Assembly (NCBI GenBank): GCA_028687545.1
Contig: JAQTZZ010000009.1
Coordinates: 62,001 to 126,000, forward strand
Direction: 5' to 3'
Source of the DNA: Candidatus Wallbacteria bacterium
GTDB lineage: Bacteria > Muiribacteriota > JAQTZZ01
Length of the DNA: 64,000 nucleotides
Made by a program: the position numbers and the translations under genes. The notes under the pieces are model-generated. The model did not search any database. It saw only the letters and a list, made by a program, of their open reading frames with translations, and was not told the DNA's origin. Below are positions 1-64,000 of this stretch, piece by piece. Every line of letters begins with the position of its first letter. Position 1 is the stretch's first letter.

Positions 1-296
1 TTAAAGTCTTTGATAATCTGGCTGTAATTGATTATGAAAAATGTACGGAATGCATGCTCTGCTGCGAAAAATGTCCGGTCGGAATGATCAAGGGAATTCC
101 TAAAGTCAGGTCACAGGCCATTATCGGCAACGACTGTGTTGGTTGCGGATTGTGCATAGTTGAATGTCCGGTTAAAGCCTTGTCAGGGGAGAAGAAACGC
201 AAACCGGCAGTAGACCCGACCCTCTGTACAGGATGTGGAATCTGTGTAGTCAAATGCCCTAAACAGGCCATTTCATTAAAGAGACAAGATGCCTAA
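1..296 (+). CDS. rnfB: Electron transport complex RnfB-like ferredoxin, C-terminal part (5' end outside window)
   Basis: The frame is open from base 3, so the gene starts upstream of the window; 97 residues are visible. They carry three cysteine clusters: CTECMLCCEKCP, CVGCGLCIVECP and CTGCGICVVKCP. The last two are classic CxxCxxCxxxCP [4Fe-4S] ferredoxin motifs. The preceding context VFDNLAVIDYEKC is typical of the C-terminal half of RnfB, the ferredoxin-like subunit of the Rnf complex that passes electrons from ferredoxin to NAD while pumping ions. RnfB usually ends the rnfCDGEAB operon, and here an unrelated gene follows with an 8-base overlap. Another polyferredoxin cannot be excluded because the N-terminus is missing. 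Confidence 0.75.
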   Translation, partial: KVFDNLAVIDYEKCTECMLCCEKCPVGMIKGIPKVRSQAIIGNDCVGCGLCIVECPVKALSGEKKRKPAVDPTLCTGCGICVVKCPKQAISLKRQDA

Positions 297-1269
297 GGAA
301 GCTCTACATTATCGGCGTGGAGATGTGATCTGCCTTCTCTGCCCGCATGAATGCAGGTTGAAAAACGGACAGACCGGTAATTGCAAGGCAAGGACTGCCA
401 TCGACGGCAGACTATACTCTGATAATTACGGAAGTGTGACCGGAATCGGCATGGATCCGGTGGAAAAAAAACCGCTTTATCATTTTTATCCGGGATCCGA
501 AATTCTTTCAATCGGCACTTTTGGCTGCAACCTTCATTGTTTTTTCTGTCAAAATTATTCTATTTCTCAAGCGGTAGCGCAAGCAAAGGAAATACAGCCT
601 GAGGATCTTGCTGATCTATTGAGGGAATATGGCGGGATTGGAGTGGCATATACTTATTCGGAACCGCTGATCTGGTATGAATTTGTATCGGATTGCTGCA
701 GGATAGTCAGGAAAAACGGCAAGAAAAACGTACTGGTAACGAACGGATTTATCAAGCCAGAACCTCTTGCCGAGCTGCTGCCGTCTATTGACGCAATGAA
801 TATTGACTTGAAAGCGTTCAGTGATGAATTCTATCGGAAGCACTGCGGCGGACAACTGGCGCCTGTGCTGGAAACCATTCGAATTTCAGCCAAGTCCTGT
901 CATGTGGAGTTGACCAATCTGGTGGTCACGGACTTGAACGACAATGAAGAAGAATTCATGGAACTGGTTGAATTTGTGGCAGAGATTGACAGAGAGATTC
1001 CGCTGCACATTTCACGTTATCATCCCTCATATAACTGCTTGAATCCAGCAACCAGTCAGGTGACGCTGCAGCGGTTTTATCAGATTGCCAAAGAAAAACT
1101 TCAATTCGTTTATCTTGGCAATCTGATGGATAAGGAAGCCTCTTCCACTTTCTGTCCTGGCTGTGGTAAGATGGTTGTTGAAAGATTAGGCTATAATGTC
1201 AGAAACCGGTTGAAAGGGAGAAACTGCCCTTTCTGTGGAACCGGGGTCAAAGGAGAGTATTTTGGCTAA
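289..1269 (+). CDS. amrS: AmmeMemoRadiSam system radical SAM enzyme
   Basis: 326 residues. The radical SAM motif is CNLHCFFC (C80, C84, C87), preceded by a cysteine-rich N-terminus with CLLCPHECRL and followed by NYSISQ, which is characteristic of the AmrS family (PflA-like radical SAM enzymes). A C-terminal pair CPGCGK and CPFCG looks like a rubredoxin or zinc knuckle. Partners of this family are AMMECR1 and MEMO domain proteins; neither lies in the window. The substrate is unknown for the family. It overlaps the preceding rnfB by 8 bases and the next gene by 8 bases, so it is likely translated from a shared transcript. The ATG at 289 is the natural start. Confidence 0.85.
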   Translation: MPKEALHYRRGDVICLLCPHECRLKNGQTGNCKARTAIDGRLYSDNYGSVTGIGMDPVEKKPLYHFYPGSEILSIGTFGCNLHCFFCQNYSISQAVAQAKEIQPEDLADLLREYGGIGVAYTYSEPLIWYEFVSDCCRIVRKNGKKNVLVTNGFIKPEPLAELLPSIDAMNIDLKAFSDEFYRKHCGGQLAPVLETIRISAKSCHVELTNLVVTDLNDNEEEFMELVEFVAEIDREIPLHISRYHPSYNCLNPATSQVTLQRFYQIAKEKLQFVYLGNLMDKEASSTFCPGCGKMVVERLGYNVRNRLKGRNCPFCGTGVKGEYFG

Positions 1270-2425
1270 CTCCTCCTTCGAATGGGAAGGCCACAGCAGG
1301 AAACCCAAGACTACCGACAGGATGATTGTTTATATCATCTGGTTTGTTACACTCGCCCTGATCGTGAGCGTGGGAGTGCTGATCAACAAAAAAATCGAAA
1401 AGAATGAGCAGGCAAAGCAGATACTGTTTTCGGCTCATTACAGGGAAGAAACTGTTAAAACACCCGAAAAAAAACAGGACAGACCGGATCTGAAAACCCC
1501 TGAAAAGACGGTTGCTGAGAAAACCGAAGACTTCGGGGATTTAAAAAAGCCCTATTCTCTAAGAATCCTGGAAAGCTTTGACAGCTTCCGCCATGCAAAT
1601 CAGAGAGCGCTGGAGTTTGAATCAAAAAACTTCATTGTGCAGATAGTGCCCGATGAATCAAAGTATTTCCTGGAACTGGAATCATTCAAAGAAGAAAAGG
1701 ATGTGCTGGCTTTGAAGGAAACGCTGCAGACTGGTAATATACAGAGTAAAATTGTTTCAAGGAGCACGAATGGATTGAATCCCCAGCGTGACCTGGAGGA
1801 TGAAATTATAAAGCTCAAGGAAAACTTGAAAACAGAAAAAACTGCGGAAGTTGCTGCACAGGCTGATGTCAAAACCACAGAAGAGTTGAAAACCACAAAG
1901 GAAGTGGTTTTGGCGGGTGAATCTTCCAGGCCAGGAAAAACTTCCGAAGCGGTTGTAGGGAAGCCAGCCAGAGAAATGACAGCCGAAAAGAAAGAAACTG
2001 CCTTGGAAAAGGTGGCTTCTCCGTCTAAATCCGCAGATAAGATAGGTTCAGACAATGAGAAGGCTATAGAAAAGAGCGTGAAGCACACTGAGACTTTAGA
2101 GAGCTCCATTCTAGCGAAAACCGTGGAAACTTTTGTCAACAGCGTGCTGATTGATAAACCGACGGCAGCTGAAACTCCAGTGAGCGGATACACACTTCAG
2201 GCTGGGGCATATTCTGATAAGATCGGTGCAGAGAAGCTGAGAGATTTTTTAAATGGCAGAGAAGGACAGAACGCCTTTATCCAGGTTCGTGGCAGACTTT
2301 TCAAGGTCTGTCTGGGTCAGTTCATGAGTTATGATCAAGCTAAAACCTTTTCTCAGAAGCTGGATTCGATCAGTTTCGAAGGCTCTTTGCTAGGATTCTT
2401 TGTGCTGAAGATCAGTCAACCCTGA
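1262..2425 (+). CDS. Single-pass membrane protein with C-terminal SPOR domain
   Basis: I place the start at TTG 1262 because AAAGGAG lies about 6 bases upstream; a GTG at 1235 is possible but has no ribosome site. The 387-residue product has a short cytoplasmic segment, one membrane helix near residues 20-42, and a long Lys/Glu/Thr-rich low-complexity linker (about 60-300). The C-terminal 75 residues read as a SPOR repeat (YTLQAGAYSDKIGAEKLRDF, FKVCLGQF, YDQAKTFSQKL). SPOR domains bind denuded peptidoglycan glycan strands at division sites. The domain between residues 100 and 170 (LRILESFDSF..., FIVQIVPDESKYFLELESF) may be a second, weaker SPOR unit. A division or septal role is inferred from the domain only. 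Confidence 0.7.
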   Translation: MANSSFEWEGHSRKPKTTDRMIVYIIWFVTLALIVSVGVLINKKIEKNEQAKQILFSAHYREETVKTPEKKQDRPDLKTPEKTVAEKTEDFGDLKKPYSLRILESFDSFRHANQRALEFESKNFIVQIVPDESKYFLELESFKEEKDVLALKETLQTGNIQSKIVSRSTNGLNPQRDLEDEIIKLKENLKTEKTAEVAAQADVKTTEELKTTKEVVLAGESSRPGKTSEAVVGKPAREMTAEKKETALEKVASPSKSADKIGSDNEKAIEKSVKHTETLESSILAKTVETFVNSVLIDKPTAAETPVSGYTLQAGAYSDKIGAEKLRDFLNGREGQNAFIQVRGRLFKVCLGQFMSYDQAKTFSQKLDSISFEGSLLGFFVLKISQP

Positions 2426-2436
2426 AGATTTTTTTC

Positions 2437-2464
2437 TTGATATTTAACTTAAATCATGTAAAAT
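2437..2464 (+). promoter_or_regulatory. Putative sigma-70 type promoter for the small gene at 2496
   Basis: TTGATA (2437-2442), 16-base spacer, TAAAAT (2459-2464), lying in the short gap after the SPOR gene stop and about 32 bases before the next ATG. It could also drive the metH-metV-metF genes downstream. Confidence 0.5.
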
Positions 2465-2495
2465 CAGTTCAAAAAATCATTGATTTGGAGGAAGT

Positions 2496-2699
2496 ATGAC
2501 CAAAGACAAGAAGGAAATCGGCAAAGAATACAAGCCCACCAGCAACTACATGATTGACGATGTGATTTTTCATCCTGTGTTCAATGAATCCGGCGTAGTG
2601 GTGGAGGCCGGAATGACCACTGACGGAATCAAGAAGATTACAGTTGATTTTCCTAAAGTCGGAAAAAAAAGGCTTGTTTACGGAAAACAGGATAAATAG
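2496..2699 (+). CDS. Small Tudor/CarD-like protein
   Basis: 67 residues, ATG preceded by GGAGGAAGT. After a short charged N-terminus it contains YMIDDVIFHPVFNESGVV, then KKITVDFPKVGKKRLVYG. This pattern (hydrophobic strand, H-P-x-F-x-x-G-V-V, then I-x-V-D-F-x-x-V-G-x-K-x-L) matches the small SH3/Tudor-like fold at the UvrD/PcrA C-terminus and in CarD-type proteins. Such domains contact RNA polymerase or DNA repair partners. The assignment rests on pattern memory, so function stays open. It may share a transcript with metH, which starts 14 bases downstream. Confidence 0.6.
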   Translation: MTKDKKEIGKEYKPTSNYMIDDVIFHPVFNESGVVVEAGMTTDGIKKITVDFPKVGKKRLVYGKQDK

Positions 2700-2713
2700 C
2701 TGAATCTCAAAGA

Positions 2714-5122
2714 ATGGATATTATCCGGGAGCTGAAAAAGCGCATCCTGATCGGGGATGGCGCCATGGGGACCGTATTGCAAAAATACGGACTTCTTAAT
2801 GGACAGGCCCCTGAATTATTGAATTTGCAGCGTCCGGATGAGATTGAGGGGATTCACCTTCGTTATTTAAAATCCGGCGCAGATCTGATTGAAACAAACA
2901 CATTTGGAGCTAATTCCGCCAAACTTGCCGGCTATGGACTGTCGGACAGAGTTCGCGAATTAAACTTGGCGGGAGCCAAACTGGCAAGAGCTGCCGCTGG
3001 AACCAAGGCTTTTGTAGCAGGCTCAGTCGGTCCAACCGGGTTGATGGTGAACAGCAATCCGGCGATTCTCGATGAAATTTCAGGTATTTACAGGGAACAG
3101 ATCAGGGCTTTGTGCGAAGGCGGGATAGACCTGATTCTTTTTGAAACATTCAGCGACTTGTCGGAACTTAAAGCCGCAGTAGTTTCCGCCCTGGAGTTCG
3201 TTAAAATCCCTGTTTTCGCTCAGATGACTTTCGACAGGGACGGGAGGACCTTGACCGGAACGGATCCATCGACTTTCGCCTCCACCATGGAAACACTGGG
3301 TGTTTCAGGAATCGGAATTAATTGCTCAGTAGGTTCAGGGGACATGATTCGGATTATCGAAGAAATCTCAGATAATACCCGTCTGTTTATCTCTGTCTTC
3401 CCGAATGCCGGAATTCCATCTGTCAGGGAGGGAAAGACGATTTATCCCGAATCTCCGGCGACATTTGTAGAAAACGCACTGGTTTTTGTAAAAAAAGGCG
3501 CGAATCTGATCGGCGGATGCTGTGGAACAGACGAATCACATATCAGGGAGTTGAGTCTTAGACTGAAGGATAAACTGCCAAAGTCTCGAAACAGCAATGT
3601 TTGCAGTTCGGTTTGCAGTATTTCCAAAACATACCGCTTCGGTTCTTTTGGGTTACCACCACTTCTGATCGGGGAGCGGCTGAATCCCACCGGTAAAAAG
3701 AAACTGGCTCTGGATATCGGCAATCGGGTTTTTTTCAGATTGAGACAGGATGCTGTAAAACAGGAGCGGGAAAAAGCCCAGGTGCTCGATCTGAATGTCT
3801 CTGTTCCTGGAACAGATGAACTGACTTCGATGAAAGAAGCTGTCAGGATTGTACAGACCACCAGCAAGTGCGCTCTCTGCGTGGATTCCCCAAATCACCA
3901 GGTGCTTTCAGCGGTGCTGCCTTATCTGACAGGCAGGGCGATCGTGAATTCAATTAATGGAGATCAGGATGTACTGGAGCTGATACTCCCGCTTTTGAAA
4001 AAATGGGGATGCATGGCAATCGCCCTGTTGCTTGACAAGCAGGGTATTCCTGAAACCGCCGGCAAGAGAGTTAAGATAGCGGAACGGATTCTTAAAACAG
4101 CAGAGAGATACGGGCTTGATCAAAGGCATTTTCTGTTTGATCCGCTGGCTTTGACGATAGGAGTAAACCGGAGTTCAGCTCAGACCGCCTTGGAGTCCCT
4201 CAGAATTTTAAAAAATTTAGGTGTGTTTACCAGTCTTGGAGTCAGCAATGTTTCGCACGGACTTCCCGGTAGGTCTGGATTGAACGCAGCTTTTTTATCT
4301 CAGGCCATTGACTGTGGTGTTTCCGCTGTGATCATCAATCCGGGTGATTCCGAAGTCATGAAGGCATACTGGTCGGCATCCGCTCTTTCCGGCCGGGATG
4401 AAGGATTTCTGAATTTATTCCGGAGTGTTGAAATCCCCATGGATGGAGTGAATAGAGGAAAGTTGCATCTGGAGAAACCCGAAGAAAGAAATCTCGAGGA
4501 AGAACTTGCCGAAGCAGTGGTCAATGGAGCAACCAAGACCGCGAATGATCTGGTGGAATTTCTAAGCCGCGAGAAAAAACCGCTGGAAATTTTGAATCAG
4601 ATACTGATGCCGGCAATGACCCGGGTGGGAAAGCTATTTGAGGAAAAAGAATTCTATTTGCCTCAACTGATCGCGGCTGCAGAAACAATGTGTTCCTGCA
4701 CCGGATTTATTGCCAAACTGATAGCTGAGGATGGAGTTCAGCAGGTCGAAAAAAAGATCTTACTTGCCACAGTAGAAGGTGACATCCACGATATTGGCAA
4801 GAACATCGTGTCAGCGTTGCTTCGGAGTAACGGATTTACCGTAATAGACCTGGGGAAGGACGTAAAAAAGGAAATCATTTTGGAGCGGTTACAAAGGGAT
4901 CAGCAGATCCGGGTGCTTGGATTGTCCGCACTGATGACAACCACTATGGTTAAAATGAAGGAAGTCATTGAGCTCGTAAAGAGGGAAATTCCGGCAGGAT
5001 CAGTCAAGATCGTGGTGGGAGGAGCAGTGCTGACTCCGGAATACGCGAGTGAAATTGGAGCTGATTACTGTGCTTTGGACGCCCTCCATGGAGTGAAACT
5101 GATCAAGGAGATTTTTGAATGA
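2714..5122 (+). CDS. metH: Cobalamin-dependent methionine synthase, short form lacking the reactivation domain
   Basis: 802 residues. Domain order: homocysteine S-methyltransferase barrel (about 1-290, with GDGAMGT near the start and zinc cysteines in NCSVGSG and GGCCGTDE); pterin-binding methyltetrahydrofolate domain (about 310-580, GERLNPTGKKK, then GVSNVSHGLPGR); B12 cap helices (about 590-680); and the cobalamin-binding domain with GDIHDIGKN, its axial histidine being H692. It ends with the B12 domain, so the flavodoxin-dependent reactivation domain of E. coli MetH (about 1230 residues) is absent, as in Thermotoga-type enzymes. It transfers a methyl group from methyl-tetrahydrofolate to homocysteine. 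The stop overlaps the next start (ATGA), placing it in one operon with metV and metF, which supply the methyl donor. Confidence 0.9.
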   Translation: MDIIRELKKRILIGDGAMGTVLQKYGLLNGQAPELLNLQRPDEIEGIHLRYLKSGADLIETNTFGANSAKLAGYGLSDRVRELNLAGAKLARAAAGTKAFVAGSVGPTGLMVNSNPAILDEISGIYREQIRALCEGGIDLILFETFSDLSELKAAVVSALEFVKIPVFAQMTFDRDGRTLTGTDPSTFASTMETLGVSGIGINCSVGSGDMIRIIEEISDNTRLFISVFPNAGIPSVREGKTIYPESPATFVENALVFVKKGANLIGGCCGTDESHIRELSLRLKDKLPKSRNSNVCSSVCSISKTYRFGSFGLPPLLIGERLNPTGKKKLALDIGNRVFFRLRQDAVKQEREKAQVLDLNVSVPGTDELTSMKEAVRIVQTTSKCALCVDSPNHQVLSAVLPYLTGRAIVNSINGDQDVLELILPLLKKWGCMAIALLLDKQGIPETAGKRVKIAERILKTAERYGLDQRHFLFDPLALTIGVNRSSAQTALESLRILKNLGVFTSLGVSNVSHGLPGRSGLNAAFLSQAIDCGVSAVIINPGDSEVMKAYWSASALSGRDEGFLNLFRSVEIPMDGVNRGKLHLEKPEERNLEEELAEAVVNGATKTANDLVEFLSREKKPLEILNQILMPAMTRVGKLFEEKEFYLPQLIAAAETMCSCTGFIAKLIAEDGVQQVEKKILLATVEGDIHDIGKNIVSALLRSNGFTVIDLGKDVKKEIILERLQRDQQIRVLGLSALMTTTMVKMKEVIELVKREIPAGSVKIVVGGAVLTPEYASEIGADYCALDALHGVKLIKEIFE

Positions 5123-5763
5123 TTATAACCCGTCCGAAAGATTGCTCGGAAATCATCGTTCATATTGAAGGCAAAAAACTGGCATTGATCGGTTGTGATG
5201 TCTGCGCTAAGCTTTGCCATACTGGCGGAGAAGAAGAAGTCAAAGGTTATGCGGAATTTTATGCGGGACTCGGGTATCAGATCGTGACCTGCGCACAGGT
5301 GGAGGGTGTCTGCAACGAACTTCTGACTGGTAAATTCGTCAGAAGCAACAAGCTGCTTGGTCAGGCTGAAACGATTCTGCTGGCTTCCTGCGGCAATGGA
5401 GTCCAGGTTTTGAAGGATTTCCTGCCAGGAAAAAATGTGCTTCCGATTCTGGACACGCTTTTCCTGGGTTCCTTGAAAAACCACCATCTGTTTCAGGAAC
5501 GTTGTTCATTGTGTGGGAACTGCATTCTCGGCCGGACCGAAGGAATCTGCCCCCTTACGCAATGTGCCAAGTTCATCCTGAATGGCCCCTGCGGTGGTTC
5601 CATGAACGGCAAATGCGAAGTCGACCCTGGAAAAGACTGCGCCTGGTACCAGATATATGAACGCATGAAAAATCGGGGAAAAGAGCATCTTCTGGAAGGA
5701 ATTTTTCTGCCCACAAACCATTCTGAAGAGCTGATCCCTAGAAAGTTGAATACTAGAAAATGA
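5119..5763 (+). CDS. metV: MetV-type methylenetetrahydrofolate reductase partner (MTHFR C-terminal domain)
   Basis: 214 residues with two cysteine-rich parts: GCDVCAKLCHTGG near residue 30 and a C-terminal block with CSLCGNC, GICPLTQCAKF, NGPCGGS and KCEVDPGKDCAWYQIYERM. This is the signature of the MTHFR C-terminal family (PF12225), the zinc or iron-sulfur partner of MetF in the MetVF reductases of acetogens and other anaerobes. It probably forms a heteromer with the product of the next gene and relays electrons to its flavin. It overlaps metH by 4 bases and metF by 4 bases, which supports stoichiometric co-expression. Confidence 0.85.
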   Translation: MIITRPKDCSEIIVHIEGKKLALIGCDVCAKLCHTGGEEEVKGYAEFYAGLGYQIVTCAQVEGVCNELLTGKFVRSNKLLGQAETILLASCGNGVQVLKDFLPGKNVLPILDTLFLGSLKNHHLFQERCSLCGNCILGRTEGICPLTQCAKFILNGPCGGSMNGKCEVDPGKDCAWYQIYERMKNRGKEHLLEGIFLPTNHSEELIPRKLNTRK

Positions 5764-6635
5764 ATGAGAGCAGACTGGAACAGAAATTACGGAACAGAGA
5801 ATTTCCAATTACTGCTGAACTTTTTTCAATTAGAGGGACAGATGTTTCCACGATTATGAAAAAAGCGGAGCTCCTGCGGGATTATGCCGATGCTTTCAAT
5901 ATTACAGACAATCACAGAGCCACGATGAGGGTCTGCCCTCTGGCTGTCTGCTCTAAACTGGTCCAGACTGGCCTGGAGCCAGTCTTTCAGATCACATGCC
6001 GCGACCGGAATCGCCTGGCTCTCCAGAGCGACACACTCGGCGCTTATCTGATGGGTATCAGGAATATTTTTGCTGTCACAGGAGACCATTTATCAGTGGG
6101 AGATTACCCGATGGCTTTTCCGGTGTTTGATCTGGATTCAGTCCAGTTTCTGAGGAATCTGACAGAATTGGAGCGGGGCAGGGACTCGGCAGGGAAAAAG
6201 CTGAGAGGGGCACCCAAATTTTTCAAAGGGGCAGCGGTAAATATGACAGCAACCCCTGAGTGGATACATCTGGCGAAGCTCAGAAAAAAAATCGTGGCAG
6301 GTGCGCAGTTTTTTCAGTCGCAGCTGATATTTTCTCCTGAGCTTGCACTGAGCATGCTTGAAAAAGTCAAAGGTCAGGCTTATTTCATTGCCGGGATCAC
6401 GATCCTGAAAGACTTGACATTCACCAGATTTTTAAAGGAGAAAGTTCCTGGAATTTATATCCCGGATGAAATGATCAGACATCAGGAAAAGGCCGGAGAC
6501 GAACTGAAAGCTGGTTTGGAAATCGCAGTCAGCGTAATCAGGGAACTCAGGGATCATTTTGACGGCTTGCATGTGATGGCACTCGGCCTTGAAGAATACA
6601 TCCCTGAAATCCTGAAAAAATCAGGGGTTCGATGA
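5760..6635 (+). CDS. metF: Methylenetetrahydrofolate reductase
   Basis: 291 residues, TIM-barrel MetF family. Recognisable blocks are the N-terminal ITAELFSIRGTD, with the family's glutamate, and AFNITDNHRATMRVCP. The barrel strands GIRNIFAVTGDH, GAQFFQSQLIF and FIAGITILKD follow. It reduces methylene-tetrahydrofolate to methyl-tetrahydrofolate, the substrate of the MetH encoded two genes upstream. The start overlaps the metV stop. It is the last gene of the + strand operon and converges with the flagellar operon 20 bases away. A weak CCCTGA/TCAGGG hairpin lies inside its 3' end, but no clear terminator is visible. Confidence 0.88.
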   Translation: MNESRLEQKLRNREFPITAELFSIRGTDVSTIMKKAELLRDYADAFNITDNHRATMRVCPLAVCSKLVQTGLEPVFQITCRDRNRLALQSDTLGAYLMGIRNIFAVTGDHLSVGDYPMAFPVFDLDSVQFLRNLTELERGRDSAGKKLRGAPKFFKGAAVNMTATPEWIHLAKLRKKIVAGAQFFQSQLIFSPELALSMLEKVKGQAYFIAGITILKDLTFTRFLKEKVPGIYIPDEMIRHQEKAGDELKAGLEIAVSVIRELRDHFDGLHVMALGLEEYIPEILKKSGVR

Positions 6636-6655
6636 GAACAGTAACGATTCGCTGA

Positions 6656-7315
6656 TCATTTTCCCTTTTTAAGCAGTGATCTGCTTTTTTCCAGGGAAAG
6701 ATTTTGGAGTATCTCAGCCGCCTTCTTATCTTTCATTTTCGAAATAACATCTGAGAGAAGTATGGGATCAAGGGTCTCCAGTATTTTAGCTGCTGAAGCA
6801 GACTCCATTTTTTCAAAGATCTTTGTCATCCGCAACACTTTGTTCTGATAGTCCAGCAGAGATTGTTCAGATTCGGAAAGGGCTTTTCTTTTCGCATCGA
6901 TTTTGATTTCCTGTGACCTGAGTTCCTGCTCTTTGCAGTTGATTTCAACTTCCCTGGATGTCAGATTTCCCTGGTTTTTTTTGAATTGTTCCTCCAGAGC
7001 CAGCAATTGATTTTTTTTGAGCTCAATCTCCTGTTCCTGCAGCTTAAGTTTTGAAATTTTTTCATCAAACAGCTGCTGCTGCTCATGCATAATTTCTTTG
7101 AGCTGGTCCGGGTCTGACAGGGAGAGCAGGGTAAGATTTTTCAGGTATCTTTCCACAGTGTGATTTTTTTTTACGGAATCCGGAAGGAATTGATGCAGGT
7201 TGATAAATCCCGTGGAATCGAAGAAAAGTCCGAGAACTCCCAGCAGCGCAATAAAAATGAGCAGCAGGAGCAGTGTAGTAAAAGGACTCTGGAAACGGCG
7301 GGATACCTTTGTTAT
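6656..7315 (-). CDS. MotE/YlxF-like flagellar protein, probably with an AUA start
   Basis: The C-terminal part (KIFEKMESASAAKILETL... KMKDKKAAEILQNL) is the MgtE-N/MotE-type helical domain. It follows a coiled coil rich in Glu, Gln and Lys. Position directly after fliJ matches YlxF of Firmicutes and MotE. The first ATG/GTG/TTG is GTG at 7156, but that would cut off 53 in-frame residues holding a clear membrane anchor (TTLLLLLIFIALLGVLGLFF) and basic flank. The frame is closed by TAA at 7336-7334. In between, a strong GGAGG (7326-7322) lies 6 bases before ATA at 7315. I therefore propose AUA as the start, giving 219 residues with an N-terminal membrane helix as in MotE/YlxF. If AUA is not used, the GTG form would be cytosolic. 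Confidence 0.65.
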   Translation of the reverse strand: MTKVSRRFQSPFTTLLLLLIFIALLGVLGLFFDSTGFINLHQFLPDSVKKNHTVERYLKNLTLLSLSDPDQLKEIMHEQQQLFDEKISKLKLQEQEIELKKNQLLALEEQFKKNQGNLTSREVEINCKEQELRSQEIKIDAKRKALSESEQSLLDYQNKVLRMTKIFEKMESASAAKILETLDPILLSDVISKMKDKKAAEILQNLSLEKSRSLLKKGK

Positions 7316-7395
7316 GACGCGCCTCCTTCTAAGTTATCGTCAATATCGAATGGATCGTCCACACGCATCCGGAAAAACGGTGTATCCGCAAGTGA

Positions 7396-7833
7396 TCAAT
7401 CATTGCGCAGGAATCTTTGCGTTCCCTGCTCATCCAGGGTTTTCTGCTCAGTACGGCCGCGCGATTTTTCGAATTCCCGCAGTTTCTTATCCCGTAAATT
7501 TTCCATGATTTTCAAGTCTCTCATTGCCTGCATGAATTTAGTTCTGACATTTCCGATCTGCAGTTCAAGATTCTGCAGTTCGAGCTCTGCCGCTTCTTTC
7601 GCCCCCTTCAGGGACAAAAGGCGCTCCTGCCTGTCGCGGATGTCGCTGATCGTCATCCGGTCCACTTTTTTCAGATCTGAAAGAGAAGAGAAAACCAGTG
7701 AATTGAGAGATTCGATTTTCAAAATGAGGGTGGCTTTCTGTGAGAGTAATCTGGCCATTTCCGTCTTGATTTCGTCGGATTTAGCCTGCCTCAGTTTCAA
7801 AATATTGTCCGGTTTGAATTTGAATTTATTCAT
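7396..7833 (-). CDS. fliJ: Flagellar export protein FliJ
   Basis: 145 residues, almost entirely alpha-helical coiled coil, beginning FKFKPDNILKLRQAKSDE, which is the usual FliJ opening (F-x-F-x-x-x-x-x-L-x-x-R). FliJ is the central stalk of the FliH-FliI-FliJ export ATPase and escorts export chaperones. Sequence conservation in this family is low, so the call rests on length, helical pattern and position two bases after fliI. The in-frame sequence continues open for 26 codons after its TGA, but that stretch contains the ribosome site of the next gene and is taken as leader. Confidence 0.8.
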   Translation of the reverse strand: MNKFKFKPDNILKLRQAKSDEIKTEMARLLSQKATLILKIESLNSLVFSSLSDLKKVDRMTISDIRDRQERLLSLKGAKEAAELELQNLELQIGNVRTKFMQAMRDLKIMENLRDKKLREFEKSRGRTEQKTLDEQGTQRFLRND

Positions 7834-7835
7834 TT

Positions 7836-9164
7836 TTAATCAAACATTCCCACCAGCTGTTCGAGAGTTTCGTCATAATCACACTTCTCAAAGATCCCCT
7901 GGATCAGGAATTTATTGAATCTGTCCTTCATCGCTACAGCCTGGTCTATTTCGGCGTTTGATCCTTTGACGTATTCGCCGATATTGATCAGATCTTCCGC
8001 TTCACTGTATGTGGCGAGCAGGGCTTTCAACCTGTTTGCAGCCTTGAGATGGGATTCATTGACTACCTCTATCATCAAGCGGGATAGGCTCTGCAGAATA
8101 TCGATTGCCGGATAGTGATTGAGTGAGGCGAGTCTTCTGGATAAAACAAGATGGCCATCCAGGATCCCTCTGACGGTATCTGCAACCGGTTCGTCCAAGT
8201 CATCCCCTTCAACCAGTATCGTGTAAAGACCTGTGATGCTGCCCTTTTCCGAGGTCCCTGCGCGTTCCATCAGGCGCGGCATCAAGGCGAATACTGAAGG
8301 TGTATAGCCTCTGGTGGCTGGAGGTTCGCCGACGGCCTGGCCGACTTCACGCTGCGACATTGCAAATCTGGTTACTGAATCCATCATCAGCATTACATCC
8401 AGGCCCTGGTCACGGAAGTATTCAGCCAGTGTGGTGGCAACAAAAGCAGCCTTGATTCTGCATAAAGCCGGCTGCTCGGAAGTGGCGACAACCAGCACCG
8501 AGCGTTTCAGCCCTTCTTCGCCAAGATCGCGTTCAATGAATTCACGCACTTCCCTGCCTCGTTCACCGATCAGGCCGATGACATTGATGTCGGCCTTGGT
8601 GTTGCGGGCAATCATTCCCAGGAGTGTGCTCTTTCCCACGCCGGAAGCTGAAAATATTCCGATTCTCTGGCCTTTACCCAGGGTACAGAGCCCGTCAATG
8701 GCTCTGATGCCGACACTGAGTGAATCCTTGATGCGAGTGCGCTTTAGAGGGTCAGGGGGTTGATTGTATATTTCGTAATACTTAGCGTCTTTGAGAGGTG
8801 GCTTGCCGTCGATTGGAAATCCAAGTCCGTTCAGGATTCTTCCTCTGAGCTGGTTGGATACAGCTATCTTCAAAGGCCCCCCCGTGGCGGCAACCCTTGC
8901 GCCGGACCCGATCCCGCCCAATTCTCCCAGAGGCATCAGCAGAACTTTGTTATCACTGAAACCTACCACTTCGGCCCTGATGAACTCCTGGCTGTCTTTA
9001 GGGAAAATGCAGCACAGATCTCCTACAGAAACCTGGGGTCCCAGTGATTCGATTCTAAGGCCGATGACTTTAGTGACCCGGCCATTCTGGATGATCGGAT
9101 TAAAATTAGTCAGAACCTGGTCAAAAGGGGCCAGAATTTCTGTCTGATAAGGGTCAGAAGTCAC
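7836..9164 (-). CDS. fliI: Flagellum-specific ATP synthase FliI
   Basis: 442 residues of the F1-type ATPase family. Walker A is SASGVGKST near residue 172, GLIGERGREVREF follows, and Walker B is DVMLMMDSVTRFAMSQREV. The export-ATPase signature is GEPPATRGYTPSVFALMPRLMERAG. It hydrolyses ATP to promote flagellar type III export at the cytoplasmic face. Close relatives are SctN/YscN secretion ATPases, but the flagellar neighbours decide the assignment. It overlaps fliH by 4 bases (ATGA). Confidence 0.95.
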   Translation of the reverse strand: MTSDPYQTEILAPFDQVLTNFNPIIQNGRVTKVIGLRIESLGPQVSVGDLCCIFPKDSQEFIRAEVVGFSDNKVLLMPLGELGGIGSGARVAATGGPLKIAVSNQLRGRILNGLGFPIDGKPPLKDAKYYEIYNQPPDPLKRTRIKDSLSVGIRAIDGLCTLGKGQRIGIFSASGVGKSTLLGMIARNTKADINVIGLIGERGREVREFIERDLGEEGLKRSVLVVATSEQPALCRIKAAFVATTLAEYFRDQGLDVMLMMDSVTRFAMSQREVGQAVGEPPATRGYTPSVFALMPRLMERAGTSEKGSITGLYTILVEGDDLDEPVADTVRGILDGHLVLSRRLASLNHYPAIDILQSLSRLMIEVVNESHLKAANRLKALLATYSEAEDLINIGEYVKGSNAEIDQAVAMKDRFNKFLIQGIFEKCDYDETLEQLVGMFD

Positions 9165-10003
9165 AGTTCCTCCCTGGCGGGAGCAATGTCCTTGTCTAGA
9201 GCCTTGTAGATTGTTTTCTGCAGTTCGTGGAACTGACCTTCGATGGTGGCGTCGATTGAACCATAATCGGTTTCCACTATGCAGCCACCGCTTTTGAGAT
9301 TCGGCTCCTTGAGGTATTTGATGTTCAGGATGCCTTTGACTATTTTTCTCAGTTTCTCCGAGTGATTCAGGATCAGATCGTAATCTTCTTCCGAAAGTAT
9401 GACGGTAATGTTTTCCTTTGAGTTTGTTTTTGCCAACGCTGCTGAAATGTTACTGATGATGATCTCTGGCTGCAATTTCAGCTCGATTTTGATAATCCGG
9501 CGGACATAGCTTGTGATCAGTCTGCAGAGATCGTCTTTGAGACTAAAGATGATCTGATCTCTGGAATTGTTGATGGATTCCAGAAGCTTACCCGCTTCTT
9601 CAATCAGGGCTGCGGTTTTGGCTATTCCTTCTTGGTAGCCTTCTTCCTGTCCTTTTAAAAGTCCATCAGCATAAGCTTTTTTTTGGGCTTCATCAGAGGA
9701 CTGTTTAATGAGTATGGTGGATTCTTCGCTGGCTTTTTTCCGGAGAGCATCGCTGTTTTTCAGCTGCTCTTCCGCAAACTGTCTGGCTTTAGTCACAATC
9801 TCCCGGGCTTCTCTTTCCGACTTTTCCTTAAGCAGAGAGCTTTCGGAACGGAGCTTTTCAAGTTGCCTCTCGGCTTCTTCCAGCTGCCGGTGGAGGTGAT
9901 TGAGCTTCTCTTCTTCGCTGAACATTGGCCTGGCCAGTGAGCCGGAACCAACCAGAATCCTCTGGTTTATGATGTTGTCCAGCTTGATTACCTTAGGTGC
10001 CAA
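9161..10003 (-). CDS. fliH: Flagellar assembly protein FliH
   Basis: 280 residues. The N-terminal third is a charged coiled coil with Glu/Lys/Ala-rich heptads. The C-terminal half (LLESINNSRDQIIFSLKDDL..., then GGCIVETDYGSIDATIEGQF) matches the FliH/YscL family, which resembles V-type ATPase stator subunits. The GGCxVET.x.GxIDAxxxxQ motif is characteristic. FliH dimers bind FliI and hold it at the export gate. It lies 9 bases after fliG. Confidence 0.88.
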   Translation of the reverse strand: MAPKVIKLDNIINQRILVGSGSLARPMFSEEEKLNHLHRQLEEAERQLEKLRSESSLLKEKSEREAREIVTKARQFAEEQLKNSDALRKKASEESTILIKQSSDEAQKKAYADGLLKGQEEGYQEGIAKTAALIEEAGKLLESINNSRDQIIFSLKDDLCRLITSYVRRIIKIELKLQPEIIISNISAALAKTNSKENITVILSEEDYDLILNHSEKLRKIVKGILNIKYLKEPNLKSGGCIVETDYGSIDATIEGQFHELQKTIYKALDKDIAPAREEL

Positions 10004-10012
10004 TCAACCTCC

Positions 10013-11029
10013 TCAGGATACCAGTTCTTCTTCGCTGCCGCGGGCAATGATGATTTCGCCGGTTTCTTCCAGGCTGCGGATTACATTTACGATTTTCTGC
10101 TGTGCTTCCTCTACATCCCGGACACGCACAGGACCCATATATTCCATGTCTTCCTGCAGCATCGCGGTAGCGCGCTTCGACATGTTGTTCCGAAACTTTT
10201 CCAGCACGTCATCATTCGTTCCTTTTAGTGCCACGGCAAGTTCTCGCATGTCGATCTCGCGCAGGACTCTCTGAATGCCGCGGTCGTCTATGGAAACGAC
10301 ATCTTCGAAGACGAACATGCGCTTCTTGATTTCCTCCGCCAGTTCAGGGTCCTGCACTTCGAGGGCTTCGATGATGGTGTTTTCTGTGCCGCGGTCGACT
10401 TTGTTGAGAATCTCCACAGTGGAATCGATACCGCCCACACTGGTGTAATCTTCCGGCAGTATGGAGGAAAGTTTCTTTTCCAGCAGGCGTTCAACTTCGC
10501 GGATGACCTCAGGAGAAGTGCGGTCCATAACAGCCAGTCTTTTGGTCACATCCGCCTGTACTTCTTCGGGCAGGGAAGCAAGAACAACTGCGGCTTTCTC
10601 CGGTTGCAGATAAGCCAGGATCAGCGCGATTACCTGAGGATGCTCGTTCTGGATAAAATTGATCAGCTGGGATGGCTCAGTGGCGCGCACAATTTCAAAG
10701 GGGCGGACAGGGAAACTGGAAGTCAGCTTGCTGAGGATTTCAGCAGCCTTTTTAGAGCCGAGAGCTTTTTCCAGCACGTCTCTGGCATAGGAGATACCTC
10801 CTGAAGACAGATATTTCTGAGCTTTCAGCATAGAATTGAATTCTTCGATCACCTGGTTTGTAGTTTCTGAATTGACGGTCTGCATTCTGGCAATTTCAAG
10901 AGTGAGCATCTCGATTTCATCGTCGCTCAACTGCTTGAAAATGTCCGATGAAACATCAGGACCCAAAAAAATCAGCAGGACTGCAGCCTTCTGGCGGCCG
11001 GTAAGTTCAAGTTTTTTTCCTTTGACCAT
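10013..11029 (-). CDS. fliG: Flagellar motor switch protein FliG
   Basis: 338 residues, the usual FliG length. It opens with LTGRQKAAVLLIFLGPDVS (N-terminal FliF-binding domain), contains the conserved middle-domain motif EHPQVIALILAYL with the surface-exposed EHPQ residues that bind FliM, and ends in the torque domain with MFVFEDVVSIDDRGIQRVLREID. FliG forms the C-ring top, binds FliF, and interacts with MotA. It starts 3 bases after fliF. The charged torque helix residues appear intact, so a functional rotor is expected. Confidence 0.95.
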   Translation of the reverse strand: MVKGKKLELTGRQKAAVLLIFLGPDVSSDIFKQLSDDEIEMLTLEIARMQTVNSETTNQVIEEFNSMLKAQKYLSSGGISYARDVLEKALGSKKAAEILSKLTSSFPVRPFEIVRATEPSQLINFIQNEHPQVIALILAYLQPEKAAVVLASLPEEVQADVTKRLAVMDRTSPEVIREVERLLEKKLSSILPEDYTSVGGIDSTVEILNKVDRGTENTIIEALEVQDPELAEEIKKRMFVFEDVVSIDDRGIQRVLREIDMRELAVALKGTNDDVLEKFRNNMSKRATAMLQEDMEYMGPVRVRDVEEAQQKIVNVIRSLEETGEIIIARGSEEELVS

Positions 11030-11032
11030 AAT

Positions 11033-12577
11033 TTATTGTGACTCCTCCATGATCCAGAGCCTGAGTAAATTAGCCATGTCTTTAGGATTTTTTCGAGCCC
11101 GTTCGCGGATGTCTTCTTCAGTCTGTTTCCGCGTGCGCTCTTCGTTGGACAGGGTATCTTCGAGAATATCTTCGATTACAATATTTTCATCGTCATCGGC
11201 TTCGGAGAGGATTTCTTTTTCTTTTCTCTTACGGATCAGCCATAACAAAAGGAATATAGTGACCGAGATCAGCAACACTGATACCAGGATTTCGATGGTA
11301 ATCAACAGCTTTTTCTTCTGGTTTGATTCCCAGTTTTTGAAGGTTTCATTCATAAGTTCCTTAGAGAAAGTCATTTGGGTGAACTGGATGCTGTCTCTGT
11401 TTTCAACAAAACCGACAGCGTTTTTAACATTGTTGGTGAGGGCGGCGAGATTTTTTTCGTCCAGCGAGACGTCAGCAATCACTGAAATTGACAGGTGTTT
11501 GATGGTACCGGGAGCATGCACTTCCCTCTTTTCGGTCTTGTTATAATCATAGTTGCTGACTGTGCGGTTACGGTTGTAGTCCAAGTTTTCCCCGTTCACC
11601 ACTTTATTTACAGCCGGATTGCCTTTTATTCCAGGAGCTCCTGGTACTGCACTTCCTTTATACTGTTCTTTCTCGGTTTCCTCGGAGGTCTTGACCCCGG
11701 TGTCTTCACCGGCAATCGGGGGAGCCAGTTCAGTACTGGTGGTTTCCCGTTTGTTGAAATCCAGTTCCACCACCACCCTGACCACAGCTTTTCCCGGTCC
11801 CAGTACTTGCTCCAGCATGCTCTGGGCTTTGGCTTCAAGCTCTTTTTCAGTTTGCTTCTGAAGCTTCATGGCTACAGTGGTCCTGCCTTCGTCCGTCTCT
11901 TCATATACAACTGAATCGGAAATGATCCGTCCCAGCATGTCAATGACCTTGACGTTCTGCGGTTTCAATCCTTCGACTGCGTAGGCCACCAGATTCTGGA
12001 TTCCCTTCACCTGGTCCGGCTTGATGTCTTCAGTGAACGGTTTGAATTTAAGCACCACAGAGGCTGTAGGCTGCTGCTGGTCTTCTTTGAACAATCGCTG
12101 CTCGGGAACTACGATCAGGACCCGAACCTGATCCACTATGTCGATTTCGCTGATCGTACGTTCCAGTTCTCCTTGAAGGCCGCGGAGAAAATTGAGACGC
12201 TCTTTCTCCCGGGTTTCTGTCCAGATACCGGATTCCTGAAAGATTTCCTTATAACCTGAGGAAACTTCGGGAAGGGAATTGCTGTTGGCAAGTTCGATCC
12301 GGATCCTGGCTTTATCTTTGATCGGAACATAGATCATTCCGGTGGTTTCGTCCACTTTGTAGCGATATGACGGCAGTTCTTTCAGTTTTGCGATCACTTT
12401 ACCTGCGGACTTGGCATCCAGTTTATCGAAGAGAGGGGTCCACTCTGTTTTGAAAGACCAGGCCAGCAACAAGGAAAAGGTTACTGTAATCAGTGCGAAA
12501 ATCGCAATCAGGAACAGGCGCTGCTCTTTTTTTAATTTCAAAAAATGATCACGGATCTGTTTCCAAAACTCCAGCAT
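11033..12577 (-). CDS. fliF: Flagellar MS-ring protein FliF
   Basis: 514 residues. A first membrane helix (about 20-42, FLIAIFALITVTFSLLLAW) is followed by ring-building motifs: the YscJ-like domain (LDAKSAGKVIAKLKELPSYRY and ELERTISEIDIVDQVRVLIV) and the FliF-C domain. A second membrane helix (about 430-452, LLITIEILVSVLLISVTIFLLL) precedes the acidic C-terminal tail that binds FliG. FliF forms the MS ring in the inner membrane around the export gate. It is on the short side for the family (E. coli about 550). A 72-base gap separates it from fliE. Confidence 0.95.
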   Translation of the reverse strand: MLEFWKQIRDHFLKLKKEQRLFLIAIFALITVTFSLLLAWSFKTEWTPLFDKLDAKSAGKVIAKLKELPSYRYKVDETTGMIYVPIKDKARIRIELANSNSLPEVSSGYKEIFQESGIWTETREKERLNFLRGLQGELERTISEIDIVDQVRVLIVVPEQRLFKEDQQQPTASVVLKFKPFTEDIKPDQVKGIQNLVAYAVEGLKPQNVKVIDMLGRIISDSVVYEETDEGRTTVAMKLQKQTEKELEAKAQSMLEQVLGPGKAVVRVVVELDFNKRETTSTELAPPIAGEDTGVKTSEETEKEQYKGSAVPGAPGIKGNPAVNKVVNGENLDYNRNRTVSNYDYNKTEKREVHAPGTIKHLSISVIADVSLDEKNLAALTNNVKNAVGFVENRDSIQFTQMTFSKELMNETFKNWESNQKKKLLITIEILVSVLLISVTIFLLLWLIRKRKEKEILSEADDDENIVIEDILEDTLSNEERTRKQTEEDIRERARKNPKDMANLLRLWIMEESQ

Positions 12578-12649
12578 GAACTCTTACCCTCTCTATTGTC
12601 GGGATTTATTATCCCTGTCCTAATCTATAATTCGCCAAAGATAATCACC

Positions 12650-12952
12650 TTAAACGGACATGCTCTCTAAGGTTTGATAGGCTTCCAGCAGTTTGTCCCG
12701 GACTTCGACCGTGAGATCCAGCACGATCCTGGATTTTTCCGCGTCCAGCATCATTTCATGGGCTTTTTCAAGTTCGCCGGACAGAGAAAGTTTTTCTTTC
12801 TGCTCTGTGGTTTTCTGAAGAAAATCCACTTTGTTCAGGGAAGCAGAAAAAATTTCACCAAAACTGGTAGGTGGATGTTGGTTAGCTGTCTGGCGCGACT
12901 TTTCGGGTACGATCTCTTTGGGCTGCAAGTCCCAGGCGTTGATGGTTATCAC
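12650..12952 (-). CDS. fliE: Flagellar hook-basal body protein FliE
   Basis: About 100 residues. The core TSFGEIFSASLNKVDFLQK, then KAHEMMLDAEKSRIVLDLTVEVRDKLLEAYQTLESM matches FliE, the export-gate/rod junction protein, which has the typical motif M-x-x-x-x-K-x-x-x-x-L-x-x-x-V-x-x-K-x-x-x-A-Y. I choose GTG at 12952 because GAGGTGA sits 5-7 bases upstream; an earlier GTG at 12973 has no good ribosome site. flgB and flgC, which commonly precede fliE, are absent, so this is the promoter-proximal gene of the operon here. Confidence 0.85.
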   Translation of the reverse strand: MITINAWDLQPKEIVPEKSRQTANQHPPTSFGEIFSASLNKVDFLQKTTEQKEKLSLSGELEKAHEMMLDAEKSRIVLDLTVEVRDKLLEAYQTLESMSV

Positions 12953-13015
12953 CCTGTCACCTCGTAAAGTCACGCCCGCTTGAATTTCTTAAACCGTCAG
13001 CCAAAATTCCTATTT

Positions 13016-13044
13016 ATTATATCCTCAGCAGTATGAATAGTAAA
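13016..13044 (-). promoter_or_regulatory. Putative promoter of the flagellar operon
   Basis: On the minus strand TTTACT (13044-13039), 17-base spacer, TATAAT (13021-13016), about 60 bases before fliE. The -10 is a perfect consensus and the -35 matches 4 of 6 bases. No convincing sigma-28 (TAAA-N15-GCCGATAA) or sigma-54 motif is seen, so the early flagellar genes are probably read by the housekeeping factor. Confidence 0.45.
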
Positions 13045-13141
13045 AAGCTTCCCAATACCTCATGACCAATTTTTTCACGATCTGCAGTGATTTAAGGATT
13101 GGCAGAAAAATCGGGTCGAACGAGCGAAAGCCTGGAAAACA

Positions 13142-13924
13142 TCACGACATCAGTCTCTCAAGATATGCTTTGGTATCGATTTCTTCTTCTGTGGCATGGC
13201 CAGCCAGAAAATTCTGAATCCTGGAATCTTTGCTGTCCCTAAGCTCTTCCGGTCTTCCGGTGACCAGAATTTCTCCCTTGAAAAGCAGGGTGATCCTGTC
13301 AGCAATCTTGAAGGCGGATTTGAGATCATGAGTCACAACGACCATGGTGGTCTTGAAGGCTCTGGAAATCTTCAGGATCAGGTTGTCAATGCCGTCGGCC
13401 ACGATCGGGTCTAAGCCGGAAGACGGCTCGTCGAAGAAAAGAATTTTAGGATCCATCGCCATGGCTCTCGCCAGACCTGCCCTTTTTCTCATGCCTCCGG
13501 AAAGTTCACCAGGCATCAGCTCTTCGAAACCGGCCAGGCCAACTGATTCCAGTTTCATTTTGGTCATGATCTGGATTACTTTCTCGTTCAATGCCGTATG
13601 TTCTTTCAGCGGCAAAGCCACATTTTCTCCGACCGAGATTGAATTGAAGAGAGCGCCACTCTGGAACAACACGCCCATTTTAAGTCGTACTTTGTCTATT
13701 TCCTCTTCCGGAAGCTTTGCGATGTCTGTGCCGTCGACCACGATCTGTCCTTCTGCAGGACGCAGTAAGCCTATGATGTGTCGCAGGAGGGTGGTTTTAC
13801 CGCAGCCGCTGGCCCCCAGGATCACCATCCTCTCTCCTTCCAAAATCTCCAGATTGATTTCCGAGAGAATTTTCCGTTCTCCGTAATAGGTGGACAGATT
13901 TCGGATGCGGATCATCGGATTCAT
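13142..13924 (-). CDS. mlaF: MlaF-type ABC transporter ATP-binding protein
   Basis: 260 residues. Walker A is GASGCGKTT (37-45), the ABC signature LSGGMRKRAGLARA, and Walker B ILFFDEPSSGLDP followed by an H-loop (VVVTHDL). The GGMRKR form of the signature and the SSGLDP Walker B are typical of the Mla/Mkl/Ttg2A lipid-transport ATPases. It starts 13 bases after the MlaE permease. The complex moves phospholipids between the membranes of diderm bacteria. The substrate-binding MlaD (MCE) component is not in the window; the downstream genes are flagellar. Confidence 0.88.
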   Translation of the reverse strand: MNPMIRIRNLSTYYGERKILSEINLEILEGERMVILGASGCGKTTLLRHIIGLLRPAEGQIVVDGTDIAKLPEEEIDKVRLKMGVLFQSGALFNSISVGENVALPLKEHTALNEKVIQIMTKMKLESVGLAGFEELMPGELSGGMRKRAGLARAMAMDPKILFFDEPSSGLDPIVADGIDNLILKISRAFKTTMVVVTHDLKSAFKIADRITLLFKGEILVTGRPEELRDSKDSRIQNFLAGHATEEEIDTKAYLERLMS

Positions 13925-13937
13925 TTTCTGGCGCTCC

Positions 13938-14747
13938 TCAAAAGGCGAAGTAAAACAGGGCAGTAAAGAAACAGTCCGCAGCGATGATCAGGAAGATGGA
14001 TGCTACCACGGAATTGGTAGTATTGCGGCCGACACCGGCAGCGCCATTTTCCACGGTAAAACCTTGAAAACAGCCGACGAATACAATTATCAACGCGAAA
14101 AAGAAGCTTTTGATCAGTCCTGTGATGATATCCTTGAACACCAGGGCGTTTATCACTCTGTCCCAGTAGATTGCAGAAGAAATTCCCAGGTTGTAATAGG
14201 AAATGAAGAATCCACCCAGGATTCCCATGATGTTCCCAAAAATGGTGAGGCAGGGAAGCATCACGATCATCCCCAGCAGGCGGGGTGAGACCAGGAACCG
14301 GATCGGATTGAGTGCCATGCTGCGCAGGGCATCGATTTCCTCGGAAACCTTCATAGTACCGATCTCGGCAGCGTACGATGCCCCGATTCTGCCTGCCACT
14401 ATAATAGCCGTGATCAGTGGTCCCAGTTCCCTGGTGATGGATACTGAGACTAAATCTCCGACCCGCTGGACTATCCCGTATTTTTTCAATTGATAGGCTG
14501 TCTGCATTGCCAGAATCATGCCGATGAAAGTGGAAATTGTAAGTACGATCGGTGTTGAATCCAGGCCGACATTTATCATTTGCGAAACCGTGTCAGTGGC
14601 AGAAGGCTTCTTCTTGCCGGATAAAGGAGCAAGAAAAGTGTGGTAAAAGCCATCCCTGATGAAACAGTAAAATTCGTTCACTTTTCCCAGTAAAGAAAAG
14701 AAGACAGATCCGATTTTACCGGGCCATTTGACTAGAAGAGTGTTCAA
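13938..14747 (-). CDS. mlaE: MlaE-family lipid transport permease
   Basis: 269 residues, 5-6 membrane helices. It contains the MlaE-family hallmarks TISTFIGMILAMQTAYQLKKYG, then SITRELGPLITAIIVAGRIGASYAAEIGTMKVSEEIDALRSM, a coupling-helix region contacting the ATPase. Downstream MlaF overlaps it functionally and follows by 13 bases. Upstream is a STAS-domain gene, in the position occupied by MlaB in proteobacterial mla operons. An inner-membrane permease for phospholipids is well supported, but the direction of transport is not. Confidence 0.88.
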   Translation of the reverse strand: MNTLLVKWPGKIGSVFFSLLGKVNEFYCFIRDGFYHTFLAPLSGKKKPSATDTVSQMINVGLDSTPIVLTISTFIGMILAMQTAYQLKKYGIVQRVGDLVSVSITRELGPLITAIIVAGRIGASYAAEIGTMKVSEEIDALRSMALNPIRFLVSPRLLGMIVMLPCLTIFGNIMGILGGFFISYYNLGISSAIYWDRVINALVFKDIITGLIKSFFFALIIVFVGCFQGFTVENGAAGVGRNTTNSVVASIFLIIAADCFFTALFYFAF

Positions 14748-14792
14748 AGACAGTTTGCGCTTCCAGCAGGAGTCATCATGAGGTTCTCGCTT

Positions 14793-15143
14793 TCATTTTT
14801 CAGGGGGAGCTTTGGAAATTTCGTCGAATTTCTGATCTTCGTAAATCGTGAAGACTTTTTCCAGCCGGGCCAGGCTGAATACATCTCTCACTTTAGCGGT
14901 GAGATGGACCAGGGAGAATTTTTTGGAAAGTTTTCCCGATACCTGCAGGCCTTCGACAAGAGTGGCAATTCCTGAACTGTCTATGTAATTCACTTCACCC
15001 AGGTCGATGATGATTTCCCGGAAACTCTTGCTCTTGAGCTGTGACTGTATTTCTTCCCTCAATTCCGGTGAAGAATAGAGGTCGACTGTCCCCTGCACCT
15101 TAATCAACAGTTTGTCGTTCAGATTTTTCAAGATGATTTCCAT
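14793..15143 (-). CDS. STAS-domain protein: anti-sigma factor antagonist or MlaB-like subunit
   Basis: 116 residues, a single STAS domain. The loop VNYIDSSGIATLVEG holds the DSSG motif (55-58) with the serine that is phosphorylated in SpoIIAA/RsbV-type antagonists. Directly upstream is a gene encoding both a PP2C phosphatase and an RsbW/SpoIIAB-like kinase domain, which argues for a partner-switch antagonist. Directly downstream is mlaE, and the MlaB subunit of the Mla transporter is itself a STAS protein. Both readings fit, and it could do both jobs. Confidence 0.8.
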   Translation of the reverse strand: MEIILKNLNDKLLIKVQGTVDLYSSPELREEIQSQLKSKSFREIIIDLGEVNYIDSSGIATLVEGLQVSGKLSKKFSLVHLTAKVRDVFSLARLEKVFTIYEDQKFDEISKAPPEK

Positions 15144-15159
15144 GTTTCCTCAAATGCCT

Positions 15160-16851
15160 TTAAATGTATTTTGTCATCAGAAGTTCAGTCCCTGTGTCCA
15201 GGGGGTTGAAATTTACTTCGTCCATGATCTGGTAAATGAAATTCAACCCCAAGCCTCCAGGTGAGACATCGTTCAGATCTTTCAATTTCAACTTTGCGGT
15301 ATCGACGGGTACTCCAAAATCCCTGATCTGAAATTCAATTTTATGTTTCAGCGCAGTCAGGGTGAGTTCAATCGGCATCATGCTCCGATTCTGGTAACTG
15401 TATTTTATTATATTGCTGATGGCCTCGTCAACAGCAAGTACAATTCTCGCGACAGTCATTTCAGGCAGTCCGTTTCTCCTCAAAAAATTTTCGATGGTTG
15501 CCCGCAGGTCCCTGACAGTGGTTGCTGAAGATACGATGTTGAGTTTGCAGAAATCCGGTTTCAAACAGTTGGAAAGAGCGAACAGTGTCACATCATCGTG
15601 AAAATGTTCGGACTGGCAGAAAATCAACAACTCTGAATAAATCTTCTCTACCATCTCCTGGGATGTGAAGTTCCGCTTCGGCAGTAACGAGCAAAGCTTC
15701 CGCAGGCCAAATTCTTTGCCTTTCCGGTTTCTGGCTTCAGTCACACCATCCGAAAACATCAGGATCATGTCTCCCTTTTCAAACTCGATTTTTTCGCTGT
15801 GGAAAAGAGTGTCAGGCAGTATCCCGAGCGGGATATTCTGTTGTGTTGAGAGCAGTTCCCAGCGGTGTTTTTTTGACTGAAAATATCCCAAGGGAAGATG
15901 TCCGCAGTTCATGAACTGGATCTGCCTTTTTTCCAGATCAATGAATCCTGCCACCAGAGTTGTGAACATGCCGCGCTGGCTTGTCTGGTGGATTTCGTTA
16001 TTCAGGCAGCTCACAAAATCCGATAATTCCTGATATCTGTAAACCAGATAGCGGATTTTCGAAACAAGGTTTGCCATGAAGATTGCGGCAGGTATGCCTT
16101 TGCCTGAGATGTCGCCGAAGATGAAGAATTGTTTTTTCTGGTTGACGTGAAAAATGTCGAAGAAGTCTCCGCTGACGTTGAAGGCACCTTTTTTCATGAT
16201 CCCGACATCGCATTCTTCGCAGAGATTATCCTCGATCCTGGGCAGGAAGCTGTTCTGGATCAGTTGCGCCAGGTTCAGTTCCTGTTCGATCAACTGCACT
16301 TTGAGAGTTTCATTGTGCAGTTTGGCGTTTTCCAGGGCTATCGCCGCCTGATTGGCGAAAGTACTGAAGACTTCGACATCTTCTTCAGTGAAACCGCCTT
16401 TTTTTTTGTTCAGAACCTGGGCTACTCCAATCAGCCTTTTCTGGTATACCAGGGGAACACAGGCGACAGAGCGGGTTATAAAGCCGGTTTCCCGGTCTAC
16501 GTTGGAAAAAAATCGGCTGTCTTTGCTGGTGTCGGATACCACAAGTGGTTTCCGGTTTTCTCCGACCCACCCGGCAATCCCCTGACCCAGCTCGATCGTG
16601 ATTTTTCCCTTTATTTTGTGGCTGACCCGGCCATAGGCGATTTCAGCGTTCAGCTTCCCTGAGACCTCGTCATATAGGAAAAGAGTTGCCGCTTCAGCCA
16701 TCATGACCTTTTTTGCCGACCGCATGATGATGTTCAGGATTTTGTCCAGGTCCAGAGTGGAATTCAGAAGGGCGCTGATCCTGATCAGGCTGGAAAGGCG
16801 TTTAATTTTTTGATTGAGCTCTGAGATTTTGCAGGTGTTTTTCGTGGCCAT
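15160..16851 (-). CDS. GAF-PP2C (RsbU/SpoIIE)-HATPase protein, combined phosphatase and anti-sigma kinase
   Basis: 563 residues with three modules. A GAF sensor domain (about 25-185, LSSLIRISALLNSTLDL... with IAGWVGENRKPLVVSD) comes first. A short coiled coil leads to a PP2C-type SpoIIE phosphatase domain (about 215-415), with metal-binding NVSGDFFDIF, GDISGKGIPAAIFMA and FSDGVTEARN. The C-terminal HATPase_c domain (about 430-563) has the RsbW-type N-box VARIVLAVDEAISNIIKYS and G-box GGLGLNFI. Phosphatase and kinase would act in opposite directions on the STAS protein encoded next. The start codon lies inside the end of the SUMF1-like gene (50-base overlap), so translation is probably coupled. 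Confidence 0.88.
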   Translation of the reverse strand: MATKNTCKISELNQKIKRLSSLIRISALLNSTLDLDKILNIIMRSAKKVMMAEAATLFLYDEVSGKLNAEIAYGRVSHKIKGKITIELGQGIAGWVGENRKPLVVSDTSKDSRFFSNVDRETGFITRSVACVPLVYQKRLIGVAQVLNKKKGGFTEEDVEVFSTFANQAAIALENAKLHNETLKVQLIEQELNLAQLIQNSFLPRIEDNLCEECDVGIMKKGAFNVSGDFFDIFHVNQKKQFFIFGDISGKGIPAAIFMANLVSKIRYLVYRYQELSDFVSCLNNEIHQTSQRGMFTTLVAGFIDLEKRQIQFMNCGHLPLGYFQSKKHRWELLSTQQNIPLGILPDTLFHSEKIEFEKGDMILMFSDGVTEARNRKGKEFGLRKLCSLLPKRNFTSQEMVEKIYSELLIFCQSEHFHDDVTLFALSNCLKPDFCKLNIVSSATTVRDLRATIENFLRRNGLPEMTVARIVLAVDEAISNIIKYSYQNRSMMPIELTLTALKHKIEFQIRDFGVPVDTAKLKLKDLNDVSPGGLGLNFIYQIMDEVNFNPLDTGTELLMTKYI

Positions 16852-17599
16852 AATTTTTTATGTAGTTTTCAACGCTCATTACACAGCGGAAACCGATATC
16901 TATATTTTTCAGGTCCGGCTTGCCGCATTTTCTGCTTGAACAGAAGGTTTCCAGGTGACCATAGAGAAAAGAACCTCCCCGGATTACGTAATAGTTCCGG
17001 CCATACTTGCGGTTGAATACCCCATTGCCGGGATATTTGAGGTAAAAACTCCCGGTCCATTCGCAGGCATTGCCTCCCATATCATAAACACCATAAGGGC
17101 TGATGTCCTTTTTAAACATTTCCACAGGCACCAGTCCGTTGTAACCCGGAACAATCAGGGATTTGGTATGGGCTGACTGAAAATCAGGCTCATCTCCCCA
17201 GGGGAAAATTCTGCCGAATGAGCCGCGAGCTGCCTTTTCCCATTCTTCCTCCGTGGGCAGGCGCTTGCCGGCCCATTTGGCGTATTCGCTGGCATCGTAC
17301 CAGGTAATGTTGGTCACAGGCATGCCCGCTTCCTGATCCCTGTAATAATGATTCGGTTCAAAAGCCTTGTATTCAGCACGGGTCACTTCATACCTGTCGA
17401 TATAGTAGGAAGCTAGATAAACTTCGCGCTGCGGGGTGCAGTTGGCGGTCCAGGTGATGTCCCCTCCATTCTGGATTAAAAATGAGGCCTTAGCATCAGA
17501 AAGGCCCTGCTTGAAGTTTCCTTCAGGGATGTAGATCATCCTTGATTCAGCGTACAGGGAAACAGCCAGGGACAGGCAGAAAAAAAGGATAATCTTCAT
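16802..17599 (-). CDS. Secreted formylglycine-generating-enzyme (SUMF1) family protein
   Basis: 265 residues, signal peptide about 1-17 (KIILFFCLSLAVSLYA). SUMF1-domain motifs: MIYIPEGNFKQG, YYIDRYEVTRAEYKAF, MPVTNITWYDASEYAKWAGKRLPTEEEWEKAARG (written here in parts: MPVTNITWYDA and AKWAGKRLPTEEEWEKAARG), FPWGDEP, GNACEWTG and VIRGGSF. The domain occurs in formylglycine-generating enzymes and in many non-catalytic exported proteins. Whether it oxidises sulfatase cysteines cannot be told, and no sulfatase gene is nearby. It is the first gene of the operon that continues to the phosphatase, STAS, MlaE and MlaF genes, so it may be a cell-envelope factor. Confidence 0.8.
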   Translation of the reverse strand: MKIILFFCLSLAVSLYAESRMIYIPEGNFKQGLSDAKASFLIQNGGDITWTANCTPQREVYLASYYIDRYEVTRAEYKAFEPNHYYRDQEAGMPVTNITWYDASEYAKWAGKRLPTEEEWEKAARGSFGRIFPWGDEPDFQSAHTKSLIVPGYNGLVPVEMFKKDISPYGVYDMGGNACEWTGSFYLKYPGNGVFNRKYGRNYYVIRGGSFLYGHLETFCSSRKCGKPDLKNIDIGFRCVMSVENYIKNYGHEKHLQNLRAQSKN

Positions 17600-17620
17600 A
17601 TCACCTCCGCAGCAGATTGA

Positions 17621-18835
17621 TCAGTTTTCATCGATTCCTGCAAAAATCTGCGGAAAAACGCAGTAGAATTCGCAGGCTGACAGCACATGCTCTACAGGCA
17701 CCTGATCCTTCGGACTGTGTGCATAAATCTCATTGGCAGGGCCGAAACCGATGCAGGGGATTCCATGCATTCCCATGATGGCGACTCCGTTGGTGGAGAA
17801 GGTCCATTTGTCGACAAGGGGCTGTTTTTGGAAGATCAGCTCAAATGCGGTTCTGGCCTTGGCAAGGTAGGGGTGGTCGTCAGGAAGGGTCCAGGTCGGA
17901 TAATATTTTTCCGTAGGATAAACGAGGCCAGTGTAGGCTGGGTTCTGGTATTTCAGGATTTCCACGCGGCCGCCGTGCTTTTTGACTGACTGGAGAGCCT
18001 GGATTTCAGCTACTGCCGTGTCTTTCGTTTCGCCTGTGGTCAGGCGGCGGTCCAGCTGGATCGTGCATTCATCAGGGACTGCGCACTGGGAAGGGGAGGA
18101 AAAAAAGATCTGTGTGACTGTGACTGTACCCTTGCCCAGAAAATCATTCTGTCTGAGTCTGCCGTTCAGCGCTTCGATTTCCTTGACAATGTCGGCCATT
18201 TTATAGATGGCATTGTCCCCGCGTTCAGGTGCAGATCCGTGGCAGGACAAACCTTTCACAACCACCCTGATTTCCATCCGTCCACGGTGGCCGCGATAGA
18301 TGTTCAGATTTGTCGGTTCTGTGATCACAACCAGATCCGGTCTGAGTTTTTCTTCATTGATGAGATACTGCCAGCAGAGACCGTCGCAATCCTCTTCCAT
18401 CACGCTGCCAACGAGATAAAGGGTATAGTCGCCGGACAGCCCCAGCTCCTTGATGATTTTGGCGGCATAGACAAAAGACGCGACAGGCGCTTTCTGATCC
18501 GATGCCCCCCGGCCGTAAATGATGCCGTCCTGAAGCTTTCCCTTGAAAGGGTCCATTGAGTCCCAGAGAGAAGGGTCTCCGACTTCCACGGTATCTATGT
18601 GGGCATCATAGGCTAGAATTTTCGACCCGCTGCCCAGACGGCCGATAATATTGCCAAGGCCGTCCACTCTGATCTCGTCCAGACCGACTTTCTTCATTTC
18701 CTTCTGGATGCGCTGCACGACTTTTTTCTCTCTGCCGCTGTGAGAAGGAATCGAGATGATATCTCTCAGAAAAGAAACCATGTCTTTTTCGTATTCGTGA
18801 ACTTTTTCTTTGATTAATCTTACTTTTTCCTGCAT
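17621..18835 (-). CDS. M20-family amidohydrolase, YgeY-like
   Basis: 404 residues of the M20 metallopeptidase family. Metal-site motifs are YDAHIDTVEVGD, GRGASDQKAPVASF (aspartate bridging ligand), VMEEDCDG (catalytic and binding Glu) and EPTNLNIYRGHRG. The C-terminal histidine lies in NEIYAHSPKDQVPVEH. The YgeY branch, found beside carbamate kinase and carbamoyltransferase genes, fits best, because a carbamate kinase gene lies 52 bases upstream. It would hydrolyse an N-carbamoyl, N-acyl or similar amide to feed carbamoyl-phosphate fermentation, but the substrate is not determined here. Confidence 0.8.
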   Translation of the reverse strand: MQEKVRLIKEKVHEYEKDMVSFLRDIISIPSHSGREKKVVQRIQKEMKKVGLDEIRVDGLGNIIGRLGSGSKILAYDAHIDTVEVGDPSLWDSMDPFKGKLQDGIIYGRGASDQKAPVASFVYAAKIIKELGLSGDYTLYLVGSVMEEDCDGLCWQYLINEEKLRPDLVVITEPTNLNIYRGHRGRMEIRVVVKGLSCHGSAPERGDNAIYKMADIVKEIEALNGRLRQNDFLGKGTVTVTQIFFSSPSQCAVPDECTIQLDRRLTTGETKDTAVAEIQALQSVKKHGGRVEILKYQNPAYTGLVYPTEKYYPTWTLPDDHPYLAKARTAFELIFQKQPLVDKWTFSTNGVAIMGMHGIPCIGFGPANEIYAHSPKDQVPVEHVLSACEFYCVFPQIFAGIDEN

Positions 18836-18887
18836 GAATCCCCCATTAGAGAATCTAATAAAACAGTAGTTTTAAAGAGTCTCTTAA

Positions 18888-19838
18888 TCATCTCACTATC
18901 CTTGTACCCGACTTTCCTTCGATGGCTTCTTCCATTTTTTCCAGCGAGGTGATAATGGCCGGTTTCCCGGTTTTTTTGACAAAATCGCAGGCCGCAATGA
19001 TTTTCGGCCCCATTGATCCTTTGGGAAATTCACCCTGTTCAAGATAGTGCATGGCTTTATCCACACTCAGTTCGGAAAACAGTTCCTGATTTTTTTTGCC
19101 GAAATTGATGGCAACCTGATCAACGCCTGTCGCGATCAGCAGGAAATCCGCCTCGATTTCCTGGGCGAGGAGCGAAGAGGCGTAATCTTTATCGATTACA
19201 GCTTCCAGTCCGTCCAGGATCCCGTGATCGAGCTCGATTACAGGAATTCCCCCACCTCCGCATGCAATCACGATCACATCATCTGCCAGCAGCCTTTTTA
19301 CCACAGAAGCCTCCACGATCCGGAGCGGTCTTGGCGAAGGCACAACCCGCCGCCATCCTCGCCCCGCATCTTCGACCATGATCCATTTCTTTTCCCTGAT
19401 CATGGTTTCTGCTTCCTTGGCCCTGAAAAAACGGCCGATCGGTTTGGTGGGATTTTTGAAAGCCTGGTCATTTTTATCGATAATGACCTGTGTAATGACA
19501 GTTACAACATCTTTCGGGGTAATCTTCTGCTTCAGAAATGTATTTCTCATTTCCTGCTGAATCATGTATCCCATTCCACCTTCGGTGTCAGCAACACAGA
19601 TTCCCAGGTCCAGCGGATAAATTTCATTTTCTGCCAGTTCCACTCTCCTGAGGGCGTTTCCAACCTGGGGGCCATTGCCATGGGTCAGGCAGAGCTGAAA
19701 CCCTTTTTCCATGAATTTGAGCACATGCAGACAGGTTGCTCTGGTATTTGCAAATTGCTGTGGGATGTCGCCGATTTCGCCAGGTTTACTGAGCGCATTT
19801 CCCCCAAGCGCAATCACTGCGATTTTCTTTTTCCCCAT
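18888..19838 (-). CDS. arcC: Carbamate kinase
   Basis: 316 residues, the usual ArcC length. Motifs: IALGGNALSKPG at the nucleotide/carbamoyl phosphate site, LTHGNGPQVGNALRR, GRGWRRVVPSPRP and VIACGGGGIPVI. A conserved lysine lies in VIDKDYASSLLA, and KGSMGPKI is at the C-terminus. It makes ATP from carbamoyl phosphate and ADP, the last step of arginine, agmatine, purine or allantoin-type fermentations. A strong ribosome site AGGAGGA precedes the ATG. An agmatine-deiminase-like gene lies 2.4 kb upstream on the same strand, but it is exported and separated by a terminator, so a joint pathway is uncertain. Confidence 0.93.
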   Translation of the reverse strand: MGKKKIAVIALGGNALSKPGEIGDIPQQFANTRATCLHVLKFMEKGFQLCLTHGNGPQVGNALRRVELAENEIYPLDLGICVADTEGGMGYMIQQEMRNTFLKQKITPKDVVTVITQVIIDKNDQAFKNPTKPIGRFFRAKEAETMIREKKWIMVEDAGRGWRRVVPSPRPLRIVEASVVKRLLADDVIVIACGGGGIPVIELDHGILDGLEAVIDKDYASSLLAQEIEADFLLIATGVDQVAINFGKKNQELFSELSVDKAMHYLEQGEFPKGSMGPKIIAACDFVKKTGKPAIITSLEKMEEAIEGKSGTRIVR

Positions 19839-19881
19839 GGAGTCCTCCTATGCAAAATCTGAAATTATTGATCTTGAACGT

Positions 19882-19910
19882 ATTATCCCTGAAAAAAACA
19901 TAAGATTCAA
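19882..19910 (-). promoter_or_regulatory. Putative promoter of arcC
   Basis: On the minus strand TTGAAT (19910-19905), 17-base spacer, GATAAT (19887-19882), about 44 bases upstream of the arcC ATG. Both boxes match consensus at 5 or more of 6 positions with ideal spacing. Confidence 0.55.
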
Positions 19911-19927
19911 ATTCAGAGCGTGATTCA

Positions 19928-21178
19928 TTACTGGATCGGTGTCACATTAGATCCGTCTTTATTCATGAGAACTATACCCTTGCTGCCTGATGCAGCCACC
20001 AGCTTTTCCCCTTCCTGGAAATAAAAGCCGCTGGAGAAATCCCCTCCGTCAGTGAGCTGGGTGAGATTATTCCCATCGGCTGATACCAGGAACAGATTGC
20101 CTCCCCTGGTAAAAATGATGCTGCTGCCATCCGGAGAAAATGAGGGATATGTATTTTCAACATTGGTATATGTAATCTGAACCTGGTTGTTCCCATCAGA
20201 GTCCATCGTGAAAATTTCCCAGTTGCCGTCCCGGTCTGACGTGAAAGTTACGCGGTTGCCAAGCGGGGAAAAGCTGCTGTATTTATCGTTGTAATTATTG
20301 TTTGACAGATTTTTTTCGCCACCCCCGGCCGAGTCAACCACATATAACTGGTAATTCGAACCGCTAGAACGGGTGAAGATTATTTTTCCGTTATCCGGAC
20401 TGCAGCAGGGATAATTATAATCTACTCCCGCTGGAGCGGAAGTCAGGCGCTTCAGATTGCTCCCGTCCGAACTTATGCTGTAAATGTCGAATGAAGACCC
20501 GTTTCTGTTGGAAGAGAAAACTACCATGGACCCGTCCAGCGAAAAATATGGGTTCTGGTCTATCTTGCCGGAGCTTGCTGTGAGGTTTCTGAGATGCTCC
20601 CCTGACATGTCAGTACTCCACAAATCATGCTCTGAGATCTTCGTGATGACTATTTGCTTGCTATAGTAATCAGCAAACAAATCATCTCCATTTGATGGGG
20701 TTGACGAGTTCGGATCGATCCAGTGGCTGCCGTCCGGAATTGGCTCGCCTGCTGCCAGTCCGTTGGCTGCGTCCGCGCCCCCGAACTGGACTTCCAGAAT
20801 TCCGTTAGGACCTTTGCTGACGATTCTGCAGAAAAATGGATCAAGCAGGTATTGATTGTTCCAGGAGTCAAAAAATCCCTGTGAATCCGTCATTCCTCTA
20901 TCCGTACTGCTGCTGAAGTAATTTCTCAGGTCTAAAATGCTGGTGGGCCAGTGGGCTTTCTGTTTGAAGTAAAGCCTGCAGTAATCTGACAGTTTGGCAA
21001 GATCCGCCTTGACTTTCAGGTTACGGCTCTGATCGATTGCTGACTGGTAATGCTGATATGCAACTGCCAGCAGGATGAAGATCATGGTGACCACGATCGA
21101 GAGCTCAATCACTGTAAAGGCACGCCTGCCGGATTTCTGAGGGTTAGCTTTCGGATTGTGAAAGAAATTGGACACCAT
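19928..21178 (-). CDS. Type IV pseudopilin fused to a TolB/PD40 beta-propeller
   Basis: 416 residues. The N-terminus has a basic leader and the prepilin cleavage motif RRA/FTVIELSIVVTMIFILLAV, with Glu at +5 and Ala instead of Gly at -1. The long hydrophobic alpha-1 helix and a short pseudopilin globular part follow (to about 170). The rest contains repeated PD40 units: DIYSISSDGSNLKRLT, QLYVVDSAGGGEKNLS, EIFTMDSDGNNQVQIT and FLVSADGNNLTQLT, each joined to a [Y/S]xSFSPDGxxIxFTR-type strand. I count about five to six blades. So a pilus-like anchor displays a TolB-type propeller outside the inner membrane. No other pilus gene lies nearby; the assembly ATPase and peptidase must be elsewhere. Confidence 0.8.
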   Translation of the reverse strand: MVSNFFHNPKANPQKSGRRAFTVIELSIVVTMIFILLAVAYQHYQSAIDQSRNLKVKADLAKLSDYCRLYFKQKAHWPTSILDLRNYFSSSTDRGMTDSQGFFDSWNNQYLLDPFFCRIVSKGPNGILEVQFGGADAANGLAAGEPIPDGSHWIDPNSSTPSNGDDLFADYYSKQIVITKISEHDLWSTDMSGEHLRNLTASSGKIDQNPYFSLDGSMVVFSSNRNGSSFDIYSISSDGSNLKRLTSAPAGVDYNYPCCSPDNGKIIFTRSSGSNYQLYVVDSAGGGEKNLSNNNYNDKYSSFSPLGNRVTFTSDRDGNWEIFTMDSDGNNQVQITYTNVENTYPSFSPDGSSIIFTRGGNLFLVSADGNNLTQLTDGGDFSSGFYFQEGEKLVAASGSKGIVLMNKDGSNVTPIQ

Positions 21179-21244
21179 TTTGGGAGGCCTCTGTGAAATT
21201 GAAAGTCCAGATCAGTATCCTGTAAAACGCTAGGTTTTGCAAAT

Positions 21245-21274
21245 AAAAAAGTCCTGCATAGGCAGGACTTTTTT
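21245..21274. terminator. Bidirectional rho-independent terminator
   Basis: Stem GTCCTGC (21251-21257) / GCAGGAC (21262-21268), loop ATAG, flanked by six A on the left and six T on the right. It lies right after the stop of the agmatine-deiminase-like gene (minus strand) and separates it from the pseudopilin gene. Confidence 0.85.
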
Positions 21275-21291
21275 GATTCAGGTAAAAAAAC

Positions 21292-22737
21292 TTAATTCAC
21301 GTTGTAGCTGTAAGTTCCATTTTCGGGAGCTGATGAAGGCAGGGTTTTATAAATACCGGTGGAATCTTCAGCTTCCAGATAATAATAAATCGAAATTCCA
21401 GACTGCTGCGCAGGAATCACGCCTTCGAAAGTTCCGCTGCCGCCTGTCAGTTTGATCTGCTTGAACACGCCTTCCGGGCTGGTGGACCAGTAAGCGCAGA
21501 CTCCATCCTGATTTAAGGGATTGATGCTGTCGATGGAGACACGGATCTGAGTCTCTTCGCCGGCTCTGGAATCTCTGACTGCATCGTGCCGGAGGGTTAC
21601 AGGTGCTTTCGCGACCAGCTTGGTAATGCAGTGAATCGCACCATTGGCTGTGATGATGTCATTGCAGTCAAAGCCCTTGACGTCGTATCCGGGAAGGATT
21701 TTCTTGTAAACATCAAGTGCAGCCTGGTCCTGGGCTTTTCCGTAAATCGGCACCAGCACCTTTTTATTGAAAATAAGCGAGTTGGTATAGGAATAAGAGG
21801 TGGTTCCATATCCGCCGTCGTGGACATTGGGCATCGGGATGCGGACGACTTTGAAGGGATTGCCCAGGCCGTTGGTTTCTGAAGCCAGTGTCTTGGCGTT
21901 TTCATCCAGGACCGCGGCATTACCTGTGGCACCGTCTGAAGCCGGATTATACTGGCCGACGATAAAAGTGTCGTCAGTCAGAAGTTTGCAGAACATGTCG
22001 ACATGACCTGTGCCGTCTTCCACCATTTTTTTGAGGACGATCACTTTTTTAACTCCGAAGTAATCCTTCATATACTTGCTGAGCTGTTCTCTTGTCAGGT
22101 TGGGGTCGCAGCCTTCGCCGGCATCAAAAACCACGTCTGTCATGATGGCTACGCCGTGGCCGTCCAGGATCAGGTTGCCGCCTGCAGTGATCAGAGGGCA
22201 GAGATGGCTTTTTAGTTTCAGGTAAGCGGCAAGTTTGGTCGGAAACTGGTCGTCATTTGGTCTGGGGCGATTATAATCCAGGTCAATCACTTCTCTGTTG
22301 CCATCCTGAGTGTAAATCCACCATGGTCCGTAGTCGCGCATCCAGACTGAATCCAGATTGCAGGTGAAAAATTCCACGTTCGCCATGTTGACTCCATAGC
22401 TTGTCAGAGCGCTTTTAGCGGAACTGAGTGATGAACTGTCAGAGCTGACGATCACTTTGCCGTCAGCAGCCGCATACTTGATCAGATCTTTAAGCAGCGA
22501 AGTGTAACCTTCCCAGCCAAAGCAGACGGCATCGGCCGGATCGAATTCAGAAGGTGCGGAGGCTATATTGGCCGGAGCTCTCAATGCACGTGTATCAACG
22601 TGCTTGGTGGCCAGATATTCATCAAAATGATTCTGGATGTACGCTTTTTCTTGCGGAGTGAGATTGTTGGGCAGGCAGGCGGCCTGCAGTACGATTGTTC
22701 CGGTGATCAGCAAAAGCAGCAATAGGCTTCTTAACAT
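21292..22737 (-). CDS. Exported agmatine deiminase / peptidyl-arginine deiminase family enzyme
   Basis: 481 residues. The hydrophobic N-terminus (1-20) ends in QAAC, so it is a signal peptide or a weak lipobox. The guanidine-modifying fold follows: FGWEGYTSLL, SVWMRDYGPWW (D135), LDYNRPRPNDD, GGNLILDGHG, GTGHVDMFCK (H245, D247) and NGAIHCITKL with the nucleophile C370. The catalytic Asp-His-Cys set is complete. The last 100 residues form a beta-rich appendage. The cytosolic agmatine deiminase AguA has no signal peptide; export suggests a role more like the Porphyromonas peptidyl-arginine deiminase, or action on external agmatine. The intact domain is about 350 residues, as in the family. Confidence 0.82.
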   Translation of the reverse strand: MLRSLLLLLLITGTIVLQAACLPNNLTPQEKAYIQNHFDEYLATKHVDTRALRAPANIASAPSEFDPADAVCFGWEGYTSLLKDLIKYAAADGKVIVSSDSSSLSSAKSALTSYGVNMANVEFFTCNLDSVWMRDYGPWWIYTQDGNREVIDLDYNRPRPNDDQFPTKLAAYLKLKSHLCPLITAGGNLILDGHGVAIMTDVVFDAGEGCDPNLTREQLSKYMKDYFGVKKVIVLKKMVEDGTGHVDMFCKLLTDDTFIVGQYNPASDGATGNAAVLDENAKTLASETNGLGNPFKVVRIPMPNVHDGGYGTTSYSYTNSLIFNKKVLVPIYGKAQDQAALDVYKKILPGYDVKGFDCNDIITANGAIHCITKLVAKAPVTLRHDAVRDSRAGEETQIRVSIDSINPLNQDGVCAYWSTSPEGVFKQIKLTGGSGTFEGVIPAQQSGISIYYYLEAEDSTGIYKTLPSSAPENGTYSYNVN

Positions 22738-22776
22738 GCGCTCTCCCCCTTAAAAATACATTCTCGACTTAGTCTA

Positions 22777-22804
22777 ATTATAAAATTATTCAGAGAAATT
22801 GCAA
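22777..22804 (-). promoter_or_regulatory. Putative promoter of the deiminase gene
   Basis: On the minus strand TTGCAA (22804-22799), 16-base spacer, TATAAT (22782-22777), about 40 bases before the ATG, which is itself preceded by GGGGGAG. Confidence 0.55.
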
Positions 22805-22891
22805 GAAATTTCCTGAAACTGCCTGTTACATTTCGCTGCGGTGACTGTCGTCTTATTCCGGAAGAATAGAATCAGACTCCTGATTTTTCGA

Positions 22892-22920
22892 TTGAAATAG
22901 ACGTGATTAGAACTTATACT
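22892..22920 (+). promoter_or_regulatory. Putative promoter of the Skp-like/giant protein operon
   Basis: TTGAAA (22892-22897), exact 17-base spacer, TATACT (22915-22920), 33 bases before the TTG start at 22954 with GGAGG at 22942-22946. It is divergent from the deiminase promoter about 90 bases away. Confidence 0.6.
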
Positions 22921-22953
22921 ATAAGTTAGCGTATATTTTACGGAGGTCGGTAA

Positions 22954-23835
22954 TTGAGGTTCTTTCTTTTTACCCTTCTGCTGCTCCTCCAGTTCCAATT
23001 TTCACTCCCCCCGGTTACAGCTGCGCCTTATGGCAGCGTTGACTTGTCTTTACTTTACAGACTCCATCCATACAATCTTTTTTTCTACCTGGATGATTTG
23101 GGGACATATATTCTTCCTACTACACTTTCCAAGCGGAAAGGAGGATATGATCTCGACAACCTGTATCTGATCCAGATTAAACTGCGGAAAAAACTTAGCG
23201 AAAAGCACCAGAGCCAAATCCGCGAAGCCCGAAAAATCTTTGGCGATATTGCGGATCTGGAATTTAATCTGCAGGCTTTAGCCGAGCAGTATAAATCCGC
23301 ACAGGCTCAAATGACCGATGAAGCCGTGATCAGCGAAAATGACCGGAATTATTTGCAGGCAAAGAAAACCATTGAAGTCAGGATCAATGATCTCTACGAA
23401 AAGCAGCGAAAAGTAATGGACGAATTAAGCAGGGTATACATTGCCGGAAAAAAAGAGGAAGACTCCATGAAAAAAACTATTCAGGAGGACATTGCTTCAG
23501 CCATTGAACAGATCAGGAAAGAAGCCAGCATCGGGAAGCTTTTTTTTCTTCCTGAATCTGACAGGAGAGAAAAAAAGATTTCAGCCAAAGCAGATATCCG
23601 TAGTCTATGCGCCGGACGCAGTAAAGATCTGGCTGAAGCAGATCAGAGTCTGGTAGACTGCCTGGTTGGAGCTTTGAATGATTATCCGGATTTCTGCCGG
23701 GCCAGGGATACATTCATTCTTTATGGGGGTGCGGATTTCACCTGCGAAATACTGGGAAAAATCTATGACAGATACTCTGTTTCTCTTGAAATCAGGGAAA
23801 TTGTACTTGGAATGGTTAGGGGAGGAAGCAATTGA
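22954..23835 (+). CDS. Secreted Skp/OmpH-like coiled-coil protein, first of two paralogues
   Basis: 293 residues from a TTG start with GGAGG 7 bases upstream. A signal peptide (about 1-24, ending PVTAA) is followed by GSVDLSLLYRLHPYNLFFY, then long charged helices (about 60-190) and a cysteine-bearing C-terminal helical part. The next gene starts the mature protein in the same way (GVVDLGMAFNCHPLVLLYY), so the two are paralogues. The V-D-L/M start plus helical tentacle layout resembles Skp/OmpH periplasmic chaperones, although these proteins are longer (Skp about 160). A role in handling the giant exported protein encoded downstream is inferred from the operon. Confidence 0.55.
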   Translation: MRFFLFTLLLLLQFQFSLPPVTAAPYGSVDLSLLYRLHPYNLFFYLDDLGTYILPTTLSKRKGGYDLDNLYLIQIKLRKKLSEKHQSQIREARKIFGDIADLEFNLQALAEQYKSAQAQMTDEAVISENDRNYLQAKKTIEVRINDLYEKQRKVMDELSRVYIAGKKEEDSMKKTIQEDIASAIEQIRKEASIGKLFFLPESDRREKKISAKADIRSLCAGRSKDLAEADQSLVDCLVGALNDYPDFCRARDTFILYGGADFTCEILGKIYDRYSVSLEIREIVLGMVRGGSN

Positions 23836-24785
23836 GGAAAGTAATTTTGATTGTCAGTTGTGTTTTGATGCTGCCGATTCTGGAGGCCGCCACCGGCGTG
23901 GTGGATCTGGGAATGGCTTTCAACTGCCATCCGCTGGTTCTTTTGTATTATTATCCGCAGTATCAGGCTTTTCTCAGGCCGCTGACCGTGAAACTGTCCG
24001 AAGCGAGCATTTTAACGGCGCAGAAAGACCTTAAAGAAGCGAAGGCCAAAGCAGAGGCAGAGAACCAGGCTAAAATCGCGGAACTGACAAAGAAAAAAGA
24101 GGCGCTGGATGCCGCTAAACAGGGCCTGCAATGCAAAATGGACATGGCCAAGAACAATTATTCCCAGGAGCAGGCGAGAGTCTGTTACGGAAAGAGTCCG
24201 GAGGAAATAATGAAGATAAATGTGACTGGCAGCCAGCAGCTGGAACGCACTTTATCTCCGTTGCAGGCACAGGTGGACTCCATCGATCAGGAGATCGCCG
24301 GTCTGCAGAAAGAGGAAAAAGCTTTGAAAAACAGGACTTTTTATCTGGAATTCACCACTCCGGAAGAAACGTCCAAGCTGCTTGCCAGGGTCCGCGCAGA
24401 TGTCCGGGAGGCGGTTAAAAAAGTTGCTGATGCCAAGGGCATAGACCTAGTGATCAACAGTGCGGTCTACAAAAAAGCGAAAAACAATGCTGTGGCCGGC
24501 AGGGATTACGCGGCGCCCAGTTTTGACCGGATCCTGGCAATGTCCGGCATCTTCAGCAAGGAAATGCTGTCCCGCAATGACCTGAAATCGTTCACCGGGA
24601 TCTATGTGCAGAGGCTGGAAAACGAAGGAGGACCTCCGCCTGGAGAAGGCTATTTTCAGGGTTTCCTGGCTGGGGAAACCACAGACCTGACTGCTGATGT
24701 GGCAGCTGCATTGTTGAACGGGAGTGAAATTCATTCCAAGGTTCAGGAATCCATTATTACCAATCTGAGGGAAGGCTTGAAATGA
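23832..24785 (+). CDS. Secreted Skp/OmpH-like coiled-coil protein, second paralogue
   Basis: 317 residues. The TTG start overlaps the stop of its paralogue (4 bases), so translation is coupled. Signal peptide about 1-19, then GVVDLGMAFNCHP. An Ala/Lys/Glu-rich helical region follows (LKEAKAKAEAENQAKIAELT) with a Skp-like tail: FTTPEETSKLLARVRADVREAVKKVADAKGIDLVINSAV contains the ALKKVAEAKGYDLVL-type motif typical of OmpH/Skp (seen as VREAVKKVADAKGIDLVIN). The C-terminal 90 residues are extra. It likely acts in the periplasm as a holdase chaperone. Confidence 0.62.
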   Translation: MRKVILIVSCVLMLPILEAATGVVDLGMAFNCHPLVLLYYYPQYQAFLRPLTVKLSEASILTAQKDLKEAKAKAEAENQAKIAELTKKKEALDAAKQGLQCKMDMAKNNYSQEQARVCYGKSPEEIMKINVTGSQQLERTLSPLQAQVDSIDQEIAGLQKEEKALKNRTFYLEFTTPEETSKLLARVRADVREAVKKVADAKGIDLVINSAVYKKAKNNAVAGRDYAAPSFDRILAMSGIFSKEMLSRNDLKSFTGIYVQRLENEGGPPPGEGYFQGFLAGETTDLTADVAAALLNGSEIHSKVQESIITNLREGLK

Positions 24786-24865
24786 ACCCTGCGCTCAAAT
24801 CGCATGAAACAAATTCATCCGGACATAAGTATTTTAATATAAAAGTCTATAAACCTGGGGGAAGT

Positions 24866-27800
24866 ATGAAAAGAATCTTTCTCTTTTTCCTGCTTTTCGG
24901 CCTGTTCTGCAATCTTTATGCATCGAGTAACGGCGATATATACAAGCGGAACGGACTGCTTTATGTGATGATCGGGGACGGAAAGAACAAAGGAGTTTAC
25001 GGACCTTTCCGTGCAACCCAAGAGACAGTCGTGGTCACAGACGGGCATGCCAAGAATGCTCAGTATCTATTCAGTCCAGGCACGTTCGGCAAAGCCATCG
25101 GTGCCGACCTGTTCGGCAACGTCTACTGCCTGTCTGCTGACAATGCGGGTAAATTCGGACCGCCCAGACTTACAAACAAGGAATTAGCCAGACTGGCTGG
25201 AGAGGGCTACCCTGAGATGGGCGACCTCAATGCCGGTAATTTTTATCGCATCGGCAAAGGCCTGAACAAAGTGCCGATTTATGCGGCCTATGGCGGACCC
25301 GGCGCTGTGGCCAACGGAACCCCTGCCGGAGGAGGCACCTGGGCCGGCCACTGGGGCCACGGCTATCAGGCTGCCGCGCACGGCAAGAACCGCGGGCGCT
25401 GGCCTCTGTCCGGTGTGGGAGACTTTGCCAGGGTTTACAGCTACGGCAACAACTTCTGGAAGGATGACAGGCAGTATGTGGTCATCCCCAATGGTTTCGG
25501 CATGGACACCAGCGTCAACGGCATTCTTCCCAACGGACGCCCCACCCACATGAGAACTGCGAGCCATTACGGCTGCTCCCAGTTCAGCTGGATCCTCGAC
25601 TTTGTGGAACGGCATATTACTTACTGGGATGCCTATTACCAGGATCCCAAGCATATCATTCAGGATGCCGGCGACTGGGACGTGTATGCCGACACTTTTT
25701 CCGGCTTTGAGAAGGTTTTCAAAGACTTTCAGGACAATTACAAATATCAGTGCGAGGCATCGGCCTGCAACGACTCTCCTCCGGGCGAGGATTACGGCGC
25801 TCAGCCCATGCCGACCTGCGGCCTCGGGTACATGTGCATCTGCATTACCTGCACAGGACACAGGTATTTTTACCAGGACGTACCTGAACCGATCCTGAAA
25901 GTGGGTCTGATGGAAACAGACGTGGCCTCAGGAGCTGAGATGGACCCTGTCAATCCCAATCTGCTCGCTTACTGTCCGCCCAGGATGATGCCGGATAACG
26001 GCTCCGCCGAGCAGATCGGCGCTGGAATGCTTGCCCAGAACGGGCTGCAACTGAATCCAGGCAATGATCCGAACGGGAATCCGCCTGATTACACGCACCG
26101 CACCACTTCGATCGGAGCGGCCACCAGAGACAGGTCAGGTGACTGGATCTACCTTTCCGAAGCACCGGACATGTCTGTAGCCGACCAGTGGGATGGACAC
26201 GGTGGAATCATCTATGAACTGCAGGCGGCAGGCGATGACAACACCCCAGGCCAGATCCGCATGAGAAACATGGAAGGCAATCCTACCGGCATGGGCAATC
26301 AGCAGACCTGCACCAATGACATGACCTTCGCTGCCCTGAATCCGGGCAAGATTTACTCGATCGCCGGAGACGGAATCGGCAACCTCTACTACATGATCAA
26401 AAAGCAGGAACTTCAGCCCCCAGGCTGGGATCCGGATAATTCCCCCGGTGTGATCGCAAATGTCAGGAAATATGTGCCGGCTCCTGGTGATCCTCCGATT
26501 CCCGGCGTCACCCATATGTGGGATGTCTATCTCGGCGACGGCTGGTTCGGTACAGTCTACAGATGCAAAGAAAATGCTCAGACCACCAACCAGAAGAGGG
26601 TTTTCAAGATCTTCCTCGGCGGTAATGTCTACCGCAGGCAGGAATTCGGCACCTATCTCAACGGCGTGGCAAACTGTGTGGTGAAAGCCAAGGCCGCACT
26701 GGACGTCAGCAGTTCTGTCGACGCCAGCAAGATCGATGTGGACCTGGCTGTGATCAATATCGCAGGACCGCCGATCGCTGATGATGATATTGCGCATATC
26801 GATATTATTGGTCCGCTCGGCAGGGATATCGACGGAGCCAAACCGGATGAGGATTTTGTGGAAGAAGACAACTGGTATGAATTCAGCGTGGAAAATCCGC
26901 CTTCTTTCCGTGGAGACCCGCTGGACAAACAGGACAATTTCGGCGAGTCCGAGCTTCAGAAACGGCCCACCAACAACCACAACCCGTTCACAGGCGGTTA
27001 TCCCATCAGCCTGGTGGAAAAGGCCAAAGACGGCAGACCCGGACTTGTCTACTACTTCAGGGTTCTGGATTCCCTGACCGGAAAGCAGCTGCTGGAATGG
27101 TGGATGCCCAATGCCACCCCGACGATTCCGGGACAGGTAAACGGCGGACTTCCTGCCAATGAAAACGTCAAACTTGTCACTGAAAAACTGGACCGCACTG
27201 TCTTGAACACTCCTGACAATTATGTTTATGCCGACGGCACAGACATTGAGAAGAAGGGTTTCTCCCTGTACTTCAAGGACCCGGGTGTTTACTATGTCCA
27301 GGCAATGGCGGTCTATCTGAGATATAACTACGAGGAAATGCCATTTCCTTCCTTCATGAATGAAAGAATCGAACTCGGCTATTACTATGCCACTTCCGAT
27401 CGCGCCACTTTCAGCTGGCGCGACAAGAAATGCAAGCTCAAAGGAGGCTGGACAACAGACAGCGGCCTTCCGGACGCATGGGGAACTGCTACGATACCAG
27501 GTGACCCGAATTTCATTGCCCAGCGCACCTTGCATGTCAAGCACCGCTCGATACAGGTGGGGCAATACATTACTCACATCAAGATCAGGACTACAGCCGG
27601 AGGTCAGGATGCCACAGGACTGTCCGGAATGCCTGGCGGAAATTACGGGTTCAAGGTCATGGAAGACGTTGTGACCCCGATCCGCGCCTCATTCTATGTA
27701 CAGTGGGCGAAATATCTCCAGCCTTATCAGGCGGGTCCTCCACCTGCCCCCACCACCAATGACACAGAAGTCCCCTCTTCCTGGCTCGATGAATACAACG

Positions 27801-30223
27801 GCATCGGCGTCTGGAACTATGCCGGGGGAGGGATGCCCAACAACGCGGTTCCTGGAGCAGGAGACGCGAACAACATGGCCAACTGTCTCAGGGGCAACCC
27901 AGGCGATCCTGTCCCAGGGGGCAAGGATAATAATCTTGACGGCAAGATCACGCTCGAAGATTATCCTTACAACGGTTTCGATGTGCCGAAACCCAACGGA
28001 GATGTCGCAACCAGGGTCGGAACTTTCACAGGGGATGAAGATGGCTCAACGCCAAATCCCATCAGTCCTGGTCAGGCCACGCCGATCCCTGGCAACGCCC
28101 TGATCGACAAGGACTGGGAGAGCATCAAATTCGCCTGGTATGTAGGAGCATACATCTGGGATTCCAAGGCTAATCCGCCTTTCTTCAGATGGTTCCAGAC
28201 AAAGGTCAGGGACGGAAATCTGACTGACCGCAACCTGGTGGTCTCCAAAGTCAGGGCTAAGGAGATCGATGCTTTCGACAGAATGCCTGAAGAAGGCCAG
28301 CCACCCGCTGACATGAATCGCAGGAAGCTTTACAGGGTTGAAATAAAACTGGATCCCGCAGACATCCACAAATGGGTAATGCCGCTTTCGCCGGCTGACG
28401 ACCAGAAAGCCCCATTCTATTATGTCTGGGTCGAATTCAATTATCCCACGCTCGACTGGCAGCCCAGGGACATGCAGCCCCCAGAAGCCAACGCAACCCC
28501 TGTTCCCTCGTATTATGACCTGGTGTGCGGGGCTGATGCGAGGAACTCCTACAGGAACATCGACAACACTGCTGCGCAGTATGTCCCGCCCGAAGGCGAC
28601 GTGAGCAAGTTCAAATCATATCTGGTTGAAGTAAAAGACAAGGAAGGACCTGCTCTTTACTACAAACACCGCTTCATTGCGAAGGGCGATGGATCGACAA
28701 CAGGAGATATCTTTCCCAGAAATCTGGATTACCTGGTTGTGGACAATAACCCGAATCACAAACTCAACCAGAGCGATTTCAACATGCTGATCCAGATTGC
28801 CAACCCTTCAGCCAGGGATGGCAACGGGAAATATGACAACAACCCGGATTCCGAACAGAGGAACGTATACCACGACTACCAGTGTGGGATTCCAAATCCT
28901 ACGGAACTCGGGGGGATCAACTTCGAAGGAGCTCTGATAGATACCGAGAGCGGAGATTATAACAAAGATGTCTGTAATATTTCCGGCGACGGCAAGATAC
29001 AGAATGACTTCGACAAAATGGTGATCAATGAGCGGGACGACACTGACTATTACCAGAAAACCGGCGCAGAATTGGGACTGCTGAGGCATATCCACCGCTA
29101 CATGTATCTGCGGATTCCTAAGGACACTGTAGGACCGATGGCAGCCAACTATGACAATCTGCTCTACTGGTTTGTCTGTGGAAAAGACGCGACAGGCAAT
29201 ACTATGAACATGCAGGGTTCGAGCTGGACAATCCCACCCAGGGATGTCGTAGCCAATGTACCCTGGAGCTTCCTGGCCAAAGTCGACAACCAGGACAATG
29301 ACGCCCCTGAACTGATGTTCCTGATTTCCATCCCAAAACTGGGGCGGGTGATCAACTTTATCCAGGCAGACGACGACCGCGACAATATCTTTGACGATCC
29401 GAAATACGGCTTTGCTGACGAAAGCATGAACAGCGCTGTGATCTCTGCCGCTTCACCTGAAAAAACGGCGCTGTCAGACACGATGGTCTGGGACGAAAAC
29501 ACAAACACTCTGCTTGAGCTTGACAACCTGAACGGAACGAAGCGCGGCAGAATCAGGATCACTGTCACAGGCGATGGCGTGGAAGAACCCAAACTCGAGC
29601 GGACCGTACTTTCGGATTACTTCCTGACTCCGACTAAATATGAACTTGATCCTGCAGACAAGCCTTCTGGTGCCAGCTGCATGGAAAGTCCATTCTTCAA
29701 CTTCATGGAATACTTGAAGCTGAAGCCCGAAGCCGGCGGAGCAGGCAAACCGTATGTGATCGGAATCGACGAAGACATGCGCGTGATGTTTGAAGTCAGA
29801 GCAAGAGACAATGTGGATTACATTGAACCAGAGAAACTTGTCAGCCACAACCTGATGCAGGAACATGGAGGGTCCGGCAACTTCCCATTCACATTCCAGA
29901 ATGCGGTGAAGGAGATCACTCATAATTTCACCCAGGGGATCGAGGGAGAGCTCAGCCTGCCTAACCAGAACATCAGCATTGACAACATCTACCCTGACCA
30001 GTTGAGACATGCTGTCTGTTTCTTCCAGTTCAGGGACAGCACGAGGATTGATCTGAACGATGTGGACAGGACTGTGGAATGGATCAAAGTCGAAGTCAAG
30101 GACAAAGCTGGAAATATCAGGGCTTTTGAGATCCCGTTCAGAATCCTTGATACCAAGCTTATGGACGAATTGCTGAAGAGAAAGAAAATGGACATCAAAT
30201 TCAACAATCCAGACGGTCTGTAA
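24866..30223 (+). CDS. Giant exported protein with dockerin/EF-hand-like calcium loops, function unknown
   Basis: The start is ATG 24866, preceded by GGGGGAAGT. The earlier in-frame ATG at 24782 would put 28 residues before the signal peptide (about 1-19, KRIFLFFLLFGLFCNLYA). The product is 1785 residues with no membrane helix after the signal. I recognise no catalytic family. There is a cysteine-rich stretch near residues 295-330 (CGLGYMCICITCTG), several aromatic beta-rich segments, and at least three calcium-loop-like motifs: DNNLDGKITLEDY (about 1020), NHKLNQSDFNML (about 1293) and GDGKIQNDFDKM (about 1370). These resemble dockerin/EF-hand loops. The gene is richer in G and C at third positions than its neighbours, which may reflect high expression. 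It ends at a strong terminator. Confidence 0.7.
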   Translation: MKRIFLFFLLFGLFCNLYASSNGDIYKRNGLLYVMIGDGKNKGVYGPFRATQETVVVTDGHAKNAQYLFSPGTFGKAIGADLFGNVYCLSADNAGKFGPPRLTNKELARLAGEGYPEMGDLNAGNFYRIGKGLNKVPIYAAYGGPGAVANGTPAGGGTWAGHWGHGYQAAAHGKNRGRWPLSGVGDFARVYSYGNNFWKDDRQYVVIPNGFGMDTSVNGILPNGRPTHMRTASHYGCSQFSWILDFVERHITYWDAYYQDPKHIIQDAGDWDVYADTFSGFEKVFKDFQDNYKYQCEASACNDSPPGEDYGAQPMPTCGLGYMCICITCTGHRYFYQDVPEPILKVGLMETDVASGAEMDPVNPNLLAYCPPRMMPDNGSAEQIGAGMLAQNGLQLNPGNDPNGNPPDYTHRTTSIGAATRDRSGDWIYLSEAPDMSVADQWDGHGGIIYELQAAGDDNTPGQIRMRNMEGNPTGMGNQQTCTNDMTFAALNPGKIYSIAGDGIGNLYYMIKKQELQPPGWDPDNSPGVIANVRKYVPAPGDPPIPGVTHMWDVYLGDGWFGTVYRCKENAQTTNQKRVFKIFLGGNVYRRQEFGTYLNGVANCVVKAKAALDVSSSVDASKIDVDLAVINIAGPPIADDDIAHIDIIGPLGRDIDGAKPDEDFVEEDNWYEFSVENPPSFRGDPLDKQDNFGESELQKRPTNNHNPFTGGYPISLVEKAKDGRPGLVYYFRVLDSLTGKQLLEWWMPNATPTIPGQVNGGLPANENVKLVTEKLDRTVLNTPDNYVYADGTDIEKKGFSLYFKDPGVYYVQAMAVYLRYNYEEMPFPSFMNERIELGYYYATSDRATFSWRDKKCKLKGGWTTDSGLPDAWGTATIPGDPNFIAQRTLHVKHRSIQVGQYITHIKIRTTAGGQDATGLSGMPGGNYGFKVMEDVVTPIRASFYVQWAKYLQPYQAGPPPAPTTNDTEVPSSWLDEYNGIGVWNYAGGGMPNNAVPGAGDANNMANCLRGNPGDPVPGGKDNNLDGKITLEDYPYNGFDVPKPNGDVATRVGTFTGDEDGSTPNPISPGQATPIPGNALIDKDWESIKFAWYVGAYIWDSKANPPFFRWFQTKVRDGNLTDRNLVVSKVRAKEIDAFDRMPEEGQPPADMNRRKLYRVEIKLDPADIHKWVMPLSPADDQKAPFYYVWVEFNYPTLDWQPRDMQPPEANATPVPSYYDLVCGADARNSYRNIDNTAAQYVPPEGDVSKFKSYLVEVKDKEGPALYYKHRFIAKGDGSTTGDIFPRNLDYLVVDNNPNHKLNQSDFNMLIQIANPSARDGNGKYDNNPDSEQRNVYHDYQCGIPNPTELGGINFEGALIDTESGDYNKDVCNISGDGKIQNDFDKMVINERDDTDYYQKTGAELGLLRHIHRYMYLRIPKDTVGPMAANYDNLLYWFVCGKDATGNTMNMQGSSWTIPPRDVVANVPWSFLAKVDNQDNDAPELMFLISIPKLGRVINFIQADDDRDNIFDDPKYGFADESMNSAVISAASPEKTALSDTMVWDENTNTLLELDNLNGTKRGRIRITVTGDGVEEPKLERTVLSDYFLTPTKYELDPADKPSGASCMESPFFNFMEYLKLKPEAGGAGKPYVIGIDEDMRVMFEVRARDNVDYIEPEKLVSHNLMQEHGGSGNFPFTFQNAVKEITHNFTQGIEGELSLPNQNISIDNIYPDQLRHAVCFFQFRDSTRIDLNDVDRTVEWIKVEVKDKAGNIRAFEIPFRILDTKLMDELLKRKKMDIKFNNPDGL

Positions 30224-30247
30224 GCACTTTTCAGTGAGCACTAACAC

Positions 30248-30275
30248 AAAAGGCCCGCCGCAAGGCGGGCCTTTT
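30248..30275. terminator. Rho-independent terminator after the giant protein gene
   Basis: Perfect 12-base stem AAAAGGCCCGCC (30248-30259) / GGCGGGCCTTTT (30264-30275) with GCAA tetraloop, 25 bases after the stop at 30223. The flanking A and T tracts let it work in both directions. Confidence 0.9.
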
Positions 30276-30315
30276 ACGTTTGCAGGTATCTCCTTTTTCT
30301 GTTAAGATTTTCAGG

Positions 30316-31494
30316 ATGAGAAAAATCAAAGTACTGCATATAATCACGCGGCTGATTCTGGGAGGAGCCCAGGAAAACACACTTCTGACTATTGAAGGCC
30401 TGCAAAAGACCGACAGGTATGACGTCAGACTTCTGACAGGTCCTCTTGAAGGTCCGGAAGATGATCTGCTTGCCTTCTGCAGGGAGCACGAGATTCATTA
30501 CACTGTTTTTTCGCAGCTGCAGATGGAGATAAATCCGTTCAAGGATTTGATCACTCTCTTTGAACTGTACTTTTTTCTCAGGAAAAACAAATTCGATATT
30601 GTGCACACCCATTCCGCCAAAACAGGAATTATTGGACGACTTGCGGCCAAAATGGCGGGAGTGCCGATCCGGGTGCACACGATTCATGGCCTGCCCTTCC
30701 ACCCCTATCAGTCAGAATATTTAAACCAGCTTCAGATAGCTCTGGAAAAAAGCGTAGCTGGAATCACAGACCTGATCCTCTGCGTGGCAAAAGCCATGAT
30801 AGACAAATCTGTCCAGGCCGGTATCGCAGGGAGAGAAAAATTCTATCTGGTGCGCAGCGGTTTTCCGGTTGATCCATACCTTTATGCTAAAAAAGATGAA
30901 GGTCTTGCCAGGAGACTGGGAATCGAGCCCGAGGATGTGGTAATCGGAAAAGTGGCCAGATTATATGACCTCAAAGGGCATAAATATCTGATCTCAGCTT
31001 TTCGGGAAGTGCTGAAGAAAATTCCCAGTGCCAGATTGCTGCTGGTGGGAGACGGCATACTCAGGGATGCCTTGACAGCCCAGGCTGAAGAACTGGGAGT
31101 GCTTTCCAGAGTGATTTTTGCAGGAGAGGTGCCGAATTCGGAAATACAGCGCTATATAGCACTGATGGATTTACTGGTTCACGCTTCTTTGCGCGAGGGA
31201 CTGGCAAAGATACTGCCGCAGGCTCTTCTGATGGGAAAGCCAGTCGTCAGCTTTGATATTGACGGCGCGTCAGAAATAATAGTTGACCATACTACCGGCC
31301 TTTTGACTCCTCCTGAAAATGTGGAGGCACTTATTGATGCATTGATTTTCATGATGGAAAACAAGGCTGAGGCCAGCATGATGGCGATCAGGGGAAGAAA
31401 ACTTGCGCTCAGCCTGTTCCCGGTGGAGCGGATGGTCAATCAGATCGATGAACTATATCTGCATCTTCTCAACGCAAAAGCAATCCACATCTGA
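30316..31494 (+). CDS. Glycosyltransferase family 4 protein
   Basis: 392 residues from ATG 30316. The N-terminal Rossmann half (VLHIITRLILGGAQENT, then FDIVHTHSAKTGIIGRLAAKMAGVP) and C-terminal donor-binding half (VIGKVARLYDLKGHKYLISAF, LLVGDGILRD, LVHASLREGLAKILPQALLMGKPVVSFDIDGASEII in parts) are those of GT4-type GT-B transferases. The ExxxxGLxxxxxEA-type signature at REGLAKILPQAL has Gln in place of the second Glu. It probably adds a sugar to a polysaccharide or lipid in the cytoplasm. It stands alone; the genes on both sides are unrelated, so the product is unknown. Confidence 0.85.
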   Translation: MRKIKVLHIITRLILGGAQENTLLTIEGLQKTDRYDVRLLTGPLEGPEDDLLAFCREHEIHYTVFSQLQMEINPFKDLITLFELYFFLRKNKFDIVHTHSAKTGIIGRLAAKMAGVPIRVHTIHGLPFHPYQSEYLNQLQIALEKSVAGITDLILCVAKAMIDKSVQAGIAGREKFYLVRSGFPVDPYLYAKKDEGLARRLGIEPEDVVIGKVARLYDLKGHKYLISAFREVLKKIPSARLLLVGDGILRDALTAQAEELGVLSRVIFAGEVPNSEIQRYIALMDLLVHASLREGLAKILPQALLMGKPVVSFDIDGASEIIVDHTTGLLTPPENVEALIDALIFMMENKAEASMMAIRGRKLALSLFPVERMVNQIDELYLHLLNAKAIHI

Positions 31495-31553
31495 TCTTTG
31501 GAAAGCCATGCCATTGCCTACCGTCTGCGTTTGGCCACTAGTGGACTGTTACT

Positions 31554-31892
31554 TCAATTGCTGTAATAAAAATGTCCCCCCACCTGAATCTTGCGGGCTT
31601 TGATGTACTTTTCACTGGCGTTTTCACAGACATATCCCCAGGCCTTGACCTGAACTCCCAGTTTGTCGTAGCCGAAATAGTTTACGTCATCACTGTGCAG
31701 GTCTACTTTGATTGTGCCGGTTTTGTCCTGGATGAAAAGATACTGGCCGATATAGTCAGTCTGAAGCAGAGTGCCCTGGACACTGACAAACTTTCCTGTT
31801 TTTGAAGCCAGCACTTCCTTGACGGTTAAAAAGCTGTAAGCGAAGGCTGTTAGGGACAATAGAACGAGCAGGAAAAGAAATCCTTTTTTCAT
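31554..31892 (-). CDS. Small secreted BOF (bacterial OB-fold) protein
   Basis: 112 residues. Signal peptide about 1-19. The mature part (VKEVLASKTGKFVSVQGTLL, YLFIQDKTGTIKVDLHSDDV, VQVKAWGYVCEN, KYIKARKIQV) has the strand pattern of the BOF/YgiW-YdeI stress-protein family: a V-x-x-G/V-Q-G strand, F-x-D-x-x-G-x-I-x-V-D, then a final strand ending in I-x-V. Such periplasmic proteins bind small ligands or metals; the ligand is unknown. It lies convergent to the glycosyltransferase gene and divergent from the EF-G-like gene. Confidence 0.6.
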   Translation of the reverse strand: MKKGFLFLLVLLSLTAFAYSFLTVKEVLASKTGKFVSVQGTLLQTDYIGQYLFIQDKTGTIKVDLHSDDVNYFGYDKLGVQVKAWGYVCENASEKYIKARKIQVGGHFYYSN

Positions 31893-31965
31893 GTTTGCTC
31901 CTTGACAGAATATTGACAGCAGATTACCATAAAAGCCTGAAAAACAAAAGAATCCGGCCGAGTAT

Positions 31966-31994
31966 TTGCTTTTTGAAGATTCCTTCCTTAAAAT
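31966..31994 (+). promoter_or_regulatory. Putative promoter of the EF-G-like gene
   Basis: TTGCTT (31966-31971), 17-base spacer, TAAAAT (31989-31994), 46 bases before ATG 32041, which has AAGGAG 6 bases upstream. Confidence 0.4.
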
Positions 31995-32040
31995 AGGATG
32001 AATTTAAAATTGTGTAACGACAAAACCATAAGGAGTGACA

Positions 32041-34128
32041 ATGAAGTCTTACAAAACAGACCAAATCCGCAACATCAGTTTTATTGGAAACGGGGGAACC
32101 GGTAAGACATCACTCCTGGAAGCGATCCTCTTCAATCTCGGCGCAAACAGCCGGCTTGGACGCGTTGATGACGGAACATCAGTCTGTGATTATCAGCCTG
32201 AAGAAACCAAGAAAAAGATGAGCATGGTAGCTAAACTCGTCACCCTGGAAAAAGGTGAACTGAAATACAATTTTTGTGACACACCGGGTTTTGATGATTT
32301 CCAGGCTGAAGTGAAACGCGTGGTACCGGTAACCGAGAACATTGTAATGGTGCTTGATCCGGGAACCGGGATTGTCGGACATACTGAAAAAGTCTGGGAG
32401 TTTGCCGCACAGACAAAGAATTTCAGATCTTTTTTCATCAACAAGCTGGACAAGGAGCGGGCAGACTTTTTCCAGATGCTTGGCCTGGTGCAGGAAACTT
32501 TTGGTAAATACGCCCTGCCGGTGTTTATCCCGATCGGCAGAGAGCAGAATTTAAAGGGTGTGATAGACCTGATCCAGATGAAAGCGTATCTAACTGAAGG
32601 GGATAATTCAAAGGAAGCTGAGATCCCGGCTGATCTGAAAGAAGAAGCGGCAAAACACAGAGAAAAATTGATGGAAACCGCTGCCGAGACTAATGAAGCC
32701 CTGATGGAAAAATATTTTGCTGATGGCACCCTGTCTTCCGATGAGTTCTTGAACGGGCTCCGCTTGTCCTATCAGCAGGGGACGTTCTTCCCAGTGTTCT
32801 GCGGCTCTGCCTATAAAAACATTGGTGCCAGAGAGCTGTTTCTGAACTTCGAACTGCTGTTCTCATCACCTGCCGCGATCACCGAATGGAAGGGAATCAA
32901 TTCTGCCACTCACGAGGAAGCTGTGCGGAAGCTCAGCGAAACCGAACCTGTGTCACTTTTCATTTACAAAACCCAGCAGGAGCAGCATACAGGGGAATTG
33001 GTCTTCTTCAAGGTGATCTCAGGCCTGCTTAAGACCGGCATGGATCTTTTGAACACCTCAAACGACAATTCCGAGCGCATTAACCAGGTGCTGTCTTTAC
33101 GCGGCAAGGAAAAAGTGGATATCTGCGATCTCTGCCCTGGAGATTTAGGCATCACCATGAAATTGAGGGGTTCATACACGAGCCAGACTCTTTCTGATCC
33201 TAAAAATCCAATTTCCTACCCGAAAATCGAATTCCCGAACCCTGTCCTTTCCATCGCGATCGTCCCCAAAACAAAGGTGGACCAGGAAAAATGCTCAGCA
33301 GCTCTGGCGAAGATTTCGGAAGAAGATCCTACTTTCAGAATGCAGTTCATGGCTGAATTCTCTCAGCTGGTGATTTACGGAATGGGCGAATCTCATTTGA
33401 ACAATATCATCGACAAGCTGAAAACCCGCTACAATGTCCAGGTGGATGTGGATAAGCCCAGGATCACTTATCGCGAAACCATCAAGAAAAAGACAGGTTG
33501 CGAGAAGAAATACAAGAAGCAGTCAGGCGGACGCGGACAATATGGCCATGTAGTGATGGAAATTGCGCCGATGCCCATCGACAAGGTTTACGAATTCGAA
33601 GAGAAGATCTTTGGCGGGTCTATCCCTGGAAAATATATTCCGTCCATAGAAAAAGGAGTCAAGGAGGCCATTGAGCACGGCGTGCTCGCCGGATGCCCTG
33701 TGATCGGCATTCATGTGGCTGTTCTGGACGGATCTTACCATGATGTAGACTCTTCAGATATCGCTTTCAAGATCGCCGGATCCATAGCCATGAAGGATGG
33801 GATGGAAAAAGCCAATCCGGTTCTGCTTGAGCCGATCATGGAGATCGAAGTCAAAGTGCCAGAGGAATTCATGGGAGATATCATGGGGGATCTGAATTCC
33901 AGGCGTGGCAGGATCCTTGGCATGGGATCCCACGGAAAGAGCCAGACAGTCAAGGCGCTGGTACCAGAAGCTGAACTTTATAAATACATCAACAATCTTA
34001 AATCCATGACTCAGGGAAAAGGCACCTTTGCCATGAAATTCGATCATTACGAGGAAGTGCCTGCAAACCTTGCGCAGAATATTGTGGAAGAACTGAAGAA
34101 GTTCAGGGTAGCAGAAGCAGAAAAATAA
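32041..34128 (+). CDS. Elongation factor G-like GTPase (EF-G paralogue)
   Basis: 695 residues. Start ATG 32041 has AAGGAG at ideal spacing; a GTG at 32035 abuts the ribosome site. P-loop FIGNGGTGKTSLLEAI, G3 CDTPGFDDF, G4 FINKLDKERADF. Domain II and domains III-V are present, with KYKKQSGGRGQYGHVVME in domain IV and LLEPIMEIEVKVPEEFMGDI at the start of domain V (in parts). The P-loop GNGGTGKT and shortened switch region differ from housekeeping EF-G (AHIDAGKTT) and match the EF-G-like/EF-G2 group of unknown role. It probably acts on ribosomes, but not as the main translocase. A tRNA gene follows by 12 bases. Confidence 0.85.
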   Translation: MKSYKTDQIRNISFIGNGGTGKTSLLEAILFNLGANSRLGRVDDGTSVCDYQPEETKKKMSMVAKLVTLEKGELKYNFCDTPGFDDFQAEVKRVVPVTENIVMVLDPGTGIVGHTEKVWEFAAQTKNFRSFFINKLDKERADFFQMLGLVQETFGKYALPVFIPIGREQNLKGVIDLIQMKAYLTEGDNSKEAEIPADLKEEAAKHREKLMETAAETNEALMEKYFADGTLSSDEFLNGLRLSYQQGTFFPVFCGSAYKNIGARELFLNFELLFSSPAAITEWKGINSATHEEAVRKLSETEPVSLFIYKTQQEQHTGELVFFKVISGLLKTGMDLLNTSNDNSERINQVLSLRGKEKVDICDLCPGDLGITMKLRGSYTSQTLSDPKNPISYPKIEFPNPVLSIAIVPKTKVDQEKCSAALAKISEEDPTFRMQFMAEFSQLVIYGMGESHLNNIIDKLKTRYNVQVDVDKPRITYRETIKKKTGCEKKYKKQSGGRGQYGHVVMEIAPMPIDKVYEFEEKIFGGSIPGKYIPSIEKGVKEAIEHGVLAGCPVIGIHVAVLDGSYHDVDSSDIAFKIAGSIAMKDGMEKANPVLLEPIMEIEVKVPEEFMGDIMGDLNSRRGRILGMGSHGKSQTVKALVPEAELYKYINNLKSMTQGKGTFAMKFDHYEEVPANLAQNIVEELKKFRVAEAEK

Positions 34129-34140
34129 TTTTTAAAACAC

Positions 34141-34217
34141 GCGCCTGTAGCTCATTTGGATAGAGCGCAACACTCCGGATGTTGAGGCAGGTGGTTCGAA
34201 TCCACTCAGGCGCACCA
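34141..34217 (+). tRNA. tRNA-Arg (anticodon CCG)
   Basis: Full cloverleaf, 77 bases. Acceptor stem GCGCCTG / CAGGCGC (34141-34147 with 34207-34213), discriminator A, encoded CCA (34215-34217). Anticodon stem CAACA/TGTTG encloses the loop CTCCGGA, whose middle bases are CCG, so it reads CGG arginine codons. The T-arm contains GGTTCGAATCC. It probably shares a transcript with the EF-G-like gene. Confidence 0.95.
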
Positions 34218-34219
34218 TC

Positions 34220-34344
34220 CCAGAATGTTGAAAAACATCGGTCTGCTGCGTTGCACTAGGCCTGCGCGGCTCACCGTACGTTTAGTACGGTTTCGCCTTG
34301 CTCGGTCTAGTGCGCCTTGCATACCTCGTTTTTGAACATTCTGG
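34220..34344. repeat. Long imperfect palindrome directly after the tRNA
   Basis: The outer arms CCAGAATGTT (34220-34229) and AACATTCTGG (34335-34344) are exact inverse complements, and pairing continues imperfectly inwards to a central CCGTAC/GTACGG hairpin (34274-34290). Each arm is about 60 bases. It resembles the tRNA-adjacent palindromic intergenic repeats found in many genomes and could act as a terminator or MITE. The following 157 bases before umuD show nothing I can name, and no convincing LexA box. Confidence 0.7.
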
Positions 34345-34501
34345 ATAATGGGTTTAATTTTCCAAAACAGCTTGCCGCTTTTTAAAAATTCCAGTTTCGG
34401 AAAAGCATGTTTGCATTTCAGTCTAAACCTGAACCAAACTGCTTAATGGTGAGAAAAGTAACCAGAATAATGAATTTCAGTTCGGAATCATATATCATGT
34501 T

Positions 34502-34966
34502 ATGGGAGCAGATTTGTCCAGAAAGACAGAGCCGGTTAAATTAAAAGTCACGATTCTCGGCGGGTTTGAGAGTCGGCTGAATCAGTCGTTCCCTCTTTTC
34601 GCTGCCGGAGTGGCTGCAGGCTTCCCTTCCCCGGCAGACGATTATATAGAACGAAAACTGGACCTGAATGAGCACCTGATCAGACATCCTGAAGCCACAT
34701 TTTTTGTGCGGGTGGAAGGTGATTCCATGATCAATGCAGGCATCCATTCGGGCGACATCCTGATCGTGGACCGTGCGATTGAGGCTGCTGACGGAAAGAT
34801 AGTGGTAGCCTTGCTGGACGGAGAATTCACAGTCAAACGCCTGCGCTGTGCGGAAGGAAAACATTATCTCCTGCCTGAAAACCCGAAATATGCCCCGATC
34901 CCGGTCAAGCCGGATTCAAACTGCGAGATCTGGGGAGTCGTGACGTATTCGATCCATCAGGCATGA
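34502..34966 (+). CDS. umuD: UmuD-like self-cleaving SOS mutagenesis protein
   Basis: 154 residues counted from ATG 34502. The self-cleavage site is [17 protein letters not shown] (A39-G40), the catalytic serine lies in VEGDSM (S75) and the lysine in FTVKRL (K112). This is the S24/LexA peptidase pattern with no DNA-binding domain. The truncated form would join UmuC in DNA polymerase V. ATG 34502 lacks a ribosome site, whereas an in-frame TTG at 34514 has GGGAG 5 bases upstream and may be the real start. It overlaps umuC by 4 bases. Confidence 0.9.
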
Positions 34967-36231
34967 ATAAAATATACGCCCTTGTGGACTGCAATAACTT
35001 CTATGCCTCGTGCGAACGGGTGTTCAACCCTGCCTTGCGGGGAAAGCCGGTGGCAGTGCTTTCCAACAACGACGGCTGCATTGTGGCAGCTTCGGCAGAA
35101 GCAAAAGCACTTGGGCTGGGCCTGGGTTATCCGGTTTTTGAATTCGACCAGCTGCTGAAAAAACACGATGTCAGATTGCTCTCTTCCAATTATCCGCTAT
35201 ACGCTGATCTTTCGCAGCGTGTGATGAGCACTCTGCGCCGTTTCAGCCCTGAAGTCGAGATCTATTCGATCGATGAGGCCTTTCTGGGGTTCGAGGGTTT
35301 CGGGCTGAACCTCACTGAATACGGATTGCGGATGCGCGAAACCGTGCTGAAATGGACCGGGATTCCGGTTTCGATCGGGATCGCGACTACCAAGACCCTG
35401 GCCAAGCTTGCCAGCAAGTTCGCCAAAAAGAATCCTGTTTTGAGAGGGGTTTTTAATCTGCTGGACCGCAGTGACCTGGATCAGATTCTGGAAAAGGCTG
35501 ATGTCGGTTCTGTCTGGGGTATAGGCCGCAGATTCGAAGAACTGCTGAAACGTAATCGAGTCCATAATGCACGACAGTTGCGGGACAGCCGCGACGGCTG
35601 GATCAAAAAGCACATGGGAGTAGTCGGTTTACGTACAGTGTATGAACTGCGGGGAATTTCCTGCATCGCTCTGGACCATACTCCGCACGCCAAAAAGGGC
35701 ATCTGCGTCTCCCGCACTTTCGGCCGCTGCGCGATCGAACTTTGCGAACTGCGCGAAGCGATTGCCTGCCATACTGCCAGAGCTGCGGAAAAGCTCAGGC
35801 AGCAGAAGTCTGTAGCCGGATTCATCACAGTTTTCATCTCCACCAACCGTTTCAAGGACAATTACTATTCCAATGCCTGCACCAGAGGCCTGCTGGAACC
35901 TTCCTCGTTCACGCCGGATCTTTTAGCCGAAGCTGAGATCGGACTTCGGAAGATTTTCCGGCCGGATTTTCCTTACAAAAGGGCAGGCGTGATCCTCTCA
36001 GAGATCTGTCCGGAAAATGCTGTGCAGCAGGACCTGTTCGAGCCGCAGGGGAGTTCACCCGAAAAACTGAGACTGATGGAAACCATGGACAGGCTCAATA
36101 AAAAACTCGGCCGGGATACAGTGCGCTTCGCGTCCACAGGCATCAAACGGGCCTGGAAAATGAAGCAGCAGAGGCGCTCGCCTTCATACACCACTTCCTG
36201 GGCTGAACTGCCTGTGGCGAGAGCAAAGTGA
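34963..36231 (+). CDS. umuC: DNA polymerase V catalytic subunit UmuC
   Basis: 422 residues of the Y-family. Opening motif [19 protein letters not shown], with catalytic Asp at VD and again at [28 protein letters not shown] follows, and the helix-hairpin-helix region includes [12 protein letters not shown]. The C-terminal little-finger domain carries [12 protein letters not shown]. Full length for UmuC. It is a translesion polymerase active after DNA damage with UmuD'. The start lies within the umuD stop (ATGA). Confidence 0.95.
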
Positions 36232-36286
36232 ACTGCTCTTCAGTCAGATAGACAACCGAAAGAAAAAACCATATTATTAGTGACAT

Positions 36287-36751
36287 ATGCGATTCTACCT
36301 GATGGATAGAATAACTGAGTTCAATATCGGCAAATCCGCCCAGGGTATCAAAAATGTGACCTTGAGCGAGGATTTTTTCACAGATCATTTTCCACGGCAC
36401 CCGATCATGCCGGGCGTCCTGATCCTGGAAGCTTTGGCGCAATTATCCGGGCTGCTGCTGGAAAAGTCGGTGGAGTCCGAATTCAAGATCTCAATCAAGG
36501 CTTTTCTGACAATGATGGAAAAAACCAAATTCAGACATGTTGTCGAACCTGGGGATGTTCTGGTCCTCAAGACCGAGATCCAGTCTCTGCATGAGGATTC
36601 GGGTAAAGTGAAGGTAAAGGCTCTGGCCGGAAACAGGGTGTCTGCCGAGTCTGACATGATCTTTGTATTCAGAAGCTTCCACGATCCTGCACTGGAAGAA
36701 AAAAGAAAAAAGATCGAGGAATTCTGGCTGAAAGGTATACAAAAGGCTTGA
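36287..36751 (+). CDS. Hot-dog 3-hydroxyacyl-ACP dehydratase (FabZ-like), intact
   Basis: 154 residues. The FabZ motif DHFPRHPIMPGVLILEALAQ has catalytic H34 and E48. A single hot-dog domain would remove water from 3-hydroxyacyl-ACP. It opens the biosynthetic block and overlaps the degenerate ketosynthase gene by 4 bases. A second hot-dog gene at 43703 aligns with it without gaps through the active site but lacks the histidine, so the two may form a heteromer. It is not close to any accA/lpxA-type housekeeping cluster, so it belongs to a dedicated pathway. Confidence 0.88.
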   Translation: MRFYLMDRITEFNIGKSAQGIKNVTLSEDFFTDHFPRHPIMPGVLILEALAQLSGLLLEKSVESEFKISIKAFLTMMEKTKFRHVVEPGDVLVLKTEIQSLHEDSGKVKVKALAGNRVSAESDMIFVFRSFHDPALEEKRKKIEEFWLKGIQKA

Positions 36752-38007
36752 AAAGGCGGGTCGCTGTCACAGGGATCGGCATGATCAGCCCGTATGGAGT
36801 CGGCAGAGAGATCAACTGGAGCTCACTCCTCGCCGGCAAGACTGCATACGGTGAATTGGATTTTCCTGAAAAATACGGCATACCGTTCCATACAGGCGGG
36901 AAACTGACCTGTTTTGAACCGGAAAAGTACATTTCCCAGCGCAAGCTTCTCAAATACATGAATCGCGAAATGCAGATGTCTGTGGTGACCGCTCTGGAAG
37001 CAGCATCCGACTCAGGCCTGGCTGTTAAAGAAGTTCCGCCTGAGTCGATCGGCATTTATCTTGGCACAGGCATCACCTCAGTAGAGATTGAAGAAATACT
37101 CTCCATTGCCGGGAACTCCACAAGGGACGGCAGGATGGATCTTGAGCGATTCGGAAGCAATGCCCTGCCCAAGTGCGATCCACTGCTTTCTTTCAAGACC
37201 CTGCTAAACATGCCTGCCTGCTTCATTTCCATCCTGCTCGGGATCAGGGGCCAGAATCTGGTATTCAATTCATTTGGCGGGCAGGTACTGCAAAGCATCA
37301 GCGAAGCATTTCTTGATATTGAATCCGGACAACTGGAGTCAGCTATTGCTGGTGGTGTTGATGCCAAGGTCAGCTTTACCGGCTTCATGACTCTGAAATC
37401 TTTCGGTCTGATCAACCAGAATGCTTCCGCATCCAAACCATTCGGTACGCACAGGAAAGGAATGATTGTTTCAGAAGGCGGTGCATGTCTGATGCTCGAA
37501 AACCTGGAGAACGCACAACGTAGAAAGGCAAAAGTTTATGCTGAACTCATCGGAGCCAGCACCGAAAACGATCTGGACTCAGGGTTTATTCCAAGGAAAC
37601 CACTATATCTTGTGAATACGCTGAACAGCGCCCTGAATAAGGCAGGATTGAAACCCGGAGAAATCGACTGCATACTATCTGGCGCCTGCTCTGATCCTTG
37701 CGGAGATGCTGCAGAAGCTGCCGCGATCACTGAAGTTTTCGGAAGTAACAATCCTCAAGTCTGCTCAGTAAAGGGATACACCGGGGATTTTATTGCCGGA
37801 GCAGGAACCTTTGATCTGGCGGGCAGTGCCTTGATGCTGAACGAACAGACTATACCCCCGGGATTCGATCCTGCTGAAATCGATACTGATCTAAATCTAA
37901 ATTTAGCTGGAAGAAACCTGCAGAAAAAAAAGATCGATACAGTCCTATGTACTGCTTTTTCCGGCGGGAACCCCAAAACCTGTTTTATATTGCGGAGATG
38001 TCCATGA
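36748..38007 (+). CDS. Degenerate ketosynthase, chain-length-factor-like (KS-beta)
   Basis: 419 residues from a TTG that overlaps the dehydratase stop. The overall thiolase fold is that of FabF-type ketosynthases (VAVTGIGMISPYG, AIAGGVDAK, GACLMLENLENA). However, the nucleophile region (about 172-181, VFNSFGGQVL) has no cysteine. The two catalytic histidine motifs are also changed, to LSGACSDPCGD (instead of AHGTxTxxND) and VKGYTGDFIAG (instead of KSxxGHxxGA). Losing all three residues while keeping the fold is the mark of chain-length factors in type II polyketide and aryl-polyene synthases. It likely pairs with the intact ketosynthase encoded next (ATGA overlap). Confidence 0.85.
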   Translation: MKRRVAVTGIGMISPYGVGREINWSSLLAGKTAYGELDFPEKYGIPFHTGGKLTCFEPEKYISQRKLLKYMNREMQMSVVTALEAASDSGLAVKEVPPESIGIYLGTGITSVEIEEILSIAGNSTRDGRMDLERFGSNALPKCDPLLSFKTLLNMPACFISILLGIRGQNLVFNSFGGQVLQSISEAFLDIESGQLESAIAGGVDAKVSFTGFMTLKSFGLINQNASASKPFGTHRKGMIVSEGGACLMLENLENAQRRKAKVYAELIGASTENDLDSGFIPRKPLYLVNTLNSALNKAGLKPGEIDCILSGACSDPCGDAAEAAAITEVFGSNNPQVCSVKGYTGDFIAGAGTFDLAGSALMLNEQTIPPGFDPAEIDTDLNLNLAGRNLQKKKIDTVLCTAFSGGNPKTCFILRRCP

Positions 38008-39248
38008 ACAGGGTGGTGATAACAGGACTGGGAGTTGTTTCCCCTGTCGGCGGAGATAAGGTCGAACACTTCTCGTCTCTTCTTGCAGGACGTTCCGGGA
38101 TCAGTATGCTCAAGCACTTCAATGCCAGCACAATCCCGGTCAGGATCGGCGGAGAAGTAAAAAACAGAAAGCTGATTCCTGAAGCAGTCTCAGAACTGGC
38201 TGACACTGGCGATGACAAGATCGGTTTCGGATATTCCGCATTTCTGCAGGCATATCAGGATGCCGGTTTTACCGGGGAGATCGACGGAGGGCTTAACCTG
38301 GGTGTAAGCCTGGAAATGCTGCCTCTGGAAAAGGTAGTGTTCAATTGCGAGGAAAAAATCCGCTATGCCGAATTTTTCAGGCGTTATTCCCAGCCAGGAC
38401 AGTCGATTCAGATTCCCCTGGATACTTTGAGCCGCTACCTGATCCGGAAATTCAGGCTGTCAGGCCCCTGCTTCCTGAACTGCTCTGCCTGCGCCGCAGG
38501 CACTCAGGCCATCGGCCATTCTTTCCGTAAAATCAGGAGAGGCGATGTGAAGCTTATGTTTGCAGGAGGGTTTGACTCCATGCTCAATCCTCTCGGTATC
38601 GGCGGATTCAGCCTGCTGGGCGCGCTTTCACAGAAGAATGAGCTTGGTGCAAAAGCCTGCAGGCCGTTTGATCGCAGGCGTGATGGAGCAGTGCTTGGAG
38701 AAGGTGCCGGAGTCATAGTACTGGAGGAGTTGGAATCCGCTTTGAACCGGAAGGCGAAGATTTACGGGGAAATCATCGGTTACGGCAGTTCGCTCGATGC
38801 CTACCGCGCCACTGACCCTGACCCGGGCGGCGAAGGAGCGGCGCTTTCCATGCGCCAGGCGCTCAGGGACGCAGCCATTGAACCTGCTGATATCGGATAC
38901 ATCAATGCCCACGGCACTTCCACTCCCAAGAACGATGTGATGGAAACTCTGGCCATCAAAAAAGTCTTTGGAGAGTCAGCTGGAAAAATCCCGGTCAGTT
39001 CCACTAAATCCATGATCGGGCATCTGATCGCTGCAGCAGGCGCAGTGGAAACTATTTCCAGCCTGACCGGATTCATTCACAACAGGATTCATCCAACGAT
39101 CAATTACGAGCATCCTGACCCTGAATGCGACCTGGATTATGTGCCGAATCAATCCAGAGCTTGGAACGGCAGATACATTCTCAAGAATTCTTTCGGTTTC
39201 GGCGGCCAGAATGCCTGCCTGATTCTCAAGCGCTGGGAGGAAAAATGA
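38004..39248 (+). CDS. 3-oxoacyl-ACP synthase, catalytically intact (KS-alpha)
   Basis: 414 residues from ATG 38004. Catalytic residues: C163 in NCSACAAGTQ, H303 in NAHGTSTPKND, and H340 in KSMIGHLIAAAG. The fold starts with VVITGLGVVSPVGG. It would condense malonyl-ACP with a growing acyl chain. Tight coupling to a degenerate paralogue upstream and to a ketoreductase downstream (ATGA overlaps on both sides) indicates a KS-alpha/KS-beta pair with its own reductase, not the housekeeping FabF. Confidence 0.92.
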   Translation: MNRVVITGLGVVSPVGGDKVEHFSSLLAGRSGISMLKHFNASTIPVRIGGEVKNRKLIPEAVSELADTGDDKIGFGYSAFLQAYQDAGFTGEIDGGLNLGVSLEMLPLEKVVFNCEEKIRYAEFFRRYSQPGQSIQIPLDTLSRYLIRKFRLSGPCFLNCSACAAGTQAIGHSFRKIRRGDVKLMFAGGFDSMLNPLGIGGFSLLGALSQKNELGAKACRPFDRRRDGAVLGEGAGVIVLEELESALNRKAKIYGEIIGYGSSLDAYRATDPDPGGEGAALSMRQALRDAAIEPADIGYINAHGTSTPKNDVMETLAIKKVFGESAGKIPVSSTKSMIGHLIAAAGAVETISSLTGFIHNRIHPTINYEHPDPECDLDYVPNQSRAWNGRYILKNSFGFGGQNACLILKRWEEK

Positions 39249-39994
39249 AACTCATTGATAAAATCGCACTGGTTACAGGCGGCGGCCGGGGCATAGGTCT
39301 GGCCATTGCCAGGGAACTGGCGGCCCAGGGAGCAGATGTAGCGATCGCTTATCTCAAGGAAGACGATCAGGCAGAAGCTGCCTGTGAATTGATCAGGGAA
39401 TGCGGGAGACGCGCCCTGAAAATCAGATGCGACATCAGGAAAGAGGAAGATTGCGGGAAAGCAGCAGAAGAGGTTTTCCAGGCTTTCGGGAAGATCGACA
39501 TTCTGGTGAACAATGCGGGAATAACGAGGGAATACAGCTTTGTGGGCATGAGTTCAAAGGAATGGCAGGATGTGCTGGACACAAATCTGACAGGAACTTT
39601 CAACATGTCCCGTGCGGCTGCCAAATTCATGGTGATCCAGAAATCAGGCAAGATCATCAACCTGTCGTCAGTGCTCGCCCAGAAAGGCGGCCGTGGTCAG
39701 GCCAATTACATAGCCAGCAAAGGCGGGATAGAGTCGCTCACCAGGGCTCTTGCAGTGGAGCTTGCCGTAAAAAATATCACTGTGAATGCAGTTGCTCCGG
39801 GAGTTGTAGAAACCGAGATGAGCAGGGAAGTTCTTGCCAGGAATAAGGAAAAAATCATGGAAAAGATACTCCTGAAGCGGCTCGGTTCCCCTGAAGAAGT
39901 CGCGAAACTGGTGGCTTTCCTGTCCGGCCCTGACTCTGATTACATCACAGGACAGGTGATCTCCATTGATGGCGGATTCGGGATTGTGTATTGA
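39245..39994 (+). CDS. 3-oxoacyl-ACP reductase (FabG-like)
   Basis: 249 residues of the short-chain dehydrogenase family. NADPH motif TGGGRGIGLAIA, NNAG, catalytic Ser in INLSSVLAQKG, and YxxxK in NYIASKGG. SIDGGFG is at the C-terminus. Start ATG 39245 follows GGAGGAAAA. It reduces the keto group made by the KS pair. A second reductase of the same type lies at 42964, so the pathway has two, perhaps with different chain preferences. Confidence 0.9.
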   Translation: MKLIDKIALVTGGGRGIGLAIARELAAQGADVAIAYLKEDDQAEAACELIRECGRRALKIRCDIRKEEDCGKAAEEVFQAFGKIDILVNNAGITREYSFVGMSSKEWQDVLDTNLTGTFNMSRAAAKFMVIQKSGKIINLSSVLAQKGGRGQANYIASKGGIESLTRALAVELAVKNITVNAVAPGVVETEMSREVLARNKEKIMEKILLKRLGSPEEVAKLVAFLSGPDSDYITGQVISIDGGFGIVY

Positions 39995-40034
39995 TAATCA
40001 AGAAGCTTTGGACACGAAAAAAGCAGGAAATATA

Positions 40035-40589
40035 ATGGACGAAAAACATTCCCTTAATGTGGTTGAGAAACAGCCTGTTACACAGTCACAGCACGAAGAA
40101 AATGAAAGTCTAGCCGTATTTTGCATGACTGTTGTGATTTTTATCACTTATCCCATCTTGGTTATCGGATATTCGATCATGGCAGGCATGGATATGGATG
40201 TAGGAAACAAGGCTGTTCCAGTTCTATCTCTTCTGGCCGCATTTATACTTTGTCCTGCACTGGGATTTCTGACTGGTAAAAAAATTTCCGCTGCTGTTTG
40301 GAGCAAAAAGGCAAACATCGAGCAGGAAGATGAACACAATGGTCAAAGTTACGGTTCAATGTTTGGATTGCTGATAGGTGGCATAGTGGGCACTGCAATC
40401 TGTCCGGTACTAGTAATGGGAGTTGCAACATTAAACTACTCAATGTTGTCAGGCGCGATTGTTTTAGGTACCGGCCCTGGGCTGGTAATTGGGATGGTCA
40501 TCGGCAGTATCGTCGGACGGCTTCTGGAAAGTAAAGAACTCAAGAGAAAGCAGAAACTTATCGCAGATCATGGTGATGAAAATGGATGA
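40035..40589 (+). CDS. GTGPG-family membrane protein, member 1
   Basis: 184 residues from ATG 40035 (AGGA upstream). Charged N-terminus, then four membrane segments: VVIFITYPILVIGYSIMAG, VLSLLAAFILCPALGFLTG, a glycine-zipper helix GLLIGGIVGTAICPVLVMG, and GTGPGLVIGMVIGSIVG. The GTA.CPV and GTGPG motifs are shared with some ten other proteins in this window. No known family comes to mind. It lies inside the fatty-acid/polyketide-type block and is followed by two close relatives, with a short overlap and a one-base gap. Confidence 0.8.
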   Translation: MDEKHSLNVVEKQPVTQSQHEENESLAVFCMTVVIFITYPILVIGYSIMAGMDMDVGNKAVPVLSLLAAFILCPALGFLTGKKISAAVWSKKANIEQEDEHNGQSYGSMFGLLIGGIVGTAICPVLVMGVATLNYSMLSGAIVLGTGPGLVIGMVIGSIVGRLLESKELKRKQKLIADHGDENG

Positions 40590-41100
40590 AAACAGGCAAG
40601 AAAAAACAGTTTGTCTGAAGAAACAGCAGAACTATTGGCCAGATAATCTGCGGACAGTGGATGGAATTTCTGGGTTATGCTTGTTTTTTGGATATTTCAT
40701 TAACCAGATGTTTTACGGAAACAGACACATTATTGCACGCGCAATGTCTTTTTACATTGCATTTCTTGTCTGCCATTACATCGGCATACATGTCGTAAGA
40801 AAAATCTATTCAGCAGTAAATGACGATATTAAAAATCAAAAAAAAGGATATTCAATAATTGGTATAAAACATGGAATTGTCTTTGGAGTTCTGATTGGTG
40901 GAATAATCGGAACTGTAATAGCGCCAGTCGCATTCATCAAAATATTTTCTTTGAATTTTGACGTAGTTTGGGAAAATCTTTCATTTTGTACATTCGTTGG
41001 AACCGGTCCTGGCATGTTGATAGGGTTGATAATCGGCATTTTTGTAGGGCCAATATTAGCAAAGCAAGAAGCCATAAGATTATCGGGATCTAGGGAATAA
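40582..41100 (+). CDS. GTGPG-family membrane protein, member 2
   Basis: About 172 residues. Several in-frame starts exist (ATG 40570, 40576, 40582); I take 40582, so it overlaps member 1 by about 8 bases. Core motifs: GVLIGGIIGTVIAPVAF and FVGTGPGMLIGLIIGIFVG. The first half is an AT-rich, Lys-rich variant with two membrane segments. This and member 3 are visibly more AT-rich than the biosynthetic genes on both sides, which suggests a separate origin for this insertion. Confidence 0.75.
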   Translation: MDENRQEKTVCLKKQQNYWPDNLRTVDGISGLCLFFGYFINQMFYGNRHIIARAMSFYIAFLVCHYIGIHVVRKIYSAVNDDIKNQKKGYSIIGIKHGIVFGVLIGGIIGTVIAPVAFIKIFSLNFDVVWENLSFCTFVGTGPGMLIGLIIGIFVGPILAKQEAIRLSGSRE

Positions 41101-41101
41101 A

Positions 41102-41662
41102 ATGAGTAAAAACCAGCAAATCAGTCAATCGAAGCGGAACCATGGTGTAAATCTTGCAGTTGATTGCATGATGACAGTAATTTCGATTACGTATCCATTT
41201 TTATGTATCGGATATGTTGTTATGAAAACCTTGGATATGGATTTAGGGAACGATGCTATCCCTATCATATCAATTATAGGTGCATTAATTTTCTGCCCTA
41301 TTTTCGGATATTTTGCTGGATGGGAAATACTTATTGCAGTTAGGAATAAAATACTAAACAAGAAGAAGAGTTCCATTTTTTTCGGACTTGTAATTGGTAT
41401 GTCGCATGGCATGCTGATCGGGGGAATTGTAGGAACTGCAATCTGCCCAGTTCTTGTAATGGGAATTTTAACTCATGATATGCAGTCTATATCTGAGTCC
41501 ATAATTTTCGGAACAGGCCCTGGTATTTTACTTGGGTTGATAATCGGTAGCATAGTAGGGCCGAGACTCGCTATGGAAGAATTCGAAAGGCACGAAAAAA
41601 AAGCAAGAGTTCGCAAAACAAACACAAGACACGTTAAAAAAGAGATAAATCATGATTTATAA
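41102..41662 (+). CDS. GTGPG-family membrane protein, member 3
   Basis: 186 residues, one base after member 2. Four membrane segments. The core GMLIGGIVGTAICPVLVMG and FGTGPGILLGLIIGSIVG are nearly identical to member 1, including ITYPFLCIGYVVMKTLDMDLGN against member 1's ITYPILVIGYSIMAGMDMDVGN (shown here in part), so the two are recent duplicates. The C-terminal tail is basic (KKARVRKTNTRHVKKE) and probably cytoplasmic. It overlaps the nitroreductase start by 11 bases. Confidence 0.8.
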   Translation: MSKNQQISQSKRNHGVNLAVDCMMTVISITYPFLCIGYVVMKTLDMDLGNDAIPIISIIGALIFCPIFGYFAGWEILIAVRNKILNKKKSSIFFGLVIGMSHGMLIGGIVGTAICPVLVMGILTHDMQSISESIIFGTGPGILLGLIIGSIVGPRLAMEEFERHEKKARVRKTNTRHVKKEINHDL

Positions 41663-42272
41663 AAATGTTTTGACTGAACTTATGAAAAGTCGCAGGAGTG
41701 TGCGCAAGTTCAAGCCTGACAAGCCACCCCTTGAGCTGATCAAACTGGCTGTGGAGGCGGCAGTGGCTGCGCCGTCAAACAGCAATTCACAGCCCTGGCG
41801 GTTTATCTATCTGGAAGATGCTACGAAAATCTCTGCACTTGCGGATCTTGTGGAAGCTGCTGTAAACAAGCTGAGCCAGAAAATAGAGGACCAGGAAAAG
41901 CGAGGGGAATATTCGCGTTATGCCACCTATTTCAGCTTTTTCCGGCATGCGCCTGGATTGATCGCTGTTGCCTGCAAAGAAGCCAATTACCTGAATTATT
42001 TCCTGCCGACTGAACTGCAGCTAGTCCAGACTGTAAATCCGGAACTGTGCAGCGTTTCCGCAGCAATCCAGAATCTGCTGCTTATGCTTCACGCATCAGG
42101 TCTTGGTGCCTGCTGGATGACTGGGCCTCTGATCGCAGCCCGGGAGATATCCGGTTACATTGGGTTGAAGGAACCGTATTTTCTGGCAGCCCTGATCCCT
42201 GTGGGTTATCCTGCCGAGGAACCTGCAATACCCCGCAAAAAAGAACTGGACAAGATTTTTGTGATAAAATAA
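41652..42272 (+). CDS. Nitroreductase-family flavoprotein
   Basis: 206 residues. The FMN-binding opening SRRSVRKFKPDKPP, then AAVAAPSNSNSQPWRF and a C-terminal half with GLGACWMTGPL and AALIPVGYPAEE are those of the NAD(P)H nitroreductase family. In a biosynthetic context such enzymes often oxidise or reduce carbon-carbon or ring bonds using FMN. Placed between the GTGPG genes and the acyl carrier gene, it may be an oxidoreductase of the chain. The link is inferred from position only. Confidence 0.88.
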   Translation: MIYKNVLTELMKSRRSVRKFKPDKPPLELIKLAVEAAVAAPSNSNSQPWRFIYLEDATKISALADLVEAAVNKLSQKIEDQEKRGEYSRYATYFSFFRHAPGLIAVACKEANYLNYFLPTELQLVQTVNPELCSVSAAIQNLLLMLHASGLGACWMTGPLIAAREISGYIGLKEPYFLAALIPVGYPAEEPAIPRKKELDKIFVIK

Positions 42273-42280
42273 TGAATGAG

Positions 42281-42327
42281 GGCAAATTTTGGTGGTGTGC
42301 AGCCAGAAGTCGTGCGTAAAATTTGCC
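42281..42327 (-). repeat. Internally deleted copy of the intergenic repeat element
   Basis: Terminal inverted repeats GGCAAATTTT (42281-42290) and AAAATTTGCC (42318-42327). Bases 42282-42314, read on the minus strand, match the right arms of the copies at 46171-46335 and 49880-50041 (CTGGCTGCACACCAC, then AAAATTTGC), so this copy is in the opposite orientation and lacks the middle. Confidence 0.7.
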
Positions 42328-42338
42328 GAGTATTCATG

Positions 42339-42508
42339 CCCACAGACTGGCTCCTGCGGAGGAGTTCAAAGGCGTTGCTGAAAACCTGGCTTGTGGTAGA
42401 ATCCCACCGAAGCAGGATGCTGAGGTGCGCGCAGCCGCAGATAAGTGAAGTCCTGCAGCCGGCACTGGATGCAGGACGAAACGACCGGAGCAGGAGTCTG
42501 TCTGTGGG
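42339..42508. repeat. 170-base hairpin-rich element upstream of the ACP gene
   Basis: Ends CCCACAGACTGGCTCCTGC (42339 onward) and GCAGGAGTCTGTCTGTGGG (to 42508) form imperfect inverted repeats. Inside lies a perfect GTCCTGCA/TGCAGGAC hairpin (42450-42477) and a GTGG/CCAC hairpin near 42391-42405. No open frame of weight. It may be a small mobile element different from the GCAAATTTT family, or a structured leader RNA of the ACP operon. Confidence 0.5.
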
Positions 42509-42562
42509 AACAGCGAAATACAGGCTGATTTTCATGTAAGCAAAGCTTTCTGAGGTGAATAA

Positions 42563-42967
42563 ATGCAAGACAGCGAAATCATGGAAAAAGTCAAAGACTG
42601 CCTGGTGACTGCGCTGGGAGTTGACCGGAAAAAAATCGAGCTTGACAGTTCCCTGGTCAATGACCTGGGCGCAGAATCCCTGGACCTGCTGGACCTGGTT
42701 TTCAGGCTGGAACAGACTTTCAAAATCAGGCTTTCCCGCGGGGAAATGGAAAACAAGGCGAGAAAAACCCTGACTGACGAAGAATTCGAGCAGGACGGGA
42801 TTCTGTCTGCTGCAGCGCTGGAAAAACTCAGGGAACAGATGCCGGAAGTGGCGGCGGATAAATTCAAGCCAGGCATGAGGGCGAGCGATATTCCCACTCT
42901 CTTTACTCCCAGGACCTTTTTGCGCATTGTGGCCGAAAAACTCGAATCAGAAGATAAGGCCTCATGA
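42563..42967 (+). CDS. Acyl carrier protein with C-terminal extension
   Basis: 134 residues. The carrier helix NDLGAESLDLLDLVFRLEQ holds the phosphopantetheine serine. Normal ACPs are near 80 residues; here the fourth-helix region is interrupted by about 50 residues (EQDGILSAAALEKLREQMP, then KPGMRASDIPTLFTPRTFL). I associate this insert pattern with carriers of dedicated lipid or polyketide clusters, but cannot verify it here. It overlaps the following reductase gene by 4 bases and would carry the growing chain for the KS, KR and DH enzymes of this block. Confidence 0.88.
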   Translation: MQDSEIMEKVKDCLVTALGVDRKKIELDSSLVNDLGAESLDLLDLVFRLEQTFKIRLSRGEMENKARKTLTDEEFEQDGILSAAALEKLREQMPEVAADKFKPGMRASDIPTLFTPRTFLRIVAEKLESEDKAS

Positions 42968-43701
42968 TACTCAAGGACAAACGGGCTGTGATCACAGGCG
43001 GGACCGGAGCCCTGGGCGAACTGATCTGTGAGGTGTTTGCCCGCGAAGGCGCATCTTTTGTCTTCACCTATCATCAGAACGAAAAAAAGGCGCAGACTAT
43101 TATTGAAAACCTGAAAAAATACGATTGCAGAGTCATACCTTTCAAGCTCTCCCTGCTTGATTCTGCTGCGATCCGTGAAATGGCAGGAATGGCTGAGAAA
43201 GAGCTGGGCGGAGTCGACATACTGGTGAACAATGCAGGAGTCACCCAGGTGATGCCTTTTCCCCTGATCGAAGAGGAAGACTGGGACAGGATCATGGACG
43301 TGAATGTGAAAGGCTATTTCCTGGTCACAAAGGAAGTGGTGCGCGGCATGATCAGGCGCAAATCAGGATCGATTGTGAATATCGGTTCGCTGGCAGGCCA
43401 CAGGCTGCTGGAAGTGCCTGTGCATTACGCAGCAGCCAAGGCTGCGATCAGCGGATTCACTTTGGCCCTGTCGCGCGAACTCGCCAGATACAACATCCGG
43501 GTAAACAACATAGTGCCGGGCATGCTGGACAGCGGGATCGGCAAGAATGTGCCTGAGAAGCAGTATCAGGAATATCTGAAATACTGCATGGCAGGCAGGC
43601 CGGGTAAGCCTGCCGAGGTCGCTGAACTGGTTGCTTTCGTGGCTTCCGACAAGGGCAGCTACGTCAATTCACAGAATCTCTTTGCAGACGGAGGAATCTG
43701 A
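42964..43701 (+). CDS. Second 3-oxoacyl-ACP reductase (SDR family)
   Basis: 245 residues. Motifs TGGTGALGELI, NNAG, SIVNIGSLAGHR with the catalytic serine, and YAAAKAAISG. The C-terminus (LFADGGI) is that of FabG-type reductases. It overlaps the ACP gene by 4 bases and is followed by the second hot-dog gene, repeating the KR/DH order. It belongs with the ACP and could act on later or different chain lengths than the reductase at 39245. Confidence 0.9.
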   Translation: MILKDKRAVITGGTGALGELICEVFAREGASFVFTYHQNEKKAQTIIENLKKYDCRVIPFKLSLLDSAAIREMAGMAEKELGGVDILVNNAGVTQVMPFPLIEEEDWDRIMDVNVKGYFLVTKEVVRGMIRRKSGSIVNIGSLAGHRLLEVPVHYAAAKAAISGFTLALSRELARYNIRVNNIVPGMLDSGIGKNVPEKQYQEYLKYCMAGRPGKPAEVAELVAFVASDKGSYVNSQNLFADGGI

Positions 43702-43702
43702 A

Positions 43703-44158
43703 TTGCGCTTCCTGTTCGTTGATTCAATCACAGAAGTGAGTTCAGGCAGATCAATTCGGGGAAAAAAAGCAGTCTCCTATGAAGAATGTTTCCTTTCATC
43801 CCCTTACAGCGAAGAAGGGAATTTTCCGATTGTATTTCTGCTGGAAGCCATGGCTCAGCTTTCCTCCTGGCTGATCCAGTACACCCATGATTTCAAATTC
43901 CAGCCTTTAATCACAGGCATGGACCTGGTCAGGTTTGGCGGAGACGCCAGTTGCGGGTCTCTGCTTTCCCTGGAGGCGGAGCTGATCAATCACAATGAAG
44001 AAGGCGGAGTAGTGAGCAGCAGAGTACTCATCAATGACAGTGTAGTTGCCGAATGCAGCCGCTGCCTGTATTGCAACCTGCCCCTGCAGGAACTCAATGA
44101 CCCTGACGAAGCCAGGCAGAATTTCAGATCACTCTGTGAAAAGGCCAAATTCCTGTGA
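43703..44158 (+). CDS. Degenerate hot-dog dehydratase lacking the catalytic histidine
   Basis: 151 residues from TTG 43703 (GGAGG 8 bases upstream). It aligns without gaps to the FabZ-like protein at 36287 around the active site: CFLSSPYSEEGNFPIVFLLEAMAQ-type sequence (given in part as SSPYSEEGNFP and FLLEAMAQ). The glutamate (E48) is kept, but position 34, histidine in the intact enzyme, is proline. The DxxP-x-x-PGV loop is also lost. It is probably a structural partner or a binding subunit, as the degenerate KS is for the intact KS. The overlap of 4 bases couples it to the first radical SAM gene. Confidence 0.75.
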   Translation: MRFLFVDSITEVSSGRSIRGKKAVSYEECFLSSPYSEEGNFPIVFLLEAMAQLSSWLIQYTHDFKFQPLITGMDLVRFGGDASCGSLLSLEAELINHNEEGGVVSSRVLINDSVVAECSRCLYCNLPLQELNDPDEARQNFRSLCEKAKFL

Positions 44159-45588
44159 AAAAAGACGGAAGGGCACTCAGATCATACAGATTTCTGGACC
44201 TGACTCAGGGTATGTGCCGCAAATGCCGGAAAATAGTGGACAGCCAGATCATTGTCAGGGACGGAAGCGTATATCAAAGGAATATCTGCCCTGAGCACGG
44301 AGAAAGCGAGTCCATGCTTGCCAGAGACGCAGGATGGTATCTGAAAGTGATAGAATCCCGGCAGGTCACAGACAGACCGAAAGCAGTGGCAAGAAAAATC
44401 GACAAAGTCTGCCCCTTTGATTGCGGGCTCTGCGCCTGGCATGAAAAAGGCCTGAATCTTCCCGTTTTTTCCATCACCAATGCCTGCAACCTGGACTGCC
44501 CCATCTGTTTCACCTATAACCGCAATGACATAAAGTATTTCATGAGCAAAGAAGAGTTCGGGAAGATTATCGAAAATATCGTTTTGGCGCAAGGCAAAGT
44601 GGATCTGATCAACATTACCGGGGGCGAGCCTACCCTGCATCCGCAGCTTTTCGATCTGCTCGACCTGTGCAGAAGGCCTGAGATCGGCAGGGTGACCCTG
44701 AATTCCAATGGCCTGACCCTGGCCCAGGACGAAAGCCTGGTGCAGAAACTATCGGAATACGGTATTTACGTGATACTCTCCTTCAATTCATTCAATCACG
44801 AAACTACTGCGAAAATACACGGCCAGGACATACTTGATCAGAAGATGAAAGCCTTGGAAAACCTGGAAAAACACGGAGTCAACACCACTCTTCTCAATGT
44901 CTCAATCAAGAATCTGAATGACAGAGAAATCGGGGATGTCCTGAAATTCTGCCTGAGCCACGATTTTATCCGCAATCTCTCCATCCAGAATATGACCTAT
45001 ACAGGCTTCGGTGGAAAGGACTTCGGGCCGAGGGAGCATCTGCCGATTGACGAAGTGATAGGAAACATCTGCTCCGCAATGCCGGATGTGTTTACTCCAG
45101 ATGATTTCACGCCCCTGCCGGGTTCGCATCCTCTGTGCTATTCAGTCTGCTATTTCTTCCATGGCCAGGCCGGCACTTTTCCGCTGAAGCGGTTGTTTTC
45201 TAATGAGGAATACCGCAGACTGCTGGGCAGCGGCTACCTGATCAGGCCTGACGAATCGTTCCAGGAACTGCTGAACTCCAAGATCGGGGAAATTTATGCC
45301 AACAGAGACACCTTTCCTGAAGCAGACAAGATCCTGAAAATACTCAGGGACATGATTTTACGACTGTTTCCGGAAAAGAGGCTGTCCGAATTCGAGCGCC
45401 AGAAAGAAGCTGAGAAATGCATCAAAAACATCTACATCCATTCGCACATGGATGAGGACAATTTCGACCTCTCCAGGATAGTGCGCTGCGGCGACCTGGT
45501 GCCTGACACTGACGGCTCTTTCACTCCTGCCTGCAGTTACAATCTTTTTTACCGCATGCATGACGAGCGGTTCTGGAAAAAGGACTGA
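44155..45588 (+). CDS. Tes/MJ0619-like radical SAM enzyme 1
   Basis: 477 residues. N-terminal CRKCRK and CPEHGES, then CPFDCGLCAWH, then the radical SAM motif NACNLDCPICF (C111, C115, C118) and INITGGEPTLHPQL. A C-terminal cysteine set (RCGDLV, PACSYNLF) follows. The order CxxC / CPxHGE / CPxDCGLC / CNLxCPICF is that of the archaeal tetraether synthase (Tes, joining isoprenoid chains) and MJ0619 family, some members of which are named dihydrohydroxymethylpterin dimethyltransferases. Its place next to ACP, KR and DH genes favours a carbon-carbon bond or alkyl modification of an acyl chain. The reaction itself is inference. Confidence 0.8.
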   Translation: MKKDGRALRSYRFLDLTQGMCRKCRKIVDSQIIVRDGSVYQRNICPEHGESESMLARDAGWYLKVIESRQVTDRPKAVARKIDKVCPFDCGLCAWHEKGLNLPVFSITNACNLDCPICFTYNRNDIKYFMSKEEFGKIIENIVLAQGKVDLINITGGEPTLHPQLFDLLDLCRRPEIGRVTLNSNGLTLAQDESLVQKLSEYGIYVILSFNSFNHETTAKIHGQDILDQKMKALENLEKHGVNTTLLNVSIKNLNDREIGDVLKFCLSHDFIRNLSIQNMTYTGFGGKDFGPREHLPIDEVIGNICSAMPDVFTPDDFTPLPGSHPLCYSVCYFFHGQAGTFPLKRLFSNEEYRRLLGSGYLIRPDESFQELLNSKIGEIYANRDTFPEADKILKILRDMILRLFPEKRLSEFERQKEAEKCIKNIYIHSHMDEDNFDLSRIVRCGDLVPDTDGSFTPACSYNLFYRMHDERFWKKD

Positions 45589-45591
45589 AAA

Positions 45592-46161
45592 ATGGACGAT
45601 TATCTGAAAACTTCAGGGAAAAAAATCAGGGATTTTCTGAAAAGCGATGACCCTTTTGTAAAGATCAAGGGGCCTGCGGCCAATTTCCGCGAAAACAGAT
45701 TCTGCTGCCTGTGCTGGCCGACTCCTGCGAAGCGGGTGCGGCTGCTGAAAAATTATTTTCTCAGCATGCTGGCCTTTGTGGCGCCCACATCTGATCTCAA
45801 AACCTTTATCTTCAGGCTGATGGGCGTAAAGATCGGGAAAAACGTGGAATTCGCGGTCTGGGTTTCGATTGAGCCGTCCTTTCCAGAACTGGTCAGCATT
45901 GATGACAATGCCCTGATCGGCCTGGGTGTGCAGATCGCCACTCACGAGATGACACACAGCAGTCTGCGCATCGGCAGGGTCAAAATCGGGAAGAACGCGG
46001 TGATCGGCGGAGGCACAATCATCCGCGGGGGAGTGACTGTCGGCGACAATGCGGTGACCGGGATTGGCGCTGTGGTGTTGAACGACGTAGCACCCGGAAC
46101 AACGGTAGTCGGTAATCCGGCCAGGCCGCTGGCAGAGGTGCTGGCAGAAAATGATGACTGA
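45592..46161 (+). CDS. Left-handed beta-helix (hexapeptide) acyltransferase
   Basis: 189 residues. Hexapeptide repeats: VKIGKNVEF, VSIDDNALIGLGVQI, VKIGKNAVIGGGTIIRGGVTVGDNAVTGIGAVV (in parts) and the end VAPGTTVVGNPARP. The histidine of THEMTHSS is likely catalytic. It resembles galactoside/maltose O-acetyltransferases and other LbH acyltransferases. The N-terminal 80 residues, with CCLCWP and a hydrophobic stretch, are not typical. In this block it could transfer an acyl group from ACP or CoA onto a head group. It follows the radical SAM gene by 3 bases. Confidence 0.8.
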   Translation: MDDYLKTSGKKIRDFLKSDDPFVKIKGPAANFRENRFCCLCWPTPAKRVRLLKNYFLSMLAFVAPTSDLKTFIFRLMGVKIGKNVEFAVWVSIEPSFPELVSIDDNALIGLGVQIATHEMTHSSLRIGRVKIGKNAVIGGGTIIRGGVTVGDNAVTGIGAVVLNDVAPGTTVVGNPARPLAEVLAENDD

Positions 46162-46170
46162 CGTTAGAAT

Positions 46171-46335
46171 GGCAAATTTTCCTTATCAATCCGCAGTATC
46201 TTTTGTGGGGTGGCCGGGTGTCCGAAGCTGTAACAAAACCCGGAGGGTTTTTCAACAGCTTCAGATGCCAGGACAGGACCCGCCACAAAGCAATGATCTG
46301 GCACAACTTTTGGCTGCACATCACTAAAATTTGCC
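46171..46335 (+). repeat. Hairpin-rich intergenic repeat element, copy B
   Basis: Termini GGCAAATTTT (46171) and AAAATTTGCC (46335). Outer arm blocks are GTGGGGTGGCC near 46204 and CAGGACAGGACCCGCCAC near 46272, then CTTTTGGCTGCACATCAC. Inside, GAAGCTGT...ACAGCTTC encloses AACCC/GGGTT. The outer blocks recur in copy C (49880-50041); the inner hairpin differs. No coding capacity. Confidence 0.8.
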
Positions 46336-46362
46336 GAATTAGGTGATTGCAGGTGAGGACTC

Positions 46363-47742
46363 ATGGACTACGAATACTTTAAAATCACGCGCAGCCTCTG
46401 CCCTGAATGCGGGAAAATCGTTCAGGCTAAAATCGTGTTTGAAAACGACTGCGTATATCTTCTCAAGCATTGCCCTGTACATGGCGAATCCCTGGCCCTG
46501 ATCTACAGGGACAGGGAAACCTATCTCAGGAATCTGCGCATCAACAAGCCGGCCCTCTATCCGCTGGAATTCGAAAAAAAATATCAGGGCTGCCCGGACA
46601 GTTGCGGGCTCTGCAACGAGCATCAGCAGCACACCTGCCTGCCGATCATTGAGATCACTGATCACTGCAATTTCAAATGCCCGATCTGCATAGCAGACAA
46701 CCGCAGCTCATTCTTTATGGAACCAGCTGAATTCAAGAAAATAATCGAGCGGCTGGTCAGGACTGAAGGAAATCTCGAGCTGATCAACCTGAGCGGAGGC
46801 GAGCCGACTCTGCATCCTCAGCTTACTGAGCTGCTTGACATTGCCCTGCGCCAGGAAATCCTGGGTGTATCCATCAGCACGAACGGCAGGCTGTTTTTAA
46901 AAAAGCCGGAGCTGCTCGCTGAGCTGTTGCGCCGGAATATTTTCATTTCCCTGCAGTTCGACGGGTTTTCGGACGCTTATTATCAGGCTTTACGCGGTGA
47001 AAACCTGCTCGACGAAAAGCTGAAGATCCTGGAAATGCTGGAAAAGAGGAACGCCCCTTCCTCGCTGGTGATGACAGTGGCCAGAAATGCCAATCTCAAA
47101 GGTATCTCTCAAGTGCTGGAATTCTTTCTGCAAAAGGACTTTCTGCGCTCGATCATGTTCCAGCCCCTGTCTTTCGCGAATCCGGGAGTGAAATACGATT
47201 TTCAGGATGTGACCACAATCCAGGAAGTGATCGCGGAAATTGCCGCAGGTTCCAGGGGAATGATCAGGGAGGAAGACATAGTCTCTCTGCCCTGCTCGCA
47301 TCCTGCCTGCTTTTCACTCACATATCTGCTGAAGCTCGGCCAGGGCGAATTCATACCTCTCAACCGCCTGGCCAAGGCAGACGATTATCTGGACCTGATC
47401 AAGAACAGGGCAATGGCCGGATTCGAACTTGAGACATACGAAAAGATCAGGGAATGCATTTATGATCTCTGGTCTTCTTCAGGAATTCAGCCTGAGTCGC
47501 AGAAAATTCTTGCCACGATCAAAAAAATCATCTGCGAAGTCGACGGGGAATCTTCCTGCGAGGCAGGCAGGCTTTTTTCCATTGCAGGCAGCCATGTGAA
47601 ATCCATTTTCATCCATCATTTCATGGACCGCCATAATTTCGACCTCAGCAGAGCCATGAAATGCTGCACCCAGTATCAGATAAACGGGTCAGGCTCATAT
47701 CCCTGCTGCGTTTTCAACAATCTCCAAAGGAGAGGCACATGA
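46363..47742 (+). CDS. Tes/MJ0619-like radical SAM enzyme 2
   Basis: 459 residues. Same layout as the enzyme at 44155: CPECGK, CPVHGES, CPDSCGLCNEH, DHCNFKCPICI (C102, C106, C109), LINLSGGEPTLHPQL, and a C-terminal set AMKCCTQYQI and YPCCVF. The two are paralogues, diverged well beyond a recent duplication. The cysteine-rich layout points to more than one iron-sulfur cluster, as shown for Tes. It overlaps the desulfurase-fusion gene by 4 bases, which is suggestive: that protein could supply sulfur for cluster assembly or for a sulfur insertion. Confidence 0.8.
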   Translation: MDYEYFKITRSLCPECGKIVQAKIVFENDCVYLLKHCPVHGESLALIYRDRETYLRNLRINKPALYPLEFEKKYQGCPDSCGLCNEHQQHTCLPIIEITDHCNFKCPICIADNRSSFFMEPAEFKKIIERLVRTEGNLELINLSGGEPTLHPQLTELLDIALRQEILGVSISTNGRLFLKKPELLAELLRRNIFISLQFDGFSDAYYQALRGENLLDEKLKILEMLEKRNAPSSLVMTVARNANLKGISQVLEFFLQKDFLRSIMFQPLSFANPGVKYDFQDVTTIQEVIAEIAAGSRGMIREEDIVSLPCSHPACFSLTYLLKLGQGEFIPLNRLAKADDYLDLIKNRAMAGFELETYEKIRECIYDLWSSSGIQPESQKILATIKKIICEVDGESSCEAGRLFSIAGSHVKSIFIHHFMDRHNFDLSRAMKCCTQYQINGSGSYPCCVFNNLQRRGT

Positions 47743-49874
47743 TTTTCAGGCGCAAAGTGTATCTCGACTACAATGCCACCACTCCGCTCGATCCGCAGGT
47801 GAAAAAGGCGGTCAGGGAAAGCCTTGATTGCTTCGGCAATCCCTCCTCTCTGCACGCCACAGGCAGGATGAGCAGGAGCCTGATGGAAGAGGCCAGGGTC
47901 CATGTCTCGCGCCTGATCAATGCTTCTCCTGAGCAGGTGCTGTTCACTTCCGGCGGCTCAGAAGCCAACAACGCGGTCATCAAAGGGATTGCAGCTGCCA
48001 TGCCCGGGAAAATCATTACCAGTCAATTCGAACATGCCTCGATCTTCGACACCTGCAAATTTCTGGAGCGCAGGGGCACTGAAGTAGTGTTCCTGGCGCC
48101 GGACAGGGATGGAATCATCAGGCCTGAGGCGCTTGAGGCAGTAATTACGAATGACACTGCCCTGGTTTCGGTCATGACGGTGAACAATGAGATCGGCACG
48201 ATCCAGGATATAGCCAGGCTAGTGGAAATAGCGCACAGTCACGGAGCACTGTTCCACACAGATGCAGTACAAGCTGTGGGGAAGATCCAGGTGGATGTCC
48301 GGAAAACCGGCGTGGATTTCCTTACTTTCTCAGCCCATAAGATACATGGACCCAAGGGGTGCGGAGCCCTGTACATCAGGAACCGCAGGCAGTTCACCCC
48401 TCTCCTGCACGGCGGGCATCAGGAAAGTCTGCTGCGCGGTGGGACAGAGAATTTCAGCGGGATCATCGGATTCGGGGAAGCCTGCCGCATTGTCTCTGAA
48501 AACAGTCTGGCTGACATTCCCAGGCAGAAGGCACTCAGCGCATACTTTCTTAGAAACATCCGCAAATTCCATCCTGCCGCCACCCTGAACGGATCAGCAA
48601 GGGAAAGAGTTCCTGGAACTATGAACATCCGGTTTCCCGGCTTCGACAACCGCAAACTGCTGTCCTTACTGGATTATTATGGAATCTCCGTCTCCATGGG
48701 ATCTGCCTGCTCAGAGGGCAAGAAGGACATATCACACGTTCTCACAGCCATCGGGCTAAGCGAAGATGAAGCCAGGAGCTCACTAAGATTCAGCCTCGGG
48801 AAATACACAACTCCGGATGAGCTGAAATACTGCCTGAAGCGCTTGAAAAAGATCCTGCAGGAGGACAACACTGAAACCACTCTGTTAAGTCCTGTTGCGC
48901 TTGATGAAACCATACTGATCAACAGCGATTATTACATTGTGGACCTGAGATACGGTTTCCAGCGGGCTCTCAGCGGCATGCTGCCAATGGCGGACAAGGC
49001 AGACATTTTCAAACTGGAAGAGGAGTCTGCCCGCTTTCCAAGAGACAGGAAAATAGTGCTGCTCTGCGAATACGGAGCAGACGCCTACAGGAGCAGCTTT
49101 CTGCTCAGAAAACTGGGATTTTCAGAAGTTGTGGTGCTGGCAGGCGGGTTTGCCTCCTGGATCGCAGCGCATCCTTTTTTGTATAAAAAATACGTCATGG
49201 AGGGCCGGACAATGAAGCTTGTGAACCGCAGGCACGAAGATCAGGCCAGATATTATGACATAGGCATGAAGCTGCACTGGCTGTGGAAATACAAAAAGTT
49301 CAGACAAGCGCTGCTCGATAATCTGCCAGGGCTCTCAGGCGGGACACTGCTTGACTATGGCTGCGGCACAGGGCTGATGCTGGAGTATATCCTTGCAAAT
49401 TCGGATTTCAGCGGCACATACATAGGCTGCGACCCAGGCTTCGGCATGCTGGAAGTGGCTGTGGGCAAGAAGATCAAGCACAAACTCATGGCTTTTGTGC
49501 AGGTGGCTGAGACGCCCGAACTGCCGGTCCGTGATTCCTCTATTGACGCGATAGTGCTGAGCCTGGTGACGCATCAGATCTCAAGGGAAGGCAAGCTCAA
49601 GCTGTTCAATGAATTCTTCCGCGTGCTGAAACCAGGAGGAATGGTCAGCATTGCGGAGTTTGGGAAGCCGGTGGGCATTTCCGGGAAAATAAGTGCCTGG
49701 TACATACGCAAACTCTGGGGCAATATCCTGACAGGAGTGGAATTCAATTCCAGGGACAATTTCGCGGGAAAAATCCCGGTTTTCCTGGAAAAAAGCGGAT
49801 TCAGAGATGTCAGGATCACCGGCAGTTTCAGCGGGATGATCGACATCATCGCCGCCCGCAAGCCAGCAGTCTAG
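47739..49874 (+). CDS. Three-domain fusion: cysteine desulfurase - rhodanese - methyltransferase
   Basis: 711 residues from ATG 47739 (AAAGGAGAGG upstream). Domain 1 (about 1-375) is a NifS/IscS desulfurase: YLDYNATTPLDP, TSGGSEANNAV, PLP lysine in FSAHKIHGPKG, and active cysteine in GSACSEG. Domain 2 (about 385-490) is rhodanese-like, with the persulfide cysteine in LLCEYGADAYRSSFLL. Domain 3 (about 500-711) is a SAM methyltransferase with LLDYGCGTGLMLEYI and VLKPGGMVSIAEFG. The frame is continuous and I see no frameshift. The order suggests sulfur mobilisation, relay, and methylation in a single polypeptide. It overlaps the radical SAM gene upstream. Confidence 0.88.
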   Translation: MIFRRKVYLDYNATTPLDPQVKKAVRESLDCFGNPSSLHATGRMSRSLMEEARVHVSRLINASPEQVLFTSGGSEANNAVIKGIAAAMPGKIITSQFEHASIFDTCKFLERRGTEVVFLAPDRDGIIRPEALEAVITNDTALVSVMTVNNEIGTIQDIARLVEIAHSHGALFHTDAVQAVGKIQVDVRKTGVDFLTFSAHKIHGPKGCGALYIRNRRQFTPLLHGGHQESLLRGGTENFSGIIGFGEACRIVSENSLADIPRQKALSAYFLRNIRKFHPAATLNGSARERVPGTMNIRFPGFDNRKLLSLLDYYGISVSMGSACSEGKKDISHVLTAIGLSEDEARSSLRFSLGKYTTPDELKYCLKRLKKILQEDNTETTLLSPVALDETILINSDYYIVDLRYGFQRALSGMLPMADKADIFKLEEESARFPRDRKIVLLCEYGADAYRSSFLLRKLGFSEVVVLAGGFASWIAAHPFLYKKYVMEGRTMKLVNRRHEDQARYYDIGMKLHWLWKYKKFRQALLDNLPGLSGGTLLDYGCGTGLMLEYILANSDFSGTYIGCDPGFGMLEVAVGKKIKHKLMAFVQVAETPELPVRDSSIDAIVLSLVTHQISREGKLKLFNEFFRVLKPGGMVSIAEFGKPVGISGKISAWYIRKLWGNILTGVEFNSRDNFAGKIPVFLEKSGFRDVRITGSFSGMIDIIAARKPAV

Positions 49875-49879
49875 CTTCA

Positions 49880-50041
49880 GCAAATTTTCCCGATTTATCT
49901 GCTGAAATCCATGTGGGGTGGCCAGTGGCAACTTTTTGGCGCACTGAGCGAAGCGAAGGAGGAAAAAAGTTGCCACAGGACAGGACCCGCCACCAATCAA
50001 AGAGTATGCACAACATCTGGCTGCACACCACGAAAATTTGC
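49880..50041 (+). repeat. Hairpin-rich intergenic repeat element, copy C
   Basis: Termini GCAAATTTT (49880-49888) and AAAATTTGC (50033-50041). Shared outer blocks GTGGGGTGGCC and CAGGACAGGACCCGCCAC, then CATCTGGCTGCACACCAC. The inside is a different hairpin from copy B: GTGGCAACTTTTT pairs with AAAAAAGTTGCCAC. Length (162) is almost that of copy B (165). Confidence 0.8.
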
Positions 50042-50062
50042 TTAATAAATTTAAGTTTCTAA

Positions 50063-50509
50063 TTACTCTTCGCTGTCGTCCAGCATGTACTTGAAGCCCA
50101 TGTAGCCGAGAAATGAGCCGAACAGGGTTCCGATTACTGCTCCTGAAAATACTGAGGACACGAGTATTTTATTGGCTTTATCCGGATTGCTGGATGAAAT
50201 GAATCCTGTCAGCGGCGGGACAATGGCAGTGGTGATCCCTGCCAGCAGGCCGCCCACAGCTCCCTGTTTCACTGCTTTTTCCAGGTTTTTTTCCTTGATC
50301 AGCTTGAGCCAGGCCTTGACAGCCATCTCATTGGACATGGCGCCGGCCAGGCCGCCGAATCCGAGGGAAAGCAGCAGGCGCAGCAAATAAACAGGCCTGA
50401 ATCTGCAGTTGAAAAGAATGTAAATCGAAGTGGCCACAGTTGGGATGATAGACATCAGGGCACCGATGAGTCTGATGTTCTTTACATACGCCTGGCATAC
50501 CGGTTTCAT
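50063..50509 (-). CDS. Divergent small glycine-zipper membrane protein of the GTGPG group
   Basis: About 148 residues from ATG 50509 (GGAG 9 bases upstream; ATG 50524 has no ribosome site). Four membrane segments. The pattern GAVGGLLAGITTAIVPPL and later SGAVIGTLFGSFLGYMGF copies the order of the family core (G-x-x-x-G-x-x-T-x-x-x-P-V, then a glycine zipper), but GTGPG itself is absent. It is transcribed divergently from member 5, with an intergenic region closely similar to that between the genes at 53079 and 53215. Membership is plausible, not certain. Confidence 0.6.
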   Translation of the reverse strand: MKPVCQAYVKNIRLIGALMSIIPTVATSIYILFNCRFRPVYLLRLLLSLGFGGLAGAMSNEMAVKAWLKLIKEKNLEKAVKQGAVGGLLAGITTAIVPPLTGFISSSNPDKANKILVSSVFSGAVIGTLFGSFLGYMGFKYMLDDSEE

Positions 50510-50564
50510 CGTTTCACACTCCATTAGATATTGTTGATCTAAAATTAACAAAAAAATTCCTATT

Positions 50565-50593
50565 TTGCAAAATCGCGGATAAAATATTATGTA
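50565..50593 (+). promoter_or_regulatory. Duplicated promoter region, copy 1
   Basis: TTGCAA (50565-50570), 17-base spacer with GGATAAAATA, TATGTA (50588-50593). About 50 bases around it match the region at 53120-53180 (AAAATTAACAAAAA, TTTTG.AAAATC, GGATAAAATA, TATGTAGA). It precedes member 5 by 43 bases. Confidence 0.5.
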
Positions 50594-50635
50594 GAGTTAC
50601 AGTGGAATCTGTGAACAAGTTTAAAAGGCAGGAAC

Positions 50636-51757
50636 ATGAAAAACAGTTGTCTCAGAATTCCTCTTCCGGTCGCAGCCACGTTATACGCCACAATATTATC
50701 CTGGAGTGTTCTTTTTTTTGGCGAACTCGCATTCACGGATTTTATTCAATCGAGCGATTTCTACTGGTTTGTGATTCTAAGCCTGATGATCAATCCCATG
50801 ATAGGATTTTATGCTGGGCGGGAAATGGAGAAAAAACTGCTGTCAGGTATCGACAATTGCGTTGGTATCGGAACTTTGGCTGGAGCGGGTATCGGCTTCT
50901 TCACAGGTACAGCGGTTTTCCCGGCTTTGCTTACAGGCATCAGCAGCGGCAGGATGGATGACGTCATGTTTGCCATCATTCTCGGAACAGGTCCGGGAAT
51001 TATCGCAGGGCTGATCATAGGCGCGGTTTCAGGGAAACTCATCCGATACAGTTATGCGGAGAGGATAGCTTCTTCAGAGATCTACGGCCAGGCAGGAGGA
51101 AAACATTTTTCAGGTTGTGAATTATCTGCAGCAAACCTGTCTGCCAGGTATTCGACCATGCCGCTGATCCTGGCTGCCGCCCTGCAACTGGCATTTTCGT
51201 TTATTGTGTTTAAAAACATAGATTCTTCCGGAGAATTCTCACTCTCAAAGCAACTGGTCTTTTCCTTGAAATACCTGATCCCTTTTGCAGTCATTATATT
51301 CGAAACAAACAGGGTGATGATTCCAGGATTAAACAGTTCTTCCCTGAAAAAGCTCATGCTGTATTGGTGCATCTTTATCGGCTTCTCATACAGTTCAGGT
51401 ACCCTCTTTTCCAACATTATCTATTTCTTAATCTTTTTTGCAGGCAGGAGTTTTTTCTGTTATCTCATTCTTTACTGCGGCCTCTTCAGCCAACCTGACC
51501 TTTCAGATGCAGGAATTTATCGTTCCCTGATCATCAGAGGAATTACCTTTAATCTTGTGCTTTCCCTGGCGAGTTATATTCCCATGGGAATTTCCCTGCA
51601 TTACTACTTAGTGCAATATCCGGCTCAAAATGTCTTCAACCTGGTCTCAGATATAGTATTCGGGAGCCTGACCGGCATAGCCACAGGCATGTATCTGCTT
51701 CCGAAAATCAGGCCCGACAGACTTGAACAGGCTCATCCAATCGAGGAGACGAAATGA
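50636..51757 (+). CDS. GTGPG-family membrane protein with extra C-terminal membrane domain
   Basis: 373 residues, ATG preceded by AGGCAGGAAC. The first 150 residues are the family core: NPMIGFYAGREMEKKLLSGID, then GIGFFTGTAVFPALLTG and ILGTGPGIIAGLIIGAVSG. A hydrophilic linker follows. The second half (about 180-370) has five or six membrane segments and ends in SGSLTGIATGMYLLPKI-type sequence, shared with the protein at 51841 (SLIIRG, GTLTGLATGLYLLPKI). No zinc ribbon. The stop overlaps a short remnant frame (ATGA). Confidence 0.82.
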   Translation: MKNSCLRIPLPVAATLYATILSWSVLFFGELAFTDFIQSSDFYWFVILSLMINPMIGFYAGREMEKKLLSGIDNCVGIGTLAGAGIGFFTGTAVFPALLTGISSGRMDDVMFAIILGTGPGIIAGLIIGAVSGKLIRYSYAERIASSEIYGQAGGKHFSGCELSAANLSARYSTMPLILAAALQLAFSFIVFKNIDSSGEFSLSKQLVFSLKYLIPFAVIIFETNRVMIPGLNSSSLKKLMLYWCIFIGFSYSSGTLFSNIIYFLIFFAGRSFFCYLILYCGLFSQPDLSDAGIYRSLIIRGITFNLVLSLASYIPMGISLHYYLVQYPAQNVFNLVSDIVFGSLTGIATGMYLLPKIRPDRLEQAHPIEETK

Positions 51758-51789
51758 CCTGGAAATGCCGGGCGGAAAAATCAATCTAA
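51754..51789 (+). pseudogene. Remnant of a zinc-ribbon GTGPG gene start
   Basis: ATGACCTGGAAATG (51754) is the exact start of the gene at 54183 (encoding MTWKC). After the first cysteine codon the sequence has lost the second cysteine and stops after 11 codons (MTWKCRAEKSI). It overlaps the upstream stop as a real start would, so it looks like the surviving head of a deleted gene. Confidence 0.55.
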
Positions 51790-51840
51790 ATGCCGGTAAA
51801 AGAGATGCGGGAAAAAACTTTCTGCCTTTTCAGCAATTTA

Positions 51841-53079
51841 CTAGGCGTTCGACTTGAGAACGATCTTCGGAAGCAGGTACAGGCCTGTGGCGAGGCCTGT
51901 AAGAGTTCCGCAGATGATGATATGCGATATCGTGATCAGATTGAAAGCAGGATACTGGGTTATGAAATAGTATAAGTTAGAACCCATGGGCACATTGCCT
52001 AAAAGAGTATTGGCAAGTTCAAAGATCATGCCTCTGATTATCAGCGAAAGATACAGCGCAGATTTGTTCTGAATCCTGGAAACTTTGAAAAGCCTGTAAA
52101 AAAACAATACAAAGCCATAACTGCTGCTGATCAAGAAAGAAATGAAAAATCTGGCAGGATTGTAAAAAATCAGCATGGAATTACAGGAAAGTCCTACAAG
52201 CAGACTCCATAGTAGCATGATTAGCGGAACAAAAAAGATCTGTGTATTCCCCACTCTGCACATTATCAATTTTTCCAATGGATAGATGATCAATAAAATT
52301 AATCCCGGCACACATAACAAAAGTTGCCTGCTTATAGGAAACTCGTTGGATTCGCTCATGATGGTGAAAAGCAGATAAGAAAAAAGAAACTGGATCACAG
52401 CAGTTAAAATTAATGGAATCATCGAATAGCTTGATGATAATTTCAGAGTTGAAAATCCGAATCCGGTTTCTGTGCTTTTATCTCTTAACTTACTCAGGTA
52501 ATTCTCACTGACTTTGATGATTAATTTTCCTGATTTGCTATAAATTTTCTCCGCATAGCTCTGTGCTAACAGGCCGCCCAGCCAGCGACCGAGCCACATG
52601 CCTATAAGCAATCCGGGTCCTGAGCCAAACATAAAAAAAGCAAGACCCCAACAAATACTGGGATAAATAGCTGTGCCTGTAATAAGGCCGATCACAGCTC
52701 CATATGAAAAACCAATCTTCTTCCCGATTTCTGAAGAGTTATGGCGTTGCTGAGGATTTTCCAGCAGAATATTGATTATCTGTTTGCCGGCAAAATAGCC
52801 TGTGATTGCTATCAGAATCTCTGCTATCAAGTAAACGAAAAACGTATATGCGCCGTAAAGTGGAAAAATAAATCCGAAAACCAGAAAAAAAGGCAATGTC
52901 GCGAAAAAAGCGTATTCTGAGGCACTGAATCGTAAAAATTCTATCGTCTCAATTGTAAATAAAGGTTTTATATTGAATTTGGCATAATGCAATGTACCGC
53001 AGGCCGAGCATTTTTCCCTGTCTTCATTGACGGTCCCGCACAGGCATTTCCATTTTATGGGCTGCTGCTTCTTATTCAT
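51841..53079 (-). CDS. GTGPG-family membrane protein with zinc ribbon and extra C-terminal domain
   Basis: 412 residues from ATG 53079 (AAGG upstream); an upstream GTG/ATG at 53121 adds 14 residues but has no ribosome site. Zinc ribbon WKCLCGTVNEDREKCSACG at the N-terminus, then the core with FAGKQIINILLENP, GLITGTAIYPSICWG and FMFGSGPGLLIGMWLGRWLG (GSGPG in place of GTGPG). The second half is homologous to that of the protein at 50636 (SYSMIPLILTAVIQFLFSYL and LPKIV at the end). Rich in A and T. It joins all three modules, which links the ribbon and no-ribbon members as one family. Confidence 0.82.
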   Translation of the reverse strand: MNKKQQPIKWKCLCGTVNEDREKCSACGTLHYAKFNIKPLFTIETIEFLRFSASEYAFFATLPFFLVFGFIFPLYGAYTFFVYLIAEILIAITGYFAGKQIINILLENPQQRHNSSEIGKKIGFSYGAVIGLITGTAIYPSICWGLAFFMFGSGPGLLIGMWLGRWLGGLLAQSYAEKIYSKSGKLIIKVSENYLSKLRDKSTETGFGFSTLKLSSSYSMIPLILTAVIQFLFSYLLFTIMSESNEFPISRQLLLCVPGLILLIIYPLEKLIMCRVGNTQIFFVPLIMLLWSLLVGLSCNSMLIFYNPARFFISFLISSSYGFVLFFYRLFKVSRIQNKSALYLSLIIRGMIFELANTLLGNVPMGSNLYYFITQYPAFNLITISHIIICGTLTGLATGLYLLPKIVLKSNA

Positions 53080-53148
53080 TCCGGCCTTTTCATTACAACC
53101 AGGTTCAATCAATTCACACACTTCAAAATTAACAAAAATGTTCCGGTT

Positions 53149-53177
53149 TTGTAAAATCAGGGATAAAATAATATGTA
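53149..53177 (+). promoter_or_regulatory. Duplicated promoter region, copy 2
   Basis: TTGTAA (53149-53154), 17-base spacer containing GGATAAAATA, TATGTA (53172-53177), in the divergent gap between the genes starting at 53079 (minus) and 53215 (plus). Closely similar to 50565-50593 and its flanks. Confidence 0.5.
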
Positions 53178-53214
53178 GATAACTGATAAGTTTTGGAAGA
53201 TAAAAGGAGACCTC

Positions 53215-54168
53215 TTGGATTCGGGAAAAATCATCCGTTCATTCCATATCAAGGCAGGTTTATACTCTCTTGCCTGGTTTTATCCGCTGCAGACTTTTGT
53301 TTATTATTTAACATTTGGGCGATCCTCAGGGCTTTCATGCCCTACATATTATTTCGTAATCTACTATTCAGTGATTTTTTTGACCAGCTGGTACACCAGC
53401 ACTCTCTTAACCAGAAACATACCAAAGTTTACTAATTTCAAAGATTTCGAGGACAAAGGCAAATCTCTGGGAAGTGTTTATGGCTTTGTTGCATTTTTCT
53501 TATCACTAATTGGCACGGATTTATTTTCCAATAGACTTTGGAGTTTACAAAGTGGGATGTACAAACATGTTCGCTGGTACGAAGATTTCGATACAATGAT
53601 TATCATTTTCGGCCTGTTCCTCAGTATTTTGGGCGGTCTGCTTGGGCGGTGCCACGGACAGGTGTTAGCAGGTGATCTTTATCGTATTCTTAACCTAAAG
53701 AAAGAAGATGGCACTATACAGAGGAACAATAGTTTTCTGACTATTCGCATGAAGGCAGTGAAAATCTGCGCTCCGATCTTCCTGTTAATCTTCATGATCC
53801 CATTCGTCTTGTTTGGAAACAAACAGCTGGAATCTTTTGATAAAATACTATCGCTTTTGATGCATGTCTTTTTTTCCTGGATATGTCCTGTAGTCTTGTC
53901 CTACCTTGCCGCCATGAAAATAGAAAATACTCTGATACACGCGATCGATGGAAAAAAAGATACCGCTGGCATTGGCTATAAAATCGGCGCGCAGATGGGA
54001 GCTATAATCGGATTCATGATCGGATTCGCGATTTTCCCTCAGATCGATATGATGATAGTTGCTGGTGCAGGACCAGGAGTAATCATAGGAACACTGATCG
54101 GTCTACCAATCGGAAATCTCATTGCGGATTCTTATGTGAAAATCTTGATAGAGCCAATCGAAGAGTAA
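53215..54168 (+). CDS. GTGPG-family membrane protein, duplicated-core variant
   Basis: 317 residues from TTG 53215 (AAAGGAGA 5-6 bases upstream). Two halves: the first (LTSWYTSTLLTRNIPKF, GSVYGFVAFFLSLIG, LFLSILGGLLG) is a worn copy of the core without the GPG motif. The second (AAMKIENTLIHAIDGKKD, GAIIGFMIGFAIFPQI, VAGAGPGVIIGTLIGLPIG) is well kept, with AGAGPG. It lacks a zinc ribbon. It has about eight membrane segments in total. Confidence 0.78.
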   Translation: MDSGKIIRSFHIKAGLYSLAWFYPLQTFVYYLTFGRSSGLSCPTYYFVIYYSVIFLTSWYTSTLLTRNIPKFTNFKDFEDKGKSLGSVYGFVAFFLSLIGTDLFSNRLWSLQSGMYKHVRWYEDFDTMIIIFGLFLSILGGLLGRCHGQVLAGDLYRILNLKKEDGTIQRNNSFLTIRMKAVKICAPIFLLIFMIPFVLFGNKQLESFDKILSLLMHVFFSWICPVVLSYLAAMKIENTLIHAIDGKKDTAGIGYKIGAQMGAIIGFMIGFAIFPQIDMMIVAGAGPGVIIGTLIGLPIGNLIADSYVKILIEPIEE

Positions 54169-54182
54169 AGAGAGGCCGGTAT

Positions 54183-54731
54183 ATGACCTGGAAATGTCAA
54201 TGCGGTGCGGAAAATGTTGATACAGAAAAGTGCAGCGGCTGCGGCAAGTATTATGAAGCATTAAACAAGTCTGATGAGATAGTTAAACCGTTGCCTCTTC
54301 CTATTGCAGGTGCTTTTTTCGCGGGCTGCTGGTCCTGGATTTTAATGGCAATTGGAACCGGACTGCTTAACCCACACAACCCACAGCTACTGTGGTTTGA
54401 TCCGTTAACAATTTTGATATGTCCTTTAATGGGTTATTGTGCAGGTAAATTAATGGAAAGAAACCTTCTCAGAGGTAGCGATCAATGCATAGGCATTGGA
54501 GCAGCAGCGGGACTGGCAGTTGGCTTTTTTACAGGCACTTCAATTTTTCCTGTTCTCTTTGAAGCAAACGGGGCTGCCTTTTCATTAATAGCAGGGACCG
54601 GGCCTGGTGTTATCCTGGGGATGATCATTGGGGCTTTTTCAGGAAATATTCTGAGAAAAAAATACGCTTTTTTATCTCCTCGGAAATCCAGCAAGCCAAG
54701 CCATAGAGATAAAATTGAAGGTGAACAGTAA
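54183..54731 (+). CDS. GTGPG-family membrane protein with zinc ribbon
   Basis: 182 residues. N-terminal zinc ribbon MTWKCQCGAENVDTEKCSGC (cysteines at 5, 7, 17, 20, spacing CxC-x9-CxxC), short linker, then four membrane segments: PIAGAFFAGCWSWILMAIG, CPLMGYCAGKLMERNLLRG, GFFTGTSIFPVLF and IAGTGPGVILGMIIGAFSG. This is the simplest complete form of the family and a good type example. It starts 14 bases after the previous gene and shares its last base region (TAATG) with the next. Confidence 0.85.
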   Translation: MTWKCQCGAENVDTEKCSGCGKYYEALNKSDEIVKPLPLPIAGAFFAGCWSWILMAIGTGLLNPHNPQLLWFDPLTILICPLMGYCAGKLMERNLLRGSDQCIGIGAAAGLAVGFFTGTSIFPVLFEANGAAFSLIAGTGPGVILGMIIGAFSGNILRKKYAFLSPRKSSKPSHRDKIEGEQ

Positions 54732-55303
54732 TGTGGAAATGCCAGTGCGGAAATGCGAACCCGGAAAATAAAAAATGTTTATTCTGCGGGGCTCCATATT
54801 GCGCTGAATCAGAGCAGAAATCGGGGCATCCAAATAAAAAGACTGGGAGAGATAAAAACGGCATTTCCAAGCTCAAATTCCCATTCAAAGCAGCGATTTA
54901 TGCAGCACTGTGGTCATGGCCTTTAATTATAATTGGTACTTTAGCATTGAGCGATCCGAACATGCACTCCTCAATTTTTGGGAATTTTACTTGGTTTATT
55001 GTTTTAGCAATAATCACTACTCCTCTCATAGGTTTTTGCGCGGGTGCGACTATGGAAGAAAAACTGATAGCTGGTAGAGACAGCTGTGTAGGTATTGGAA
55101 TTATTGCTGGAGCGGCGGTTGGCTTCATGACTGGGACTGCAATCTATCCTGTGCTTCTGATGGGAGACATTGGAGCATCCCTTATCTTTGGAACAGGACC
55201 CGGGATCATAGTTGGTTCAATAATAGGTGGATTTTGCGGAGATCTTCTCAGCAGACGATATTGGGGGGATCAGTGCAAACATTTAGGCAAGACTAGGGAT
55301 TGA
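54731..55303 (+). CDS. GTGPG-family membrane protein with zinc ribbon
   Basis: 190 residues, start overlapping the upstream stop (TAATG). Ribbon MWKCQCGNANPENKKCLFCG, then a basic linker (KKTGRDKNGISKLK) and four membrane segments including ITTPLIGFCAGATMEEKLIAG, GFMTGTAIYPVLLMG and FGTGPGIIVGSIIGGFCG. The acidic/basic loop between segments 2 and 3 (GRDSCVGIG) is conserved across members. Confidence 0.85.
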   Translation: MWKCQCGNANPENKKCLFCGAPYCAESEQKSGHPNKKTGRDKNGISKLKFPFKAAIYAALWSWPLIIIGTLALSDPNMHSSIFGNFTWFIVLAIITTPLIGFCAGATMEEKLIAGRDSCVGIGIIAGAAVGFMTGTAIYPVLLMGDIGASLIFGTGPGIIVGSIIGGFCGDLLSRRYWGDQCKHLGKTRD

Positions 55304-55323
55304 TTTTGACAAAAGGCTGGAAC

Positions 55324-55785
55324 ATGAAAAAAAGTGACATCAAAATCCCTCTCTCGATCGCCGGTGCGATCTGTGGAGGTGGCAGCTCCTTGATCTGTCT
55401 GTGGGTTGCTTCAAAGTTACTGAGTGGAGCAGATGCAATGGGAGTAGTATATTTCAGCCATGATACTTTGTCATTATTTCTTTACTTTTTCACTATACTG
55501 GTTTGTACAATGATTGGCTATTTTTCTGGCAGATCAATGGAGCGGGGATTGCGCAAAGGCAGTGAGCGCTGCATCAGGACCGGGGCAACAGCCGGTCTGT
55601 TCATCGGTTTCTTCACAGGCACTGCGATTTTCCCTGTGCTGATTGAAGGTATTGTAAGAAATGAAATGGGTGATATCGTTTTTTCTCTTATAGCCGGGAC
55701 TGGACCAGGAATGATCATAGGGTCAATAGCGGGGGCTGTTTTTGGAAGCACCCTGAGAAAAATATATAGATCTAAAGGTGTATGA
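55324..55785 (+). CDS. GTGPG-family membrane protein without ribbon
   Basis: 153 residues from ATG 55324 (AAAGG 7-8 bases upstream). The zinc ribbon is absent; the protein begins KKSDIKIPLSIAGAICGGG. Core: VCTMIGYFSGRSMERGLRKG, ERCIRTGATAGLFIGFFTG, TAIFPVLIEG and IAGTGPGMIIGSIAGAVFG. It is the last of four consecutive members on this strand and is followed by a 233-base gap. Confidence 0.83.
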   Translation: MKKSDIKIPLSIAGAICGGGSSLICLWVASKLLSGADAMGVVYFSHDTLSLFLYFFTILVCTMIGYFSGRSMERGLRKGSERCIRTGATAGLFIGFFTGTAIFPVLIEGIVRNEMGDIVFSLIAGTGPGMIIGSIAGAVFGSTLRKIYRSKGV

Positions 55786-56018
55786 CCCGGAAGTAAAAAA
55801 GCTATTTCACTAACTCAGCGGCCAGTTCAGGGAGCCTTCCCACCAGGTAATAAGGAAGAGAAAGCAAGGTGTATTTTTCCCCCCATAATTGTGACAACAA
55901 TTGTAATGAAACAGCACATAACTCTGGTGTGAAGTCAAACAGTGATAGCGACTATCTGGCAAAACAGGAGTAAAATATTGCTTGATCCATGATGAAAAGA
56001 TCAGGCAGGAGAATTCAG
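55786..56018. other. Intergenic gap with small palindrome
   Basis: No gene seen. AATTGT-GACA-ACAATT (55887-55902) is a perfect inverted repeat that could be an operator. TGGCAAAAC...TAAAATATTGC (about 55955-55980) resembles the promoter motif found at 50565 and 53149, but more loosely. Confidence 0.4.
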
Positions 56019-56786
56019 ATGATCAAATGTTCCAGTTGCGGCACGATCCAAAGAGACGGGCTGGAAAACTGCCCGGCTTGCGGGGCGGCTCTTCCTCCCG
56101 AAAAAGTCTCTGATGTTTCTCATGATGACGCAGGCAACGGAGTTGCAGAAGTCGCGACTGCAAAAAAGAAGTGGAGCATTCAGTGGACAAGTCTTCCTGT
56201 CGTTGCAGCGCTTTTGACAGGAATATTGCCGATCGCCATTTTTGTGATCAGACTGCCGAATACACCTAAGGTTTTTTACTCGACCATGGGATACATTTTC
56301 TATTTTTCACTTGTTACAGCCATTACCTGCCCGCTGATCGGTTATCTTGCAGGCATGGTTATGGAAAAAAGGCTTCGTTCAGGCAGAGATGAATGCACTT
56401 TTCTGGGTGGCTGTGCTGGCATGGCAGCAGGATTCCTGACCGGCACTGAAGTTGCGCCTGTATTGATCGACAGTCTTGCGAAAATGGTAATGGGGCGTAT
56501 AGGAAGTGGAACAGGGGATCTTTACCTTTCCCTGCTCATCGGCACAGGGCCAGGCCTGTTGATCGGTTTGATATTAGGCCGGAAGGCCGGAACAGCCATC
56601 GAAAAAAACTACTTGGTCCTAGAGGAAAAGGAAGAAGACAAAAACAGTGAGAGAATGCCGCCTCTGAATGGAGACCTGAAAACAGTGGCTTATTTTGCCA
56701 TTCCGGTCCTGATGACGCTGTTTTCCCTGGTCTTTTGCCTGGTGTTCAAACAGTTGTCAATGATTTGTGGCGGCATTGAATATTAA
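56019..56786 (+). CDS. GTGPG-family membrane protein with CxxC zinc ribbon and extra C-terminal helix
   Basis: 255 residues from ATG 56019 (GGAGA 6 bases upstream). The ribbon here is of the CxxC-x(13)-CxxC kind (IKCSSCGTIQ, NCPACGAALP). Core: CPLIGYLAGMVMEKRLRSG, RDECTFLGGCAGMAAGFLTG, TEVAPVLIDS (TGT..PV becomes TGTEVAPV) and LIGTGPGLLIGLILGRKAG. A fifth membrane helix follows (YFAIPVLMTLFSLVFCLVF). It is the most GC-rich member. Confidence 0.83.
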   Translation: MIKCSSCGTIQRDGLENCPACGAALPPEKVSDVSHDDAGNGVAEVATAKKKWSIQWTSLPVVAALLTGILPIAIFVIRLPNTPKVFYSTMGYIFYFSLVTAITCPLIGYLAGMVMEKRLRSGRDECTFLGGCAGMAAGFLTGTEVAPVLIDSLAKMVMGRIGSGTGDLYLSLLIGTGPGLLIGLILGRKAGTAIEKNYLVLEEKEEDKNSERMPPLNGDLKTVAYFAIPVLMTLFSLVFCLVFKQLSMICGGIEY

Positions 56787-56821
56787 ATCAAGGACGAAAA
56801 GAAGACTCCTGAGGAGGAACC

Positions 56822-57032
56822 ATGGAGTGGCGGCGCCAGATTGGGAGGGCTGAGAAAGCCCATGATAAGCCGGGTGTCCCGGAAAACATTGCAGTCAGGA
56901 CCGGAGGATTACCGCTCGCTGTTTTAGGTGCCCTGATTGCCGGCTGCTGGGCCTGGAGTGTTCATCGGCATGATCGCCGGCGCAGCTGGTGGGAACAAGC
57001 TGAAAAAAAAGTTCCTGAATAGAGCTTCCTGA
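56822..57032 (+). pseudogene. Deletion remnant of a GTGPG-family gene
   Basis: From ATG 56822 the frame reads MEWRRQIGRAEKAH..., then LPLAVLGALIAGCWAW, matching the first membrane segment of the gene at 54183 (LPLPIAGAFFAGCWSW). At the same bases a shift of frame gives AAGPGVFIGMIAGAAGGNKLKKKF, the GTGPG helix and C-terminus, ending TGA at 57030-57032. The middle two segments are missing. This is a head-to-tail deletion scar with the junction inside GCTGCTGGGCCTGG. Confidence 0.75.
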
Positions 57033-57071
57033 CCGCGATATGTTGTTGATTTCCCTGACCTAATTAAGTAT

Positions 57072-57097
57072 AATAAGGTCAATGGAGTGACCTTATT
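57072..57097. promoter_or_regulatory. Inverted-repeat operator before the ATPase gene
   Basis: AATAAGGTCA (57072-57081), spacer ATGGAG, TGACCTTATT (57088-57097): a perfect 10-base inverted repeat, 18 bases before ATG 57116. It is followed by a partial direct repeat (TTAATGGAGCGA). Such a site would suit autoregulation by the encoded protein, which has a helix-turn-helix region; this link is inferred. Confidence 0.5.
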
Positions 57098-57115
57098 AAG
57101 ATTAATGGAGCGAAC

Positions 57116-58258
57116 ATGTATATTCCCCAACAACAATTGTCAAATCTCCAAAAGCTGATATCTCCTCAGAAAGCGATTCTGATATACGGACCGCGAAGAT
57201 GCGGAAAAACCACGTTAATCACTGAGTTTCTGAAGGGAGTTGATGAAAAATACTTGTTCGTCAATGGCGACGACATCTATGTACGGGAATTTTTAAGCAG
57301 CCAGTCCATTGAAAAACTGAAATCATTCGTGGGGGACAACAAGCTTCTGGCAATAGACGAAGCACAGAGGATCAAAGGTATTGGCCTTAATCTGAAAATC
57401 ATTCTGGACCATATCCCGGATCTCAGAGTAATCGCCAGCGGGTCATCGTCTTTTGATCTCTGCCGTGAAGCGGGAGAGCCCTTGACCGGAAGAAAAATCA
57501 CCTTGCAGCTGTTTCCGCTGGCCCAGTTGGAAATCGGCAGACTGGAGACTAAGGCTGAAAGTGCGGCTCTTCTTGAGGACAGGCTTGTTTTCGGTTCATA
57601 TCCTGAGATCGTACTGGCAAAAAGTCATGAACACAAAACAAGGCTTCTGAAGGAACTGATCGGATCATACCTGCTCAAAGACATTCTGGAACTGGATGGG
57701 ATCAAAAATTCCGATAAAATACTCCGGCTGCTCCAGTTGATCGTTTTTCAGATAGGCCGGGAAGTTTCCCTGTCTGAGATCGGCAGGCAGCTTTCGCTGA
57801 GCAAGAACACTGTGGACAGATACATGGAGCTGCTGGAGCGGACTTTTGTGATTTTCAGGATTACCGGATTCAGCCGAAACCTGCGCAAGGAAATCACTAA
57901 GAGCCACAGATTTTATTTTCTGGATAACGGGGTCAGGAATGCGCTGATCAACAATTTCAATCCCTTGAATTTCCGCGATGATACGGGGATGCTATGGGAA
58001 AACTATATTGTGACCGAGAGGATGAAGCGGCGCGAATATACCGGAATAATGGCCAACAGCTATTTCTGGCGCACTTATGAACAGCACGAAATTGATCTGG
58101 TCGAGGAATCCGGGGGAATGCTTCATGCCTATGAAATAAAGTGGTCAGGCGGAAAAAAGGGAAACTCAGTCGCCTGGCTGAGTGCTTATCCCGACTCTGA
58201 ATATCAGATTGTCAGCCGGGAAAATTATCTGAGCTTCATCACTCAAAAAGACCCCTGA
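57116..58258 (+). CDS. AAA ATPase with DUF4143 domain
   Basis: 380 residues. Walker A is YGPRRCGKTTLI, Walker B LLAIDEAQR, sensor region RVIASGSSSFDL. The middle has a winged-helix-like segment (SLSEIGRQLSLSKNTVDRYMELLE) and the C-terminal DUF4143 nuclease-like domain ends with FYFLDNGVRNALI, LWENYIVTERMKR and AYEIKW. The E-x-K at the end resembles a PD-(D/E)XK core. These genes are scattered in many copies in bacteria and archaea and are thought to be mobile or defence-linked; the role is not established. It sits between two remnant GTGPG fragments, as if inserted there. Confidence 0.88.
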   Translation: MYIPQQQLSNLQKLISPQKAILIYGPRRCGKTTLITEFLKGVDEKYLFVNGDDIYVREFLSSQSIEKLKSFVGDNKLLAIDEAQRIKGIGLNLKIILDHIPDLRVIASGSSSFDLCREAGEPLTGRKITLQLFPLAQLEIGRLETKAESAALLEDRLVFGSYPEIVLAKSHEHKTRLLKELIGSYLLKDILELDGIKNSDKILRLLQLIVFQIGREVSLSEIGRQLSLSKNTVDRYMELLERTFVIFRITGFSRNLRKEITKSHRFYFLDNGVRNALINNFNPLNFRDDTGMLWENYIVTERMKRREYTGIMANSYFWRTYEQHEIDLVEESGGMLHAYEIKWSGGKKGNSVAWLSAYPDSEYQIVSRENYLSFITQKDP

Positions 58259-58267
58259 GGAGGCGGC

Positions 58268-58348
58268 ATGGAATGGAGAAAACAGAGCGTTTCTGACAGC
58301 ACCGGTTCTGTAAAAACCCTGTCCAGCTGCAGGAAAGCCTATCAATGA
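58268..58348 (+). pseudogene. Possible short remnant related to 56822
   Basis: ATGGAATGGAGAAAACAG (58268) follows GAGGAGG, much as ATGGAGTGGCGGCGCCAG (56822) does. The 26-codon frame (MEWRKQSVSDSTGS...) has no further family features. It may be a second decayed head, lying on the other side of the ATPase gene. Confidence 0.35.
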
Positions 58349-58358
58349 GAATTTCTTC

Positions 58359-59273
58359 ATGACAGACCAGGGTAAAAAAATCGGCTTTGCTGATTGCGGA
58401 GTATACAACGGGGTGATTGCCGGACAGCTTCAGGAACTGGGCTGGGAAGTAGCCTGGCCCCCAAAAATTACAAGTAAAACCATCACTCTCGGTTCCGCTC
58501 ATTCGCCTGAGATGATCTGCTTTCCCTTCAAGGTGACACTGGGGACCATCATCGAGCAGATCCAGTCAGGAGTCAAAAACATCCTGGTCTACAACTCCCA
58601 GGGACATTGCAGATTCAGCCATTTCCATAATCTATACAGTCACACCTTGAAAGAGCTTGGGCTGGAATGCAATCTGCTGCTGATCGACCGCAGAAAACCG
58701 CTCTCCTCGATCAGGAATGCGGCGAAGAACAATCCAGGAAATCTGAAGATCGCGGCCATTCTTTTCAAGGCCTGGAGAAGGCTGCTCAGGGCAGAGCGGA
58801 AGCTGGAAATGAAGTATTCCCAAGGCCGGAAAAAGGTGATTCTGGTCGGTGAGGCTTACTCCACAATCGTGCCTGAACTGAATCATCACCTGCGGGAAAG
58901 ACTTCTGAATTGCGGGATTGCCACTTCAGCGCCAGCCCTTTTTTCGCACTATTTCCTGAAAAAACACCATCTCCAGCCTAGAACAGCCGAAGACGCCGAG
59001 GCACATGAGCTTCTCAACGCTCCCATCGCAGGCTGCGCCTTTGAAAGCGTCAGGAATACTATCGCTGCCGCAGGGCAGGGATTCCACGGCATAATCCATC
59101 TCTATCCCTTGACCTGCATGCCTGAAACTACAGTCAGCCCTTTGGTGGATTCCATAGCCAGAGCGCGGAAACTGCCGCTGCTGAAATTCGAGATCGATGA
59201 GAATCTATCGCCTCTCAATGTCGAAACCAGGATCGAAACCTTTGCAGAGATTATTAACAACAGAAGATCATGA
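58359..59273 (+). CDS. Acyl-CoA dehydratase activase-related protein (CoA-protein activase, HgdB-like)
   Basis: 304 residues. The opening IGFADCGVYNGVIAGQLQELG, then SPEMICFPFKVTLGTIIEQI, VYNSQGHCRFSHF and GCAFESVRNTIAA match the group of 2-hydroxyacyl-CoA dehydratase related proteins (DUF2229-like) found next to BadF/HgdC ATPases. Cysteines in CFPF, GHCRF, GCAFE and LTCMPE may hold an iron-sulfur cluster. It overlaps the ATPase gene by 4 bases, which completes a two-component pair. The real dehydratase subunits (HgdA/B) are not in the window. Confidence 0.78.
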   Translation: MTDQGKKIGFADCGVYNGVIAGQLQELGWEVAWPPKITSKTITLGSAHSPEMICFPFKVTLGTIIEQIQSGVKNILVYNSQGHCRFSHFHNLYSHTLKELGLECNLLLIDRRKPLSSIRNAAKNNPGNLKIAAILFKAWRRLLRAERKLEMKYSQGRKKVILVGEAYSTIVPELNHHLRERLLNCGIATSAPALFSHYFLKKHHLQPRTAEDAEAHELLNAPIAGCAFESVRNTIAAAGQGFHGIIHLYPLTCMPETTVSPLVDSIARARKLPLLKFEIDENLSPLNVETRIETFAEIINNRRS

Positions 59274-60217
59274 ATGAACAAAAAGAGCTGTTTTTAGGCT
59301 GTGATTTCGGCAGCAGCGCCATCAAAGTTGTTCTGCTGGACAATGACAATAATCTGGCAGGATCACATTATGAGCCCAACACAGGGATACTGGAATCGAC
59401 TTTCAGAGCGCTGGATTCATTCAGATCATTTGAAATCAAAGCTCTGGGCATTACAGGGAGCGGCAGGCATTTCGGGGAAGCCCTTCTCGGTGCAGATTCC
59501 CTTGTCACAGAGATCATCGCCCAGGCAAAAGCGGCAGTGTCTTTGCACCCTGAGGTCAGTACAATTCTGGAGATCGGCGGCGAAGACAGCAAGATCATTT
59601 TCATAGAGAACGGGCGGGTCTGTGATTTTGCCATGAACACGCTCTGCGGAGGAGGCACAGGCAGCATGCTGGAAAACATCGCCCACAGGCTGGGGATAGA
59701 CATCAGGGACTATGGCGAACTGGCCCTGCAAAGCAGAAATCCGGTCAGCCTCTCCGGAAAATGCGGGGTTTTTGCCCAGTCTTCACTTGTGTCAAAGCTG
59801 AATCAGGGCTTTGACAAATCAGACATAGCCATGGGCGCAGCCAGAGCTGTAGTGAATAATTTTTTCTCGATCCTGGTGAGAAACAGGAAGATCAGGAAGG
59901 AAATCCTGTTTCAAGGGGCTACGGCACTCAACAAAGCACTGAAAACCGCATTCCAGGAAAAGCTTCAGGCTGATGTAATCATACCGCAGCATCCTCATCT
60001 GATGGGTGCGATCGGCGCAGCCATGCTGGCCCGGGAGCATGTTCCAGGCAGAACTGTTTTCAAGGGCTGGACAAAGCTCAGTCCGGACAAAGTCGCACTG
60101 AAACACTCAAATCTGTCCGGATGCGCCAACAGCTGCGAAATTGTGGAGATAGTCAACGGCACCGACGGTTCAGTCAGCCGCTTCGGGCAGCGCTGCGGGA
60201 AATGCGGCGCAGATTAA
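59270..60217 (+). CDS. BadF/BadG/HgdC-type ATPase (acyl-CoA dehydratase activase)
   Basis: 315 residues of the ASKHA fold. Phosphate-binding motif LGCDFGSSAIKVVLLD, then EIGGEDSKIIF, and the [4Fe-4S] region NTLCGGGTGSMLENIAHRLG, with a second cysteine in GKCGVFAQSSLVSKLNQG. The archerase family uses ATP to push one electron into a dehydratase or a benzoyl-CoA reductase. Both cluster cysteines are present, so activity is expected. C-terminal CGKCGAD adds a possible knuckle. It is adjacent to the HgdB-like partner. Confidence 0.9.
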   Translation: MNEQKELFLGCDFGSSAIKVVLLDNDNNLAGSHYEPNTGILESTFRALDSFRSFEIKALGITGSGRHFGEALLGADSLVTEIIAQAKAAVSLHPEVSTILEIGGEDSKIIFIENGRVCDFAMNTLCGGGTGSMLENIAHRLGIDIRDYGELALQSRNPVSLSGKCGVFAQSSLVSKLNQGFDKSDIAMGAARAVVNNFFSILVRNRKIRKEILFQGATALNKALKTAFQEKLQADVIIPQHPHLMGAIGAAMLAREHVPGRTVFKGWTKLSPDKVALKHSNLSGCANSCEIVEIVNGTDGSVSRFGQRCGKCGAD

Positions 60218-60268
60218 ATATTATGGCAAATCAGTGATAGAATGGTGTAAATCTTAAAGGAGCTGACG

Positions 60269-61420
60269 ATGCGCTGGAAATGCCCGTGCGGCAGGGAAAA
60301 CCTTGATACGAAAAAATGCCTGGACTGCGGAGCTGAGTATTCAGCCGAGTACAATCTCAAATCGCAGGGATTCGATCAGGAAAAATACCAGAAAGCAAGG
60401 CAGGAGGAAGGAAACCGCAATTTGGAAAGGCTCCCCTCCCGATTGGCTGTAAAGGCTGCATTGTGGGCATGGGGATTTCTGCTGTTCGGATCACTGATCA
60501 TCCAATTTAATACGACTGAACTCCAGTGTTCATGGATGTCGGTGATTTTTTCGCCGTTCTTCCTGGAAGACCACAACCTGTATGTTCCTTTCAAATATAT
60601 TTTACTGGCGGTACTTGCTGTTGCGAGCAGTCCCGCCATAGGCTGGTACACTGGAAAATCAATCGGAAAATTAATCTTAAGTGGGAAAAGAAAAGGTGCT
60701 GTCCTTAGTTCGATAGGCGGTGGACTGATTGGCATTATCACCAGCAATGCGATCGACCCTGCGATACTGGACTCTTCCATAAAACACATTGCTCCAGCTT
60801 TGATTATCGTCAGCGGACCTGGACTTATACTGGGATTAATTATCGGATGGAACATCGGGGGAAGAATCGACGAGACCCTTGCATTGAAATCATACTCCCC
60901 TGCCCATGGGAAAACAAAAACTGAAAAGGAACAGGCTGAACTGAATATCAGCTGGCTGCCCGCTCTGATTGCTATAAATGCCGGAGCCGGATCCTGGATT
61001 GCCATCATGCTGGGCGAGTCTTTTTTTGTGACTCTTCGCGGCAGTCATGATTTTACGACTTTTCATGACAGCCAGATTTATCCCTGGTTTGAAGGATTAG
61101 CATTTCTAAGCGGCCCTGTAATTGGATACTGCACCGGTCTTGTCATCAGGGAATTCATCTTAAAGGGAGAGAAAGCAGGGGCTGTTTGCGGAGTGTTCGC
61201 CGGTGCTCTGATTGGCTTGATAACAGGAACTGCGATCTATCCTGTTATCTTTATAAATCCGGGGCTAGCCGGTTTTCTCGGAACCGGCCCGGGATGCGTC
61301 GCAGGAATAGTAATCGGAAAGATTACTGGCAACTATATTGACAAAAAATACTCGCAGGTTGTCAGCATGTATAAGATAAAACGCAGTTCTACCGGGAGTG
61401 ATGTTGACAGAAAAACTTAA
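60269..61420 (+). CDS. GTGPG-family membrane protein with zinc ribbon and tandem core
   Basis: 383 residues, ATG with AAAGGAG upstream. Ribbon MRWKCPCGRENLDTKKCLDC, then two complete cores. Core 1: SSPAIGWYTGKSIGKLILSG, GLIGIITSNAIDPAILD, VSGPGLILGLIIGWNIGG (SGPG). Core 2: SGPVIGYCTGLVIREFILKG, GALIGLITGTAIYPVIF, FLGTGPGCVAGIVIGKITG. The first core has lost the TGT and GTGPG consensus, the second is faithful. About eight membrane segments. It overlaps the following radical SAM gene by 20 bases. Confidence 0.85.
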   Translation: MRWKCPCGRENLDTKKCLDCGAEYSAEYNLKSQGFDQEKYQKARQEEGNRNLERLPSRLAVKAALWAWGFLLFGSLIIQFNTTELQCSWMSVIFSPFFLEDHNLYVPFKYILLAVLAVASSPAIGWYTGKSIGKLILSGKRKGAVLSSIGGGLIGIITSNAIDPAILDSSIKHIAPALIIVSGPGLILGLIIGWNIGGRIDETLALKSYSPAHGKTKTEKEQAELNISWLPALIAINAGAGSWIAIMLGESFFVTLRGSHDFTTFHDSQIYPWFEGLAFLSGPVIGYCTGLVIREFILKGEKAGAVCGVFAGALIGLITGTAIYPVIFINPGLAGFLGTGPGCVAGIVIGKITGNYIDKKYSQVVSMYKIKRSSTGSDVDRKT

Positions 61421-62717
61421 GATTCTTCTGGTCCAGCCTGCCTGGGAAAGCCTGGGTTACAGGCGGAAGATCAAGATCGACGAGCGGAAGATACACCCGC
61501 TTTCCGTAGGTGTAGTAGCTGCGCTTTGCGGTACACATGCTGTCAGAATAATCGACGAAGCCCTGGAAAGGGTGCCCTGGACTGAGAAATATGATCTGGT
61601 CGGGATCTCGGCCAACACTTATACGGCCCCCAGGGCCTTTGAGTTAGCCGACAGATTCCGGAAACTGAGGATTCCTGTTGTCCTGGGAGGACATCACACC
61701 TCATTCCTGCCTGACGAATGCCTGCAGCATGCGGACAGTCTAGTAGTCGGCGATGCCGAAGACACCTGGCCGCAACTCCTGGAGGATTTTCAGGCAGGCG
61801 GCATGAAGCAGAGATACACTTCAGGTTTTGACCAATCCGGAAAATCCATTCCTTCTCCCAGGCGGGATCTCTTCTTCAGAACGAAGCGCACTGCTGCCTA
61901 TTGTCAGGTTTCCAGGGGCTGTGATAACCGCTGCAGATTCTGCTATTTGCAGTATCTACCCTGTAAAAAGATGCGCTACAGGGACCCTGAAGAAGTCCGC
62001 AGGGAGCTTCTGACCATTCAGGAAGAAATCATTCTGTTTGTAGATGACAACCTTTTCTGCGATCGAAAATACTGCCTGGACTTCTTCAAATTGATTACTC
62101 CCCTGAAAAAAAAGTGGTGGATCCAGGCACCCACCAGCCTTCATTCGGACGATGAGCTGATCTCAGCCATGGCTGCTTCCGGCTGCTTTTCGGTCAGCAT
62201 CGGATTCCAGACTTCTACAAATCTCAATAATCAGAACGAGTCGATCTATCAGAACAATACGGATAATTATCAGAAACTGGTGAAGCTTCTGCACAAGCAT
62301 GTCATTCTTGTGGATGGCACTTTCATTTTCGGATTCGACGGCGATACTAAGAACATTTTCAAAAATACAGGCAGACTGATCCGCAGGATCGGATTGGACA
62401 CCTATACTTTTTATTTTCTCACACCCTATCCGGGAACGGATTACTACTCCAGTCTAAAAGCTGAAGGAAGGCTAATTGAAAACAGCACAGCCAGGTTTGA
62501 CTGGGATCATGTTGTGGTGAAGCCTGAAAAAATGACTGAAAATGAACTGCGACTGGGTGTAAAAAGACTTTACAGAAATCTGGACATGCGTTATTACCTG
62601 CAGAGCGCGATCCGAAGATTCAAAATGTATCGGAGGGTTTTCACAACCTGGAGCCTGTTCAAATTTCTGCTGTCACTTTCAAGGAATTACTTGTCGTCAC
62701 AGATTGACCCTGACTGA
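61401..62717 (+). CDS. B12-binding-domain radical SAM enzyme
   Basis: About 438 residues; ATG 61401 and TTG 61404 are both possible, with GGGAG just upstream of 61398. The N-terminal Rossmann domain (LKILLVQPAWESLGYRR, LVGISANTYTAPRA, VVLGGHHTSFLPDE) is the cobalamin-binding type but without the DxHxxG histidine. The radical SAM motif is GCDNRCRFCYLQY, followed by FVDDNLFCD, SVSIGFQT and FGFDGDT. The group includes methyltransferases and ring-forming enzymes acting on lipids, hopanoids and antibiotics. No partner is certain; it sits in the same strand run as the GTGPG gene. Confidence 0.85.
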   Translation: MLTEKLKILLVQPAWESLGYRRKIKIDERKIHPLSVGVVAALCGTHAVRIIDEALERVPWTEKYDLVGISANTYTAPRAFELADRFRKLRIPVVLGGHHTSFLPDECLQHADSLVVGDAEDTWPQLLEDFQAGGMKQRYTSGFDQSGKSIPSPRRDLFFRTKRTAAYCQVSRGCDNRCRFCYLQYLPCKKMRYRDPEEVRRELLTIQEEIILFVDDNLFCDRKYCLDFFKLITPLKKKWWIQAPTSLHSDDELISAMAASGCFSVSIGFQTSTNLNNQNESIYQNNTDNYQKLVKLLHKHVILVDGTFIFGFDGDTKNIFKNTGRLIRRIGLDTYTFYFLTPYPGTDYYSSLKAEGRLIENSTARFDWDHVVVKPEKMTENELRLGVKRLYRNLDMRYYLQSAIRRFKMYRRVFTTWSLFKFLLSLSRNYLSSQIDPD

Positions 62718-62781
62718 GCTATTTGGATTTTTACCCGAATTCCGGTAAAATGGCACAAGCGACAATTCAAACGGAGGCAGC

Positions 62782-64000
62782 ATGATCAATCTTAAAAAGA
62801 ACAAAGACAAATACAAGCGGGCAATAGAGCGCGCCAGAGAAAAGAAGATTATCATCCCTACCCTCAAGCAGCAGAAAAACCCGGTCATGATTCCGGACAA
62901 GGTCAAGCTGGGATTAAAAAAAATAGGACTTTGGGACATCGACCCTCTCAACCTGTTCCGCATCTCCTGGAAAAACGAACCCAAAGAAAAGGGCGGCCTG
63001 CACGATGAAGTGAATTTTCTGGAATTGCCTTCCTCCCTGACAGGCGTTCAGGCCAGGATTTTCGCGCTGATCGGTAAATGGTTTCCTACTGGCTGCCATA
63101 AAGTGGGAGCATCATTTGGCTGCCTGGTACCACCTCTGATCACCGGACAGTTTGACCCCTCAGTCCAGAAAGCGGTCTGGCCCTCTACCGGCAACTACTG
63201 CCGTGGCGGAGCCTATAACTCACGCCTGCTGGGCTGCGATTCGATCGCGATTCTGCCCCAGGGCATGAGCAGCGAAAGATTTGAATGGCTGAAAACAGTG
63301 GCTACTGAAGTTATCGCTACTCCGGGTACAGAGAGCAATGTCAAGGAAATCTACGACAAATGCCATGAACTGCGCGCCACCAGGAAAGACATCATGATCT
63401 TCAACCAGTTCGAGGAAATGGGGAACCATCTCTGGCATTACGAAGTCACAGGCAATGCCATGGAGGAAGTTTTCCAGAATGAGATGGGAGAGAAAGGCCG
63501 CCTGGCAGGTGTGTGCCTGACATCAGGTTCGGCCGGCACGCTCGGCTGCGGAGACTATCTCAAGAAACAATACCCTGGGGCAAAGATTGCAGTGGGCGAA
63601 GCGCTGCAGTGCCCGACCCTGGTTTACAACGGTTACGGGGCGCACCGCATCGAAGGCATAGGCGACAAGCACATCCCATGGGTCCACAATGTCAGGAACA
63701 CTGATCTTGCGATCGCCATCGATGACGAAGATTCCTGGAGGCTGGTGCGGCTCTTCAATGACCCTGTGGGAAGGGAATACATGATCAACAACGGAGTACC
63801 CGAAAAACTGGTGGAAAAGCTTGATCTGCTGGGTATTTCGGGTATCGCCAACCTGCTGACTGCGATCAAGTTCGCGAAATATTACGAATTGACGGACCGC
63901 GATGCCGTGTTTACGGTCTGCACCGACTCCATGCAGATGTATGGAAGCCGCCTGCTGGAGCAGAAAAAACTGGAGCCAAAGTATGGAAAACCGGAGGCTG
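62782..64000 (+). CDS. PLP-dependent enzyme, cysteine/threonine synthase beta-family (3' end outside window)
   Basis: The frame runs open from ATG 62782 (ACGGAGG upstream) to the window end: 406 residues visible, no stop. The lysine binding PLP is in TGCHKVGASFG, the glycine loop for the phosphate in TSGSAGTLGCGDY, and the substrate region in WPSTGNYCRGGAYNSRLL. The protein is of the tryptophan-synthase-beta/cysteine-synthase fold. The long N-terminal extension and lack of a clear threonine synthase signature leave the substrate open. It is separated from the preceding radical SAM gene by 64 bases, which show no clear promoter. Confidence 0.85.
   Translation, partial: MINLKKNKDKYKRAIERAREKKIIIPTLKQQKNPVMIPDKVKLGLKKIGLWDIDPLNLFRISWKNEPKEKGGLHDEVNFLELPSSLTGVQARIFALIGKWFPTGCHKVGASFGCLVPPLITGQFDPSVQKAVWPSTGNYCRGGAYNSRLLGCDSIAILPQGMSSERFEWLKTVATEVIATPGTESNVKEIYDKCHELRATRKDIMIFNQFEEMGNHLWHYEVTGNAMEEVFQNEMGEKGRLAGVCLTSGSAGTLGCGDYLKKQYPGAKIAVGEALQCPTLVYNGYGAHRIEGIGDKHIPWVHNVRNTDLAIAIDDEDSWRLVRLFNDPVGREYMINNGVPEKLVEKLDLLGISGIANLLTAIKFAKYYELTDRDAVFTVCTDSMQMYGSRLLEQKKLEPKYGKPEA

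Follow-up and report, generated by a model that had tools for sequence, protein, structure and literature searches.

In anammox bacteria, gene clusters that combine a type II fatty acid synthase with radical SAM enzymes have been proposed to be responsible for ladderane lipids (Rattray 2009, PMC2649909; Javidpour 2016, PMC4790861). The anammox cluster includes a membrane protein of unknown function, kuste3337, as well as phytoene-desaturase-like and phenylacetyl-CoA-ligase genes (PMC4790861). A cluster of related content is present in the 64,000-nucleotide stretch of Candidatus Wallbacteria DNA analyzed here, referred to as the window. It has ketosynthase paralogues, an ACP, FabG, a dehydratase and paired radical SAM enzymes in common with the anammox clusters. 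However, phytoene-desaturase-like and phenylacetyl-CoA-ligase genes are not among the genes annotated here, and a nitroreductase, a hexapeptide protein and NifS set the host cluster apart. The likeness is one of gene content only, in which the clusters resemble each other in kind. There is also a likeness to the tetraether lipid synthase Tes (NF045702; PMC9433317), which concerns the radical SAM proteins neighbouring the membrane protein family described below, and not the family itself.

Orphan families as such are common. What is new is the setting of this one, inside a cluster that is conserved elsewhere without it. An orphan family wedged in a widespread lipid-type cluster provides a handle on the product of the cluster and on the handling of that product at the membrane.

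The host cluster and its two insertion sites

The features of the region are collected in Table 1. The gene order KS-KS-KR-nitroreductase-ACP-KR-DH-rSAM-hexapeptide-rSAM-NifS (36748-49874 and 61398-62717) is kept across many phyla (loci L066-L127), and the cluster was found in most of the 64 loci from many phyla. The dehydratase is FabA-like. Both radical SAM proteins carry an N-terminal Zn_ribbon_HMPTM domain (PF23545), and the NCBIfam entries nearest to them, below the cut-off, are tetraether lipid synthase and TrsS. For each of the two, NF045702 ranks first or second among the NCBIfam matches, and because their scores of 211 and 229 bits fall short of the cut-off (450), we consider the pair to be relatives of Tes and not Tes itself. 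The cluster probably makes an unusual membrane lipid. Within the phylum, radical SAM 1 is present in 17 of the 40 genomes, and 16 genomes other than the source contain the cluster without the membrane family. As many other phyla also have the cluster without it, the family is not needed for the core chemistry.

Two side observations concern the cluster itself. First, a single frame (47661-49874) encodes a fusion of a cysteine desulfurase, a rhodanese-like and a methyltransferase domain; the methyltransferase is separate in some relatives. Second, pieces of a dispersed intergenic repeat that are 83-96% identical are present in three spacers of the cluster (49875-50062, 42273-42562 and 46162-46362), and this repeat carries the inverted repeat GTGGCAACTTTTT at 49925 and 49964.

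Table 1. Coordinates of the family genes, the host cluster and associated features (positions in the window).
Feature	Coordinates	Strand	Description	Evidence
Host cluster, first part	36748..39994	+	two ketosynthases, ketoreductase 1	Pfam
A1	40035..40589	+	four-helix core, without ribbon	held-out profile E 2.4e-24
A2	40582..41100	+	four-helix core, without ribbon; overlaps A1	held-out profile E 1.2e-14
A3	41102..41662	+	four-helix core, without ribbon; overlaps nitroreductase gene	held-out profile E 1e-21
Host cluster, second part	41652..49874	+	nitroreductase, ACP, ketoreductase 2, dehydratase, radical SAM 1, hexapeptide protein, radical SAM 2, NifS-rhodanese-methyltransferase	Pfam, NCBIfam; order conserved across phyla
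M	50066..50509	-	separate four-helix cluster companion, single copy	orthologues E 1.1e-30
55-bp element, copy 1	50541..50595	+	intergenic, upstream of B1, promoter-like	
B1	50636..51757	+	core and second multi-helix membrane domain (about 51113-51754)	held-out profile E 3.8e-39
B2	51841..53079	-	ribbon, core and second membrane domain	held-out profile E 8.8e-20
55-bp element, copy 2	53125..53179	+	upstream of B3	
B3	53215..54168	+	core in the C-terminal half; the N-terminal half may be a second core that has decayed	C-half E 4e-16, N-half E 0.62
C1	54183..54731	+	ribbon and core	held-out profile E 4.3e-37; four-helix model, pLDDT 82
C2	54731..55303	+	ribbon and core	held-out profile E 7.5e-41
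C3	55324..55785	+	core only	held-out profile E 2.6e-31
C4	55992..56786	+	ribbon, core, one further helix	held-out profile E 1.3e-27
Family-gene remnant	about 56822..57022	+	decayed copy	matches at 56937-57017 and in another frame
Non-family genes, second insert	57116..60217	+	DUF4143 ATPase, DUF2229 protein, BadF-type activase	Pfam
D	60269..61420	+	ribbon and two tandem cores	held-out profile E 5.3e-14 (N core), 2.1e-21 (C core)
Host cluster, B12-binding radical SAM protein	61398..62717	+	adjoins methyltransferase gene in relatives (L060-L062)	

The original prediction had left the family genes unconnected to their neighbours. A check of these neighbours places them inside the conserved lipid-type cluster, where they take up two sites that have no such insert in relatives, the flanking genes adjoining there. 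At the first site, A1-A3 separate KR1 from the nitroreductase gene. The corresponding gap in relatives is 23 bp (L052) or 9 bp (L066), and at most about 300 bp where these genes are adjacent. At the second site, the methyltransferase and B12 radical SAM genes, which touch each other in several Riflebacteria (L060-L062), are separated by 11.5 kb containing M, B1-C4, the DUF4143 ATPase gene, the DUF2229/BadF genes and D. The spacing is tight: A1 starts 40 bp after KR1 and D 51 bp after BadF, and A3 and D overlap the nitroreductase gene and the B12 radical SAM gene, respectively. Because A1-A3 and D overlap or abut cluster genes in this way, they are likely co-transcribed with them.

This arrangement can also be explained by assuming that the family consists of passenger genes, acquired by horizontal transfer and multiplied by local duplication, which have no part in the chemistry and for which the cluster is a tolerated landing site. 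In line with this explanation, the cluster has all its parts where the family is absent and is interrupted twice here, and unrelated genes (DUF4143 ATPase, DUF2229/BadF) came with the second insert. However, we recognized neither a transposase or integrase nor flanking repeats, and the tight overlaps with cluster genes and the restriction of all copies to this part of the genome argue against it.

Members of the family and the companion gene M

About eleven genes had been predicted to share a four-helix membrane core. We found this core in 11 intact genes in three blocks, A1-A3 (40035-41662), B1-B3 plus C1-C4 (50636-56786) and D (60269-61420), with the predicted motifs, including TGTxxxPV and GTGPG, being conserved columns of the family alignment. 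Homology was assessed by dropping each subgroup from the profile and then seeking it with the remainder, using reversed sequences as controls. Each subgroup was recovered with E-values of 1e-14 to 1e-41, and reversed copies scored 4.5 bits at most. All-against-all BLASTP also connects the members (A1-A3, 1e-51; C1-C2, 5e-35; A3-C3, 3e-13). The remnant downstream of C4 consists of an N-terminal piece, an internal deletion and a TM4 piece that is out of frame.

Versions with and without an N-terminal ribbon, and with an extra membrane domain, were anticipated and are indeed present. C1, C2, C4, B2 and D have a conserved paired-cysteine N-terminus (CxC or CxxC, followed by CxxC), which appears zinc-ribbon-like, with putative zinc binding. 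The second membrane domain is present in B1 and B2 only, without another copy in the genome. The anticipated tandem cores are clear in D, both cores of which match the profile, while for B3 the score of the N-terminal half (E 0.62) is only suggestive of a second core.

M, the gene preceding B1, resembles the family in that it encodes a small protein with four helices and glycine-rich TM3 and TM4, and in that it is linked to the cluster: orthologues are located beside the cluster at nine other loci (L074, L080, L091, L095, L099, L101, L107, L108 and L109). It differs in being present in a single copy and in having neither GTGPG nor a ribbon. No Pfam family matched M above the cut-off, and no PDB entry matched its predicted structure. 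Its adjacency, a profile E-value of 0.0035 and an hhalign probability of 84-88% make it tempting to regard M as the founder of the family, but this is unproven. With the family profile M scores 14.3 bits in the forward orientation and 19.4 bits when reversed; because the reversed sequence outscores the real one, M was not counted as a member. The comparison in the opposite direction gave a weak forward-only signal of 17.4 bits. Locus L109, which is labelled Kuenenia, was not taken as evidence on anammox bacteria, since it may be a misbinned contig.

Known families and predicted fold

Screening of Pfam, NCBIfam, PHROGs, PADLOC and PDB sequences did not result in a match for the family; PDB sequence matches at E 0.15-0.8 were rejected as not significant, and a literature search on the GTGPG motif found nothing. 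The view that the family was an unrecognized one thus stands, as no characterized family matched and no Pfam or NCBIfam profile above its cut-off placed the core in a known transporter or channel family. It had been proposed to check membership in the Gly-zipper families of Pfam, with which the family has glycine-periodic helices in common, but it scores only 10-16 bits with these and stays below threshold (PF13488: best score 16 bits, cut-off 25; PF13441: best score 12.2 bits, cut-off 28.9).

AlphaFold was run on C1 with an alignment consisting of paralogues only (12 sequences). The model has four helices (39-62, 67-96, 102-121 and 131-162) and, at the N-terminus, a small unit of strands. Foldseek searches with this 12-paralogue model at a threshold of E <= 0.001 did not detect a similar solved fold (best E 0.53 in PDB), nor, at E 0.001, a similar viral model (best E 0.26). 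The TM2-TM3 loops and the C-tails are rich in K/R, from which we infer that both termini of the core are cytosolic; TGTxxxPV would then close TM3, and GTGPG would open TM4, at the outer side. The proposed cytosolic location of the ribbon fits this distribution, and zinc binding by the ribbon is to be taken as putative.

The predicted meeting of the TM3 and TM4 motifs at the outer face might also be found in a transporter or channel for small molecules that has the four-helix core as its unit and would dimerize as the tandem in D suggests; the second membrane domain that is fused to the core of B1 and B2 could be accommodated as well. However, no transporter or channel family of Pfam or NCBIfam scored above its cut-off, no PDB sequence matched, and the best PDB structure was as distant as mentioned above. 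We regard such a function as improbable.

Distribution, age and possible role of the family

In the source genome (4.54 Mb, 97% complete), the searches located every recognizable member inside the window, in or beside one cluster. Neither the remaining 39 genomes of the phylum (40 including the source) nor the 50 genomes that were reached via host-cluster loci yielded the family. In a sample of about 980 genomes from three further phyla there were no more than three matches, all weak (L130-L132; 22.8-28.5 bits), which were dismissed because on inspection they are generic glycine-rich membrane proteins. Nothing was found in viral contigs screened with strict patterns or among phage and plasmid proteins, and a viral, phage or plasmid origin was rejected on these grounds. 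Scanning genome contigs with strict patterns did not detect the family either, which is weak evidence of absence because of the strictness of the patterns. Thus, within the genomes searched, the family is restricted to this locus; the profile searches reach close and moderate relatives, and very distant homologues could escape them.

An Aquicultor gene next to M (L108, 14130-14678) resembles the family in layout, with a ribbon and a membrane helix. Its score of 19.7 bits is within the noise of the profile, which gives 22.7 bits for reversed M, and we treat this gene as a lead only and not as an independent member.

The paralogues are about 20-50% identical, their synonymous sites are saturated and there is no near-identical pair. 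The saturation indicates that the expansion is old, and the persistence of 11 intact frames with conserved motifs despite it indicates that the genes are under constraint. These features do not support the fast turnover supposed by the original prediction, which had likened the genes to surface, immunity or membrane-stress systems. A membrane-stress, immunity or pore-forming system that is independent of the cluster might have glycine-rich helices, diverse paralogues and versions with and without a ribbon, as observed here. However, besides the old age of the copies, none of which is recently diversified, no anti-phage defence family of PADLOC and no PHROGs family matched, and no toxin, nuclease or immunity partner is located beside the genes, which lie in a lipid-type cluster instead. 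We regard such a system as improbable too.

The GC3 values of the family genes (0.33-0.50) are lower than those of the cluster genes (0.51-0.65), which suggests that the family genes have a separate origin. This difference, together with the one decayed copy, would again be in agreement with the passenger explanation introduced above. On the other hand, the intact frames and motifs after such an old divergence argue against passengers, and we consider this explanation unlikely.

Two copies of a 55-bp element that are 85% identical precede B1 and B3, and there is no third copy in the genome. The element holds a sigma-70-like site (TTAACA-17-(T/C)AAAAT); such sites are no commoner in the region than in shuffled sequences. 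That this non-coding stretch is conserved, while the coding sequences have diverged to saturation, points to shared regulation or to a later copying event.

Our preferred reading, which we put forward tentatively and as somewhat short of an even chance, is that the family members are lineage-specific membrane accessory proteins for the lipid product of the cluster, with the ribbon serving as a cytosolic docking module. We favour it because all members in the genome are in or beside one cluster, with A1-A3 and D overlapping or abutting its genes; because this cluster is lipid-like, with ketosynthases, an ACP, reductases, a dehydratase and a radical SAM pair nearest to tetraether lipid synthase; because unrelated small membrane proteins (M and others) accompany the cluster in other phyla; and because of the four-helix model with its K/R distribution, the 11 constrained frames and the 55-bp element shared by B1 and B3. 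The presence of the cluster without the family, in 16 other genomes of the phylum and in many other phyla, speaks against an accessory role, as do the lower GC3, with the separate origin that it suggests, and the fold search, which points to no lipid protein.

In this reading, each core would span the inner membrane with its four helices and have both termini on the cytosolic side, and TM3 and TM4 would pack via their glycine repeats, so that TGTxxxPV and GTGPG meet at the outer face. As homo- or hetero-oligomers, the proteins would most likely accommodate, sort or flip the unusual acyl product of the cluster, and the ribbon may be a docking site at the membrane for soluble enzymes of the cluster (ACP, ketosynthase or radical SAM proteins). 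The diversity of the paralogues could then reflect several partners or lipid variants. A bolder version, to which we give little credence, is that of a modular machinery in which ribbon-docked, oligomer-forming four-helix units build or organize a membrane consisting of an undescribed cluster lipid, and which evolved in one lineage.

The cluster is kept in many phyla, where other membrane proteins accompany it, M and a methyltransferase-like protein among them, which can be tested likewise. Apart from M, two types of companion, neither of which was seen in this window, were observed at loci L074, L077, L079, L083, L086, L090, L096, L108, L110 and L117: a conserved protein of multiple helices, which contains the motif KPxYxLL and sometimes has a rhodanese-like N-terminus, and a methyltransferase-like membrane protein (GRSFGILIA..RHPMY).
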